From Henricia sp. BOLD:AAB3569 (lineage: Eukaryota; Echinodermata; Asteroidea; Spinulosida; Echinasteridae), in NCBI GenBank assembly GCA_037783545.1, contig JBBELK010000024.1, forward strand, positions 744,001 through 808,000: a DNA stretch of 64,000 nt. Reading direction: 5' to 3'. Positions within the stretch are counted from its first letter, which is position 1. Each line of letters starts with the position of its first letter. Made by a program: the position numbers and the translations under genes. The notes beneath the pieces were generated by a model that worked only from the letters and a program-made list of their open reading frames with translations, was not told the origin of the DNA and ran no database searches. Positions 1 through 64,000 of the stretch are shown piece after piece.

Positions 1-1601
1 TCATCGACAACTTTACAAGATTTGCCCAAGCCTATGCTACAAAAGACAAATCCGCCAGAACAGTCGCAGACAAAATCTTCAATGATTTCGTGCTCCGTTT
101 CGGCTATCCACATCGCATCCATCACGACCAGGGTGGAGAATTTGAAAATCGCCTTTTCAAACGTCTCCAACAGCTCTCCGGGGTAGCAAGCTCGAGAACC
201 ACTCCGTATCACCCCCAGGGAAACGGACAATGTGAGAGGATGAACAGGACCCTACTAGCCATGTTGAGGTCCCTCTCTAACAAAGAGAAGGAAAACTGGA
301 AGGATTCTCTTCAGAAGGTTGTACACGCCTACAACTGCACAAAGAATGCAGCCACAGGCTTTTCCCCATTCTTCCTCCTGTACGGACGGTCCCCCCGGCT
401 ACCTGTCGATGCAGCTTTTGGTACGAACCCACAACTTGGACCAGATGCTGAAGACCACAACCAGTTTGTGAGGAAATGGAAAGCGCAAATGGAAGAGGCC
501 TACTCCATAGCAGCACAACAAGCAGCTAAATCCACCGAAAGAGGAAGAAAATACCACGACCAGAAGGCTCGAAGTTCGGTTCTGCAACCAGGGGACCGAG
601 TACTTGTACGGAATGTCGGGCGACACACCGGTCCGGGAAAGCTCCGTTCCTACTGGGATGAACAGATGTATGAGGTAGTACAAAGAAAGGGGGAGGACTC
701 ACCAGTGTATGAAGTAAGAGCTGTGAATGGAAAGCCAAAGCACCGAGTCGTCCACCGTAATCTTCTTCGGCCATGCGACAGCATGCGAGTTGATGTTGAA
801 CCACAAGCGAGTCAACCCCAACCGTGGAAAGTTAAACTGAGGTCAACTCGTAGGCAACCTACCACGGTCCCTCTATCTTCAGTGAGTGATGAAAGTACGG
901 ACGAGGAAGACCCTGTAGTGATCCGTATTTCATCTGACCAGACTGATGAGAAACCAGATGACAAACCCAACCACACAGCCCTAGATCCCGGTGCGTTATC
1001 ATTTACCTCTAACTACCCGTCGCCAGATGGTCCCTTGTCTGATCAGTCATCAGAACCTGATGAAGTGGTTGCTGCAGACGCGGATAGTTCCCTAGCCCCA
1101 GTAGACCCCTCGTCTGTAGTTGAACCGCTTGAGAGCATCGCAGATGAAGATCTAACTTCAGACGACAACCAATTACCAGTGCCGGATGCAGTCACGCATG
1201 ACGACCCCCAACCAGGACAACCAGAGCCATCAGCACCTCAACCAGAGCCATCGGCACCTCAGCCCGAGCCATCGGCACCTCAGCCCGAGCCATCGGCACC
1301 TCAGCCCGAGCCATCAGCACCTCAGCCCGAGCCATCAGCACCCCCGGAAGGCAGACCGAGCAGACAGCGACATCCTCCTACACAGTTTGAGTATACTAGA
1401 CTGGGAGAACCTTCCTATAAGTCGATGGCCCCCCACGTCACCGCTGTCCATGGTTTTCCCATGCACCCCTGGGGTATGCCCATGTATGGAGTGCCGAACG
1501 TCATGACTCAACCAGGTTTCATGATGCCCCCACCCATGATGACACCCAGCTGGATGTGGAACCAAGCGCCATTTCAGCCAAGTGCGGTTCCTCGAGTGTA
1601 A
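1..1601 (+). CDS. Ty3/gypsy-type retrotransposon integrase, C-terminal part of pol (5' end outside window)
   Basis: The frame is open from base 3 to the TAA at 1599-1601, so the product starts outside the window. Integrase joins element cDNA to host DNA in the nucleus. Visible parts: the end of the RNase H-fold catalytic core with an HHDQGGEF motif (Asp near base 126) and the catalytic Glu in QCERMNRTL, exactly 35 residues apart, which is the D,35,E spacing. The first catalytic Asp would lie upstream of the window. Next come a motif of the type GFSPFFLLYGR and a small beta-rich C-terminal domain (DRVLVRNVG, KLRSYW, HRNLLRPC; about 580-780). An acidic Ser/Pro-rich tail follows, then six heptad repeats QPEPSAP and a Met/Pro-rich end. 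No stop or frameshift is seen, so this copy may be young. The family assignment rests on the integrase. The long low-complexity tail is unusual. Gag, protease and RT are not in the window. Confidence 0.9.
   Translation, partial: IDNFTRFAQAYATKDKSARTVADKIFNDFVLRFGYPHRIHHDQGGEFENRLFKRLQQLSGVASSRTTPYHPQGNGQCERMNRTLLAMLRSLSNKEKENWKDSLQKVVHAYNCTKNAATGFSPFFLLYGRSPRLPVDAAFGTNPQLGPDAEDHNQFVRKWKAQMEEAYSIAAQQAAKSTERGRKYHDQKARSSVLQPGDRVLVRNVGRHTGPGKLRSYWDEQMYEVVQRKGEDSPVYEVRAVNGKPKHRVVHRNLLRPCDSMRVDVEPQASQPQPWKVKLRSTRRQPTTVPLSSVSDESTDEEDPVVIRISSDQTDEKPDDKPNHTALDPGALSFTSNYPSPDGPLSDQSSEPDEVVAADADSSLAPVDPSSVVEPLESIADEDLTSDDNQLPVPDAVTHDDPQPGQPEPSAPQPEPSAPQPEPSAPQPEPSAPQPEPSAPQPEPSAPPEGRPSRQRHPPTQFEYTRLGEPSYKSMAPHVTAVHGFPMHPWGMPMYGVPNVMTQPGFMMPPPMMTPSWMWNQAPFQPSAVPRV
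1218..1343 (+). repeat. 21-bp tandem repeat inside the integrase ORF (six units)
   Basis: Six head-to-tail 21-bp units encode QPEPSAP six times. Units differ only at a few positions (caacca versus cagccc, tca versus tcg), so the array expanded in frame and recently. Confidence 0.95.
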
Positions 1602-2031
1602 TGCCCAGAATTAATGAGGTAACTCTCGGCCTGTAGAAGATCCAAATTTAGGCCAGCAGCAATGTAAGGAACCACTGCGCAGTGTACATAGGGGATGGAT
1701 TCCTCGTCTAGTGACCACAACGGAGATCAACTCACCATGGGGTACTGACGAGATACATAGCCCACGATCGAGGATGCTGCTGTGCTTGTCATCCAGTCCC
1801 AGTCTATTTCACTAACGATCTTGGACTTGAGATCCGGAGATGAAGGGAAATGGAATTAGCTACTCCATCAACCCCGAATCCCACCAAGTTACACCGTCAA
1901 GGAGAAACTGTCGAGTAACTTGCGAGCAGGAGACATGCTCTGGAAATGGACATTATGGACTGTTTCTCAGACTAAGTGATCTTTTGAGTTTTGTAAATGT
2001 TGGGGACAACATTTCTTTTTGCAGGGGCGTA
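1602..2031 (+). other. 3' untranslated part of the gypsy element with probable polypurine tract
   Basis: Non-coding DNA after the integrase stop. The stretch GCAGGGGCG at 2021-2029, followed by TGTGGAGATAC from 2032, resembles a polypurine tract just before an LTR that begins with TG. No 5' LTR is in the window to compare with, so this is inference. Confidence 0.4.
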
Positions 2032-2289
2032 TGTGGAGATACTGGAAATTGGTTACCCCTCTATTTTTTTGTTTTCCCTCCTCTAACAATGTATTTGCCC
2101 AGTTTGTTTTACCTCCAGAAATAATGGATTAACCCAAGCCAGTGGGTTGCCACATGTGTACAAGGTACAGGAAGTTGGCTTGGTTCATTGTTATACATTC
2201 AATGACCCTGTCAACACATGCTGCAAGCTTAATTAAACTTCGCCTTTTTCCTGTATCTTGGACTGATGTTTTCCCATTATTTCTTACAG
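2032..2289 (+). mobile_element. Putative 3' LTR (TG...CA) of the gypsy element
   Basis: Starts TGTGGAGATAC right after the purine tract and could end at TTCTTACA or CAG near 2289, giving about 258 bp. The last 107 bp recur at 3718-3824, as the 3' end of a second LTR would. The boundary is uncertain. A longer LTR running to about 3823 with an internal repeat is the alternative. Confidence 0.3.
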
Positions 2290-2290
2290 G
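2184..2290 (+). repeat. 107-bp direct repeat, copy A
   Basis: Identical to 3718-3824 except T/A at 2270 versus 3804. It ends CAG then GTATGT, which also reads as a consensus 5' splice site. Confidence 0.95.
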
Positions 2291-3717
2291 TATGTGAATT
2301 ATTACTTTTCTTTACTTGAGTTAAAGTGAATATTGATTATATAAGTATTTGCATTTAGTATAGCCATTTCTATAGTTTAGATATAAGTTGTATACTTTTA
2401 ACTTCTTATCCTCACAGTTGTGAAGGAGTTCACAAAGTTACAAGTTCTTTTGCTAAGTTTAGCAACCCGTGGAACGTCAGTGTTTCATACTGAATGTTCT
2501 ACTGAATTGTGATTTTGGTATTCTAGATGGTTGAATTTCTGTTCATTCCTAGAGATATTCATGAGGAACTGTACAGACCAGAAGCATTTTTAATCATGAG
2601 AGTTTAGCTCTATTTTCACACGTTAATAGAATTACTCAATTAGTATCGTATATGAAATGATTTTAGTCCAGATGAATCTTTAAGTTATTATGCACTTTTT
2701 GTAAGTTTTAGACATGTGTATTTTAAGTATAAGTGCATGTACATGTACACTGTACAAACCTACTGTTTTAGAACAAAGGAATTTGAGACACCACATGGGC
2801 CAGCTGAGACCATGCTGTGACCTTGAGTGAGTCATGTTTGCTCTGTCCAGCTAATCTTACACTGTTTATTGGTGCAGGCCAATTGCCTTGGACAGTACAG
2901 TGCTGTGTGATATACATGTACAGTGACCTAGGCTTATGGTGGGAACTGTGTGTTGTTGTGCAGATATCGATTATCACTAAAATCAATCGAATGACTGTGT
3001 GATGCTGCACTGTAACCCCCTATGTTGCTAGTGTTGGTATCGATTATTACGGATATCGATATGGTGTTCATTTAATCTAAATAGTGATTATTTCGAGCAT
3101 GTTTCAATTATCGATAATAAGTTTAGTGACTTTTATAGTAATGAGGAACATTCCTTGAGCCTTAAATCTTTGTAAGTAAGTTTAGCGAAAGAGAGGTTTT
3201 TATCGATAAAACCAATCTCAGTTTCAGAGTTTTCCTCGCTTACGTATTAAGTTAGTTTTAGTTGAAGTGCCAGTATTAGTTATTTAAGTGAGATTTTACT
3301 GAGCTTAATTGATATATAATTTAGATGTAGTTTCGATGTACATGTACAGCTCTTTCTGCAATGCAGCTCAGGCTGACCATGCCTGTAGTGTGTGCAGCAT
3401 GGGTCCCACTGACCACAGTTTATGGCCCCAAGGCCAGTTGCAGACACCCAAGTTGGTTGTCATGACAACAAAGTGGTTGGCCAGACAGATTTACAGTTTA
3501 GTTACTGAGTAGTACCTGATCCAGTTTATATACATGTACATGGTTTTTGTATGCTAAATGTACATGGCCACAGTGATTAGAGTGTATGTTATAGTTTTAA
3601 ACCTTTCTTTGGAAATAGATTTGTACGTGATTTTGCCATTTTGCCAAATGTTTAATTGTTGAACTTTACACTTTGCTTTGTGTTGAAATTTACCGATATG
3701 TTTAAATGAAACTGTTA
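2291..3717. other. AT-rich non-coding DNA between the two 107-bp repeats
   Basis: About 1.4 kb with no convincing ORF. It holds several ATCGAT and TACATGTAC palindromes. It may be host flank, LTR interior or an intron-like insert. Confidence 0.4.
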
Positions 3718-3824
3718 TTCATTGTTATACATTCAATGACCCTGTCAACACATGCTGCAAGCTTAATTAAACTTCGCCTTTTTCCTGTATCTTGGACTGA
3801 TGTATTCCCATTATTTCTTACAGG
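3718..3824 (+). repeat. 107-bp direct repeat, copy B
   Basis: Second copy of 2184-2290, offset 1,534 bp. It ends in a pyrimidine-rich stretch and TTTCTTACAG, then GGTCACC, which reads like a 3' splice site. Confidence 0.95.
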
Positions 3825-5787
3825 GTCACCATATACCAACAATTTTAATGTGACTCCCGCAAGTTCCATTTTTGGTTACTACGCGAGTTTTACATGTACA
3901 CAAAAATGTACTTCTTTGGTTCATGGACACGGACTTCGACAAAATGATATTTATAACTCAGTAGGACTGTGCCAATCATTCACTTGATAACTAAATATTC
4001 GAATATTCAAAAGTTTCATAAGTAAAGTTGCTACAACAATGGTATATCATCATGTCCCTGGGTGCCAAATATCTGCCTGGCAGAAGGGCGTAACTGATTT
4101 TTGGCACCAGAGTGATTATATGACAATATGCTCCAAATGTATGCAGTGGACTGAGTGCAAGTCTACATTGATCAAATTTAATTAGTTAATAACATTTTCA
4201 TAATGGTATCTGCTAATTTGTAAATTTACACGTAATAAATCATGACATCATCAATCTAAACAAATATTTGATTTTCAGTTGAACATTTGGTTGGAATATT
4301 CAAATAGTAAATTACCCGAAATGACTCAACCTTAAACATGAAACAAACATACAGGTCTATATTTCAACATTAAACAAATATATACCTATTCAAAAAAGGC
4401 GAATTAATGTACCAGCCAATGGCAATTTATGCTCAAAGAAAAGCAAATATTGTGCCGAATAATAAATGACGATACAAAACGAGACTACTGATGAGCAATA
4501 TCATCCTTTTCCTCTCTCCTCCCAGCCTTTTTCCTTTCTCCAACCAGATTAAGCTCCCACGAGACTTAACCCTCCCAGTAGCCAGACAGTCTGAGCCACT
4601 TTAATATAAACATGGCCGTTGGGCTGCCGATCCTCTAAAGATTGAAGGGGCCTCGCCTTTAAAGCCCGAGAGCAGATATCCAACACACTCCTGATCCTCA
4701 CTGTGTCTTCGAGGTCACAGCGCAGAGACGCAAACCGTCTCTCCTCTCATGGAGAAAATGTGCCAGGATGACTAACACCAGTCCTATTGCATGTTCTAAG
4801 ACCAATGGCATGCGCTCGATGGTGTGTATAGCAACACCAAATTACCAAGTTCAAGGATGCATGCATGATAATGAATGTGTAACTGCCTCAAAACCATGTT
4901 CTGGCAAGCCTGATCGTTTTTCTTGATAATCTCGCGGTATGCTCGAGAGACATGAAATACGGCCGTATGTAAACAAACTGGGCAAAGATCAGAGCCGTCA
5001 GCAGAAATTATGCACGCCTTGTGTATGTGCATGTTGATTTGGAATATTTCAAATCGTAACTCAATTATGTACGTGCGCTGCAAAATTTATAGATGTTGCC
5101 ATATTCTACACTCAATAAAATATCTCTCCAAATTTAGCAGTGTTTTCAAAAATAATTTTACTCCTCAAAAATTTAGACTTTAGAGCCCTCATACAGGATT
5201 TGCAAACATAAAAAATCAGAAACTATTAAACTATTAATGAAATATCTTATTGCATTTAACAGTAAGAAAACATAAGTTTGAATCATCATTTGAAATCAAA
5301 ATGCATGGTGTCCTTTGATTTGTTCAAGAAAAGTGGAATTTACATATTTGTTGGCAAATGCTTTCCCTAAATACTGGTACAATAAAATCTTCTCAAATCA
5401 AACTTCAAGAACAAATTTATCTACTCCCTATGTTTTTCTCAGTGGGTACACATTATAGGGGTACATGTACAAGTCAACTGGTGTTTATTTTCGTGGCCTG
5501 AAAATTTTATCTGTGATAGGGTCAGGTATAAACTACACAAGAAACCATTTTTAAAAAAATAATAATTTTATAACATTATATATATATATTTTTTTTTTTA
5601 ACCATTTTTTATCCAGTATCCATGAATGTACACCTTTGTATCCATCAAATTCATTTTTTTCTGAATTTGACAGCAGAAAAAAAAAAATTCTTAAAAGTTA
5701 TCAATTGTATGCACTCCATTTGGTTTCTGATGCAGATTGCTATGATTGGATTTATATTATTTAGTAATGTGGCCCACTGTGTAATGA
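3825..5787. other. Non-coding DNA, nothing recognised
   Basis: AT-rich with no protein-like ORF. A less AT-rich stretch at about 4500-4760 (pyrimidine-rich, then a segment around CATGGCCGTTGGGC) stands out in composition. I could not assign a function. Confidence 0.4.
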
Positions 5788-5796
5788 TTACTTGTT

Positions 5797-6547
5797 TGAT
5801 TACTCTGTCCAGAAAGGCCACTCACATAACTCAAATTGTCCATGCGCTTCAATTCACTGGCTCCCGATTTCTGAACGCATTCAATTCAAAATATTACTGA
5901 TGGTGTTCAAAATTGTCAACCACCAATGTCCGGCGTATCTGAATGAGCTCATTCAGACCTACATTCCTTCTCCTATCTGCCAACAAACGCTACTTGGTAC
6001 CGGTCAAATGTAGGACTGCATACTATGGTTCTAGGGCGTTCTCTGTTTCTTTTGTTATTATTATTATTATTATTTCTTTCTGGTATTTATACCAAGGATT
6101 CCTCAATAGTGCTCAATATGCACTGTCACTCGGAAGCGTGAGGAAACCCATGAAGAATTAGAATTAGAAATGGCCAGATACACCGGGGAATCCCCTCGCT
6201 CTTCACGAAAGAATGCTCTGGGATCTTTAAAGTGCGTTACCTAACACACTGGATCAACGGCTTTACATCCCTTCCGAAGGACGGAACAAGTGTGATTAAG
6301 TGCCTTGCTCAAGGGCACAAGTGCCACAACCCGTCACGGCCCGGAATCGAACCCACATTCTAGTACTGGCACAGGAACTTGAGTTCGACGCGCTAGACCG
6401 CTCGGCCACAACACCTCACAACACCTCACAACACCTTCTGCCCCACTGCTGTGGAACAGCTTGCCAGATGGCTTGCGTCTGATGGAAGATTTGGCAATTT
6501 TTAAAAAGAATTTGAAAACGTGGCTTTTTAAAACATATTTTAAATAG
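5797..6547 (+). pseudogene. Reverse transcriptase C-terminus remnant (frameshifted and interrupted)
   Basis: Readable pieces match the conserved tail of CR1/L2-type reverse transcriptases: SRKATHIT in one frame, then after a frame change near 5850 HWLPISERIQFKILL and a PAYLNELI motif. The protein breaks at 6050 at the SINE and resumes at 6440 with APLLWNSLPDGL and NLKTWLFKTYFK before the stop. The frameshift, missing N-terminus and insertion make it non-functional. The motifs are seen directly; family placement is from general knowledge. Confidence 0.8.
6051..6435 (-). mobile_element. tRNA-derived SINE inserted into the LINE
   Basis: On the minus strand the tRNA-like head lies near 6420-6340 (GTGTTGTGGCCGAGCGGTC as A-box region, GGGTTCGATTCC as B box). 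A body containing TGCCCTTGAGCAAGGCACTT follows, and the tail is an (AAT)n run at 6055-6075. It splits the LINE codons for RAFSVS|APLLW. TTCT flanks both sides (6047-6050, 6436-6439) as a minimal target duplication. The CTTGAGCAAGGCACTT core is widespread in marine animal SINEs. I give no subfamily. Confidence 0.85.
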
Positions 6548-6762
6548 TGTATTTAAGTTTTTACTTGTTTTGATTTGGTTTTTAAAACTTTAATTTTTAA
6601 AGATTAAGTAAATTTCTAACCTTTTTAATTGTTAGGGACTACTAAGTAGTTATAAGTAGTTTTACATTGTACCGAGTGCTCAGACGCATGTCGAGTGCTC
6701 AGACGCATGTGTACATGTAGCGCTCGTAAAATCAATTATTATTATTAATTATTATTATCATG

Positions 6763-7094
6763 ATGGTATGTAAGTTTCCATGGCACCACCTACCTGGACG
6801 GACTGTTTTGCTTGGCTGGCTCTTAATCAAGGCGTTTGTCTTGATGGATTGATGTGGCGTGGCTTTAATTTTCCTGTAAGATGATCCAGGAAAGAGAAAA
6901 TTAGTTAGCGACTTCAGGCAACAAATGCAGTCTGCAGTCTGATTAATTTTTCCCATTTCGCGAGGATAATGAAAAATAAGTCAGAATAGCAAAATCAATG
7001 TTGTAAAATTTACACTAGATTTGACTTTGCAAAATCAGACCAGAGTCCAGTTCGGCATTTTTGGAAGGTGAGAAGAACCAAATTGACAGACTGT
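6763..7094. other. Non-coding spacer
   Basis: No coding or structural signal recognised. Confidence 0.4.
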
Positions 7095-7190
7095 GTAAAT
7101 GCTACCCAAATCTGCCCGGTGAGTCAGAGGTCTCGGGTTCGAATCCCGATAAGCCCTTATGATTTTTCACTCATCCCACGTTTGGCCGTC
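7095..7190 (+). mobile_element. tRNA-derived SINE fragment, family S
   Basis: B-box-like GGGTTCGAATCCCG at about 7133, then AAGCCCTTATGATTTTTCAC. The same body appears inverted at 9308 and 33526 (GAGAGAAAAATCGTAAGGGCC). The pieces do not fold into a complete tRNA cloverleaf, so this is a SINE and not a tRNA gene. Confidence 0.65.
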
Positions 7191-7506
7191 TCATTCCAAT
7201 GGTGATTAGGCACTTGATTTCCTTGATTACCCAAATTAAGGAAATGGTTAAGACTAGGGTCTGATTAATTACCAAAACTACAAATCAGCAATTGGTCTAG
7301 GCTCATTAAAACAAAAATCCATATTCCAGGCAGTACCTGAGTACCATCTGGAATTTTGCAGTACTCCAGGAAATTCTCTTTTTTTATTTAGTGACCCTGG
7401 ATCTGCCACTGAATTATACATTGTACATGCAGTTATGGTTGCAAAAATTCGTCCCAGTCTTTGCAACATCCAACTTAATTCTCCAAAACAGACCACAATG
7501 GCCGGT

Positions 7507-7754
7507 ATTCCTGAACACGTGAGGGCGCTCAAACTAGGTGATTTGGGGGAAAATGGCCATAGCCGACAGTGGAAAATGGGGGAATTCTACTGTATATGTA
7601 CGTCCATAGTGACGGTGGGGGAAAGTTGCATACGCAGAGCGCGGGCCCGTGCACATATTTCCATGTAAAGTATTTTGTTTGGAAGGCGTTCGCGCGTGCA
7701 TGCAGCGTGTTTAATTGTGTTCGAACATAACTCGCAATGGGTGCAGGCCACTTG
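7507..7754 (+). mobile_element. MITE, relative of the 14.07-kb element (right end eroded)
   Basis: Begins ATTCCTGAACACGTGAGGGC, the terminal repeat of the element at 14070-14244. Inner blocks CATACGC, GGAAGGCGT and GCAGGCCACTTG align with the reverse complement of that element. The right terminus is no longer recognisable. Confidence 0.65.
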
Positions 7755-9307
7755 TGTTCACAGATGAAAGTGAAACCATACCATGAAAAATGGGACCTAG
7801 ACAAACGAGAGAAAAATTACAAATGTCAAAAGTGATCTAAACCAGAAGCATTCATGTAGCCTACGTACGCACACACTGATACAGTCAACAGACATTGGAT
7901 TCTGAACTATTTCGCCGATGGCCACTGCAACTCATTAATACTCCAGGCACCACAAATAAGAAACGATTACTGAACTGCATTTTCAGAGGCAGAACTGCTT
8001 CATAGATTGAGGAAGGGAGAAAATATAATATGCACAGGGAACATGGCCGACCAGACCTTGAGGCTTAGGGCAGGTTGGGTAAGCCTAATCAATAATGTAT
8101 GAACAGGCTGATTAATGTATGAACAGGCTGATGATTGCACCACAGTGGGATGCCATCAGCTATCACTGGTAATCGGCACCATTGCAGGCAGGCCATATTC
8201 CATTCATTTTATACAATATCATATAGATCAATGCCTGAACAAATTAATATTTCAAAAATGAATTTTCCCTCAGAATTAAATACCAGTAGGAATACATACC
8301 GGTACAGTACATTGGATGTTTTACTTCAAATGTATGTATAATGTTTAACATGCTTAGTGTTTTGTTTCACATTCAACAACCATTTCCAAAACAATGACAG
8401 CATTTGTATGAAGCCTACATTAGTCACATCTACATGTACTTGTTTCTGCTGGTACTTTATGATAAACGTACTTTACCATTAACACATGTGGATAAAAACC
8501 TTCAACTGGGCCGCCCTTCATTAGTAATGTTCAGACTGTGCCAAGCTTGTTTCGAACAAAAAAAAAACATCTACATGTATATCTTAGCACTAAAATGAGA
8601 GACAGACAGACTGTTTTTGGTTTATTGTTACATGTACTAAATCTGTTTGGCCTGCAGGTGCAGCAATGCCATGTGACCTCCTAGCACCTGGATTGTTTAT
8701 TGGGTGATAATAAACGTTAATCTTTAAAAAATAAAATGTTTGCATTGAAATTTATTTACTGGAAGGATGGATGAGATCTGTGAATGGGCAAGTAAAAAAT
8801 GAAAGATTAATCCAGAATAAAGTAGTAAAGTGAAAACATCACCCTTTGTGTGTTGCCAAGGTTACTGGGTCTACACTAAAACCAGTGAACTGTTTCCCTG
8901 TGCTTTAGCAATGAACGTTTTAGATTACCAGCGAATGTTTATACTATTAGTAGTCTATTGGTACTCAAATTAAAAAGGGTAATAAAAAAGCCTGTAACAT
9001 GTAACATTTCTAGATCTGCCCCATTGTAGGTCGGCCAGGGTCGACTGTACTTTTTGGATACTCCATTTTTATGCAGACCAACATTTACATCTAGTTTGTG
9101 TTTACAGTACGATTAAAAATAAAAATTCAACAGGACACCCTAAAGTTTATTTATAACAAGACAGGCTGACCTATTTTAACAGGAATGGTTGCCCTGTTAA
9201 ATGGTTGTAAAGCCAAACCTCCTCGGCAGTCTTTTTGACCGGAATTACACGTACATGTAGACCAATCTTAGTGCTAAAAACAAGACTACATTAAACAGCT
9301 GCACTTA
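7755..9307. other. Non-coding DNA
   Basis: No convincing gene. It contains a 2 x ~20-bp tandem duplication at about 8094-8133 (AATGTATGAACAGGCTGAT twice). Confidence 0.4.
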
Positions 9308-9400
9308 GAATGAGAGAAAACGTCAAAAGGGCCTTATCGAGATTTGAATCTGAGACCTCTGAATCACCAGGCAAATGCTCTACCAGGCTATAAAGCACAG
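9308..9400 (-). mobile_element. tRNA-derived SINE fragment, family S
   Basis: The minus strand has an A-box-like TAGCCTGGTAGAGCA and a B-box-like AGATTCAAATCTC, followed by the family body AAGGCCCTTTTGACG. It is degenerate compared with the 7.1-kb and 33.5-kb copies. Confidence 0.65.
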
Positions 9401-9474
9401 TTGGTATACTGCTCCCTCAGCTTTTCCCTATGAACCCAAATGTTGCATGGGAGCGCAACTGTAACAAACAAAAT

Positions 9475-9543
9475 ATCTGGTATGGTACCTGATCACCAAG
9501 TTTGGTTGTTTCTTCTCAGTGGTGATCAGGCACCATACCAGAT
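9475..9543. repeat. Near-perfect 24-bp hairpin
   Basis: The arms 9475-9498 and 9520-9543 pair with one mismatch around a 21-base loop. It could be a tiny MITE or, if transcribed, a small-RNA-type stem. Confidence 0.8.
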
Positions 9544-10680
9544 GACAGATGTTGCATTCATATTTAACAGGACAGGACAGACCCATTTTAGTTGGACGTA
9601 ATTTCAACTGCTTTTTATTAAAAGTTTCTGAATAATTACACAGATGACAATCCTGCACCTAGCTTGACATAGAAAAATTAGTCCATGTCATTCCAGCATT
9701 CAAATTTACAGAGCTAAAATTTTTAGACAACTCTCAAAAGCTGTGATTATTGTGTGTAATAATCAATAATTCAATATAATAAATGGATGCATTTAGAAGA
9801 CGACACAGCATTTCATCTTCAAACTATCATAGAAAATTGCATGTAAACAACTCACCTTCTATGATGGCCAATAACAACAGATTACCCAATTCACCTACAG
9901 ATCAGCATTACAAAATCCATTGATTGACAAAAATTGTGAAAAGAGACCAACGCTTGGATTCCACCCATTATACCATATGAATGAATAACAGGTCAAATCG
10001 GTCTGAGCATAGGTACAGGTCCATGGTCTGAGCGATAAGAAGACAGCTCTGCACACTACATACGCCACACCAAAACACACCTAGCTATTAAACTGTAGAC
10101 ACATAATTGTAGGCCTACTGTTAAAAGACTGGCCACCAGTCTGTTTATGTGTGCACAGGCATTGTGGGAACAATTTCTGCAGGGACAGAATCTCACACAG
10201 CATGTGTGCATATTTTTGCACTTTGGACTTAAAGGGTCAGTGTAGCGTTTTCAATGACCTAAAACATTACTTTAATGCGTTTAGAAACACCTAGAGTGTT
10301 GATACATGTAAGCAATGGTAAATGGCCTATCACGTTTCTTTTTCTGTCCAGAATTGTAGGCCTACCTTTCTGCAGGAAATTAACAGAATGTATCTTTTGA
10401 AAAATGAGTGTGCACAATCATTTTTTAGCTTTCTCTTAACACAAAAAGCATGCATACAAGTTTAATGTTTTATGAAACATTTCTGCATCTACTTAACTGA
10501 AATTTCTGTAAGCTAGTTTACCAACATTCATTTTTACACCTGTAAATGATAAAATGATATTTAAACCCCGTTGCATTATGGTTGTGATAGTATGCAAAAG
10601 GCTAAATACACAAGCTCTACAGTGAAACTTTGATCATAATTGAAGCTTGTTTTAATACATACAATGTACGGTACATGCTG
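9544..10680. other. Non-coding DNA, nothing recognised
   Basis: Only short chance ORFs, no repeat boundaries found. Confidence 0.4.
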
Positions 10681-10768
10681 CGCCGCCCGGACAAAATCAG
10701 AGGTACCGTTTGCACCCGGACAAAAGATTTCCGCCCGGACAAAAAACTCGGCCGCCAGGACAAAAATA
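10681..10768. repeat. Degenerate short tandem repeat (CGCCCGGACAAAA)
   Basis: Four imperfect copies of a GC-rich box followed by ACAAAA, spaced about 20-32 bp, in otherwise AT-rich DNA. Confidence 0.7.
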
Positions 10769-10958
10769 ATTAAATTTCCCCTCTAAAATGCTTTGAAAAT
10801 ACAGCCAAGTCATTTCAAAGTTAGGTGTAAAGTCACCAAACATGATTCGCTAGCCACTGGTGTCATTATCGTTCACTTACCACCACGCATATCTATTGCA
10901 TCGGCGAACAAATCTGTGGTCGATAACTGCCATGGCAGTTGCATGCATTCATTTTAAA

Positions 10959-11004
10959 CAGCGCCCTCACATGACGAACACTGATTCGCCGCGTGAGGGC
11001 GCTG
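10959..11004. repeat. 12-bp inverted repeat CAGCGCCCTCAC / GTGAGGGCGCTG
   Basis: Perfect 12-bp arms (10959-10970, 10993-11004) with a 22-bp loop. The GTGAGGGCG core also forms part of the terminal repeats at 7507 and 14070, so this may be a minimal relic of that MITE family. Confidence 0.7.
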
Positions 11005-11588
11005 CTCAGCGAGCACGACCAAAATGTTTAGCAGTGGAGAACACTGTACATGTACATGTACTTGTAAAAATCTCAAAGCAAGCGCTCAGTTCAGATTTTA
11101 CCACATTTAACTAAAAACCTTGTCTTCGTGTAACTTGAGTTTATTTCCAAGAGGTTCGAATTGAGGAAATTTCATTATTTCTAAATGGCTTTTACATGAC
11201 TAGACTCTACCAAACACGATGTGCAACTACAGGAAGTTAAATGTCTGAGGGACTGCTAGCCAGTCTAACCTATCAGCCTGGTTGAAGTGCCGATACTTTG
11301 AGTCACATATAACATGACTCATAAAGTGTCGTCATGACGATGCCTACATGTACTTCAGATCGCGGAGCGATTTTCGTCCAGTTTATTGAAATCAAAATAG
11401 ACTTCTGCCATGTAAGGAGTGGTATAAATGGTGCCTGGCCAATGTTTATCCTCAGGAATGTCAGCGAAGGATGGATTTAGGGTTTGTTTATTCACAAAAG
11501 GATCCAAGCAGCCAAAAATTGAGCAAAAAAATTGATTAATGAGCAATACAAAATTTTCAATTGGTACGCATTTATGTAAAAGGCAATA

Positions 11589-11840
11589 TATGGGTCATTC
11601 TATAAATTTGGGGTCCACTTTTTCTGTCCCCGTTACATCTGACATCTTGTTAAATGTTGTATTTTGTAAATTCAGGACATATTCTTTAAATGCCTTCTAT
11701 TTCAAAGAGTGATTACATAAAATACAATTCATAAATTTCATATTTTTAATGATACTTGTATGGCAAATAGCAGTATGTCAGGTGTAACGGGGACAGAAAA
11801 ATGTCACACGTTGGACCCCAAATTTATAGAATGACCCATA
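11589..11840. mobile_element. MITE with ~55-bp terminal inverted repeats (GGGTC family)
   Basis: The left end TATGGGTCATTCTATAAATT is mirrored at the right end, and subterminal TGTCCCCGTTACA pairs with TGTAACGGGGACA. A sister copy of nearly the same length lies at 32831-33080. TA dinucleotides at both edges suggest a TA target site (inference). No coding capacity. Confidence 0.85.
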
Positions 11841-12122
11841 TACCCATGTAATGAATTGGACCGAACATTCTAAAATGGTTACTGCATGTTATTGGATGGG
11901 CCAAATGTATCAGGTGCAAATTTGACAATTTCTGTCAAATGACTATTCAATCATTAATGGTTTATGCTTCAAGCCATAGGGACTGCCATCCTAGGTACCG
12001 ATATCTGATTTAATTAATGATTTTTTTAAACGATGTCCATTTTCCATGATTGAGATGAATAAAAATGAGTGCAAAACTTTGGACTCGACATTATGCTTGA
12101 AAGTGTACATGAAATATCACCA

Positions 12123-12463
12123 TTAAATGAGCCTGTTTTTTCAAAAAATGGATTTCATTTTAACCCAACAATTATGTAAAATACCAATTTGGATGTGGAA
12201 GCAAAAAGGTTGGTGTAATCACTGCACTACTTTATTAACCAAATTAGTTTACTAAACTTCGGTGGATTTTTGACGATATCCTTGAAAATTTGCAGATTGA
12301 GAGCACAATTTCAGGATGGTAACGAGAAAAATATGACAAATGTTATGGTATCAAAATCAAATGGTATCAAATGTGAAAAATGGGGGGGGGGAGAGGGGGG
12401 TGGGGGGAGGGTTACGGGGGGAAGTTGGAGTCTCAAAAATGTGATCTGAACATGCTTCTTTAA
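12123..12463 (+). mobile_element. TTAA-flanked non-autonomous element, family A
   Basis: Bounded by TTAA on both sides, with inverted ends of the type AGGAGCxTGTxCAG, diverged here. The body matches copies at 23356, 32348, 34293 and 62237, for example GTAATCACTGCACT and a GGTAACGAGAAAAATATGAC block. A poly-G stretch at 12382-12421 is private to this copy. It supplies the uninterrupted version of the site hit by the insertion at 34430. Confidence 0.8.
12382..12421 (+). repeat. G-rich tract
   Basis: Long G runs separated by single A or T bases. Possible G-quadruplex former and a likely length-variable site. Confidence 0.9.
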
Positions 12464-14069
12464 GATAAGAAAAATCACCCGAGTTAAAAAATGTGATCTG
12501 CATAATTTCAGGGCAAACGTCAACAAATCTTTATACAGAATATAAATTTTCAAATTTATCATATATTGATGTACACGAGAAAAAGAAAAAAAATTTGACT
12601 CTGTAAGCGAACTAATACGGAAAATAAGAATACCATGGAAAGTCCTCCACAATTCAAAGCAGTCACGCACAGTGGGTCTTTAACCTTCATTCTTCGAGAG
12701 ATAGTAATCTTTCCGTGTAATCCCACCCTCACACGATAAATATTCATTTCATAATGGCAGCACGAGTCTGGCTAGTTTATGTCGCAATCTCGAAATTCAA
12801 GCTGGCTGACTGTATTGTGTCCTGGCATCAGTTAAGGTCCGATTTCAGAGAGCAGACCGGGAAAAATGTTAAAATGAAATGTTGCAATAGCGAAGGGAAG
12901 CGATTTAATCAACCATACTCAATTAACGGTTGACAAATGAAAACCTTTTCCTGAAATTTTAACTGTATTATACATTTTCTTTCCTACTGTTAAATAAACT
13001 TTTCTTCCAGGTGATGATTTAAAGGCCATTATATTATTTGCAAAGACCCAAAATTATATTTCATGAGTTGACAAGTAAACCTTTTCTCAGTGTTGTAGCA
13101 ACGGTAACAAAACATAACTGAGTTTATTTTTGTCCTAGATGATATTTCTTTCAAGATTTTTTCACAAAAAACACAAACACAAAAATCAAGCATGGATTTT
13201 GAAGGCTTTCTAAAGCATTGATGAATCCATGTATCTCAAATTTCTTCAGACAAGTTTAAATCAACAATATTTTTAGAACTGTTGTGCCTTTACTCCAGGA
13301 ATCCATAAAACTAAAGGCCTTGTGATCCCTCGCCCAGGGGCCAAAATGTTCAACCTTGGTCCCGAGCAGGGTTGATCTCGCTCCGGGGAATGAGCAATCT
13401 GGGGAGGGGGGAGGGGGGGAGGGGGGGGGGGGGGGGGGGTTCTCGAGGGTGCCGCGGGGGGGGGGGAATCAGGGTTTATTTTCACCCCTGCGGCATCACA
13501 GGGCCACCCCCGAGATTTTTTCTTGTGGGAAAAATTTTATCTTGCAAATGATCAATTCGACCTTTAAATAAAAGATTCTCATGATTACCTTTCTGTTTTT
13601 GGCTCTTGTGCTGTATGTGGCCGTTTTTCTTGTCCCCCAGGAGCATATAAGGTTGGGTCTGGAATATCTAAATCTGAAAATACATGTAAAACAATCAAAA
13701 TTTCATTATAGTTTCAAACCTAGATAAAACGAAAGTTCACAGGAAATAAAACAAATCGACAACCCCGCACAGTACAAGGATTGTTTATTCAGTGGGACTG
13801 TGTGAAGAAAAAAAATAATGCACATGTTTTCTTTTATCTCGATACAATATTTAATTTATATAAAAGCATGGTATTCACAAATTCTATAGATTATAGTACA
13901 AGCTTTTACACAACACATAAACATGCACTTACTAAATCTTACGTACATGTACAGGAAAATGTACGAACATGGATAACCCCTTCGATCACATGTATACATT
14001 TGTTGAAAGGGACTTTTTTCCTGTCCAAATTCCTGTGACTGAAGGGGATAAACTTGGGCAATAAACCGT
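12464..14069. other. Non-coding DNA with a second long G tract
   Basis: Contains G runs at 13401-13439 and 13455-13466. The short Pro/Gly-rich frames here come from the G tract and are not genes. Confidence 0.5.
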
Positions 14070-14244
14070 ATTCCTGAACGCGTGAGGGCACCGTCAAGTG
14101 GCCTGCGACCAGCGTGCATTACTTTCAAACACAAACCCGCTACACGCGCACGCCTTCCAACCGTCCCGCGGTTCGCGTATGTGACTTTTCGCCCATTTCC
14201 TCCCAAGTCACCCCCAGTTCGAGTGCCCTCACGCTTTCATGAAT
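14070..14244. mobile_element. 175-bp MITE with inverted ends ATTCCTGAACGCGTGAGGGC
   Basis: The left end 14070-14091 pairs with the right end 14223-14244 (GTGCCCTCACGCTTTCATGAAT) with two mismatches. It is related, in opposite orientation, to 7507-7754. Confidence 0.8.
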
Positions 14245-14370
14245 TTCTGCATCCATGAAAACATTCAGGATTGGATTTGCCTTAGAAGTGTATGATACTA
14301 TTATATCATTTACCATACCGTGAATGGAGTAACACCAATCTATCTACATGTACATGATTGTAGATCAAGT

Positions 14371-14492
14371 CGCTCCCTGGCCGAGTCGCCCTTACCTACT
14401 CGCCCCTTTCCAAGTCGTGCGCCCCTTGACAGACCCACCCGCCCCCTGGCCGACTCGCCCCTTACCAAGTCAACCCTGGCCGACTCGCCCCC
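14371..14492. repeat. Imperfect GC-rich tandem repeat
   Basis: Several degenerate units built from CCCTGGCCGACTCGCCCC plus TTACCAAGT. Unit length is irregular (about 20-30 bp). Confidence 0.75.
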
Positions 14493-16981
14493 AGGCCATT
14501 CATTGACCTATCTTGAAACCTTCACGGTCATGAATGTCACTACATAAGTTTAAATGGGTAGTACCCCTTCCCATCCATGGAACCAGGAAACAAAAGATGT
14601 ATTCAGTAAGATTACTCACCTTTTTCTCAAATTACTCACAAAAACTCGAGTCTGTCCGGGGCAAGCAAAATCCATGTAGGTCTACACCATAAGAACATTG
14701 ACATAAAACTTGTCTCAGTTCTAGACCACTTTTCTAATACAACTGTATGGCACAACCATGGCCTTATTATCACCACCTTGGTTCCACATCCTGTGTTCAC
14801 ATCCTGAATGCCTAGGTTAGGCCACAAATCAAGGACATCATCACACAAAGGCCTAAAGGTGTCCCCTCCACACCTATTACTCAATGCAAAACCACAGACA
14901 ACACTCAAATTACTGTGTGGTGCTTTTCTGTCAGGTGGAAAGTCTAGGTCAATGTCCTATTTAGCATCAGTTGGGTGATTTTCAAAGTCAAGTTTCCACA
15001 AACCCCACAATGTGCAGGTATGCAGAGTGCTAACATACAGTATGTTCTGTTTATTTTCTTGTGGTTACAACTGATATAAAATTACAAGAACTACCAAGTA
15101 CTACATAAGCTGAACTAAAAAAGAAGTAATTTGCTATTTTGTGTAAACGATACCCTAAGGACACTTACTGGTTCTATACTAGCTACATGTATGTACACAC
15201 CCTCGGCATGAAGTGGCCGTTTCTCATTCTGCCTCGAAATTGGAATCACACACAAAAATTTCCAGCTGGTTTGGTGCTCTAGTGGTTTTAGATGTCCATG
15301 ATTGGAAAATAATTAAAAATAAATATTTAGCGAAGGTTTTCCCCCACGTGAAATGCTAAAATACTTTGTCTTTTCTGAATGGTGAGGGACGCTATACATG
15401 TACATAAGTATGTAAGTCATAGCCGGCAATCTAGAGCAAGTTCGATCAAGTGACTATAGTCGACTAAAGTCCGTCGAACAACGGAAATATGACCGTTCAG
15501 AAAAAGGCTTGTTTTGGGGCATTCACTCCCCATCCCGCCCCCCTTTTCCCACTCCACCCCTTCCCCTAATTTAGAATCTGAGGTCCGCTAATCATTGGTT
15601 TTACTTTATGATGTCATGGAAAGAAAGTTGATCATGGCTTTAGACCTTGTGTGCAAAACATATGAGACAGGCTGAAAATTTACTAAGTGTTTCCTTACAA
15701 AATCTTAATTTTTTCTCACTGCTAAATTAGAGTTTTTCAATCAAATCTGCATTTACCGATGCTTGATGAGTCCTTTTAAAGAAAAGATATCTGAGTAACT
15801 TATCAAGTTTTTCCATTTCTAATTGTGCTTCAGTTCATCAGCTAAAACACAGACTTCATTTTGTGGCCTATTTTAGGAATAAAAGTCAAGACTGTTGATT
15901 TAAATTTCGTTCGCTGGTCGCCATGCACACAGCATATCGCATAAGGAGGTAGAAATACACACAACCGAGTAAAGTTTTGACAAATTTCATCGGCAATTTC
16001 TACGAAAAACAGCCGTACAAAGCCATGCAGTGAAGAGCCATGTGGAAAGTCTAAAAGACATTATTGAATGTTTATCACTCCTAAAATCACTTCCCTTTAA
16101 AATATTAACACTTCTTGATGTTATTAATATTAACGCTTCTTAGGGGTAAAGTTCCGTCTATGGGCGTATAGATGGAATAAGAAGACTATTGAAGGTTATT
16201 GAGTCATATTAACAAGAATAAGTGGCGACCAGTAAACGGAATTCTTTCCAGACTGTTTTCTCCCATGAGGGTTCAGTCTAAACCGGCTAAAATTAGTATT
16301 GCCACTGAACTGCAGCTGAAGTGGTTTTTGTGGGTTTCCATGCATCGTTTCACTCCAAATTCCCTCTGTGCCACGTTTTTTGTGAAGCAACGTACCTACT
16401 GTAAAATTAACAAGCGTAATTTGTGAAAAAGTTCAGTGTGAATCCATCTATAAATATCTCAAAATATTTCTGATCAACCTTTTTAAAGGGCTCCTGAAAT
16501 GGTGTTTTTATCAATTAAATCTGTGCTATGGAACTAGTCCATTAATTTACAATCATACCGGTAGAAACCCTACTTGGAAGTTGTTTGGGGGTTAAAATCA
16601 AGGTTTTTGATTTTTATGCTAATGAAAATTTACATATGCAAGAGCAAAGTGGTGATGTCACATTAGGAAAACACAGGAAAATCTCATTCAACTGTGCACA
16701 AAAGTTTCCACAATTTTCTCCAACTTGCTGAAACTTTTGTAACCCATGACGGTTTAGGTTTGTTTTACATGTTGCCCGTTGCAAACCATGAAAAAACTAA
16801 GGCTGGAAACTGCAGCATTTTCCCACAATTCCAGTTTGAAGTCTTATGTTTTTTCTTTGCTTTTCTGCCGTGTGTTCCTAAAGTGACATGCCCCAGACAG
16901 CGCCCTCTTTCTATGAGTTTATGTGAAGAAATTTTCAAAGTTAAAAAATTCCTTTTTTAATTCATGGGGCATCAAAATCCA
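14493..16981. other. Non-coding DNA, nothing recognised
   Basis: No protein-like ORF, tRNA or clear terminal repeats were found in this 2.5-kb stretch. Confidence 0.4.
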
Positions 16982-18975
16982 CAGTGGGGCAATTCCATGA
17001 AAAGGTGGAATTTTCTCCAAAAAATGAAATTGCTCCCAGAATTGAATGTTTTTCTTTATATCATTCCAAACACGTGCAAGTGTCAGGGGAAAAATAATTA
17101 TTCTGTTTGGGTATTGTTTACTGTGAAAAAAAGCTAATTTTCCGATAGTGCACTTTGATGGGAAAAAATCATGTTTTTTTCTGATTTTACCAATTGGCCC
17201 TATTTTTAGAGTCAAGATCAATCTTCTTAAAAAATATATATGTATTGTATAAGTATGGAGAATAGTCTTTCAGAAACAATAAGTAAAATTTCAATACAAC
17301 TCAATGTACACTTGTGTCAATACTTGGTTTGAGGTACTCTTGGAGAGCGTAACCCGTGTTACTGAAATACACTTTTTTTAATATATTTAATAAATAACCT
17401 GGTTTTAGTTGCTGCAACTTATAATTTTCCTCCAACTAGTAAGGGCGTATGTAAAAATAGTAACCATTCAGATAAATTCTTAACCACCACTTCACAATGA
17501 GCCTGCAAAAATTGTAACGCGTGTTACTAGTAATGTGTGTTACCATTGAAACGCGTGTTACCATGCCCAGTACACTACATACTGTACAATGGTAATTGTA
17601 GACTGTGAACACAGCCTTTTCTTTTTCAAGTAAAAAGAGGGCAGTATAACACTATTTATACCCACAATGCCTCAAGGTTCATTATCAGCACATGTATTGT
17701 TTTAAGGTGTAATCCAGCTTCAGTGAAGGGTGAAAGTGAATCAATCTAATCTATTTCAATCTAACCTAAAAGAAGACCGGTAAGATTCTCATTTTTACAT
17801 ATTACTTCCGTGTTTCAGTGATGCACCCAGCTGGAAAGAATGCATAGTTCCGAGTTTGCCTAGTTAGCCCCGCCCCCGTGGATATTGTTGCTATGGCTCA
17901 CACGCTATCGTCAAAAATGGCGACACACTACGCACAAAGCAATGGGACTTTCAACGGAAAGCACAGATTCATTGGAGAAAACTCAAAGGCATTCATGTTT
18001 CAGGGTCGACAGTTATCTTAGAACACACAGAGTAAAGGGCCAGTAATACAGGGATGTCATATCATGACATACGTGCTTTCGTACTATTGAACAACGAAAC
18101 GACCGGCCTTGAAACCAAAAAAATCACCCGGATCATCGCATACAACACTGTACAAATTGTATGGGGCCGGCAGAACATATCGCGTGCACGCGTGATCATG
18201 TTGTTGTGAGACAGTGCACTTTGACCTATGTCAGTGATATCTGATAGCTCTGTTGTGATTGGTCGGCGGGTTCGGTTGATTGACAGGTCGGAACTATGCA
18301 TTGGAAGTGGCCAAGTCCTACAGACGACAAGACATTTTATTTCAGGAATCAGATTATCAGGAAACTTGGAGAACCAGTGATAGTAAACAATCGCATGCAC
18401 TACAAATTTTGTGGTCTGTAGAGCAACTAACAAAATAAATAAATAAAAATGTCTACTTACTGTTTTGATCTTCAGATATGATGTGTAACTGATATTAGTT
18501 GATAATTTTAAGAATTTATAACTTTACAATTGAAATAACGTATCAACAATATAGCCGGACAAAGTGAAACGCGTGTTACCGTAACGTGTGTTACTGACAA
18601 GTTTGCAGTTTACTGAAAAAGTATATCTTTAATTATTGTTATTATTCCAGTATAATAAAGCTTAGCTGAGTACTTGAATACAGTAGAAACCAATTTGTTG
18701 TAGACTGGTTAGTTTTAGGACAAAGTTGAGATAAAGTTTGGTATCTTTTTGCCCTGTCCATCCAGTGAAACGCGTGTTACTAATTTTCACAGAGCTCTCT
18801 CCGCTACACAAGTTGATCTTTCATTTTTGTGTGAACATGGGGATCTAGCTTTGAGTTTTTGGCATTAAAATACAAAAGATGAACACTAAATTCAAATTAG
18901 TCTTGCAGCCAGAGAATGGAGAATAATGAAGGACGTGCTGAAACGTAACGCGTGTTACCGCGGAATTGCCCACTG
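16982..18975. mobile_element. ~2-kb DNA transposon-like element with subterminal 14-mer clusters
   Basis: The ends CAGTGGGGCAATTCC (16982-16996) and GGAATTGCCCACTG (18962-18975) are inverted repeats. Eight copies of a 14-mer with consensus GTAACGCGTGTTAC lie inside, four at 17349-17561 and four at 18566-18958, all in the same orientation. Repeated boxes near both ends are what transposase-binding sites look like. A CAGTG start is common in hAT elements, but I see no matching 8-bp target duplication and no transposase ORF, so the superfamily is open. Confidence 0.6.
17839..18302. mobile_element. Possible nested inverted-repeat element
   Basis: AATGCATAGTTCCG at 17839-17852 is mirrored by CGGAACTATGCATT at 18289-18302. 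The interior is GC-richer than its surroundings (GCCCCGCCCCCGTGG). It sits between the two 14-mer clusters. Confidence 0.45.
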
Positions 18976-20176
18976 GTATTGTCTTTCTACACAAGTAATC
19001 CTTCATACTGTATGCAGAAAAAACTGTGCATAAAGTTATTGAGCATTTCAGGGCCCTTTAAAGCCTATTTTTATACATTGTATGCACATTGCCAGTTCCT
19101 TTGTTAATGAGAGGCTGTCATTTTCAAGGAGTTTTCAAGCCTTTTAGTATATGAAATGAAAATTTGTGACCAGAGCACTTGTCAATTTTGGTGAATCTGC
19201 CTAACCCTATTCAAAATCAGTCAACTATTCAACTGTAACCCAACGACAAAAAAAGTGAGAAACCCGTCATAAATCATTTTACGGCTGAATAGGTTTGATC
19301 CAACAGTTGCTGGAAATCCATTTAATTTAGATGAAATATAATTTCAGAATTCTCTGAATATTTCAGTAAGAAAAGGCTTAAAAATTACGAGTATTCGAAT
19401 GAAAATAAAATGGGTCACTTTAGAAGAATAACATTTTATAGCACAGTGGGTGCCACTCGGGTCAGAAAAAAAAAAAATGCTATTACAATAAATATCAGTA
19501 CATTACAATAAATACTGGGACGTTATTAAACTTACTTTTTCCAATAACTGAACAATTTCACCAATAACTGAACAGTCTCTCAAAATTATTTCCACTTTAA
19601 CAATGGTCTGTATGGTTAAATTTGACAGTCTGATAGCTTTGTTTAAAAAAAAGACAATGTCGGGATGTTTTCTGAACCAGTACAAGATTTTAAAAATGTA
19701 CTTACATTGATTTGACATTGAAAACAGGAAGTGATCAACTTCCCTGTTCCGAGAACTAGATCTGTTTGGCACATGACCTACCATTGCAAAACTAACAGCT
19801 AAAGTGTGGAGGTATTTGTTTCGTTCACATTGAACACGGATTTTGGTAAATTAATATATTTGAATCAATAGTGTATTCAATTCTAAGATACATACTTCCA
19901 ACTTGCACTTCTGTCGGAAACGCTGCGCGCGCGTGAATGGTTATCTTGTACACTAGTATAACCAGTTGGGAACTTTTGCTAGATTGAACGTAATCACTAC
20001 ATTGAGGGATTTCGCCCAATGGAAGGGCGCAGTTGATCAAGCTGCCGGGTATAATCGCTCGATCGGGCTGCGGAAAGAGGCGATAGCCAGTTTGGGTGTT
20101 GGTAGGAGCAGCTCCGTTGGACCATTGAGCATGTATAAGTTATAAAACATCAATTGTTACATCTGGAAATATACAG
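18976..20176. other. Non-coding DNA
   Basis: No gene seen. Small tandem duplications: a ~20-bp unit ATTACAATAAATA at about 19482-19520 and CCAATAACTGAACA twice at 19541-19580. Confidence 0.4.
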
Positions 20177-20185
20177 GGTCTACAG

Positions 20186-20832
20186 TACCCCTAGAACTAT
20201 GGGGGATACTTATCCCCCATAGGTCATGTGGTCTTTTTCCAATATGGCGGCGCCTGAAGTTTAAGATCGGACAGAAACTTTTCTTGCTAGCGCAATAATC
20301 CGCTGCCCAATCGCCACCAAACTCCGTCTGATAGTTCTTGAGACACTCACCTTGCGTGTATCTACGGAATTTCAGTACTATTTGTCCATTAAATTGTCCA
20401 AAAATTATGTTTCAAAATCAACGGGTACATGTGCAATCCATCCACATGTGCGTGTTTCAGGCGCCTGAACCACGCATGTCGATGATCGCACATGTACCCG
20501 TTGATTTTGAAACATAATTTTTGGACAATTTAATGGACAAATAGTACTGAAATTCCGTAGATACACGCACATGTGGATGGATTGCACATGTACCCGTTGA
20601 TTTTGAAACATAATTTCTGGACAATTTAATGGACAAATAGTACTGAAATTCCGTAGACACACGCAAGGTGAGTGTCTCAAGAACTATCAGACGGAGTTTG
20701 GTGGCGATTGGGCAGCGGATTATTGCGCTAGCAAGAAAAGTTTCTGTCCGATCTTAAACTTCAGGCGCTGCCATATTGGAAAAAAACCACATGACCTATG
20801 GGGGATAAGTATCCCCAATAGTTCTAGGGGTA
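20186..20832. mobile_element. 647-bp foldback transposon with perfect 9-bp target duplication
   Basis: Long inverted arms of about 250 bp start TACCCCTAGAACTAT and end AGTTCTAGGGGTA. The 9-mer GGTCTACAG flanks the element on both sides (20177-20185 and 20833-20841). The right arm holds a direct duplication of about 110 bp (ACATGTACCCGTTGATTTTG block), which creates a repetitive but meaningless ORF. A 9-bp duplication with long arms fits Mutator-like foldback elements (family knowledge). No transposase is encoded. Confidence 0.9.
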
Positions 20833-20841
20833 GGTCTACAG

Positions 20842-22736
20842 TAGACAGAATGATTCTGTCCCTACAGTGGATGATCGACAACATTTCTGAAACTGGACTT
20901 TTTTTCTCAGCTTGCGCTGTTTACGAACCAAGTTCTACACCCAAGTTATAGACTTGGGTGTATAGAGGGCGCTCTATAAGGGCAACGTGTAAAGCCCTGT
21001 TACACAATTTATTAAACGGCTGAGGGGCTCAAAATGGGATGCCAAATTCATACACCGGACTGGACTAATTTCTCTAGACATGCTAGGTGCAGGTACCTCG
21101 TACAGGACCACATGACCACATGATATGAAACATGCTTCGAAGATTTTGTTTCAAGCTATTTTTTCCTGTTTAGAACAATCATCGGGAAAAAGCAACCACT
21201 GTGCAGAATTCTGGAGATTCCAAGGACCTCCATGGTGTTTTTTCAATGTTTGATTTGGACTGTAAGGTGAGATTTCAGACACGTGTATAAAAATATATTA
21301 AAATCTAGGCTGGCTGACTGTTTGTAGGCAAAATACACGAACCATGTCCATGTCCGCTAGACCGCACAGCACACGACGGCAGCACAGCTGTTGTGTTGTG
21401 CACGAAGCCAACTCACCCGTCAATACGGTTTCGTTGTTTTTCCTCTGTATGTTTTACAGTTAGCACAAGGCATTTTTAAAAACAAATTGTAAAGAATACC
21501 TGATATGCGTCCTCTTCTCTGTTGTATTTCTTGCTTTACGAAGCCTTTAGAAGCTTAAATACAAGGCACAAATGATATAAATCTCTGCACAAATTCGTTC
21601 ACCACCGGAACATCATCAATGCAATACATGCATCGCATACAGCGCACACGTGTTACGTACGGGCTGCGGACGCAGTGCGTAGATGCATCTGGGCCTTCAA
21701 GGAAAAAATCTTGTTTACCCCACTTTTCTTAAACAAATTAATGACATTTTACATCAGACTTGAAAATAAATAATACACATGTAATAAATACTAAAATGTA
21801 AAAAAAATCTTACCAAGCTTGCGATTTAAAAAGAAAAGAAGTGTGGACAAATAGGGGCTGGAATTTGTGGGTGTCATCCTAAAATAATATTTAGAAAATA
21901 ATGTAAATGTAGTAAAGGTGCCTAAAACTATGCTAATGAGAAGACGTGGTTATGCACGTCCCAGCTCTGTTGTTTCTGTTCTAGTTTTTAATGGAGTTCT
22001 GTGATGTTATCCCATACCACCTGTCAAAAGCATGTAACATGAAAAAGAACCACATAATTTCAGCACAAAGCATTATAATGTCCACTTTAGTGCACGTACA
22101 TCAGACATAATATCAAAATATTGCTGATCAAGATTTCCCCCACACACAAGCTAACATCAAATATAATATAACACTAACCTTCTATGCTATGTAAACATCA
22201 CTGATTGTGATTTTTAACAACTTCCTCTTTCGTAGCCTTTTGAAAATGACAAACATGAGAAGTTCTTCCTACTATCAGACATTATTTCTTGATAAACCAG
22301 CACCAACCTTACACATCCACAACGCTAAGCTGCCAAAATCTAACTGTCTACCACAATGAAATTCAAACCGCAATAACTGAACTGAGTACTACAGGTCAAA
22401 CCTCTTTCTGACAAATCACTGGGCATATATGTATTATACTACGCCGGAAATATATACTAGGAATAATTCATAGAACAGGACAAAGTTCAGTTTGCACATC
22501 AATGTCCTATTAACCCTCTTGTAGTGGTGAAGATTGTCACGTACACACACTTCAGACGTACCGGTACTAACTGTTAGTATAAAAAATCACACATAAACAC
22601 TTGCAATCCTGAATGACAGAATTTGTTTTGCTGTTTGGTACTTTTTTTAGTGTTAAAGAAATAATATAGCATTTGCATAGAACTGATTTAAAGGAACAAT
22701 TAAAATTTGATACAAATGTTGACAGATGTTCATGAG
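20842..22736. other. Non-coding DNA, nothing recognised
   Basis: AT-rich with only short chance ORFs. A GC-richer patch at about 21330-21420 contains short internal inverted repeats. Confidence 0.4.
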
Positions 22737-22850
22737 TTTGGGAGAACTGGATGCAGTGAAAAGCTCCACCGGAATTCGAACCGCGTACCTTCTGCTTAAT
22801 GTGCAGATGTCCTACCAATTATTAAGCTATAGCCAACTGGTGGTCTCGAA
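22737..22850 (-). mobile_element. tRNA-like SINE fragment, second family
   Basis: The minus strand reads GGCTATAGCTTAATAATTGG (A-box region) and CGGTTCGAATTCCGG (B box). The acceptor-stem halves do not pair, so it is a SINE head and not a functional tRNA. Confidence 0.6.
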
Positions 22851-23014
22851 TCACGGTAGTGCAGTTGTTCCTCACTGATTGGGATTGGCTATCATGTGAG
22901 CTATTAGCAAGCCCTACAGAGGGATAAACCCTTCAATGAGAGAACCACCCCTCCCAGATCATTTAAGATACGCCCCAAACCCCTGCCCGGCTTGCCCCAA
23001 TTATTAAGTATGAA

Positions 23015-23127
23015 TAAGTGATTATTTGTAGGGATTATTACCCATGCAGGGACTGCCGGGGTGAATAAATAAATAATTTATTCACCCCGGTGGTCCCTGG
23101 GTCACAATCCCTAAAAATAATCACTTA
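23015..23127. repeat. 113-bp palindromic hairpin element
   Basis: Left arm TAAGTGATTATTTGTAGGGA is mirrored at the right by TCCCTAAAAATAATCACTTA, and GGGGTGAATAAA faces TTTATTCACCCC at the centre. It ends 88 bp before the left breakpoint of the big duplication. Confidence 0.85.
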
Positions 23128-23355
23128 AATAACATTGACATTTTTCTCCATTTGAATAAGCTCGCCTGCAGCATGTGCTAAAATGGTGTCCTTTAATAAA
23201 ACCACTAAAAGAGTTTGAATTAAATTGTAGAGATACATGTAGCGAAATATAAGCTAAACCTACAATATCAGAGACATTCGCTGCTTTACGATAGAAGAAA
23301 ATATGTTACAGGCCTTATGTTGTTCTTTTTTTTTCAATATGCCTTTGCTGTTCTC

Positions 23356-23710
23356 TTAAAGGAGCGAGACCACATCACATATTAAATGAGCCTCCCATTT
23401 TTTCCATGGGTGTTGAGATTTTGATACCATATCATGTGTCATATTTTTCTCATTACCATTCTGAAATTTCACTTTCTCAATCCGTATATTTCCGGGGATA
23501 TCGTCAAAAAACCACTGAAGTTAAGTCAACTAATTTATCCACCACATAATGCAGTGCAGTGATGACATCAACGTTTTTTGTTTCCATATCCAAATTGAAG
23601 ATTGCAAATTTCCTTTTCTTCCCATGGATAGTATTGTAAGGATGTATTTTATATGATTTTTAGGTTAGAACGAAAACCATTTTCTGGAAAAATCTGAACA
23701 TCTCCTTTAA
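23356..23710 (-). mobile_element. TTAA-flanked element, family A (copy 1 of duplication)
   Basis: TTAA at 23356-23359 and 23707-23710. The reverse strand carries the family body (TTTTCCAGAAAATGG, ACACCCATGGAAAAAATGGG). About 355 bp, non-coding. Confidence 0.85.
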
Positions 23711-23736
23711 GCTGCCATTTATTATTTTTGTTTACT

Positions 23737-24195
23737 GGGGCCTTTTTCCAAATCTCGGCTTCATCTCAGTCTCCGGCTCCGTCTCCATTCCGCCATCTTG
23801 AAGCCGCAAACTTCGGCTTGGCTTCAGGCTTAATTTTGAGGCTTCGTTTTGGCCCAAATAAGGCTCCAAAACGAAGTCAACTAAAGAGGTGACTTCGGCC
23901 GGCTTCGTGACGTCATGAACTGGAAAATCACGTGACAGCAACAAAAACTTTGTGAACTTTTGCAGGTTTGCTAAACTTTACCGCCGACAAAACTCGTCTG
24001 CTAGCGCTTAAAAAAAGCCGGTGAAAAAGAGTGGTAGGCTAGGCCCGACTAGTGTTCCAAACAGTTTTTGGTTTGGCTTCGCTAAAGTAAAGCCGGAGGC
24101 GTTTGGAGCCGGAGCCGCATGAAGCCGAAGCCTGGAGCCGCATGAAGCCGAAGCCTGGAGCCTGAAGACGGAGTCGAGATTTGGAAAAGGGCCCC
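23737..24195. mobile_element. 459-bp inverted-repeat element, family T (GGGGCC ends)
   Basis: Ends GGGGCCTTTTTCCAAATCTC and GAGATTTGGAAAAGGGCCCC. The interior is rich in GAAGCC and GGAGCC and includes a ~23-bp unit repeated twice at about 24110-24160. A stripped-down relative lies at 30998-31106. The small ORFs inside are composition artefacts. Confidence 0.85.
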
Positions 24196-27100
24196 ATATC
24201 TAATCAAATTTATATGATATCCTCTTCCTGGAATTAATTTACATAGAATATAAATGGAATGCAAACATCCTGAAATTATTCACCAGAAGCTCAAATATTT
24301 ACATTTTCCACAATGCCTACTTTAATATTCTGCTCCCACAAGTGAACAGACTATCTGGCACTTTATAGCACACAACACAGCTGTCATTATCTTGTCCTAT
24401 TAATGCTCAGGCAAGCAGAAATGATATGCAGAAGCAAGAAGTGGTAACAAACCTCATCATACTAAAGTGCATCGACATAAAAACCTGCTAGAATGCACTT
24501 TATTTTCCCAGGCAACTGTGAGCATGTCCCATCTAATGTGTGAAATGAACCATGCAAGCTTAAAGTGCCTAGACCCATGAGCATACTAACCCTGACACTA
24601 GTGGATATACTGGAATGTGTTCAGTAACCCATAAGTAATCAGACTAATAAGAAAGAACTATAACATATACATTCGAGGCATGGCTAGTGTCCCAAATAGT
24701 GAAATAGTGATTGGAACGGTGCCATTCACAATCAGCAGTTAATTTGATAGAACTGAGGGGACATAATTGAAAAGGGCTTCTGCATAAGGTCCATTTCATA
24801 TGCAGCTTTAAAGACATCCGATTACCTTGCTATGTTTTTCCTTATTACTGCCCCCAATGCAAGATAAAAGTGCAGGCGCCCATGGCTTTTAAAGGATAAA
24901 AAACATGCAAGGGGAACGCTAAAGCTATATCAAAAATTGAAAGCACCGCAATCGGTCTCAGTATGGTTTCTTCAAACCTTTGAGAGACAGTAATTTAACA
25001 GATGGATATTGATTAAATTATTAATTTTTTTTTTTAAACCAAGGATTCCTCTAAAGTGCCGGTGTCACTGACTTTTAAGTTCTTACGCCTGCTGAAATAT
25101 GTGATATGAGAAGATGAAAAAGAAGTGCTGTGCTTATGTGAGAAAAAAACATTTGATTCCATACAACATACTTTTTTTCTGAAAGTATTACTTTACCTAT
25201 AGTTACAAGTATAAAATGCATCATAAAAATATAATATTAAAATTCTACTGGATGTAATTTGGTTAGTGTATTCATTTACCCCAGTCAGCATAGGTTTTCC
25301 TCATCGAATAAGAAAACCCTTGATTAAACATTCTCCATTAGTTGCAGTGAAGGACAGGCATGCAATTGTGTCATTACAAAAAATGAAGAGGAAAAATCTC
25401 TAACTTTGTGCAGTGTTTTTTAAATTGTCAATGGGACAGGTGAAAAAACAAAAAAGAGGAAATCAAAGTTCTCTGGGTCAGACCTGGGTTGAATGTGTGC
25501 AAAAGGTCAATTTACTCAAAACTAATTATGACAAGTTGATGTCAAAAGAATCCCACCTACCTATAAATAGCTCCATTGTCTGGATACCGTACTACGTGTC
25601 TTGTCTGGATACTACATGGAATTCTTCAGAAACCAAGAAATCAAAATGTTCCTTGTCACAGTTGCAAACTCAATTCAGAAGGGATGAAGTTATACCTTGA
25701 CGAAGATAACAGGTTTACAAATATCACAGAGGCTCAGATGCAACTTGAAGTGGCGAGGTATTTACATGTTTGCATTCTCCTGTGATCTTGATAAGATATC
25801 TTTGATGTTTCAAAATGGCAGAAGTTCCTGTCAATCAAGATTGTACATGTAGTAACAGCTTGCTTGTGAAACATCGGCAAGAATTTTCATCAACATCCAT
25901 GTCAAAGATTATTAGGTTCTCAACTTGGGTATGCAGGAGAACTTTTAATCCTCAAAGTTGTGTGGTTGGAACAAGCTGAAATCATACCTCCTTGTGCAAG
26001 ATTCTTAAGAAGTCTGGAAAATGTCTTATAGTTTTACCATAACTAGCAGAAGTTGCTTGAAGACACTGCAGGCATCTACAAGTAGTTCAACTCTTGCTTC
26101 AGCCGAAAAGCACTCTCCAAATTATTTGTATTATGCTTCAAATACCTTTTGGGATAATATGACATAAAGTCCAAGTAGCGAGGGCAAGTGACAGAAGTAA
26201 AAACTATGTAGCAATGATTCACATACACCGGATGATCCATAATTTGAGTGTGAACTCTCCCTGTCGGCTATAAGACAAGATCACACCCTTGAAGAAAGAC
26301 TTGGGGCTTAAGTTATAACACTTAAAGACATGTAAATTAACACTACTTCCGAGAAACTGTAGCTTGCCAACAATGATCACGATCATCCATTTTGATTTTG
26401 TGTCCACAATTCCCCCCAAAAGTGTTACAGTTTCCAAAGATGGATTATGTAAAGTAATTTCTTTCAGCATATACATGTAGTTGTCATTTTTGCAACTGGC
26501 TATTTTTATTTTTACAAATTTGGCTATATTCCTGAGATATTAGCAAGAACAAAAACTATTTAGTGCTTATAAAAAGAGTGTGTGGCTGCACAAAAAGTTG
26601 GCAATTTTGTTTTTAAATTAGCTAACTTGAACCTTGATAATGGTAATTTAATTGCCTTTTATAATGGATTTTGGGAATTTAAGTTTTAAAAAATGAATGT
26701 AGAAATACACACAGAAAATGCACAAAATAAATGTTCCTATAACACTTGTGAATTAGCATTGATGTTCAAACAGGAAACAAACAAATAAGATACATTCAAG
26801 TACATGTAATCGCAAACACTCAAGGAAAAATGTGTTGATGCCAAACAGGGAAACATTCCCAAGAGAAGTATGTAGCAGGGAAATGTTCTCCAAAGGGAAA
26901 TATGTAATTACAACCTTTAATATGACTCCCTGGTGCCTATGCTGCACCAGCCGAGATAAGTGTTTAGATAGCAACACAGCTGTACAAAGCAGTGTCTAAA
27001 TTGATTAGATTCAGTTATGCTCTAATGCAAGATACATGTAGATGAAGTCTTGATGAGACACTCCTGGGTCCAAAACCAAACGCACGAATCTGGATGCTGG

Positions 27101-29072
27101 TACTTGATTGCTTGAGAGTCTATGAGGTTTATATGCAACTCCTTTTCCGATTGGTCCAATTGAGGCTATTGTTTAAGTCGTCTTGGCAAAATTTGCATAT
27201 CTCCATTTATCACACAAATGTATACATGGTAATTTGTGCTTCACCTGGAAATCATTCAACATTGATGTTCAACAAAATGGATCATGCCATATGGCCTGTC
27301 AATCTTGATATATTGTGAGGAACGATTCTCACACTAAAAATACACATGTTGTACAACACACTGCATGCAGTAAATTTCAGAGATGACAAGGTCCAACCAA
27401 CAAAAGCTGCGTGGGAGACTGTAGAAAAGTTGAAGGTACAAACTTCACTTCAAGAAATGTAGCAAGGCGCTGCAAGTTCCTTGCGGATGACCTTCTCCCA
27501 GTTAAAGAATTCAAATCCAATTTTTAGTTACAGAACAAGCAATTATGAGTGACCGGTAACTGTGAGGCGTATGACTTGCTGGGATGACTTGGTAGTACAA
27601 TCTGCAAGCTTTACTTGTCCAAAATAGTCAACATAAGATGATTTTACCAACACGATTAATGATTCTCTGTCCAGCAATGCTTTCTACAATTCAACTGATC
27701 AAAACTGCAATTGGCTAAGGGAGACCCAATATGCACTCAATCCAATCCTCATACAGGGCATGAAATCCCCCAAGAAACGAATGCGATAGATTAGCTGTCT
27801 GCACGTCTTCACAGTAAGCTATCACTAGTAGAATCTCCATAATGTACTTTGGTTTTCAATCTACTCCTTTGGGGTCAACTCTTTAATTTCATTTTCAGAG
27901 GACAGTGGCTGCTTCCTAGCATGGGAATCAAAAGAGTTGCCCCTTGGCATCGAGAGCAAAATTGTGGTGCATCTGATATGAAATGTCTTACAGATCTTCG
28001 GGTGATATCGTGTATGGTTCAATTCTGTCTCAGACGGTTGTCAAATACATAACCAGGGGCAGGTTGCATAACGGAAGTATGAATACAGGTCTAAGCAAAT
28101 TTGTTCATTTTTGAATTTTGTCAGAAATTTAGTAATTCCAAACTAAATTTGCAATAAAAATATACAAACAAAATATGATTTAAAAAGAAAAAACAAAATG
28201 AAAATGAAACATAAACAACAGAAATAAACCCCCAAAAAAAACTTCCTCATGCAACATAAACAATGTTTATTTTCATGCAAAAAGTGAAAAAAAAGGCCAC
28301 AAATGTAACTGGGTAAATATCAAAAAGATATCAAGTTGACCAATAATTATTTTGCAATTAATGCATTATCTACTTACAAGAATGCTGATTTGGTAACGGA
28401 TGATGCTCACTGCGTAATACGAAGTGAAAGTTCTCAAGATTGCAGGTAGTCTAATTTAGTGCTAAACAAAAATGATACTGTTATTGGTATTGGTTCAAAA
28501 CGCAAATAATACTCAGATATAGATCAGTAACGTGTATGAACACCTCTTGTGGTAAGGCTTACTGCACCAGCCTCTGTAAGAGCCGCTGAGGCAGGGTGCG
28601 CCACTCTGCCTGAGGTGCTCCCCAAGAACCCGCATTTATAGGGCTGTTTTTGAGATTTGTGGCAGGTTTAATCAGGATAAAACCCCCCAAAAAATGGGTT
28701 TTCTAGAAGCCCTATAGGATTTACCCAGAAACAGGAAATGTCACATTTCATTGCTGTGGGAATCACTTTGTTGAAACAGGTCCTCTTGCTATGGGCCTAG
28801 GGGAAATCACTGAAGCAGAACAGTCTTGAATGTTATTCTAAAGTGATTGGTTGATCGGTGCCTTGTTATCCACAAGTTCACTGTATTCAACAAACTTCTG
28901 TTCTGATCAAGAATTTATATTTTAAGAAAATGTGGGTTTTTTTTATTTTTAGAGTATAGTCTATTAGGCACCTTATAATCACCATAGAAATGAAACTAAA
29001 TGTACGAGGAGAGAAAAACATATCCTTCCCTATTTGGTTATAAATCCCACAAAAGTTTCTGTTCAACAATTT
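24196..29072. other. Non-coding, probable intron DNA (copy 1)
   Basis: Nearly 4.9 kb with only short chance ORFs. None resembles a known domain. A possible downstream exon of the minus-strand gene could hide here but I cannot identify one. Confidence 0.4.
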
Positions 29073-29197
29073 ACAAAAGTGTTCACTATGAAAGTGTTAA
29101 TTCAACACTTTAAATGCTGAATTCAACACTTTCAATTCAAAGTGACCAAACTAAAGTGTCTGATTTAACACTGTACGGTAGTGTTTTTTTTAGTGTA
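29073..29197. repeat. Cluster of alternating AAGTGTT / AACACTT boxes
   Basis: At least six AGTGTT or AACACT boxes in both orientations within 125 bp, able to form several hairpins. Possibly an eroded MITE. Confidence 0.6.
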
Positions 29198-29466
29198 TAC
29201 TAATTAAGCTAAAGAAAACAAAAATGATTGCTAACTAATAATATTTCTCAACTACCGGTAGTTATTTTATATATTCACAATTATAATTCAAATCTTGAGT
29301 TGTCATGAATACGTATAATAGGCAGTGAAAAATGCTGGGTTTGTCAATATTTTGCTTTAACATTTTGTTTACAATGCAGCAACCTAAGAGTTTCAACAAA
29401 CTGCAAATACAAATCTAGAAAATTTCAAAATTTAACATCAACATCAGAAACAGTACTGATAACTGA

Positions 29467-29882
29467 GTCTTTCCACAGTAAAGGGGGCATTTTGGCAACA
29501 CAGACCATTTTTTCCAGAAAATACCTTTGTCTGGTCTGAAAATAAAAGAAATAAGTTTCAGTTGTTTTGAAGAGATAACTTAGGCCCAAAAAGGGTTAAA
29601 AATAGTGTGACAACATGCCTTTCTAAAAACCCTGTGTACAAATTTCCAATATATGCTCATAACCGGGACGGCCTAAAATGTGTCCATCCCAGGTACAAAT
29701 GTAAATTGGAAATTTGTGCACAGGGTTTTTAGAAAGCATGTTGTCACACTATTTGTAACTCTTTTTTTGGCCGAAGTTATCTCTTCAGAACAACTTATTT
29801 CTTTTATTTTGAGACCAGACAAAGGTATTTCCTCGAAAATATGGTATTTGTTGCCAAAATGCCCCCTTTACTATGGAAAGAC
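29467..29882. mobile_element. 416-bp foldback element
   Basis: Arms of roughly 170-190 bp: GTCTTTCCACAGTAAAGGGG at the left mirrored by CCCCTTTACTATGGAAAGAC at the right, with inner blocks ACCTTTGTCTGGTCT and ACCCTGTG also paired. A short loop lies near 29660-29695. The short frame inside reads through one arm and is not a gene. Confidence 0.88.
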
Positions 29883-30840
29883 CCAACTACAATTGTATAA
29901 AAATGTACAAAATTCATGCATTAACTGATCTATTACCAAATTGTACTTTTAAGTCTTTCATCAAAGTCAAATAAAATCAGGTCCAAGTTAATTTTAAATT
30001 CCCAAAATAATCTAAATCTCCCATATTGTCTACATTTGAATAATACAACCTTCATTTCCTAAATCAATAGTAGCACCATTACTTATCAAACAGAGCTTTT
30101 CTCCCTACACTAAATGCGTTTTTGCACCACGCAAAGGGAATTCATGCTAAATGTACAGACGGCAGTTTCACTAGTGTTTTCTAAAACATTTTTGTCTTGG
30201 ATAAATATAATGAAGAATACAATGGTTACATTAAAATGATATAGAGAGTCAACTAAAAATATGTTTGCATAGATACCGTTATCAATACATGTATAATTAA
30301 ACCTAACAACCCTTTTCTTGTATTATAGAATTAAAAAAGTATGTTTCACTTAATGTAAAACTGAATACATGTCAATACCAAAAATATAAAATATAGTGCT
30401 ATAAGTGCATGTGGAATGCATCATTTCCACTTTACAGTAAACCTAAATAGCGCCCTCTTGTGCTAAAAACATGCAAACAACTTTTAGCCAATCCCTTTTA
30501 ACTTTCAAGTGTACAAGAATTACAACATTCCTTTTTTGGGTTAAAATATTGTAAATTTGTTACAATAGTAAACTAAATTATATTTGACAATCTTAAGATA
30601 CACATGTAAAAAACGAGGTTTTTTTTGTAAACATTAAGACAACACAAACACCCTTCACATAAGAGGTAAAAACTAAACCATAAAAGTGGTATGAAATGAA
30701 TGGAGTTGGTCTTGTGTACATCGAGTTGCTCCATAAAGAACATTTGTAAAATGGTGACGGTACTTTTGCTACACTCACATTTTACTTGTAAAAATTACTT
30801 ATTGAAGGACAATTTTAAAGTGCAATATATACTGAAAATA

Positions 30841-30935
30841 ATGATTGGTCCCTTGTTTTCTTAAGAGTTTTTTAATTCAGTGATTGGTCCACTTCTCATC
30901 ATGTGACCAAAGATAAACATTTTGATTGGTCCACA
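30841..30935. promoter_or_regulatory. Three TGATTGGTCC boxes (inverted CCAAT)
   Basis: TGATTGGTCC occurs three times at about 40-bp spacing. ATTGG is the reverse of the NF-Y/CCAAT box. Promoter function is only a possibility; no transcript start is evident. Confidence 0.3.
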
Positions 30936-30997
30936 ATTATACCCTGCAAATGAAGGGGCATTTAACATTAAGGCACCACCAAAAGTTTGTTGACCTA

Positions 30998-31106
30998 GGC
31001 CTTTTTCCAAATCTCGACTTGGGCTCAGGCTCTGGCTACGGCTCCATGTGGTTTACATGGAGCCGGAGCCGGAGCCTGAGCCCAAGTCGAGATTTGGAAA
31101 AAGGCC
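30998..31106. mobile_element. 109-bp hairpin, minimal member of family T
   Basis: GGCCTTTTTCCAAATCTCGA at the left is mirrored at the right. The arms continue through GACTTGGGCTCAGGCTC to a 7-base loop around GTTT, so almost the whole element folds on itself. The ends match those of 23737-24195. Confidence 0.9.
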
Positions 31107-31535
31107 CAAGATCATGATAAAATATAATGGCCTGGACATGCACATTGTATTTAAAAGATGAACTGCCAAGTTTTAATCGACAACGTGATGAAAAGCAAAA
31201 TTGATGTTTCAGCAAAAACTTCTCACGTTTCGAGAGAGAACTTTCACAGAAAAACAATTCGACCAGCAGATGCAAAGTTTTGATGACAGACACAAAGCAA
31301 ATATGCATATTGCCTGCATTCAAGATGGGTTTAATCTACAGTGCCCTTTATGTGACGTCACTGACACCATTTTCCATTGTGGCTATGTCCCTTGGGAAGC
31401 ACCTTAGTCTTATGAAAAAATTAGAACATTTTATCACGTTTTAGTTGTACAAACTACATGTGTATCCCATGGCAGCTTTTGTATGCCTACTACAGTATGA
31501 ATGATTAACGACAAAGATATACCCAAGGTACCTTG

Positions 31536-31894
31536 CAATTCGGGCGTTTCACGATAAGAGCATCACCAAGCGTTTCTGCCGGAGAGGGCATTTTAATGAC
31601 AGAGCGGTCCACATCGGTGTATTCGTTCACTGCACAAACATATCGGATTTTATTTGAAAACAAATACCCGATTTAGAGGTTGAAGGTTTTTTTAGGAAGC
31701 CTGGATTATTTAAACACGGTTAACATCATTTGCGAAGAAAAATGTTAAATCTATGCTCTTTTCTTGAGAATAAACAACATAATAATATGCTTTTTCACAC
31801 GTCTAGCAATGATCGTGTCGACCACGCGCACATCGAATGTAGCCTTTCTACGTCAAACGCTTGGTTGCACCTTTAATGTGAAACGCCCGAATTG
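31536..31894. mobile_element. 359-bp MITE with CAATTCGGGCGTTTCAC ends
   Basis: Perfect 17-bp terminal inverted repeats, with a second inner pair CCAAGCGTTT / AAACGCTTGG. No coding capacity. Confidence 0.88.
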
Positions 31895-32347
31895 TTTTTC
31901 CAAAAACATGTTTTTAACTTCTGTAGAACAAAATATATTTTAGAAAATCTATCTGGAAATATTGGTTTGGTCTTTTCGTATTTCAAGCTACAACTTTAGC
32001 GGGCAAAATTAAGTCATAAAGTCTGGTACATGTATTTCATTTTTAACAGGAAAACCTTTTTTAATTGTCTACATCTAAATTGATAGTTAAATTTTTACAT
32101 CCAAATAAAAGGTACTGTATTTAAAACTTTTAATCTAGTTCATTTGATTTCAGAAAAGAACGGGCTTTTTTTAGATGCTGACTGGGCCAGCCGAGAGTCG
32201 CTTAGACGTCAGTCGAATCAATCCAAGATAGGAGGTGTAGGATACCCGCAAAGGCACGGTTGGGTCTGTTCTCTGTATTGAGAGCACATAGGGGGAAGGT
32301 AAAATGCAATATGTTAATATCCTGTCACCAAATTAATTGTTTCACTT

Positions 32348-32490
32348 TTAAAGGAGCTTGTTAAGATTTTTCCAGAAAATGGATTTCGTTCTGACCTAAC
32401 AATAATGTAAAATACATGTACCTCCCCAAAATAATATGAGAAGAAAACAGAAATCAGTGAAGTGAAACATTCTTTAAACACTGCACTTCG
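32348..32490 (+). mobile_element. Family A fragment, left end only
   Basis: Starts TTAAAGGAGCTTG, then TTTTCCAGAAAATGGATTTC. Similarity to the other family A copies fades after about 140 bp. Confidence 0.65.
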
Positions 32491-32830
32491 GTATGGCATA
32501 ACTTCGCCAGATGGTCAGTATGCTATGGTGTGTAGAGGAATTTCTCGCTTTTTTTTAAAAATTGCTTGGTACATATTAGGGGTTAGCATTATATAGCAAT
32601 GCATACAGTATATTCACCAACTTTAATGTTAGCTACATGTATTGTCTGCATGTTTCCGAAGCATAAGTTTAATACATGTATGTATAAAAAGCAAGCAAAG
32701 CACTTGTGTTTTGATGTTACTGATTAGTTTTACAATGTGTGGATATACCCACATTACTTATAACTAATTTGATTGCACAATTTTTTTTTTGGCAAACTTT
32801 TGGTGGCACCTTTTAATGTCAAATGCATAT

Positions 32831-33080
32831 AAGGGTCTTTCTATAAATTAGGGGTCCAATGTTGGTGTCCCCCGTTACATTTTACATCTTGTTTTTGTAA
32901 ATTCAGGACATAATCTTTAAATACCTTCCATCTCAAAGAGTGAGTACATAAAGTACAATTCATACAAGATGGTTTAAAAGCCATTTTAATGATTTTTGTA
33001 CGAAAAATAACACATATCAGGTGTAACCGGGGACACTAAATGTCACACTTTTGGACCCCTAATTTATAGAAAGACCCATA
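32831..33080. mobile_element. MITE, GGGTC family, second locus
   Basis: Ends AAGGGTCTTTCTATAAATTA and its mirror, with inner TGTCCCCCGTTACA / GTGTAACCGGGGACA. Same architecture and length as 11589-11840, but clearly diverged. Confidence 0.85.
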
Positions 33081-33525
33081 AGTGCAGATTATGAATTATT
33101 AGTGCACTGTTAGCCTGTCAGTGCAGCGTGTTTCCCGTCACCACTTTACAAGATGAGCGATAAAGCAACTTATTCTACAAAGGTAACACAAAACACAAAC
33201 AAACACAAAAACACGAGACTCTTTCGAAGTTCACGCAGCGATAAAAAGGTAAACTTTTGTTTCACTTTTTCCAACTGCGACTTGAGATGTTATTATACTT
33301 AAAGATTATATTATCTAAACTCATGGAAAATAAGTATCGGAGAAATCTTGTTTACTCAGATCCCAAGTTAAAAGTTAGTTAAAAGTTAAGCCAAGATTTG
33401 TGTTAGTTAAATATGCTAAATTACATTACAATTCTTTTGAAGGGTTTTGGGTAGTCCAATGTTGACTTATCCACATTTAAAAAAAACATCTTTAATACCT
33501 AACACCACATTTTACCAAACTTGGG

Positions 33526-33615
33526 ATGAGAGAAAAATCGTAAGGGCCTTGTCGGGATTCGAACTCTAGACCTTTGACTCGCAGGACATGGCAAACTTAA
33601 ATTCTTTAAGTTTGC
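33526..33615 (-). mobile_element. tRNA-derived SINE fragment, family S, next to a short palindrome
   Basis: Minus-strand B box GAGTTCGAATCCCGAC and body AAGGCCCTTACGATTTTTC, as at 7095 and 9308. The head is interrupted by a palindrome at about 33588-33620 (CATGGCAAACTTAA / TTAAGTTTGCCATG). Confidence 0.7.
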
Positions 33616-34292
33616 CATGCCGAAATGAAATTCCATTTCCCCAGAATCTAAATTTAGTTACCATCTCTGTACAAGCTTAGCATAATTTCTCCAAATAATC
33701 TGAAAAATTTTGGATTAAAATAAGTACGAGCAAAGAAACACCCTCTGACATTTAGCGAAAAAAACCAGCTCCTCGTCAAAATACCAACCTAAGCTGGCGA
33801 TTTCTCCAGCTGTGCTGAATGGAGGGAACCAACTATATAAGCATATAACTCATGTGCCACTGGTGTTCTACATGTAGACCACAGCAGACCCGAGGAATTG
33901 AAAACCAGGATGTCTACAATTGAAATTCGCTTTAACATCAGTAGTCCTTGGCTGAGGAATGCCTAACATGGCATGTGGGATTATTAGGACATTAAACAGC
34001 AAAAATACTTTAATCATCTCAAGAATCTCAGCTCTGACTTAAAGTGGTCCTACTGTACTTCTACAAAAATGCTCGAAAGAAATTAATTTTGAATTGTATG
34101 TAAACTAGACATCATAAGTAAAATTGACTTCATTTTGACATGGAAACGTCCATCATTGCCTAAAAACTATATTTCATTTTAAAAAGGGAACTGACATTTT
34201 TTTTTAAATTTAAATTTCTAAAATTATACTCAAGTGGAAGTCAAACGATTTTTTTAATCAGAATGTTGAAATGCCAAAACCTGATACTAGCT

Positions 34293-35100
34293 TTAAAGGA
34301 GTTGTCCAGGTTTTTCCAGAAAATGGATTTTGTTCTAAACTAACAATCATATAAAATACCTCCCCAAAATACTATCCTGGGAAGAAAACAATCGTCAATT
34401 TGGATGTTAAAGCAAAAAGGTCGGTGTAATGCACTTGTCAATTGTAACCCGCGCCCTGGGGGACCCTGGCTATAGCGGGGCACTAGCGGGGACCTACCCA
34501 AGGGTTTCCAAGAAAAAGGCGCCCCGCTACCCTGGACATTACCCCGGGACTGACCCGAGACTTCCAAAGGGGTCGCCCCGCAAGCCGGGGCGATACCCAG
34601 GGATTTCCAAAAACAGATGCCCCGCCGGCCGGGGCATATGCAGGTACATCCACATTAAGCCCGGCGTTACAGGGTCTGGACTGTGCGGGGACTTCCAACT
34701 TATGCCCAGCGGTCAGGGGCGGGGACTTACCCATGGGTTCCAAGAAAACAGTGTCCCCGCCCCGTGGCACTTGACTAGAAACTTACCAGGGACTACCTGG
34801 GGGTTTCCAAATTTCAATATGGAAGTTCCCGGCTAAGTCCCCGCTAGTCCAGGGTCCCCCGGGGCGCGGGTTACAATTGACAAGTGCATAATCACTGCAC
34901 TGCTTTATGCAATCAGATAAGTTAGTTTGTAAAATATTGGTGTTTTTAAAAAAGATATATATCCTTTAACATATACAGATTGAGAGCGCAAAATTTCAGA
35001 ATGGTAATGAGAAAGATATGACAAATGATATGGTATAAAAATCTCGACACCCATGGGAAAAATGGGGGCTCAAAAATGTGATCTGGAAGTGCTCCTTTAT
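34293..35100 (+). mobile_element. Family A element interrupted by a GC-rich transposon
   Basis: Left half from TTTAAAGGAGTTGTCCAG and right half ending CTGGAAGTGCTCCTTTA match the uninterrupted copies at 12123 and 62237. The break is at GGTGTAA|TCACTGC, where 34430-34888 is inserted. Confidence 0.88.
34430..34888. mobile_element. 459-bp GC-rich inverted-repeat element with TAA target duplication
   Basis: Ends TGCACTTGTCAATTGTAACC and its mirror. Pairing extends some 40 bp into CCCGCGCCC and GGGGGACCCTGG. TAA flanks both sides (34427-34429, 34889-34891), and the related element at 12123 shows the empty site with a single TAA. The interior is a set of degenerate repeats around GGGGACTTACCCATGGGTTTCC. 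A 3-bp TAA duplication fits PIF/Harbinger-type MITEs (family knowledge). The 135-codon frame inside follows from GC-rich repeats and is not called as a gene. Confidence 0.88.
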
Positions 35101-35455
35101 GACATGCTGTCATGTATAGTACAGCTTTTGCCCTCTCTTTAAAAAAGGTGCACAGGGAATCTTTCACATAACCTATGAGTATCAATCACTGTACGGTAAA
35201 CACTTAGAGACATACTGTATATTTAAATGACCTAAAATCAACACTGACACCAGTGATGTAGATAATGACAAGTCTATTAGTCTATCAGTCTAGTCAAAAA
35301 TAATGCTTGGACACCTACCATAGAATGTCTTTGCTGCACGTTCCTTTTAGTTTATTTAATATTGTTAAGGAACTTATGATGCACTGACAGCTGTGGACTA
35401 TTTACAGCAAAATACATTTTATATAGATGATGTGCTCTTCGTTTATATCTAAACC

Positions 35456-35632
35456 GCCCTCTGTTGAAAACTGGTCGTCGTTATGCGCACGCATCCTGTT
35501 TTGCATAAATTTGGTTTGGTAATTCAAAGACGATTTGACATGCGAACCTCATTCCTAAACCAAATTTATGCAAAACACGATGCGTGCACATAAATGCCGG
35601 GCATGTTTTGGTTTGCTGTGACGTCAGAGGGC
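35456..35632. mobile_element. 177-bp MITE with GCCCTCTG ends
   Basis: Outer GCCCTCTG / CAGAGGGC, plus an inner 37-bp inverted repeat (35481-35517 and 35557-35593) with few mismatches. Confidence 0.85.
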
Positions 35633-36034
35633 ACATCGTCTATTGGATGACAGGAAGCCTTGAGAGTGCATGTCATATAGTTTGGACTACCCGGTACATC
35701 AGATGCCAGCCACAGGTTGTTACAAGAGAGACATTTAAAAATCTACACTTACCTTGTCAAACTTTAGTTCTAAGCACACCCCCTATAACCCAAATACCAA
35801 GTCACATAAAACTATGTATTTCTCCTTATAGGCGTATGTATTACTCCATCTACATGATCTAGATCCATCATTTACGTTAAGTAATTTTTTGATTGTCAAG
35901 ATCCACAACCAAAGTTATCCAATACATGTAGCAGCCATCCTTTAATACTGAACACAAAATTTGAGAGAGAATGAGTCAAGCTATGAGTACATGGCTATCA
36001 ATTGAGGGTGTGTTTGCAGAAACTTCAATTTCAC

Positions 36035-36550
36035 TAAATGCCTTTTTACACTACAACCTCTCAACCCGGGGCGAACTCCGAGACCGTTTCAACCCTGCAT
36101 TCAACCCTGCATCGTTTCACACTTGTTTCGGCCAAACCGGGTTTATCTCGCCCAGGGGCGAGTTCAACCCCGAGTTGAACGGGGAGGATTCACACTTGTG
36201 CAATTCAAACCCTGGGGCAAGTGGTATAATTGAGCATCGCTCGCATGCGTAAGTGCTGTCCCCCGCCGGAAATAGTTAACATTGTTCGAATTCATCATCG
36301 CTTTTCTGCCCTGTTTTTCTTTTTTGGTGATTGTGCCATTTGAAAAAGTGAATGACGGACAATGTAAAAAATAGCCTCTCATAACGGGAGCTCTGATCTT
36401 CACACATACAACAAGCATGATGTTCATGTGTACACCGGGTTGAAACCAATCTCGGAGTTGGCACGGGGTTGAATTTTCTCAAGTGTGAAACATCGGGTTT
36501 TTTTTAACCCCGCGCCAACCCAAAAATTTTTTAAGTGTGAAAAGGCCTTA
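36035..36550. mobile_element. ~515-bp DNA transposon-like element with TTTCACACTT boxes
   Basis: Imperfect inverted ends AAATGCCTTTTTACACT and AGTGTGAAAAGGCCTT. Inside, GTTTCACACTTG and CAAGTGTGAAAC boxes and CAACCCGGG / GGGTTGAA motifs repeat in both orientations. No transposase. Confidence 0.7.
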
Positions 36551-36796
36551 AGTCGAGTATGGAAGATACACAAAGTAGTGTGGGGCGGTTTTTACCACAT
36601 ACATGATGATGTAGAAAGCAACAGTTTAATTTACACAGAAATCCAACATGACCAAATTTCTACTTGGCAAGAAGTGAAGAGAAACAATACACAAGTAATA
36701 CACACATGTACAAAGTTAACAGAAATTGGTCTGGGTAATAGATGGATAGAAACAAACATAAATCCTGCAAGTTAAAGTTAGCTGCATGGTGGTTAA

Positions 36797-37222
36797 GGCC
36801 TGTTTAAAGTCAGCCTGACTTTGTTAAATAAAAGCCGGTATTTTCCAAAATGGCGGGTTCATGTCACTCAGGCGCTAGGTGTGAACCGAACGTTGGATTG
36901 AAAAAGGCAGACCAGACCCGGGTCTGATTTTCCGTTTTAAAATTCACCTTGGGTAGTATTGAACCTCGCAATTGCTGGGTTGAATGCTACAATTGTCAAG
37001 GTCATATGTGGTGTAAATGCTACCTAAATAGATTCCTTAGGGCAGACCTTTTGTAATGCAAAACAGCCCACGCATGCACTGTGTGCACATTCAGCAGTAA
37101 CCTTTGCGGTTGTTAAGGTGGACTGAACCCGAATCGAGACATTCTATAAACACGGCAAATTTCCAGATTCGCAGTCGCAATAAAAATGCCGGATCTTTGC
37201 CATTTTCAATGTAAACACAGCG
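36797..37222 (-). mobile_element. Repeat family H
   Basis: The reverse strand matches the last ~340 bp of the window (GCATTTTTATTGCGAC, GCATGCGTG, TGACCTTGACAATTG in the same order). Weak inverted ends GGCCTGTTTAAA and TGTAAACACAGC suggest a DNA element. Non-coding. Confidence 0.7.
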
Positions 37223-37449
37223 TTGGATGCATGTGAATTAAGACAATATTACATGAGTGGACCCATCACCTATAAAGGTTAATATCGGAATAAAATACCA
37301 AAGAAGTGAGAGAGTGTGTATTCCACAGCTTGATGTTATCAAGAAAACAAGTCCAATATGGGATTTTTACCAAATGATATAGGTATAATGTGCTTCCAAA
37401 ACTGTAAAAATCCCACGTGGATTTTAGAGAATGATTGCAGAAGCGCAAA

Positions 37450-38491
37450 GATTAATTGTGAGTGCAAAGACTCGTGTGAGCTGTGTGCGGTGCAAGAGTG
37501 TCACACAAACCAATACTATTCACTTACTCACTTCTTCTATAATGTTCTCAAATGGGTCAAGGTTTGCCGCACTTGTAACTACAATCACAAACAACAATGA
37601 ACAGAGATAAGATATTACAAAATACAAAAACTTCCTGTGTCATCACATGAACGCCAAATGCATTTTTACAGGATGGAGATTACAATAGTCTGTTGCTCCT
37701 GGTCTTGGTCTGGGTGTTTTTGCAATCCTCCTACATGTACATGTATAGACTTTTCATTTTTTAATGTAATGCTTTGAGATGCTTGGCGGCGGCAAACATA
37801 ATGGTCCCATGTGACCAGTTCGCTATGTTTGCGTCACTCTTATACCCAGCACGATGTGGCATAGGGACTCCCCCCTAACACCCCTATACCTCAACACACT
37901 CTTCCCTTTTGTTAACGCACCCCCCACACCCCCCCCCCCCCCCCCCCCTAAAAACTGAAAGGAATTCCTTTGGAATTCCTTGGATGTTTGAGACACAATG
38001 GGGGAACAATGGTAGGGGGAGTAGCCTCTGCAACATATCTTGCTGCATATGGTCACTCTTGAGCTAAAGTGCGCACGCTCAAAATGACGCAAACAATAGT
38101 GGACTGATCACATGGGAATATGTTTGCTGCCACCGAGCATTTCAAAAAGTCTCCAATTGAAGTGCCTGTCCCAAAACAAAGAAATACTCGTCCCCATATA
38201 AAAATGTCAGTGCCCCATTCAGTAACTAAAAATGTACCTCAAAATTAGTACGTCAATTTTTCTGACCATCCTACAAACATTTTTCTTGCATTTGACATCA
38301 GCACCATTTGATGAAACTTAGGTCCTGTCTTTCATCAATGTTAGTGCAGAGTGTGTGAAACACACCAGTAGGACCTAATTTATTTTCAAAAAAATGGTTT
38401 TGGATGTCAAATGCATCGAGAGAATGAAGAAAAAAATATATGACCACGGATTGCTAGAAAATACCCCAGTTGATAAAGTTCAATAACTCAC
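37450..38491. other. Diverged intron segment next to the exon fragment (copy 1)
   Basis: Aligns to 53810-54835 but with many substitutions and indels, unlike the near-identical 14.2 kb before it. Contains a C tract (about 37928-37949) that is shorter and interrupted in copy 2. Confidence 0.9.
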
Positions 38492-39578
38492 CTTGTTCGT
38501 CATCGAAGCTCGCCAAGGGAACTGGAGCAGGGCTGTTACGATTGGCTTCCACACTGCCACCCCTTGGTCCATCTACAGCCTGACTCGCCTTCCCTTTCTT
38601 CACGACACTCTCTTCAGGTTTGGTTTTCAATCGACTGCTGCCCAGGTTGGCGACACTCTGCACGAGGGACTCCATGGAAGAACTCAACTGGCTCGGGCTG
38701 AGGTCCTCCTCCGAAGCCAAGTCCATTCTGTGATCATTTGAAATATGATGGTACTCTGACGACATTTCCTCAAAAGGTTGAGAGAGCTGGAAGCTGTCAA
38801 TAGTGGAAACTGACTCAATACTAACTCGGCTGCCTGGAGTAAGCTTAGTATCAACGGCAGAATTATTTGTGACAGATTGTTGAACTTTGATGTTCTTTGA
38901 GTCTTTGATGGCTCTCTCGGTTTTACCCTTGTCACCCTGCTTGGACTCTGGTTGGGTGAGCCCTGTTATTGCCTCAAAACGACTTTCAGGCGTACGAGGT
39001 ACAGCCGACTTATTTGAATCAGATCTAGTCGTAATTTTGTGAGACAAGTCAGGACTGCTGTCGGAGCTGTACCCGAGATTGTCTGAAGATCTTGGCCTAC
39101 GGTATAGATGAGAAGTAAGATGCTGTGTGGATGCAGTGTCTTCGTCTGAGCTGCTCTCGTCTCGAGGTGGATGACGTGGGTCATTGATTTTACCCGGAAG
39201 ATTGAGACTTGTAGGCTTTGTGAGTTTGCCAGAACTCCCAAGGGTGTGATAGGAAGGAACGTCCTGCTTCTTCCTTGCTTCTGATGCAGGCATTTCGTTT
39301 GCAACAGCTTTACTTTTCAAAGCCAGGTCAGATTTAGCTCTTTCTCTTCGAGCTCTTCGTTTCGTACGTTGAGAAACTGCAAATTCCTTCAGGTCTCTGA
39401 GACGCTTCTGCAATGCTGGTGGAAGCTCAGAAATCCTTTTCTCAAAAGGTTTGTAATTTTTAAGGAACAAATCATCGGCTTCCTTATCCAGGACAGAATA
39501 CATATGCTCAAGCTCGGACAGAGCATCTTCGAAGTCGGCGCTGACTCTGTTGTCCTTGAGTTGCCGCCCTGGAGGTGA
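38492..39578 (-). pseudogene. Truncated duplicate of the large exon (C-terminal 361 codons, frame intact)
   Basis: Duplicate of the 3' end of the exon at 54836-59552, cut by the duplication junction at 39576-39578. It keeps the splice donor AAG|GTGAGT at 38492|38491 but has lost the exon's 5' part and acceptor. I counted 17 substitutions against the intact copy and no indels; four change the protein (N/S, P/S, T/K, L/P) and thirteen are silent. The frame has no stop. A cryptic acceptor TTCACCTCCAG|GG would start an exon at 39568 that is exactly 1,077 nt and phase 1-1, so it could be spliced in frame after the intact exon. Otherwise it is dead intronic sequence. Confidence 0.85.
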
Positions 39579-39715
39579 ATTAAATTGTAGAGATACATGT
39601 AGCGAAATATAAGCTAAACCTACAATATCAGAGACATTCGCTGCTTTACGATAGAAGAAAATATGTTACAGGCCTTATGTTGTTCTTTTTTTTTCAATAT
39701 GCCTTTGCTGTTCTC

Positions 39716-40070
39716 TTAAAGGAGCGAGACCACATCACATATTAAATGAGCCTCCCATTTTTTCCATGGGTGTTGAGATTTTGATACCATATCATGTGTC
39801 ATATTTTTCTCATTACCATTCTGAAATTTCACTTTCTCAATCCGTATATTTCCGGGGATATCGTCAAAAAACCACTGAAGTTAAGTCAACTAATTTATCC
39901 ACCACATAATGCAGTGCAGTGATGACATCAACGTTTTTTGTTTCCATATCCAAATTGAAGATTGCAAATTTCCTTTTCTTCCCATGGATAGTATTGTAAG
40001 GATGTATTTTATATGATTTTTAGGTTAGAACGAAAACCATTTTCTGGAAAAATCTGAACATCTCCTTTAA
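39716..40070 (-). mobile_element. TTAA-flanked element, family A (copy 2 of duplication)
   Basis: Duplicate of 23356-23710 at +16,360. Confidence 0.85.
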
Positions 40071-40096
40071 GCTGCCATTTATTATTTTTGTTTACT

Positions 40097-40555
40097 GGGG
40101 CCTTTTTCCAAATCTCGGCTTCATCTCAGTCTCCGGCTCCGTCTCCATTCCGCCATCTTGAAGCCGCAAACTTCGGCTTGGCTTCAGGCTTAATTTTGAG
40201 GCTTCGTTTTGGCCCAAATAAGGCTCCAAAACGAAGTCAACTAAAGAGGTGACTTCGGCCGGCTTCGTGACGTCATGAACTGGAAAATCACGTGACAGCA
40301 ACAAAAACTTTGTGAACTTTTGCAGGTTTGCTAAACTTTACCGCCGACAAAACTCGTCTGCTAGCGCTTAAAAAAAGCCGGTGAAAAAGAGTGGTAGGCT
40401 AGGCCCGACTAGTGTTCCAAACAGTTTTTGGTTTGGCTTCGCTAAAGTAAAGCCGGAGGCGTTTGGAGCCGGAGCCGCATGAAGCCGAAGCCTGGAGCCG
40501 CATGAAGCCGAAGCCTGGAGCCTGAAGACGGAGTCGAGATTTGGAAAAGGGCCCC
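40097..40555. mobile_element. Family T element (copy 2 of duplication)
   Basis: Duplicate of 23737-24195 at +16,360. Confidence 0.85.
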
Positions 40556-43500
40556 ATATCTAATCAAATTTATATGATATCCTCTTCCTGGAATTAATTT
40601 ACATAGAATATAAATGGAATGCAAACATCCTGAAATTATTCACCAGAAGCTCAAATATTTACATTTTCCACAATGCCTACTTTAATATTCTGCTCCCACA
40701 AGTGAACAGACTATCTGGCACTTTATAGCACACAACACAGCTGTCATTATCTTGTCCTATTAATGCTCAGGCAAGCAGAAATGATATGCAGAAGCAAGAA
40801 GTGGTAACAAACCTCATCATACTAAAGTGCATCGACATAAAAACCTGCTAGAATGCACTTTATTTTCCCAGGCAACTGTGAGCATGTCCCATCTAATGTG
40901 TGAAATGAACCATGCAAGCTTAAAGTGCCTAGACCCATGAGCATACTAACCCTGACACTAGTGGATATACTGGAATGTGTTCAGTAACCCATAAGTAATC
41001 AGACTAATAAGAAAGAACTATAACATATACATTCGAGGCATGGCTAGTGTCCCAAATAGTGAAATAGTGATTGGAACGGTGCCATTCACAATCAGCAGTT
41101 AATTTGATAGAACTGAGGGGACATAATTGAAAAGGGCTTCTGCATAAGGTCCATTTCATATGCAGCTTTAAAGACATCCGATTACCTTGCTATGTTTTTC
41201 CTTATTACTGCCCCCAATGCAAGATAAAAGTGCAGGCGCCCATGGCTTTTAAAGGATAAAAAACATGCAAGGGGAACGCTAAAGCTATATCAAAAATTGA
41301 AAGCACCGCAATCGGTCTCAGTATGGTTTCTTCAAACCTTTGAGAGACAGTAATTTAACAGATGGATATTGATTAAATTATTAATTTTTTTTTTTAAACC
41401 AAGGATTCCTCTAAAGTGCCGGTGTCACTGACTTTTAAGTTCTTACGCCTGCTGAAATATGTGATATGAGAAGATGAAAAAGAAGTGCTGTGCTTATGTG
41501 AGAAAAAAACATTTGATTCCATACAACATACTTTTTTTCTGAAAGTATTACTTTACCTATAGTTACAAGTATAAAATGCATCATAAAAATATAATATTAA
41601 AATTCTACTGGATGTAATTTGGTTAGTGTATTCATTTACCCCAGTCAGCATAGGTTTTCCTCATCGAATAAGAAAACCCTTGATTAAACATTCTCCATTA
41701 GTTGCAGTGAAGGACAGGCATGCAATTGTGTCATTACAAAAAATGAAGAGGAAAAATCTCTAACTTTGTGCAGTGTTTTTTAAATTGTCAATGGGACAGG
41801 TGAAAAAACAAAAAAGAGGAAATCAAAGTTCTCTGGGTCAGACCTGGGTTGAATGTGTGCAAAAGGTCAATTTACTCAAAACTAATTATGACAAGTTGAT
41901 GTCAAAAGAATCCCACCTACCTATAAATAGCTCCATTGTCTGGATACCGTACTACGTGTCTTGTCTGGATACTACATGGAATTCTTCAGAAACCAAGAAA
42001 TCAAAATGTTCCTTGTCACAGTTGCAAACTCAATTCAGAAGGGATGAAGTTATACCTTGACGAAGATAACAGGTTTACAAATATCACAGAGGCTCAGATG
42101 CAACTTGAAGTGGCGAGGTATTTACATGTTTGCATTCTCCTGTGATCTTGATAAGATATCTTTGATGTTTCAAAATGGCAGAAGTTCCTGTCAATCAAGA
42201 TTGTACATGTAGTAACAGCTTGCTTGTGAAACATCGGCAAGAATTTTCATCAACATCCATGTCAAAGATTATTAGGTTCTCAACTTGGGTATGCAGGAGA
42301 ACTTTTAATCCTCAAAGTTGTGTGGTTGGAACAAGCTGAAATCATACCTCCTTGTGCAAGATTCTTAAGAAGTCTGGAAAATGTCTTATAGTTTTACCAT
42401 AACTAGCAGAAGTTGCTTGAAGACACTGCAGGCATCTACAAGTAGTTCAACTCTTGCTTCAGCCGAAAAGCACTCTCCAAATTATTTGTATTATGCTTCA
42501 AATACCTTTTGGGATAATATGACATAAAGTCCAAGTAGCGAGGGCAAGTGACAGAAGTAAAAACTATGTAGCAATGATTCACATACACCGGATGATCCAT
42601 AATTTGAGTGTGAACTCTCCCTGTCGGCTATAAGACAAGATCACACCCTTGAAGAAAGACTTGGGGCTTAAGTTATAACACTTAAAGACATGTAAATTAA
42701 CACTACTTCCGAGAAACTGTAGCTTGCCAACAATGATCACGATCATCCATTTTGATTTTGTGTCCACAATTCCCCCCAAAAGTGTTACAGTTTCCAAAGA
42801 TGGATTATGTAAAGTAATTTCTTTCAGCATATACATGTAGTTGTCATTTTTGCAACTGGCTATTTTTATTTTTACAAATTTGGCTATATTCCTGAGATAT
42901 TAGCAAGAACAAAAACTATTTAGTGCTTATAAAAAGAGTGTGTGGCTGCACAAAAAGTTGGCAATTTTGTTTTTAAATTAGCTAACTTGAACCTTGATAA
43001 TGGTAATTTAATTGCCTTTTATAATGGATTTTGGGAATTTAAGTTTTAAAAAATGAATGTAGAAATACACACAGAAAATGCACAAAATAAATGTTCCTAT
43101 AACACTTGTGAATTAGCATTGATGTTCAAACAGGAAACAAACAAATAAGATACATTCAAGTACATGTAATCGCAAACACTCAAGGAAAAATGTGTTGATG
43201 CCAAACAGGGAAACATTCCCAAGAGAAGTATGTAGCAGGGAAATGTTCTCCAAAGGGAAATATGTAATTACAACCTTTAATATGACTCCCTGGTGCCTAT
43301 GCTGCACCAGCCGAGATAAGTGTTTAGATAGCAACACAGCTGTACAAAGCAGTGTCTAAATTGATTAGATTCAGTTATGCTCTAATGCAAGATACATGTA
43401 GATGAAGTCTTGATGAGACACTCCTGGGTCCAAAACCAAACGCACGAATCTGGATGCTGGTACTTGATTGCTTGAGAGTCTATGAGGTTTATATGCAACT

Positions 43501-45432
43501 CCTTTTCCGATTGGTCCAATTGAGGCTATTGTTTAAGTCGTCTTGGCAAAATTTGCATATCTCCATTTATCACACAAATGTATACATGGTAATTTGTGCT
43601 TCACCTGGAAATCATTCAACATTGATGTTCAACAAAATGGATCATGCCATATGGCCTGTCAATCTTGATATATTGTGAGGAACGATTCTCACACTAAAAA
43701 TACACATGTTGTACAACACACTGCATGCAGTAAATTTCAGAGATGACAAGGTCCAACCAACAAAAGCTGCGTGGGAGACTGTAGAAAAGTTGAAGGTACA
43801 AACTTCACTTCAAGAAATGTAGCAAGGCGCTGCAAGTTCCTTGCGGATGACCTTCTCCCAGTTAAAGAATTCAAATCCAATTTTTAGTTACAGAACAAGC
43901 AATTATGAGTGACCGGTAACTGTGAGGCGTATGACTTGCTGGGATGACTTGGTAGTACAATCTGCAAGCTTTACTTGTCCAAAATAGTCAACATAAGATG
44001 ATTTTACCAACACGATTAATGATTCTCTGTCCAGCAATGCTTTCTACAATTCAACTGATCAAAACTGCAATTGGCTAAGGGAGACCCAATATGCACTCAA
44101 TCCAATCCTCATACAGGGCATGAAATCCCCCAAGAAACGAATGCGATAGATTAGCTGTCTGCACGTCTTCACAGTAAGCTATCACTAGTAGAATCTCCAT
44201 AATGTACTTTGGTTTTCAATCTACTCCTTTGGGGTCAACTCTTTAATTTCATTTTCAGAGGACAGTGGCTGCTTCCTAGCATGGGAATCAAAAGAGTTGC
44301 CCCTTGGCATCGAGAGCAAAATTGTGGTGCATCTGATATGAAATGTCTTACAGATCTTCGGGTGATATCGTGTATGGTTCAATTCTGTCTCAGACGGTTG
44401 TCAAATACATAACCAGGGGCAGGTTGCATAACGGAAGTATGAATACAGGTCTAAGCAAATTTGTTCATTTTTGAATTTTGTCAGAAATTTAGTAATTCCA
44501 AACTAAATTTGCAATAAAAATATACAAACAAAATATGATTTAAAAAGAAAGAACAAAATGAAAATGAAACATAAACAACAGAAATAAACCCCCAAAAAAA
44601 ACTTCCTCATGCAACATAAACAATGTTTATTTTCATGCAAAAAGTGAAAAAAAAGGCCACAAATGTAACTGGGTAAATATCAAAAAGATATCAAGTTGAC
44701 CAATAATTATTTTGCAATTAATGCATTATCTACTTACAAGAATGCTGATTTGGTAACGGATGATGCTCACTGCGTAATACGAAGTGAAAGTTCTCAAGAT
44801 TGCAGGTAGTCTAATTTAGTGCTAAACAAAAATGATACTGTTATTGGTATTGGTTCAAAACGCAAATAATACTCAGATATAGATCAGTAACGTGTATGAA
44901 CACCTCTTGTGGTAAGGCTTACTGCACCAGCCTCTGTAAGAGCCGCTGAGGCAGGGTGCGCCACTCTGCCTGAGGTGCTCCCCAAGAACCCGCATTTATA
45001 GGGCTGTTTTTGAGATTTGTGGCAGGTTTAATCAGGATAAAACCCCCCAAAAAATGGGTTTTCTAGAAGCCCTATAGGATTTACCCAGAAACAGGAAATG
45101 TCACATTTCATTGCTGTGGGAATCACTTTGTTGAAACAGGTCCTCTTGCTATGGGCCTAGGGGAAATCACTGAAGCAGAACAGTCTTGAATGTTATTCTA
45201 AAGTGATTGGTTGATCGGTGCCTTGTTATCCACAAGTTCACTGTATTCAACAAACTTCTGTTCTGATCAAGAATTTATATTTTAAGAAAATGTGGGTTTT
45301 TTTTATTTTTAGAGTATAGTCTATTAGGCACCTTATAATCACCATAGAAATGAAACTAAATGTACGAGGAGAGAAAAACATATCCTTCCCTATTTGGTTA
45401 TAAATCCCACAAAAGTTTCTGTTCAACAATTT
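40556..45432. other. Non-coding, probable intron DNA (copy 2)
   Basis: Duplicate of 24196-29072. Confidence 0.4.
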
Positions 45433-45557
45433 ACAAAAGTGTTCACTATGAAAGTGTTAATTCAACACTTTAAATGCTGAATTCAACACTTTCAATTCAA
45501 AGTGACCAAACTAAAGTGTCTGATTTAACACTGTACGGTAGTGTTTTTTTTAGTGTA
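45433..45557. repeat. AAGTGTT / AACACTT box cluster (copy 2)
   Basis: Duplicate of 29073-29197. Confidence 0.6.
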
Positions 45558-45826
45558 TACTAATTAAGCTAAAGAAAACAAAAATGATTGCTAACTAATA
45601 ATATTTCTCAACTACCGGTAGTTATTTTATATATTCACAATTATAATTCAAATCTTGAGTTGTCATGAATACGTATAATAGGCAGTGAAAAATGCTGGGT
45701 TTGTCAATATTTTGCTTTAACATTTTGTTTACAATGCAGCAACCTAAGAGTTTCAACAAACTGCAAATACAAATCTAGAAAATTTCAAAATTTAACATCA
45801 ACATCAGAAACAGTACTGATAACTGA

Positions 45827-46242
45827 GTCTTTCCACAGTAAAGGGGGCATTTTGGCAACACAGACCATTTTTTCCAGAAAATACCTTTGTCTGGTCTGAA
45901 AATAAAAGAAATAAGTTTCAGTTGTTTTGAAGAGATAACTTAGGCCCAAAAAGGGTTAAAAATAGTGTGACAACATGCCTTTCTAAAAACCCTGTGTACA
46001 AATTTCCAATATATGCTCATAACCGGGACGGCCTAAAATGTGTCCATCCCAGGTACAAATGTAAATTGGAAATTTGTGCACAGGGTTTTTAGAAAGCATG
46101 TTGTCACACTATTTGTAACTCTTTTTTTGGCCGAAGTTATCTCTTCAGAACAACTTATTTCTTTTATTTTGAGACCAGACAAAGGTATTTCCTCGAAAAT
46201 ATGGTATTTGTTGCCAAAATGCCCCCTTTACTATGGAAAGAC
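45827..46242. mobile_element. 416-bp foldback element (copy 2)
   Basis: Duplicate of 29467-29882. Confidence 0.88.
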
Positions 46243-47200
46243 CCAACTACAATTGTATAAAAATGTACAAAATTCATGCATTAACTGATCTATTACCAAA
46301 TTGTACTTTTAAGTCTTTCATCAAAGTCAAATAAAATCAGGTCCAAGTTAATTTTAAATTCCCAAAATAATCTAAATCTCCCATATTGTCTACATTTGAA
46401 TAATACAACCTTCATTTCCTAAATCAATAGTAGCACCATTACTTATCAAACAGAGCTTTTCTCCCTACACTAAATGCGTTTTTGCACCACGCAAAGGGAA
46501 TTCATGCTAAATGTACAGACGGCAGTTTCACTAGTGTTTTCTAAAACATTTTTGTCTTGGATAAATATAATGAAGAATACAATGGTTACATTAAAATGAT
46601 ATAGAGAGTCAACTAAAAATATGTTTGCATAGATACCGTTATCAATACATGTATAATTAAACCTAACAACCCTTTTCTTGTATTATAGAATTAAAAAAGT
46701 ATGTTTCACTTAATGTAAAACTGAATACATGTCAATACCAAAAATATAAAATATAGTGCTATAAGTGCATGTGGAATGCATCATTTCCACTTTACAGTAA
46801 ACCTAAATAGCGCCCTCTTGTGCTAAAAACATGCAAACAACTTTTAGCCAATCCCTTTTAACTTTCAAGTGTACAAGAATTACAACATTCCTTTTTTGGG
46901 TTAAAATATTGTAAATTTGTTACAATAGTAAACTAAATTATATTTGACAATCTTAAGATACACATGTAAAAAACGAGGTTTTTTTTGTAAACATTAAGAC
47001 AACACAAACACCCTTCACATAAGAGGTAAAAACTAAACCATAAAAGTGGTATGAAATGAATGGAGTTGGTCTTGTGTACATCGAGTTGCTCCATAAAGAA
47101 CATTTGTAAAATGGTGACGGTACTTTTGCTACACTCACATTTTACTTGTAAAAATTACTTATTGAAGGACAATTTTAAAGTGCAATATATACTGAAAATA

Positions 47201-47295
47201 ATGATTGGTCCCTTGTTTTCTTAAGAGTTTTTTAATTCAGTGATTGGTCCACTTCTCATCATGTGACCAAAGATAAACATTTTGATTGGTCCACA
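47201..47295. promoter_or_regulatory. Three TGATTGGTCC boxes (copy 2)
   Basis: Duplicate of 30841-30935. Confidence 0.3.
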
Positions 47296-47357
47296 ATTAT
47301 ACCCTGCAAATGAAGGGGCATTTAACATTAAGGCACCACCAAAAGTTTGTTGACCTA

Positions 47358-47466
47358 GGCCTTTTTCCAAATCTCGACTTGGGCTCAGGCTCTGGCTACG
47401 GCTCCATGTGGTTTACATGGAGCCGGAGCCGGAGCCTGAGCCCAAGTCGAGATTTGGAAAAAGGCC
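47358..47466. mobile_element. 109-bp hairpin, family T (copy 2)
   Basis: Duplicate of 30998-31106. Confidence 0.9.
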
Positions 47467-47895
47467 CAAGATCATGATAAAATATAATGGCCTGGACATG
47501 CACATTGTATTTAAAAGATGAACTGCCAAGTTTTAATCGACAACGTGATGAAAAGCAAAATTGATGTTTCAGCAAAAACTTCTCACGTTTCGAGAGAGAA
47601 CTTTCACAGAAAAACAATTCGACCAGCAGATGCAAAGTTTTGATGACAGACACAAAGCAAATATGCATATTGCCTGCATTCAAGATGGGTTTAATCTACA
47701 GTGCCCTTTATGTGACGTCACTGACACCATTTTCCATTGTGGCTATGTCCCTTGGGAAGCACCTTAGTCTTATGAAAAAATTAGAACATTTTATCACGTT
47801 TTAGTTGTACAAACTACATGTGTATCCCATGGCAGCTTTTGTATGCCTACTACAGTATGAATGATTAACGACAAAGATATACCCAAGGTACCTTG

Positions 47896-48254
47896 CAATT
47901 CGGGCGTTTCACGATAAGAGCATCACCAAGCGTTTCTGCCGGAGAGGGCATTTTAATGACAGAGCGGTCCACATCGGTGTATTCGTTCACTGCACAAACA
48001 TATCGGATTTTATTTGAAAACAAATACCCGATTTAGAGGTTGAAGGTTTTTTTAGGAAGCCTGGATTATTTAAACACGGTTAACATCATTTGCGAAGAAA
48101 AATGTTAAATCTATGCTCTTTTCTTGAGAATAAACAACATAATAATATGCTTTTTCACACGTCTAGCAATGATCGTGTCGACCACGCGCACATCGAATGT
48201 AGCCTTTCTACGTCAAACGCTTGGTTGCACCTTTAATGTGAAACGCCCGAATTG
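47896..48254. mobile_element. 359-bp MITE (copy 2)
   Basis: Duplicate of 31536-31894. Confidence 0.88.
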
Positions 48255-48707
48255 TTTTTCCAAAAACATGTTTTTAACTTCTGTAGAACAAAATATATTT
48301 TAGAAAATCTATCTGGAAATATTGGTTTGGTCTTTTCGTATTTCAAGCTACAACTTTAGCGGGCAAAATTAAGTCATAAAGTCTGGTACATGTATTTCAT
48401 TTTTAACAGGAAAACCTTTTTTAATTGTCTACATCTAAATTGATAGTTAAATTTTTACATCCAAATAAAAGGTACTGTATTTAAAACTTTTAATCTAGTT
48501 CATTTGATTTCAGAAAAGAACGGGCTTTTTTTAGATGCTGACTGGGCCAGCCGAGAGTCGCTTAGACGTCAGTCGAATCAATCCAAGATAGGAGGTGTAG
48601 GATACCCGCAAAGGCACGGTTGGGTCTGTTCTCTGTATTGAGAGCACATAGGGGGAAGGTAAAATGCAATATGTTAATATCCTGTCACCAAATTAATTGT
48701 TTCACTT

Positions 48708-48850
48708 TTAAAGGAGCTTGTTAAGATTTTTCCAGAAAATGGATTTCGTTCTGACCTAACAATAATGTAAAATACATGTACCTCCCCAAAATAATATGAG
48801 AAGAAAACAGAAATCAGTGAAGTGAAACATTCTTTAAACACTGCACTTCG
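48708..48850 (+). mobile_element. Family A fragment (copy 2)
   Basis: Duplicate of 32348-32490. Confidence 0.65.
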
Positions 48851-49190
48851 GTATGGCATAACTTCGCCAGATGGTCAGTATGCTATGGTGTGTAGAGGAA
48901 TTTCTCGCTTTTTTTTAAAAATTGCTTGGTACATATTAGGGGTTAGCATTATATAGCAATGCATACAGTATATTCACCAACTTTAATGTTAGCTACATGT
49001 ATTGTCTGCATGTTTCCGAAGCATAAGTTTAATACATGTATGTATAAAAAGCAAGCAAAGCACTTGTGTTTTGATGTTACTGATTAGTTTTACAATGTGT
49101 GGATATACCCACATTACTTATAACTAATTTGATTGCACAATTTTTTTTTTGGCAAACTTTTGGTGGCACCTTTTAATGTCAAATGCATAT

Positions 49191-49440
49191 AAGGGTCTTT
49201 CTATAAATTAGGGGTCCAATGTTGGTGTCCCCCGTTACATTTTACATCTTGTTTTTGTAAATTCAGGACATAATCTTTAAATACCTTCCATCTCAAAGAG
49301 TGAGTACATAAAGTACAATTCATACAAGATGGTTTAAAAGCCATTTTAATGATTTTTGTACGAAAAATAACACATATCAGGTGTAACCGGGGACACTAAA
49401 TGTCACACTTTTGGACCCCTAATTTATAGAAAGACCCATA
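49191..49440. mobile_element. MITE, GGGTC family (copy 2)
   Basis: Duplicate of 32831-33080. Confidence 0.85.
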
Positions 49441-49885
49441 AGTGCAGATTATGAATTATTAGTGCACTGTTAGCCTGTCAGTGCAGCGTGTTTCCCGTCA
49501 CCACTTTACAAGATGAGCGATAAAGCAACTTATTCTACAAAGGTAACACAAAACACAAACAAACACAAAAACACGAGACTCTTTCGAAGTTCACGCAGCG
49601 ATAAAAAGGTAAACTTTTGTTTCACTTTTTCCAACTGCGACTTGAGATGTTATTATACTTAAAGATTATATTATCTAAACTCATGGAAAATAAGTATCGG
49701 AGAAATCTTGTTTACTCAGATCCCAAGTTAAAAGTTAGTTAAAAGTTAAGCCAAGATTTGTGTTAGTTAAATATGCTAAATTACATTACAATTCTTTTGA
49801 AGGGTTTTGGGTAGTCCAATGTTGACTTATCCACATTTAAAAAAAACATCTTTAATACCTAACACCACATTTTACCAAACTTGGG

Positions 49886-49975
49886 ATGAGAGAAAAATCG
49901 TAAGGGCCTTGTCGGGATTCGAACTCTAGACCTTTGACTCGCAGGACATGGCAAACTTAAATTCTTTAAGTTTGC
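49886..49975 (-). mobile_element. SINE fragment, family S (copy 2)
   Basis: Duplicate of 33526-33615. Confidence 0.7.
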
Positions 49976-50652
49976 CATGCCGAAATGAAATTCCATTTCC
50001 CCAGAATCTAAATTTAGTTACCATCTCTGTACAAGCTTAGCATAATTTCTCCAAATAATCTGAAAAATTTTGGATTAAAATAAGTACGAGCAAAGAAACA
50101 CCCTCTGACATTTAGCGAAAAAAACCAGCTCCTCGTCAAAATACCAACCTAAGCTGGCGATTTCTCCAGCTGTGCTGAATGGAGGGAACCAACTATATAA
50201 GCATATAACTCATGTGCCACTGGTGTTCTACATGTAGACCACAGCAGACCCGAGGAATTGAAAACCAGGATGTCTACAATTGAAATTCGCTTTAACATCA
50301 GTAGTCCTTGGCTGAGGAATGCCTAACATGGCATGTGGGATTATTAGGACATTAAACAGCAAAAATACTTTAATCATCTCAAGAATCTCAGCTCTGACTT
50401 AAAGTGGTCCTACTGTACTTCTACAAAAATGCTCGAAAGAAATTAATTTTGAATTGTATGTAAACTAGACATCATAAGTAAAATTGACTTCATTTTGACA
50501 TGGAAACGTCCATCATTGCCTAAAAACTATATTTCATTTTAAAAAGGGAACTGACATTTTTTTTTAAATTTAAATTTCTAAAATTATACTCAAGTGGAAG
50601 TCAAACGATTTTTTTAATCAGAATGTTGAAATGCCAAAACCTGATACTAGCT

Positions 50653-51460
50653 TTAAAGGAGTTGTCCAGGTTTTTCCAGAAAATGGATTTTGTTCTAAAC
50701 TAACAATCATATAAAATACCTCCCCAAAATACTATCCTGGGAAGAAAACAATCGTCAATTTGGATGTTAAAGCAAAAAGGTCGGTGTAATGCACTTGTCA
50801 ATTGTAACCCGCGCCCTGGGGGACCCTGGCTATAGCGGGGCACTAGCGGGGACCTACCCAAGGGTTTCCAAGAAAAAGGCGCCCCGCTACCCTGGACATT
50901 ACCCCGGGACTGACCCGAGACTTCCAAAGGGGTCGCCCCGCAAGCCGGGGCGATACCCAGGGATTTCCAAAAACAGATGCCCCGCCGGCCGGGGCATATG
51001 CAGGTACATCCACATTAAGCCCGGCGTTACAGGGTCTGGACTGTGCGGGGACTTCCAACTTATGCCCAGCGGTCAGGGGCGGGGACTTACCCATGGGTTC
51101 CAAGAAAACAGTGTCCCCGCCCCGTGGCACTTGACTAGAAACTTACCAGGGACTACCTGGGGGTTTCCAAATTTCAATATGGAAGTTCCCGGCTAAGTCC
51201 CCGCTAGTCCAGGGTCCCCCGGGGCGCGGGTTACAATTGACAAGTGCATAATCACTGCACTGCTTTATGCAATCAGATAAGTTAGTTTGTAAAATATTGG
51301 TGTTTTTAAAAAAGATATATATCCTTTAACATATACAGATTGAGAGCGCAAAATTTCAGAATGGTAATGAGAAAGATATGACAAATGATATGGTATAAAA
51401 ATCTCGACACCCATGGGAAAAATGGGGGCTCAAAAATGTGATCTGGAAGTGCTCCTTTAT
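50653..51460 (+). mobile_element. Interrupted family A element (copy 2)
   Basis: Duplicate of 34293-35100. Confidence 0.88.
50790..51248. mobile_element. GC-rich TAA-flanked element (copy 2)
   Basis: Duplicate of 34430-34888. Confidence 0.88.
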
Positions 51461-51815
51461 GACATGCTGTCATGTATAGTACAGCTTTTGCCCTCTCTTT
51501 AAAAAAGGTGCACAGGGAATCTTTCACATAACCTATGAGTATCAATCACTGTACGGTAAACACTTAGAGACATACTGTATATTTAAATGACCTAAAATCA
51601 ACACTGACACCAGTGATGTAGATAATGACAAGTCTATTAGTCTATCAGTCTAGTCAAAAATAATGCTTGGACACCTACCATAGAATGTCTTTGCTGCACG
51701 TTCCTTTTAGTTTATTTAATATTGTTAAGGAACTTATGATGCACTGACAGCTGTGGACTATTTACAGCAAAATACATTTTATATAGATGATGTGCTCTTC
51801 GTTTATATCTAAACC

Positions 51816-51992
51816 GCCCTCTGTTGAAAACTGGTCGTCGTTATGCGCACGCATCCTGTTTTGCATAAATTTGGTTTGGTAATTCAAAGACGATTTGACA
51901 TGCGAACCTCATTCCTAAACCAAATTTATGCAAAACACGATGCGTGCACATAAATGCCGGGCATGTTTTGGTTTGCTGTGACGTCAGAGGGC
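51816..51992. mobile_element. 177-bp MITE (copy 2)
   Basis: Duplicate of 35456-35632. Confidence 0.85.
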
Positions 51993-52394
51993 ACATCGTC
52001 TATTGGATGACAGGAAGCCTTGAGAGTGCATGTCATATAGTTTGGACTACCCGGTACATCAGATGCCAGCCACAGGTTGTTACAAGAGAGACATTTAAAA
52101 ATCTACACTTACCTTGTCAAACTTTAGTTCTAAGCACACCCCCTATAACCCAAATACCAAGTCACATAAAACTATGTATTTCTCCTTATAGGCGTATGTA
52201 TTACTCCATCTACATGATCTAGATCCATCATTTACGTTAAGTAATTTTTTGATTGTCAAGATCCACAACCAAAGTTATCCAATACATGTAGCAGCCATCC
52301 TTTAATACTGAACACAAAATTTGAGAGAGAATGAGTCAAGCTATGAGTACATGGCTATCAATTGAGGGTGTGTTTGCAGAAACTTCAATTTCAC

Positions 52395-52910
52395 TAAATG
52401 CCTTTTTACACTACAACCTCTCAACCCGGGGCGAACTCCGAGACCGTTTCAACCCTGCATTCAACCCTGCATCGTTTCACACTTGTTTCGGCCAAACCGG
52501 GTTTATCTCGCCCAGGGGCGAGTTCAACCCCGAGTTGAACGGGGAGGATTCACACTTGTGCAATTCAAACCCTGGGGCAAGTGGTATAATTGAGCATCGC
52601 TCGCATGCGTAAGTGCTGTCCCCCGCCGGAAATAGTTAACATTGTTCGAATTCATCATCGCTTTTCTGCCCTGTTTTTCTTTTTTGGTGATTGTGCCATT
52701 TGAAAAAGTGAATGACGGACAATGTAAAAAATAGCCTCTCATAACGGGAGCTCTGATCTTCACACATACAACAAGCATGATGTTCATGTGTACACCGGGT
52801 TGAAACCAATCTCGGGGTTGGCACGGGGTTGAATTTTCTCAAGTGTGAAACATCGGGTTTTTTTTAACCCCGCGCCAACCCAAAAATTTTTTAAGTGTGA
52901 AAAGGCCTTA
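52395..52910. mobile_element. TTTCACACTT-box element (copy 2)
   Basis: Duplicate of 36035-36550 with one substitution seen at 52816. Confidence 0.7.
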
Positions 52911-53156
52911 AGTCGAGTATGGAAGATACACAAAGTAGTGTGGGGCGGTTTTTACCACATACATGATGATGTAGAAAGCAACAGTTTAATTTACACAGAA
53001 ATCCAACATGACCAAATTTCTACTTGGCAAGAAGTGAAGAGAAACAATACACAAGTAATACACACATGTACAAAGTTAACAGAAATTGGTCTGGGTAATA
53101 GATGGATAGAAACAAACATAAATCCTGCAAGTTAAAGTTAGCTGCATGGTGGTTAA

Positions 53157-53582
53157 GGCCTGTTTAAAGTCAGCCTGACTTTGTTAAATAAAAGCCGGTA
53201 TTTTCCAAAATGGCGGGTTCATGTCACTCAGGCGCTAGGTGTGAACCGAACGTTGGATTGAAAAAGGCAGACCAGACCCGGGTCTGATTTTCCGTTTTAA
53301 AATTCACCTTGGGTAGTATTGAACCTCGCAATTGCTGGGTTGAATGCTACAATTGTCAAGGTCATATGTGGTGTAAATGCTACCTAAATAGATTCCTTAG
53401 GGCAGACCTTTTGTAATGCAAAACAGCCCACGCATGCACTGTGTGCACATTCAGCAGTAACCTTTGCGGTTGTTAAGGTGGACTGAACCCGAATCGAGAC
53501 ATTCTATAAACACGGCAAATTTCCAGATTCGCAGTCGCAATAAAAATGCCGGATCTTTGCCATTTTCAATGTAAACACAGCG
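53157..53582 (-). mobile_element. Repeat family H (copy 2)
   Basis: Duplicate of 36797-37222. Confidence 0.7.
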
Positions 53583-53809
53583 TTGGATGCATGTGAATTA
53601 AGACAATATTACATGAGTGGACCCATCACCTATAAAGGTTAATATCGGAATAAAATACCAAAGAAGTGAGAGAGTGTGTATTCCACAGCTTGATGTTATC
53701 AAGAAAACAAGTCCAATATGGGATTTTTACCAAATGATATAGGTATAATGTGCTTCCAAAACTGTAAAAATCCCACGTGGATTTTAGAGAATGATTGCAG
53801 AAGCGCAAA

Positions 53810-54835
53810 GATTGTGCAAAGACTCGTGTGAGCTGTGTGCGGTGCAAGAGTGTCACACAAACCAATACTATTCACTTACTCACTTCTTCTATAATGTTCT
53901 CAAATGGGTCAAGGTTTGCCGCACTTGTAACTACAATCACAAACAACAATGAACAGAGATAAGATATTACAAAATACAAAAACTTCCTGTGTCATCACAT
54001 GAACGCCAAATGCATTTTTACAGGATGGAGATTACAATAGTCTGTTGCTCCTGGTCTTGGTCTGGGTGTTTTTGCAATCCTCCTACATGTACATGTATAG
54101 ACTTTTCATTTTTTAATGTAATGCTTTGAGATGCTTGGCGGCGGCAAACATAATGGTCCCATGTGACCAGTTCGCTATGTTTGCGTCACTCTTATACCCA
54201 GCACGATGTGGCATAGGGACTCCCCCCTAACGCCCCTATACCTCAACACACTCTTCCCTTTTGTTAATGCACCAACACCCCCACCCCCCTAAAAACTGAA
54301 AGAAATTCCTTTGGAATTCCTTGGATGTTTGAGACACAATGGGGGAACAATGGTAGGGGGAGTACCCTCTGCCACATATCGAGCTGCATATGGTCACTCT
54401 TGAGCTAAAGTGTGCACGCTCAAAATGATGCAAAACAATAGTGGACTGATCACATGGGACTGTTATATGTTTGCTGCCACCGAGCATTTCCAAAAGTCTC
54501 CAATTGAAGTGCATGGCCCAAAACACTCGTCCCCATATAAAAATGGCAGTGCCATTCAGTAACTAAATTTCTACATGTACCTCGAAATACATGTAGGTAA
54601 ATTTTTCTGACCATCCTACAAACATTGTTCTTGCATTTGACATCAGCACCATTTGATGAAACTTAGGTCCTGTCTTTCATCAATGTTATTGCAGTGTGTG
54701 AAACACACCAGTAGGACCTAATTTTATTTCACAAAAATGGTTTTGGATGTCAAATGCATCGAGAGAATGAAGAGAAAAATATATGACCACAGAATTGCTA
54801 GAAAATACCCCAGTTGATAAAGTTCAATAACTCAC
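53810..54835. other. Diverged intron segment downstream of the intact exon (copy 2)
   Basis: Begins with an 8-bp deletion relative to 37450. On the minus strand the intron starts with GTGAGT at 54835. Confidence 0.9.
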
Positions 54836-57800
54836 CTTGTTCGTCATCGAAGCTTGCCAAGGGAACTGGAGCAGGGCTGTTACGATTGGCTTCTACACTG
54901 CCACCTCTTGGTCCATCTACAGCCTGACTCGCCTTCCCTTTCTTCACGACACTCTCTTCAGGTTTGGTTTTCAATCGACTGCTGCCCGGGTTGGCGACAC
55001 TCTGCACGAGGGACTCCATGGAAGAACTCAACTGGCTCGGGCTGAGGTCCTCCTCCGAAGCCAAGTCCATTCTGTGATCATTTGAAATATGATGGTACTC
55101 TGACGACATTTCCTCGAAAGGTTGAGAGAGCTGGAAGCTGTCAATAGTGGAAACTGACTCTATACTAACTCGGCTGCCTGGAGTAAGCTTAGTATCAACG
55201 GCAGAATTATTTGTGACAGATTGTTGAACTTTGATGTTCTTTGAGTCTTTGATGGCTCTCTCGGTTTTACCCTTGTCACCCTGCTTGGACTCTGGTTGGG
55301 TGAGCCCTGTTATTGCCTCAAAACGACTTTCAGGCTTACGAGGTACAGCCGACTTATTTGAATCAGATCTAGTCGTAATTTTGTGAGACAAGTCAGGACT
55401 GCTGTCGGAGCTGTACCCGAGATTGTCTGAAGATCTTGGCCTACGGTATAGATGAGAAGTAAGATGCTGTGTGGATGCAGTGTCTTCGTCTGAGCTGCTC
55501 TCGTCTCGAGGTGAATGACGTGGGTCATTGATTTTACCAGGAAGATTGAGACTTGTAGGCTTTGTGAGTTTGCCAGAACTCCCAAGGGTGTGATAGGAAG
55601 GAACGTCCTGCTTCTTCCTTGCTTCTGATGCAGGCATTTCGCTTGCAACAGCTTTACTTTTCAAAGCCAAGTCAGATTTAGCTCTTTCTCTTCGAGCTCT
55701 TCGTTTCGTACGTTGAGAAACTGCAAATTCCTTCAGGTCTCTGAGACGCTTCTGCAAAGCTGGCGGAAGCTCAGAAATCCGTTTCTCAAAAGGTTTGTAA
55801 TTTTTAAGGAACAAATCATCGGCTTCCTTATCCAGGACAGAATACATATGCTCCAGCTCAGACAGAGCGTCTTCGAAGTCGGCGCTGACTCTGTTGTCCT
55901 TGAGTTGCCGCCCTGGAGGTGATGGGTAACCACTGCTTCCGCTGCTTTGACTTTTTGGTTTACCTCGCAAACGCTTCAAGACCTCCACCCATTCCAGGGG
56001 TACCTCCTGTCTTCCACGACGTACTGTTGGTAGCGGCTCCGAATCGGGAGATTTAAGTTTAGTTGGAGAGGAAGGAACCATTCCTGTTTTAGGAGTGGAT
56101 TTTGGTTTCTCTTGTTCCACTAATGACGTATTTGATTCCTTTTGGTTGCTCCGATTTTCATGTCTTGTGCTGTGTATCTTTGATTTAGTGGGAGAGGACT
56201 CATTGCTGTCAACAGATGGGGATGACAATGCTTTATCCTTTCTCACATTGCCGCCAATATAATTTCTTGCCACTGTGGATTTGGTCTCAAACAGATGGTT
56301 TTCAGATGTATGTTTGAAGGTTTCATGTTTCTCCAACCATTCAGCAGGTGCTGCACATTTACTATGAGGCTCAGAATCAAATTTGAATTTGCTTGGAGAA
56401 GTTGGGAGTTTGTCAATAATAGGTGTGCGTTTCAGTCTGTCTTGCTCACGCTGTTCCTTATTACGGCCCTTGCTGTGATAGTGAGTTGTGGGAATTTGGG
56501 CAAATTCTGACGTCTTGGCTTGAGGGGGAGATGCTGCTACAGTGCTTCTGACGTGGGCTTCAATAAGAGGCTCTTCTTTTGGATGGTTCTGTTTAGCTTG
56601 TGGATCACTGTACAAAGATTCGGAATTAGAGTCAGGAGATGACAAAACTCCTTTGTGCCTGAAAATAGGTTCCCCCGTCTTCGTGAGTTGAGGCTGAAAT
56701 AATTGGGGACTTCCGACATAACTGTCGATGGAAACTGGCTCAATGATTCTGGTATCATGATCACTTTCCTCACTAGCTTGCCTCATCATTCTCATAAACA
56801 AAGCAGCACCACGGGAAACTCCCTTCTTCCTGAGCTCTTCAAGATCATCTGTGGATTTACTCTGAATGTTTTGGGAGAGTTCCTCGCTCTTAAGAACCCT
56901 GTCTCTGTTATCCAACCTTGTCAAGCTTTTACTCCTAGGTTTGGTGTTGCAGTCTCCTTCAAGACTTTGTTCCCTCTGCTGAGCTCGAGCACGATGTTTC
57001 AGCCGGTCGAAACGCGATTGCCTTTCTGCAGTTGCAGAAGAGGTTTGGTCAGCACTCGGATCACTTTTGTGGACCTGGTTTTCTCGGAAGGGTGTTACAG
57101 GCGGACTGGATGAATTCAACTGATTATCTTTTTCATAACATGCAAACGTATTGTGCTGGCGCTCGAGGGTAGAATCCTTCGAAGCATAGCTGTTGGGTAT
57201 TTTGTCTGGAGATTCTGATTGGTAGGCAAATATTGGTGTTTGTTTCCTGGATTCCATGCCCCAATACGCTTCCCCACCATCCACGGCTGGCTCCAATCCT
57301 ATGCGATCTGCCTCAACCATCGTTGCGGTGTACCTTTTAGAAGAGGCTCTGATGCGCCAACCATTGCCGAATGACTTGTCATCATTTAGTGCAGGCTTTG
57401 AAGTAGAATCCAGATCAGGTGACTGCTTTCTTGGGAAGTCATAATGGCTTATCTGAGAGGAATATTCTGGAGAAGACACCTCACCAGCTGTATACTGCTG
57501 CCACTCGACTCCACTCAAGTCAGATTTGGTCTTTTGGGGTGATCTATCTGACACTGAGCCTTGCTGCCAACCTCCACTGCTTGAAGGATGGATACTGGTA
57601 GGAGAAAACTGGAATCTGGAGCTATGGCTGTTCCACTCAGGGTCGGAGCTTTCTTGGGAGGAAGAGCGGAGCAGTTCTCTACGTGCAGAAGACTGCCTTG
57701 GCTGCACAGATCGTTTTCTGTCTGCTGATGAGGAAGAGTATAAAACAGGTGATGGTCTGCTCTCACTCAAACGATCCCCCGAAGATCGTCGTTCAAATGA

Positions 57801-59552
57801 TGGCTTCTGCTCCCTGTCATTTCCGTGAGAGGAGTACGCAACTGGACCATCTCCGTAAAGTTTATAATGAGCAGTGTCTTCATTGAATGGGGTGCCTGGC
57901 TTGTTTGGGCGGTCTTTATTCCAGCTGGAAGTTGTCAAGGTCTGTTTTGCCATTTCAAAGGGTTTCGTCCGAGGCTTGGCCGAGAAATCTCGAAGAGAGC
58001 TTATACCACTGTCGCTGATGTACTCTGACTTGAAGTGGTTGTCACTGTTGCCAGGCTGCCACGGTTCTGTGTCGACGAGCTCATGATCTCTGTCAGACAA
58101 GAGCAAGGCTCCAAGACCACTTTTGTGGTCGGCGTTAGTCGGTGATGTTGCTTGAGCTGGATGAATCTCATACCGCGGGGAAGCATGCACAGCTGCCTGG
58201 TTGTTTTGAACAACAAGTCTCTCAGCATTGATGGTTGGAGCCGAGTTACGTCTGTCTGAAGATCTAGAAGCTGCAAAGACACCTTGATCTGGAGAGCTGA
58301 TTTTACGTTGCTTGGGTTTCTCTTGGCTACGCCTGGCTTGGACCTTTCCTGTCTGTATGGGTCTTCCTGGTGACCGACTGTTTTGGTGGTCACCTACTGA
58401 TCTTCTGCTTGGCTCTGCATGTCGGGGTAAAGAATGCGAATCATGTCCACCTTTATTCGCAACTTGCCTTTGGGAAGCATTAGTTGAATGTGCTGCTAGC
58501 TCAAAATGGTCAGAACTCCCAGTAAGGGAAGAAGATCTTTGGATATTTTGCTTCCTTGGCAGACTATGCGGAGGACTGCGTGAAACAGGCATGGTATGCT
58601 GTCTTGGTATGCTGGATTGCCTCGGAGGCGGCGAAATTGCTGTTTTAGAAGGAGTTGATGCTCTGGCTCTACTGGATTTCTGATCGTACATGTAGCTCTG
58701 CTGTGGGTACTTATTTGTAGGTGGTTTACCAACTGGTCTGTTATACATGCCATCTTCAGCAGGCTTCTGTTTATGCTCTACCTTCTGCACAGTGTAGCCG
58801 TGATCTTGTGGTGCCGTTTTACTTGTCGGAGATGCAACAATAGCAAAACCTCGTTGGGGCTCAATAAAATGACTCGAATGAGTTTGCCAGTGGTTGGGAC
58901 TGCCCGATTCGGGAGATGTGTAGTACTCCAGGTCACTGGGCGATTTTGGATCCTCGTCATAATTGGGACCTGAGGGAATGTGGATGCGGTTCAGAGACTG
59001 TTGGCGGCGGGGTGGTTTGGGCGGTCCTGGCAGGTACTGACCATTGTGTGTTGTTGGTGAGGTGACATGTTTGTTGGAGGATTGACTCCAGTAGTCCTCT
59101 CCATTCTGTGAAGGAGATCTTACATCTCTTGGTTGTTCCTTGTGCCGATACGGTGGGGCATACTGCTGCGACCTTACAGCATGCTGAGATGTGTAAACTC
59201 TTTCTTTTGCCCTGCTTTGTACTTCCCTTTGGGTACGAGACTCGTATCTGTAATGCTGATAGGACCTGGATTCAGCATCATGCCTGTAATCATCACTGCG
59301 AACGTAGTCATCTCGACGATACTCGGAGTGATCCGAATAACGACTAGCAGAATGACTTCGCTTCGGTCTAGTGTTGTCGTTATATGCAAGCTCTTGCCCA
59401 GAGTGGTAGTGGTGGCGAGCACGGTGTTGCTCTGTCTTGCTACCATCGGAGTTTGAAGCTTGCCGCTCTAGTGATGACATCCCATTGGTTGATGGGCAGC
59501 TGTCAAGGACAGGCTTCTTGGTCTCACGAGGTGACAAGATGCTAGACAGGCC
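54836..59552 (-). CDS. Giant internal exon (1,572 codons) of a disordered scaffold-like protein, identity unknown
   Basis: Minus-strand open frame between an acceptor (TGTAATTTTTCAG|GGC, exon starts at 59552, phase 0) and a donor (CAAG|GTGAGT, exon ends at 54836, phase 1). The apparent upstream Met and the last residues before the stop are intron read-through. The protein is rich in Ser, Pro, Arg, Gln and His. No transmembrane segment, signal peptide or globular domain is recognised. Features by exon residue: Arg/Tyr/Asp/His-rich stretch 65-120; SH3-ligand-like PGPPKPPRRQ near 175-184; many RSxS and SPxR sites; a helical charged block about 1187-1320 (EWVEVLKRLRGK, ALSELEHMYSVLDKEADD) ending in a basic cluster QRTKRRARRERAK near 1281, possibly a nuclear signal. 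A cytoskeletal, junctional or signalling scaffold is a guess from composition. The 3' third is duplicated at 38492-39578. Confidence 0.9.
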
Positions 59553-60567
59553 CTGAAAAATTACAAAATAAAAATCAAACTTATTTAATGGAAAGTCAAA
59601 TTGCGAACACCACAAAGGCAGTACTTGAGGCATCTCTGTTGACAGCAAACAGTCTGTTATGTAGAGTGAACATCACTTGTGGCTCCCAAATAACAATGTA
59701 TCTTTGCTCACAACAACGACAACTAAAGAACCTTTTATGGATCTCCTGTATACTGAACAAAAAAGAAATGCACATTTTTGAAACTGCCAACATTTTGCAA
59801 TTTAGCCACAACGGAGCAGCAACATTTTTATGAATATCTCAAATATTCAGATGACAGTAGATGTGCATTTCTTGAGAATAGTATACATAGTATAGTATAG
59901 TTATAGTATGCAATACTTCTCACATTATGGAGAATTTGTAAACATATTTCAGAACTTGAGTGCTATATTCATTTAGTTGACCCACAGCTGTGATTACTGG
60001 ATGATAACATTTGGAAGACGAAATGCATTAGAAAATGTGACCGCATTGGATTTTAAATCCTAACATTCATCAGAAGTCAATGCGAATTTAGCATGGAATT
60101 TCAAGAGTAATATTGACTGCAATATACCCCCTTAAGGCCTTTACTGTATGCATCCTGTTAATCTTACACATCCAGTCCAGTGTACTCCAAACCCATTCTA
60201 TCAGTATCACTTGAGAAACAAGAAAAGAAGTTTGCCTTTCATATCCAGCTACCATACATATCACAGCATTTTCGGGTGTATTCAACCACTAAATATCCAG
60301 ACATACCAACGACTATATCAATATTCCTTGTGTCTTTGCACTTATTCCACGCATGCAGTAATGAGCCCAACAGATGTATATAGGCAACCATATATTCCTG
60401 ACCCCAGGTCTGCCAGATTATGTCCTACAGCATTTTTCCAGCATGAGTAATTTTAGTGATTGAGTATCACCAGGGAATCTCCGTAACAGCTGTCTAAAGT
60501 CTTAGATCTGTCTGCACTTGGAATTGTTTGATGTGTTAAAGTCTGTGCTTCAGTGAGGTGCTTCACA
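59553..60567 (-). other. Intron or upstream DNA of the minus-strand gene
   Basis: Starts on the minus strand with the pyrimidine-rich acceptor tract at 59553-59570. No other exon-like signal was recognised. Confidence 0.5.
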
Positions 60568-61168
60568 GCGTGTTTACACTTGATTACGATCTCGGGGTCG
60601 AACACTAAGCTGGGGATCAGCTCCGGATCACAAACCGAGTGTAAATGCTCTCGGGACTAAAACTAGCCCCGGATCAGAATCAATTTGCGGTATAAGCAGT
60701 TAATCTTTACTGCATCCGCTCCACCTACTACAGTCGTTGCAGGGGAAAAGCCCGAGAAATTTAATCGGCCTTGCACACTGTACATGCACACGTAGGTGTG
60801 AATCGACCTCCAATCGCGGACGTCCTTTTGTTCCTCTTTTGTTTGGACATACAGTAGTCTATTTTCCCTTACTCTCGTTGGTTTTGTACAGGAGCGAATC
60901 GCGGACGTTCGCTTGCCAATCGCGGACGATATTGTTCTCTTTGTTAGACCTCCCTAAAACGTCCACGATTGTTTGGGAGAACAAGCGCACACGTTCTGTA
61001 CATGCACACATAGAGCATGACCTTTGACTGCAACTTCTGGTGCCACGCTCGAGATCAACTACAGAATGTAAACACGGCACTCCAAAGCATTGCAGTTAAC
61101 ACTGACGTATCCTTATCAAGGGATCAATCTAAATCTTGATCCCGAGCTCAGGACCAGTGTAAACACAG
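60568..61168. mobile_element. ~600-bp inverted-repeat element (GTGTTTACACT ends)
   Basis: Left GCGTGTTTACACTTGAT and right CCAGTGTAAACACAGG are inverted. GATCTCGGGGTCGA near the left pairs loosely with TTGATCCCGAGCTC at the right. The interior repeats AATCGCGGACG three times. No transposase ORF. Confidence 0.7.
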
Positions 61169-61553
61169 GGTAACAGGCAGCCAGGGCTGTACACTCCTTG
61201 GACATGCTATTAAGAGCCCAATGACCAGGGGTAATAATGACAAAGTACCTTGAGCATCCTTGGGATGGACGTACATGTATGAATGATAAAAAAAGTCTCA
61301 GATTTTCAAGAAAATCAATTTCTAGTACTGACCAGAGAACCACTCTCGGGGGAAAATATGGATTGTTAGAAACTTGTTTTTTTTTTTTTTTTGAATGGGT
61401 CAATGGCTTGGTCATAAACGGTGGCACACACGTAGGTATGTGCCAAATATGTAGGCCAGCATGCATACGTTGACATGCAATGTGTAGTTGCAAAAGTGTG
61501 CCTGCAGTAAATGTACACAAAATCCTGAAAAACTTCTAAAATTAGTAACTTAC
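61169..61553. other. Intron DNA with a T run
   Basis: T run at about 61376-61392. No other feature. Confidence 0.4.
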
Positions 61554-61581
61554 CTTCAGGTCAAGAAAAAGTATTGTTCTC
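61554..61581 (-). CDS. Possible small coding exon upstream of the giant exon
   Basis: The minus strand reads ...CTTGACCTGAAG|GTAAGT, a full consensus donor at 61554|61553, in phase 0. Joined to the acceptor at 59552 it reads RTILFLDLK then GLSSILSPRE with no stop. An AG after a T-rich tract (TTTTTTTTAATTCTTGGAAG) could be its acceptor, giving a 28-nt exon. The frame also stays open further upstream, so the true 5' edge may differ. Confidence 0.35.
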
Positions 61582-61971
61582 CTTCCAAGAATTAAAAAAA
61601 AGATTGACAGAGCAAATTTTTCAGTGACACCATGGCATGGTGACACCAACTTCTAAGAATTGAACAGATGAATATGAAAATGTATTTCAAAGTAACAAAA
61701 CCAATTGTCTTGTTCATTTACCACTGTATTGACAGGCTCCCCTGGACGAATGTAGAACTTTCCAAGAAAATCTCAAGACTTTTTTCCAATTTAACATGTT
61801 TGAAAGAGCGCAAGAACAGTTCATTTAGAAATCAATTTACAATGTTTCATGTCAAGCTTACTTGATTTTTTGTCTCCAAAAGGTAAAATAAAACAGTACA
61901 TTACAGACAAGCCTTTTTACCATTTCATCAGGACAGTTTTTTTGTTCAATGAACTTGAGCATATATCTTGA

Positions 61972-62069
61972 TTGGTTGGCTCAGAGGTCACACGATCCAT
62001 CAACCCTGACAGCCAATGGACTGCCCCCTAAGCAGTGCTTCTACACAGGTCAGAGGTCATCAAAGGTCA
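61972..62069 (+). promoter_or_regulatory. Cluster of AGGTCA half-sites (DR1 + DR4) with CCAAT boxes
   Basis: AGGTCA occurs at 61985, 62047, 62054 and 62064. The last three form AGGTCA-g-AGGTCA-tcaa-AGGTCA, a DR1 followed by a DR4, spacings used by nuclear-receptor dimers. ATTGG (about 61971) and CCAAT (about 62012) lie close by. This is a candidate enhancer or promoter for the minus-strand gene, by motif only. Confidence 0.4.
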
Positions 62070-62236
62070 CAGGGTGGAACCACAGTGATGGCTTTCCCAA
62101 GCAAGATAAATAAATCCTAAAACAAAAGGGCTAAAGGGCAGGCTTTTATGTTTAAGGTGAGGTACACCAACCAGTGAAAATGTGGACCCTCTCGGACCAT
62201 TTGTAGTTGAAAAATAGGAGGGACACATCAGTTCTA

Positions 62237-62579
62237 TCAGGAGCCTGTTCAGATTTTTTTCCCCAGAAAATGTATTTCGTTTTAACCTAAGTATCTAAAT
62301 ACCTCTCCAAAATGGGAAGGAAACAATGAAATTTACAATCTCCAATTTAGATGTGGAAGCAAAAAATGTTAGTTTAATTACTGCACTGCTTTATAGAATG
62401 AGTATATTAATTTACAAAACATTGTGGTTTTTTTTTACAATATGCTTGAAAATTTACGAATATATGCAAAATTTCAGAATGGTAATGAGAAAAATATGAC
62501 AAATCATATGGTATCAAAATCTCAACACCCATGGTAAAAATGGGAGGTTCAAAAATGTGAACTGGACATGCTCCTTTAA
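62237..62579 (+). mobile_element. TTAA-type element, family A
   Basis: Body colinear with 12123-12463. The right end CTGGACATGCTCCTTTAA is well kept, the left end AGGAGCCTGTTCAGA less so. The small minus-strand frame inside is a repeat shadow. Confidence 0.82.
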
Positions 62580-63663
62580 GTAAAACCATTCTGCTTTTTC
62601 ACCAACTTTATCAAACCTTATACCAGACGATTTTTTTCTAACCATTTTCTCTACCAAGGTAAAATAAACTGACCAATTTCAGTTAAAGTTTGCAGCTAAA
62701 ATACTTTATCAAATCAAATGTAAGTCAGCCAGGTTTAAAAAACAGTTCATAAGGTGACAACAAAGTGGCCAGTAACTTGAAGTTTTTCTCTTTTATACAG
62801 CTTCAGATTTTCTTCTCTGCCACAAAAGACAAAAATGCCTTTATCAATTTGGTATTAAAACTGGACAGGTCACGAGCCAGTGAGAGGACACTTTAACCAT
62901 TATTATGGTCAATGGCCAAAAAAGGGCTGTTGTCAGAATAAGAGATCAAGGCCTTTGAGCATAATTCACCAAGTTGATAAAATAGGCCTCCTGAGACTTG
63001 TAACAATACCAAGTTCATGTATGGCGTCCGCCCAGTCTAATAGAGCCAATTCATTAAAATCAATTCTCTAGCAAACCCCGAGATCAAGGTGGATTACTTG
63101 TGATGCAAATGACACACAAAAACTGACAGGTTACTATACTAATAATCATATTCAATTTAGTGGAAAAGAGAAAGCATCTTTGACCTTTTTGTGTAAAGAT
63201 GAAACAAAATTTTCACAGTTCTACAGAGATTACTATTTTTGAAGACCACCTCCCTCCCCGAAATATTACTTTTTTGTCACTACCACGAAATGTGAAAATT
63301 TTTCAATGCATGTTATTGTTAAATCCAATGCAGTCCCTCGATCTCCTTTCTACCCCTTTCTACGCTTTGTAGATCCATGAAAATGTTGAAAACTTGGACA
63401 GCCCTTGATTCTGCACAATAACATTTCTTCACAGAATACTTGGGATGAAACTGTGCCAAAACTAGCTTGACAGATGAAGGACTTTAAACAAGGAACACAT
63501 TGTTGACTTGAGTCTCAGGGTTGATCTATAAAGTGACAAGGGCAAGGCTTCCATATTCCTCAAAAAGTTGTGTGGGAACCATTAGTTAAAGGGCACAACT
63601 ACTGGCTGTTCAAGTTGTGGACGTTTTAGGCCTACTGTGCTCAGTGTCAGTATTGCCTTGCTG
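62580..63663. other. Non-coding DNA, nothing recognised
   Basis: No exon, tRNA or terminal repeats found. Confidence 0.4.
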
Positions 63664-64000
63664 AGTAACACCGTGTTACACTCGAACCGGCAAAGGTGGA
63701 TACAGACCCAGCATTTTTATTGCGACCGCAAAACTGAACATTTGTCGTGTTTACATGCATCCCAAATAGACTTCAACTCGCCTTCCGAAACCGCAAAAGT
63801 CACCACTAATTGTAACTGCAGCGCATGCGTGAGCTGTTAGGTGTTGCGGTACTAGTGTCAGATTGGTCAATTAAATCTACATGTACTACACGGCGGGCAC
63901 TGCCCCAAGGACACCCAAATTGCCGAAAATCTGTATTCGGGTAGCGTCTACATTACAAGTGACCTTGACAATTGCAGGGTTCAACCCCAGGTCCAATTTG
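63664..64000 (+). mobile_element. Repeat family H, partial (runs off the window)
   Basis: Colinear with the reverse complement of 36797-37222, from GCATTTTTATTGCGACCGC to GTGACCTTGACAATTGCAGG. Confidence 0.7.

Follow-up and report, generated by a model that had tools for sequence, protein, structure and literature searches.

A unit of some 16 kb occurs twice in succession within one gene of the window (the whole stretch of DNA analysed here, 64,000 bases), and the question that this locus raises is whether the gene has undergone a real recent change in copy number or whether one of the two copies was created during assembly. The sequence-only reading that first pointed out the repeat put forward these same alternatives, and they are the proper pair to be weighed: an assembly error of a known type, or an ordinary tandem duplication within a gene, each of them well described.

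Geometry of the repeat

BLASTN comparison of the window with itself (E 1e-10) returned a single large direct repeat, in which 23216-39578 corresponds to 39576-55922, head to tail. The two copies are as follows:

23216..39575, no strand: left copy of the unit, 16,360 bp (self-alignment, 99.43%)
39576..55919, no strand: right copy (16,344 bp), which runs on into the remainder of a predicted coding exon (self-alignment)

When copy was compared with copy, BLASTN gave 99.43% identity over 16,378 columns, with 47 mismatches and 11 gap openings. MAFFT alignment of 23216-39575 with 39576-55922 found 49 substitutions together with 10 indels of at most 11 bp; an eleventh gap event is merely the shared TGA at the end of the right copy. 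A match of 16 kb at 99.4% is far above chance, and not one of the 64,000 bases of the window is an N. Both alignments agree with the coordinates and the same-orientation tandem arrangement given in the sequence-only reading. Its statement that every nested transposon recurs in the second copy is also borne out: because no indel exceeds 11 bp, no interspersed element lies in just one copy, and the dispersed repeats of the unit are present in both. Its warning that any feature annotated inside the repeat will be counted twice stands.

A predicted coding exon cut by the repeat

The right end of the unit falls within a minus-strand open frame of 1,624 codons (59672-54798). The splice-like signals in this frame point to a long coding exon, the end of which is repeated in the left unit:

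54836..59552, minus strand: predicted coding exon, 4,717 nt, acceptor TTTTTCAG/GG, donor CAAG/GTGAGT, open over 1,572 codons
38492..39575, minus strand: truncated copy of the exon within the left unit, comprising its last 1,084 nt, with an open frame and the donor but without the native acceptor

In its sequence context the acceptor of the 4,717-nt exon reads TTTTTATTTTGTAATTTTTCAG/GG, with the first exon base at 59552 and the last, at the donor, at 54836. One end of the duplication falls within this exon, so that in the left unit the start of the right unit stands where the remainder of the exon should be; the intact exon with its predicted splice sites is kept on the right side. Judging from the donor, 23216-38491 would be intron. 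The earlier placement of the repeat in a gene intron is therefore correct only in part, as the unit also holds 1,084 nt of the predicted coding exon and its right breakpoint lies inside that exon.

A Pfam scan covering 11 frames (4 + 7), from which further exons of the gene may have escaped, left the 1,624-aa frame unmatched at E 0.1; the truncated frame had two hits, both under the curated cut-offs (E 0.011 and 0.032). No PDB sequence matched the exon protein at E 0.1. Comparison of the truncated frame with viral contigs gave 14 pattern matches, none of them confirmed as a relative; no RNA family was found at cut-off, and no tRNA. The layout of the gene, together with the repeats, suggests animal DNA.

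A step in divergence between the copies

The differences between the copies divide the unit into two unequal parts, a long near-identical core and a short divergent tail:

23216..37879, no strand: near-identical core, left copy, 2 substitutions in 14,656 aligned bases and one 8-bp indel
37880..39575, no strand: divergent tail, left copy, 47 substitutions in 1,673 aligned bases and 9 indels
54232..55919, no strand: divergent tail, right copy, counterpart of 37880-39575 by alignment

The tail thus holds 47 of the 49 substitutions and nine of the 10 indels. A single changepoint placed at 37880 raised the log-likelihood by 99.5, whereas none of 200 random placements of the 49 differences gave a gain above 9.8; this step rules out divergence spread evenly between the copies. 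The description of the repeat as recent accordingly suits its first 14.65 kb but not its last 1.7 kb, which has diverged to the level of distinct alleles.

Over 23216-37452 the cores align without a gap and with 2 mismatches, both of them A/G changes, and the homopolymers of 7 or more bases in this interval are identical between the copies in 20 cases out of 20. The single core indel (8 bp) lies at 37453, and the other nine lie between 37919 and 38447. These core differences are unlike read errors, so the two cores should derive from two near-identical molecules. The substitutions in the tail are split between intron (30/589, or 5.1%) and exon (17/1,084), with the caveat that four substitutions and one indel of the tail fall in a C run and may depend on the alignment, and that two of the tail indels are a single A. 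Allele-like difference (5.1% in the intron, dN/dS about 0.1) is seen in the 1.7-kb tail and not in the 14.65-kb core.

Coding constraint between the two tails

The exon portions of the tails differ at 17 sites in 17 codons, 13 of the changes being silent and 4 replacements, and no indel occurs in the 1,084 nt; the corresponding estimates are dN 0.0048 and dS 0.0555 (NG86) or dN 0.0053 and dS 0.0419 (YN00). Free drift of both copies would predict 11.9 replacements, compared with the 4 that are seen (P = 5e-5; binomial 1e-4). For drift of the left copy alone the replacement count is not decisive (P = 0.068 when the sampling of silent changes is allowed for), and a cruder Poisson version gives P = 7e-4. 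At the rate of the intron, which had nine indels in 589 aligned bases, 8.3 indels would be expected in the exon and none is seen (P = 2.5e-4), an expectation that may be inflated by the C run.

Since 13 of the 17 changes are silent and the exon carries no indel, the tails look like two functional alleles, and we infer that most of their divergence arose between working alleles and not after duplication in place. The two units seem to end in different alleles, and the cores seem to represent one haplotype or two near-identical ones. The divergence in the tail intron, 5.1%, is near the heterozygosity of some marine animals, of which amphioxus, reported at 3.2-4.2% (PMC12862219), is an example. 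Taken together, the divergence step and the coding constraint on the tail suggest that the sequence changes haplotype, something that the overall identity of 99.4% masks.

The junction

The two copies meet without a gap, as determined by alignment and comparison of the breakpoints:

39573..39578, no strand: gapless junction between the copies

The bases TGA at 39576-39578 are common to 23216-23218 and 55920-55922, a microhomology of 3 bp, and no bases have been inserted. Because TGA is present at 23216, at the junction and at 55920, the precise join is fixed only to within 3 bp. Among 100,000 random breakpoint pairs, at least 3 shared bases were found in 5.6% and at least 2 in 16.5%.

The evidence lends no support to NAHR between repeats at the breakpoints, as only 3 bp are common at the join and 24 of 100 positions are alike around it. 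Comparison of 2 kb on each side of both sites gave 8 hits with a best E of 0.78, none of them exceeding 16 bp at 94%. The three 151-bp stretches at the sites, each searched within itself and not compared with one another, contain no repeats bar one 10-nt self-overlapping palindrome, and the DNA folding of 120 nt around each site was not better than that of shuffles (z -0.49, 0.38 and 0.46). There is no sign of a transposon carrying the unit, the right end of which lies inside an exon and the left end between dispersed repeats. The junction 30-mer is absent from the viral contigs.

Other sequence elements in the window

The most over-represented octamer, in a ranking that excluded simple repeats and words with under 12 occurrences, is the palindromic TACATGTA, with 39 occurrences against 1.06 expected under a first-order model (window minus left copy). 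A model built from its own 7-mers gives 33.5 expected, which says only that the sub-words are enriched together. The full window contains 53 sites, about one per 1.2 kb (for example 2740, 8431 and 23234), with one in the 4.7-kb exon; the printed flanks look unrelated, the exceptions being the sites doubled with the copies and two pairs of overlapping sites, of which one pair is itself doubled. The sites at 54572 and 54588 lie in the right tail and are absent at the aligned place of the left tail. A literature search for TACATGTA as a whole word gave matches that, by their titles, all concern Phytophthora.

Each copy of the unit also contains a 422-bp imperfect palindrome (29464-29885 and 45824-46245; 84%), presumably a foldback or MITE-type element. 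To the left of the unit, 20186-20832 is a near-perfect inverted repeat with 273-bp arms at 97.8% and a spacer of about 100 bp, overlapping a 96-bp tandem pair at 20475-20665. The plus-strand open frame of 532 aa at 3-1601, cut by the start of the window, is probably the end of a retrotransposon; its first 111 residues matched the integrase core just under the curated cut-offs (rve, E 2.3e-7; rve_3, E 5.9e-5), and the frame includes a 21-bp in-frame repeat at 1224-1342. To its right are 107-bp direct repeats, 99% identical and 1.5 kb apart (2184-2290 and 3718-3824).

Origin of the repeat

The explanation that we favour, at a probability of roughly 0.55, is a false tandem duplication produced during assembly, at a fork where near-identical haplotypes become divergent. 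The sequenced individual would carry one copy of the unit on each homologue, the true copy number being one; the homologues would be near-identical across the 14.65-kb core and about 5% apart at neutral sites to its right, and the point at which they split, at about 37.88 kb, would appear as a fork in the assembly graph. One piece would run through the core into the tail of one allele and end within 1.7 kb of the fork; a second would restart at the start of the core and continue through the tail of the other allele to the remainder of the gene; and the two would then have been joined with their overlap unnoticed. At 16 kb the unit is of a length that long reads reach, as has been described for overlaps remaining where contigs branch.

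A false duplication is favoured by the form of the divergence, which is a step and not a slope and has its breakpoint at 37880, 1.7 kb before the end of the left copy, by the resemblance of the tails to two functional alleles, and by a divergence in the tail intron near the heterozygosity of some marine animals. Errors of this kind are reported to account for 15.9, 3.7 and 6.3% of three older assemblies, and for 2.3, 0.5 and 0.3% of the newer versions of the same assemblies (PMC9516828). The repeat is like the false heterotype and homotype duplications described in such reports (PMC8081667; PMC9516828) in that near-identical copies are adjacent, partly with allele-level differences, and in that part of an exon is duplicated over a length in the long-read range; it is unlike them in that there is no gap between the copies and 3 bp of microhomology lie at the join. 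A gap is characteristic of the false duplications published there but is not strictly required (PMC8081667; PMC9516828), and its absence here counts against an assembly slip. So does the sharing of at least 3 bases at the join, which is as uncommon among random pairs as noted above and fits end joining, and so do core differences that do not resemble read errors. Finally, cores alike to 0.014% would be uncommon where homologues differ by 5% (the rate ratio is about 0.3%), although an inbred individual would ease this near-identity.

A serious contender, which we hold to be somewhat short of an even chance, is a real young intragenic tandem duplication followed by a crossover between its right copy and another allele. 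A break repaired by end joining, or a template switch, would first have linked the exonic site to one lying 16.3 kb further along the gene, the two sharing 3 bp of microhomology, so that one chromosome came to carry two identical copies. A single ordinary crossover with a homologue that lacked the duplication, close to where the last 1.7 kb of the right copy begins, would then have replaced the tail of that copy and everything beyond it by the other allele. The gene would survive with a truncated exon copy inside an intron, either skipped or spliced in frame. Such a history accounts for the gapless junction with its 3-bp microhomology and no inserted bases, yields an identical core and a divergent tail from one crossover and without gene conversion, and leaves the intact exon and its splice sites on the right. 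In Drosophila, 41% of 644 CNV breakpoints are reported as simple ends with microhomology of 2 bp or more, in a set made up mostly of deletions, with two tandem duplications among 50 insertions (PMC4056370); the figure expected by chance here is 16.5%. Segregating intragenic tandem duplications with microhomology junctions, such as those described in Drosophila (PMC4056370) and at PAFAH1B1 (PMC4628255), likewise consist of a head-to-tail unit within one gene, with few shared bases at the junction and no long repeats common to the breakpoints. The copies here differ from those described in these sources in being unequal, with an identical core and a tail divergent at the allele level, and so require a later exchange between homologues.

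Against this history, the crossover must fall in the last tenth of the unit, and both the near-long-read size and the mixture of two alleles fit an assembly slip as well. Head-to-tail copies and a defined breakpoint junction are present, and an assembly error also gives these. For the age implied by the core (2/14,656), the expected unrecombined tract is 0.7, 2.2 or 7.3 kb at three assumed mutation rates, all of them shorter than 14.65 kb; much the same arithmetic holds for a real duplication, and it was therefore counted for neither side. The greater weight given to the false duplication (0.55) than to the real one is a judgement and not a calculation.

A possible older duplication and a predicted splice acceptor at the junction

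The junction also places the sequence CTACAATTTAATTCACCTCCAG before the truncated exon, and thereby creates an acceptor-like site from which a new exon is predicted:

38492..39568, minus strand: predicted junction-spliced piece, acceptor-like CACCTCCAG/GG at the junction, 359 codons (1,077 nt), frame-compatible with the donor of the main exon

On a crude ad hoc scale (pyrimidine content, the base at -3, G at +1 and a penalty for a nearby AG) the acceptor of the main exon scores 17 and this site 15, a value that 2.5% of the 3,583 minus-strand AGs reach. Splicing that joined 54836 to 39568, if it occurs, is predicted to keep the frame and to repeat 359 residues. The junction might therefore belong to a real, segregating partial-exon duplication that made its own acceptor, the protein of some animals repeating a 359-residue segment in frame and the new exon being under selection; we consider this very improbable, and it depends on a crude splice score and a frame match with a one-in-three chance.

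The same site enters into a further account, to which we likewise attach very little credence: an old real tandem duplication whose 14.65-kb core recently became identical again by gene conversion, whose 1.7-kb tails are older, and whose left exon piece was kept by selection through the junction acceptor. The acceptor-like site and the 359-codon piece in frame with the donor (again at one chance in three) are in its favour, and the replacement count alone does not reject drift of the left piece only (P = 0.068). One or more conversions would, however, have to cover nearly the whole core and yet spare the tail, and free drift of the left piece would predict about 8.3 indels in the exon, where none is seen (P = 2.5e-4, subject to the C run).

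Implications

If the favoured assembly slip is the true explanation, there was no biological duplication at all; 16 kb of the assembly and any gene models that use the truncated exon copy would be wrong, and counts of repeats and variants would be inflated here. If the repeat is real, it would be a young intragenic duplication with breakpoints defined at the level of bases. And if the junction does supply its own acceptor, the gene would have been caught in the act of internal lengthening.
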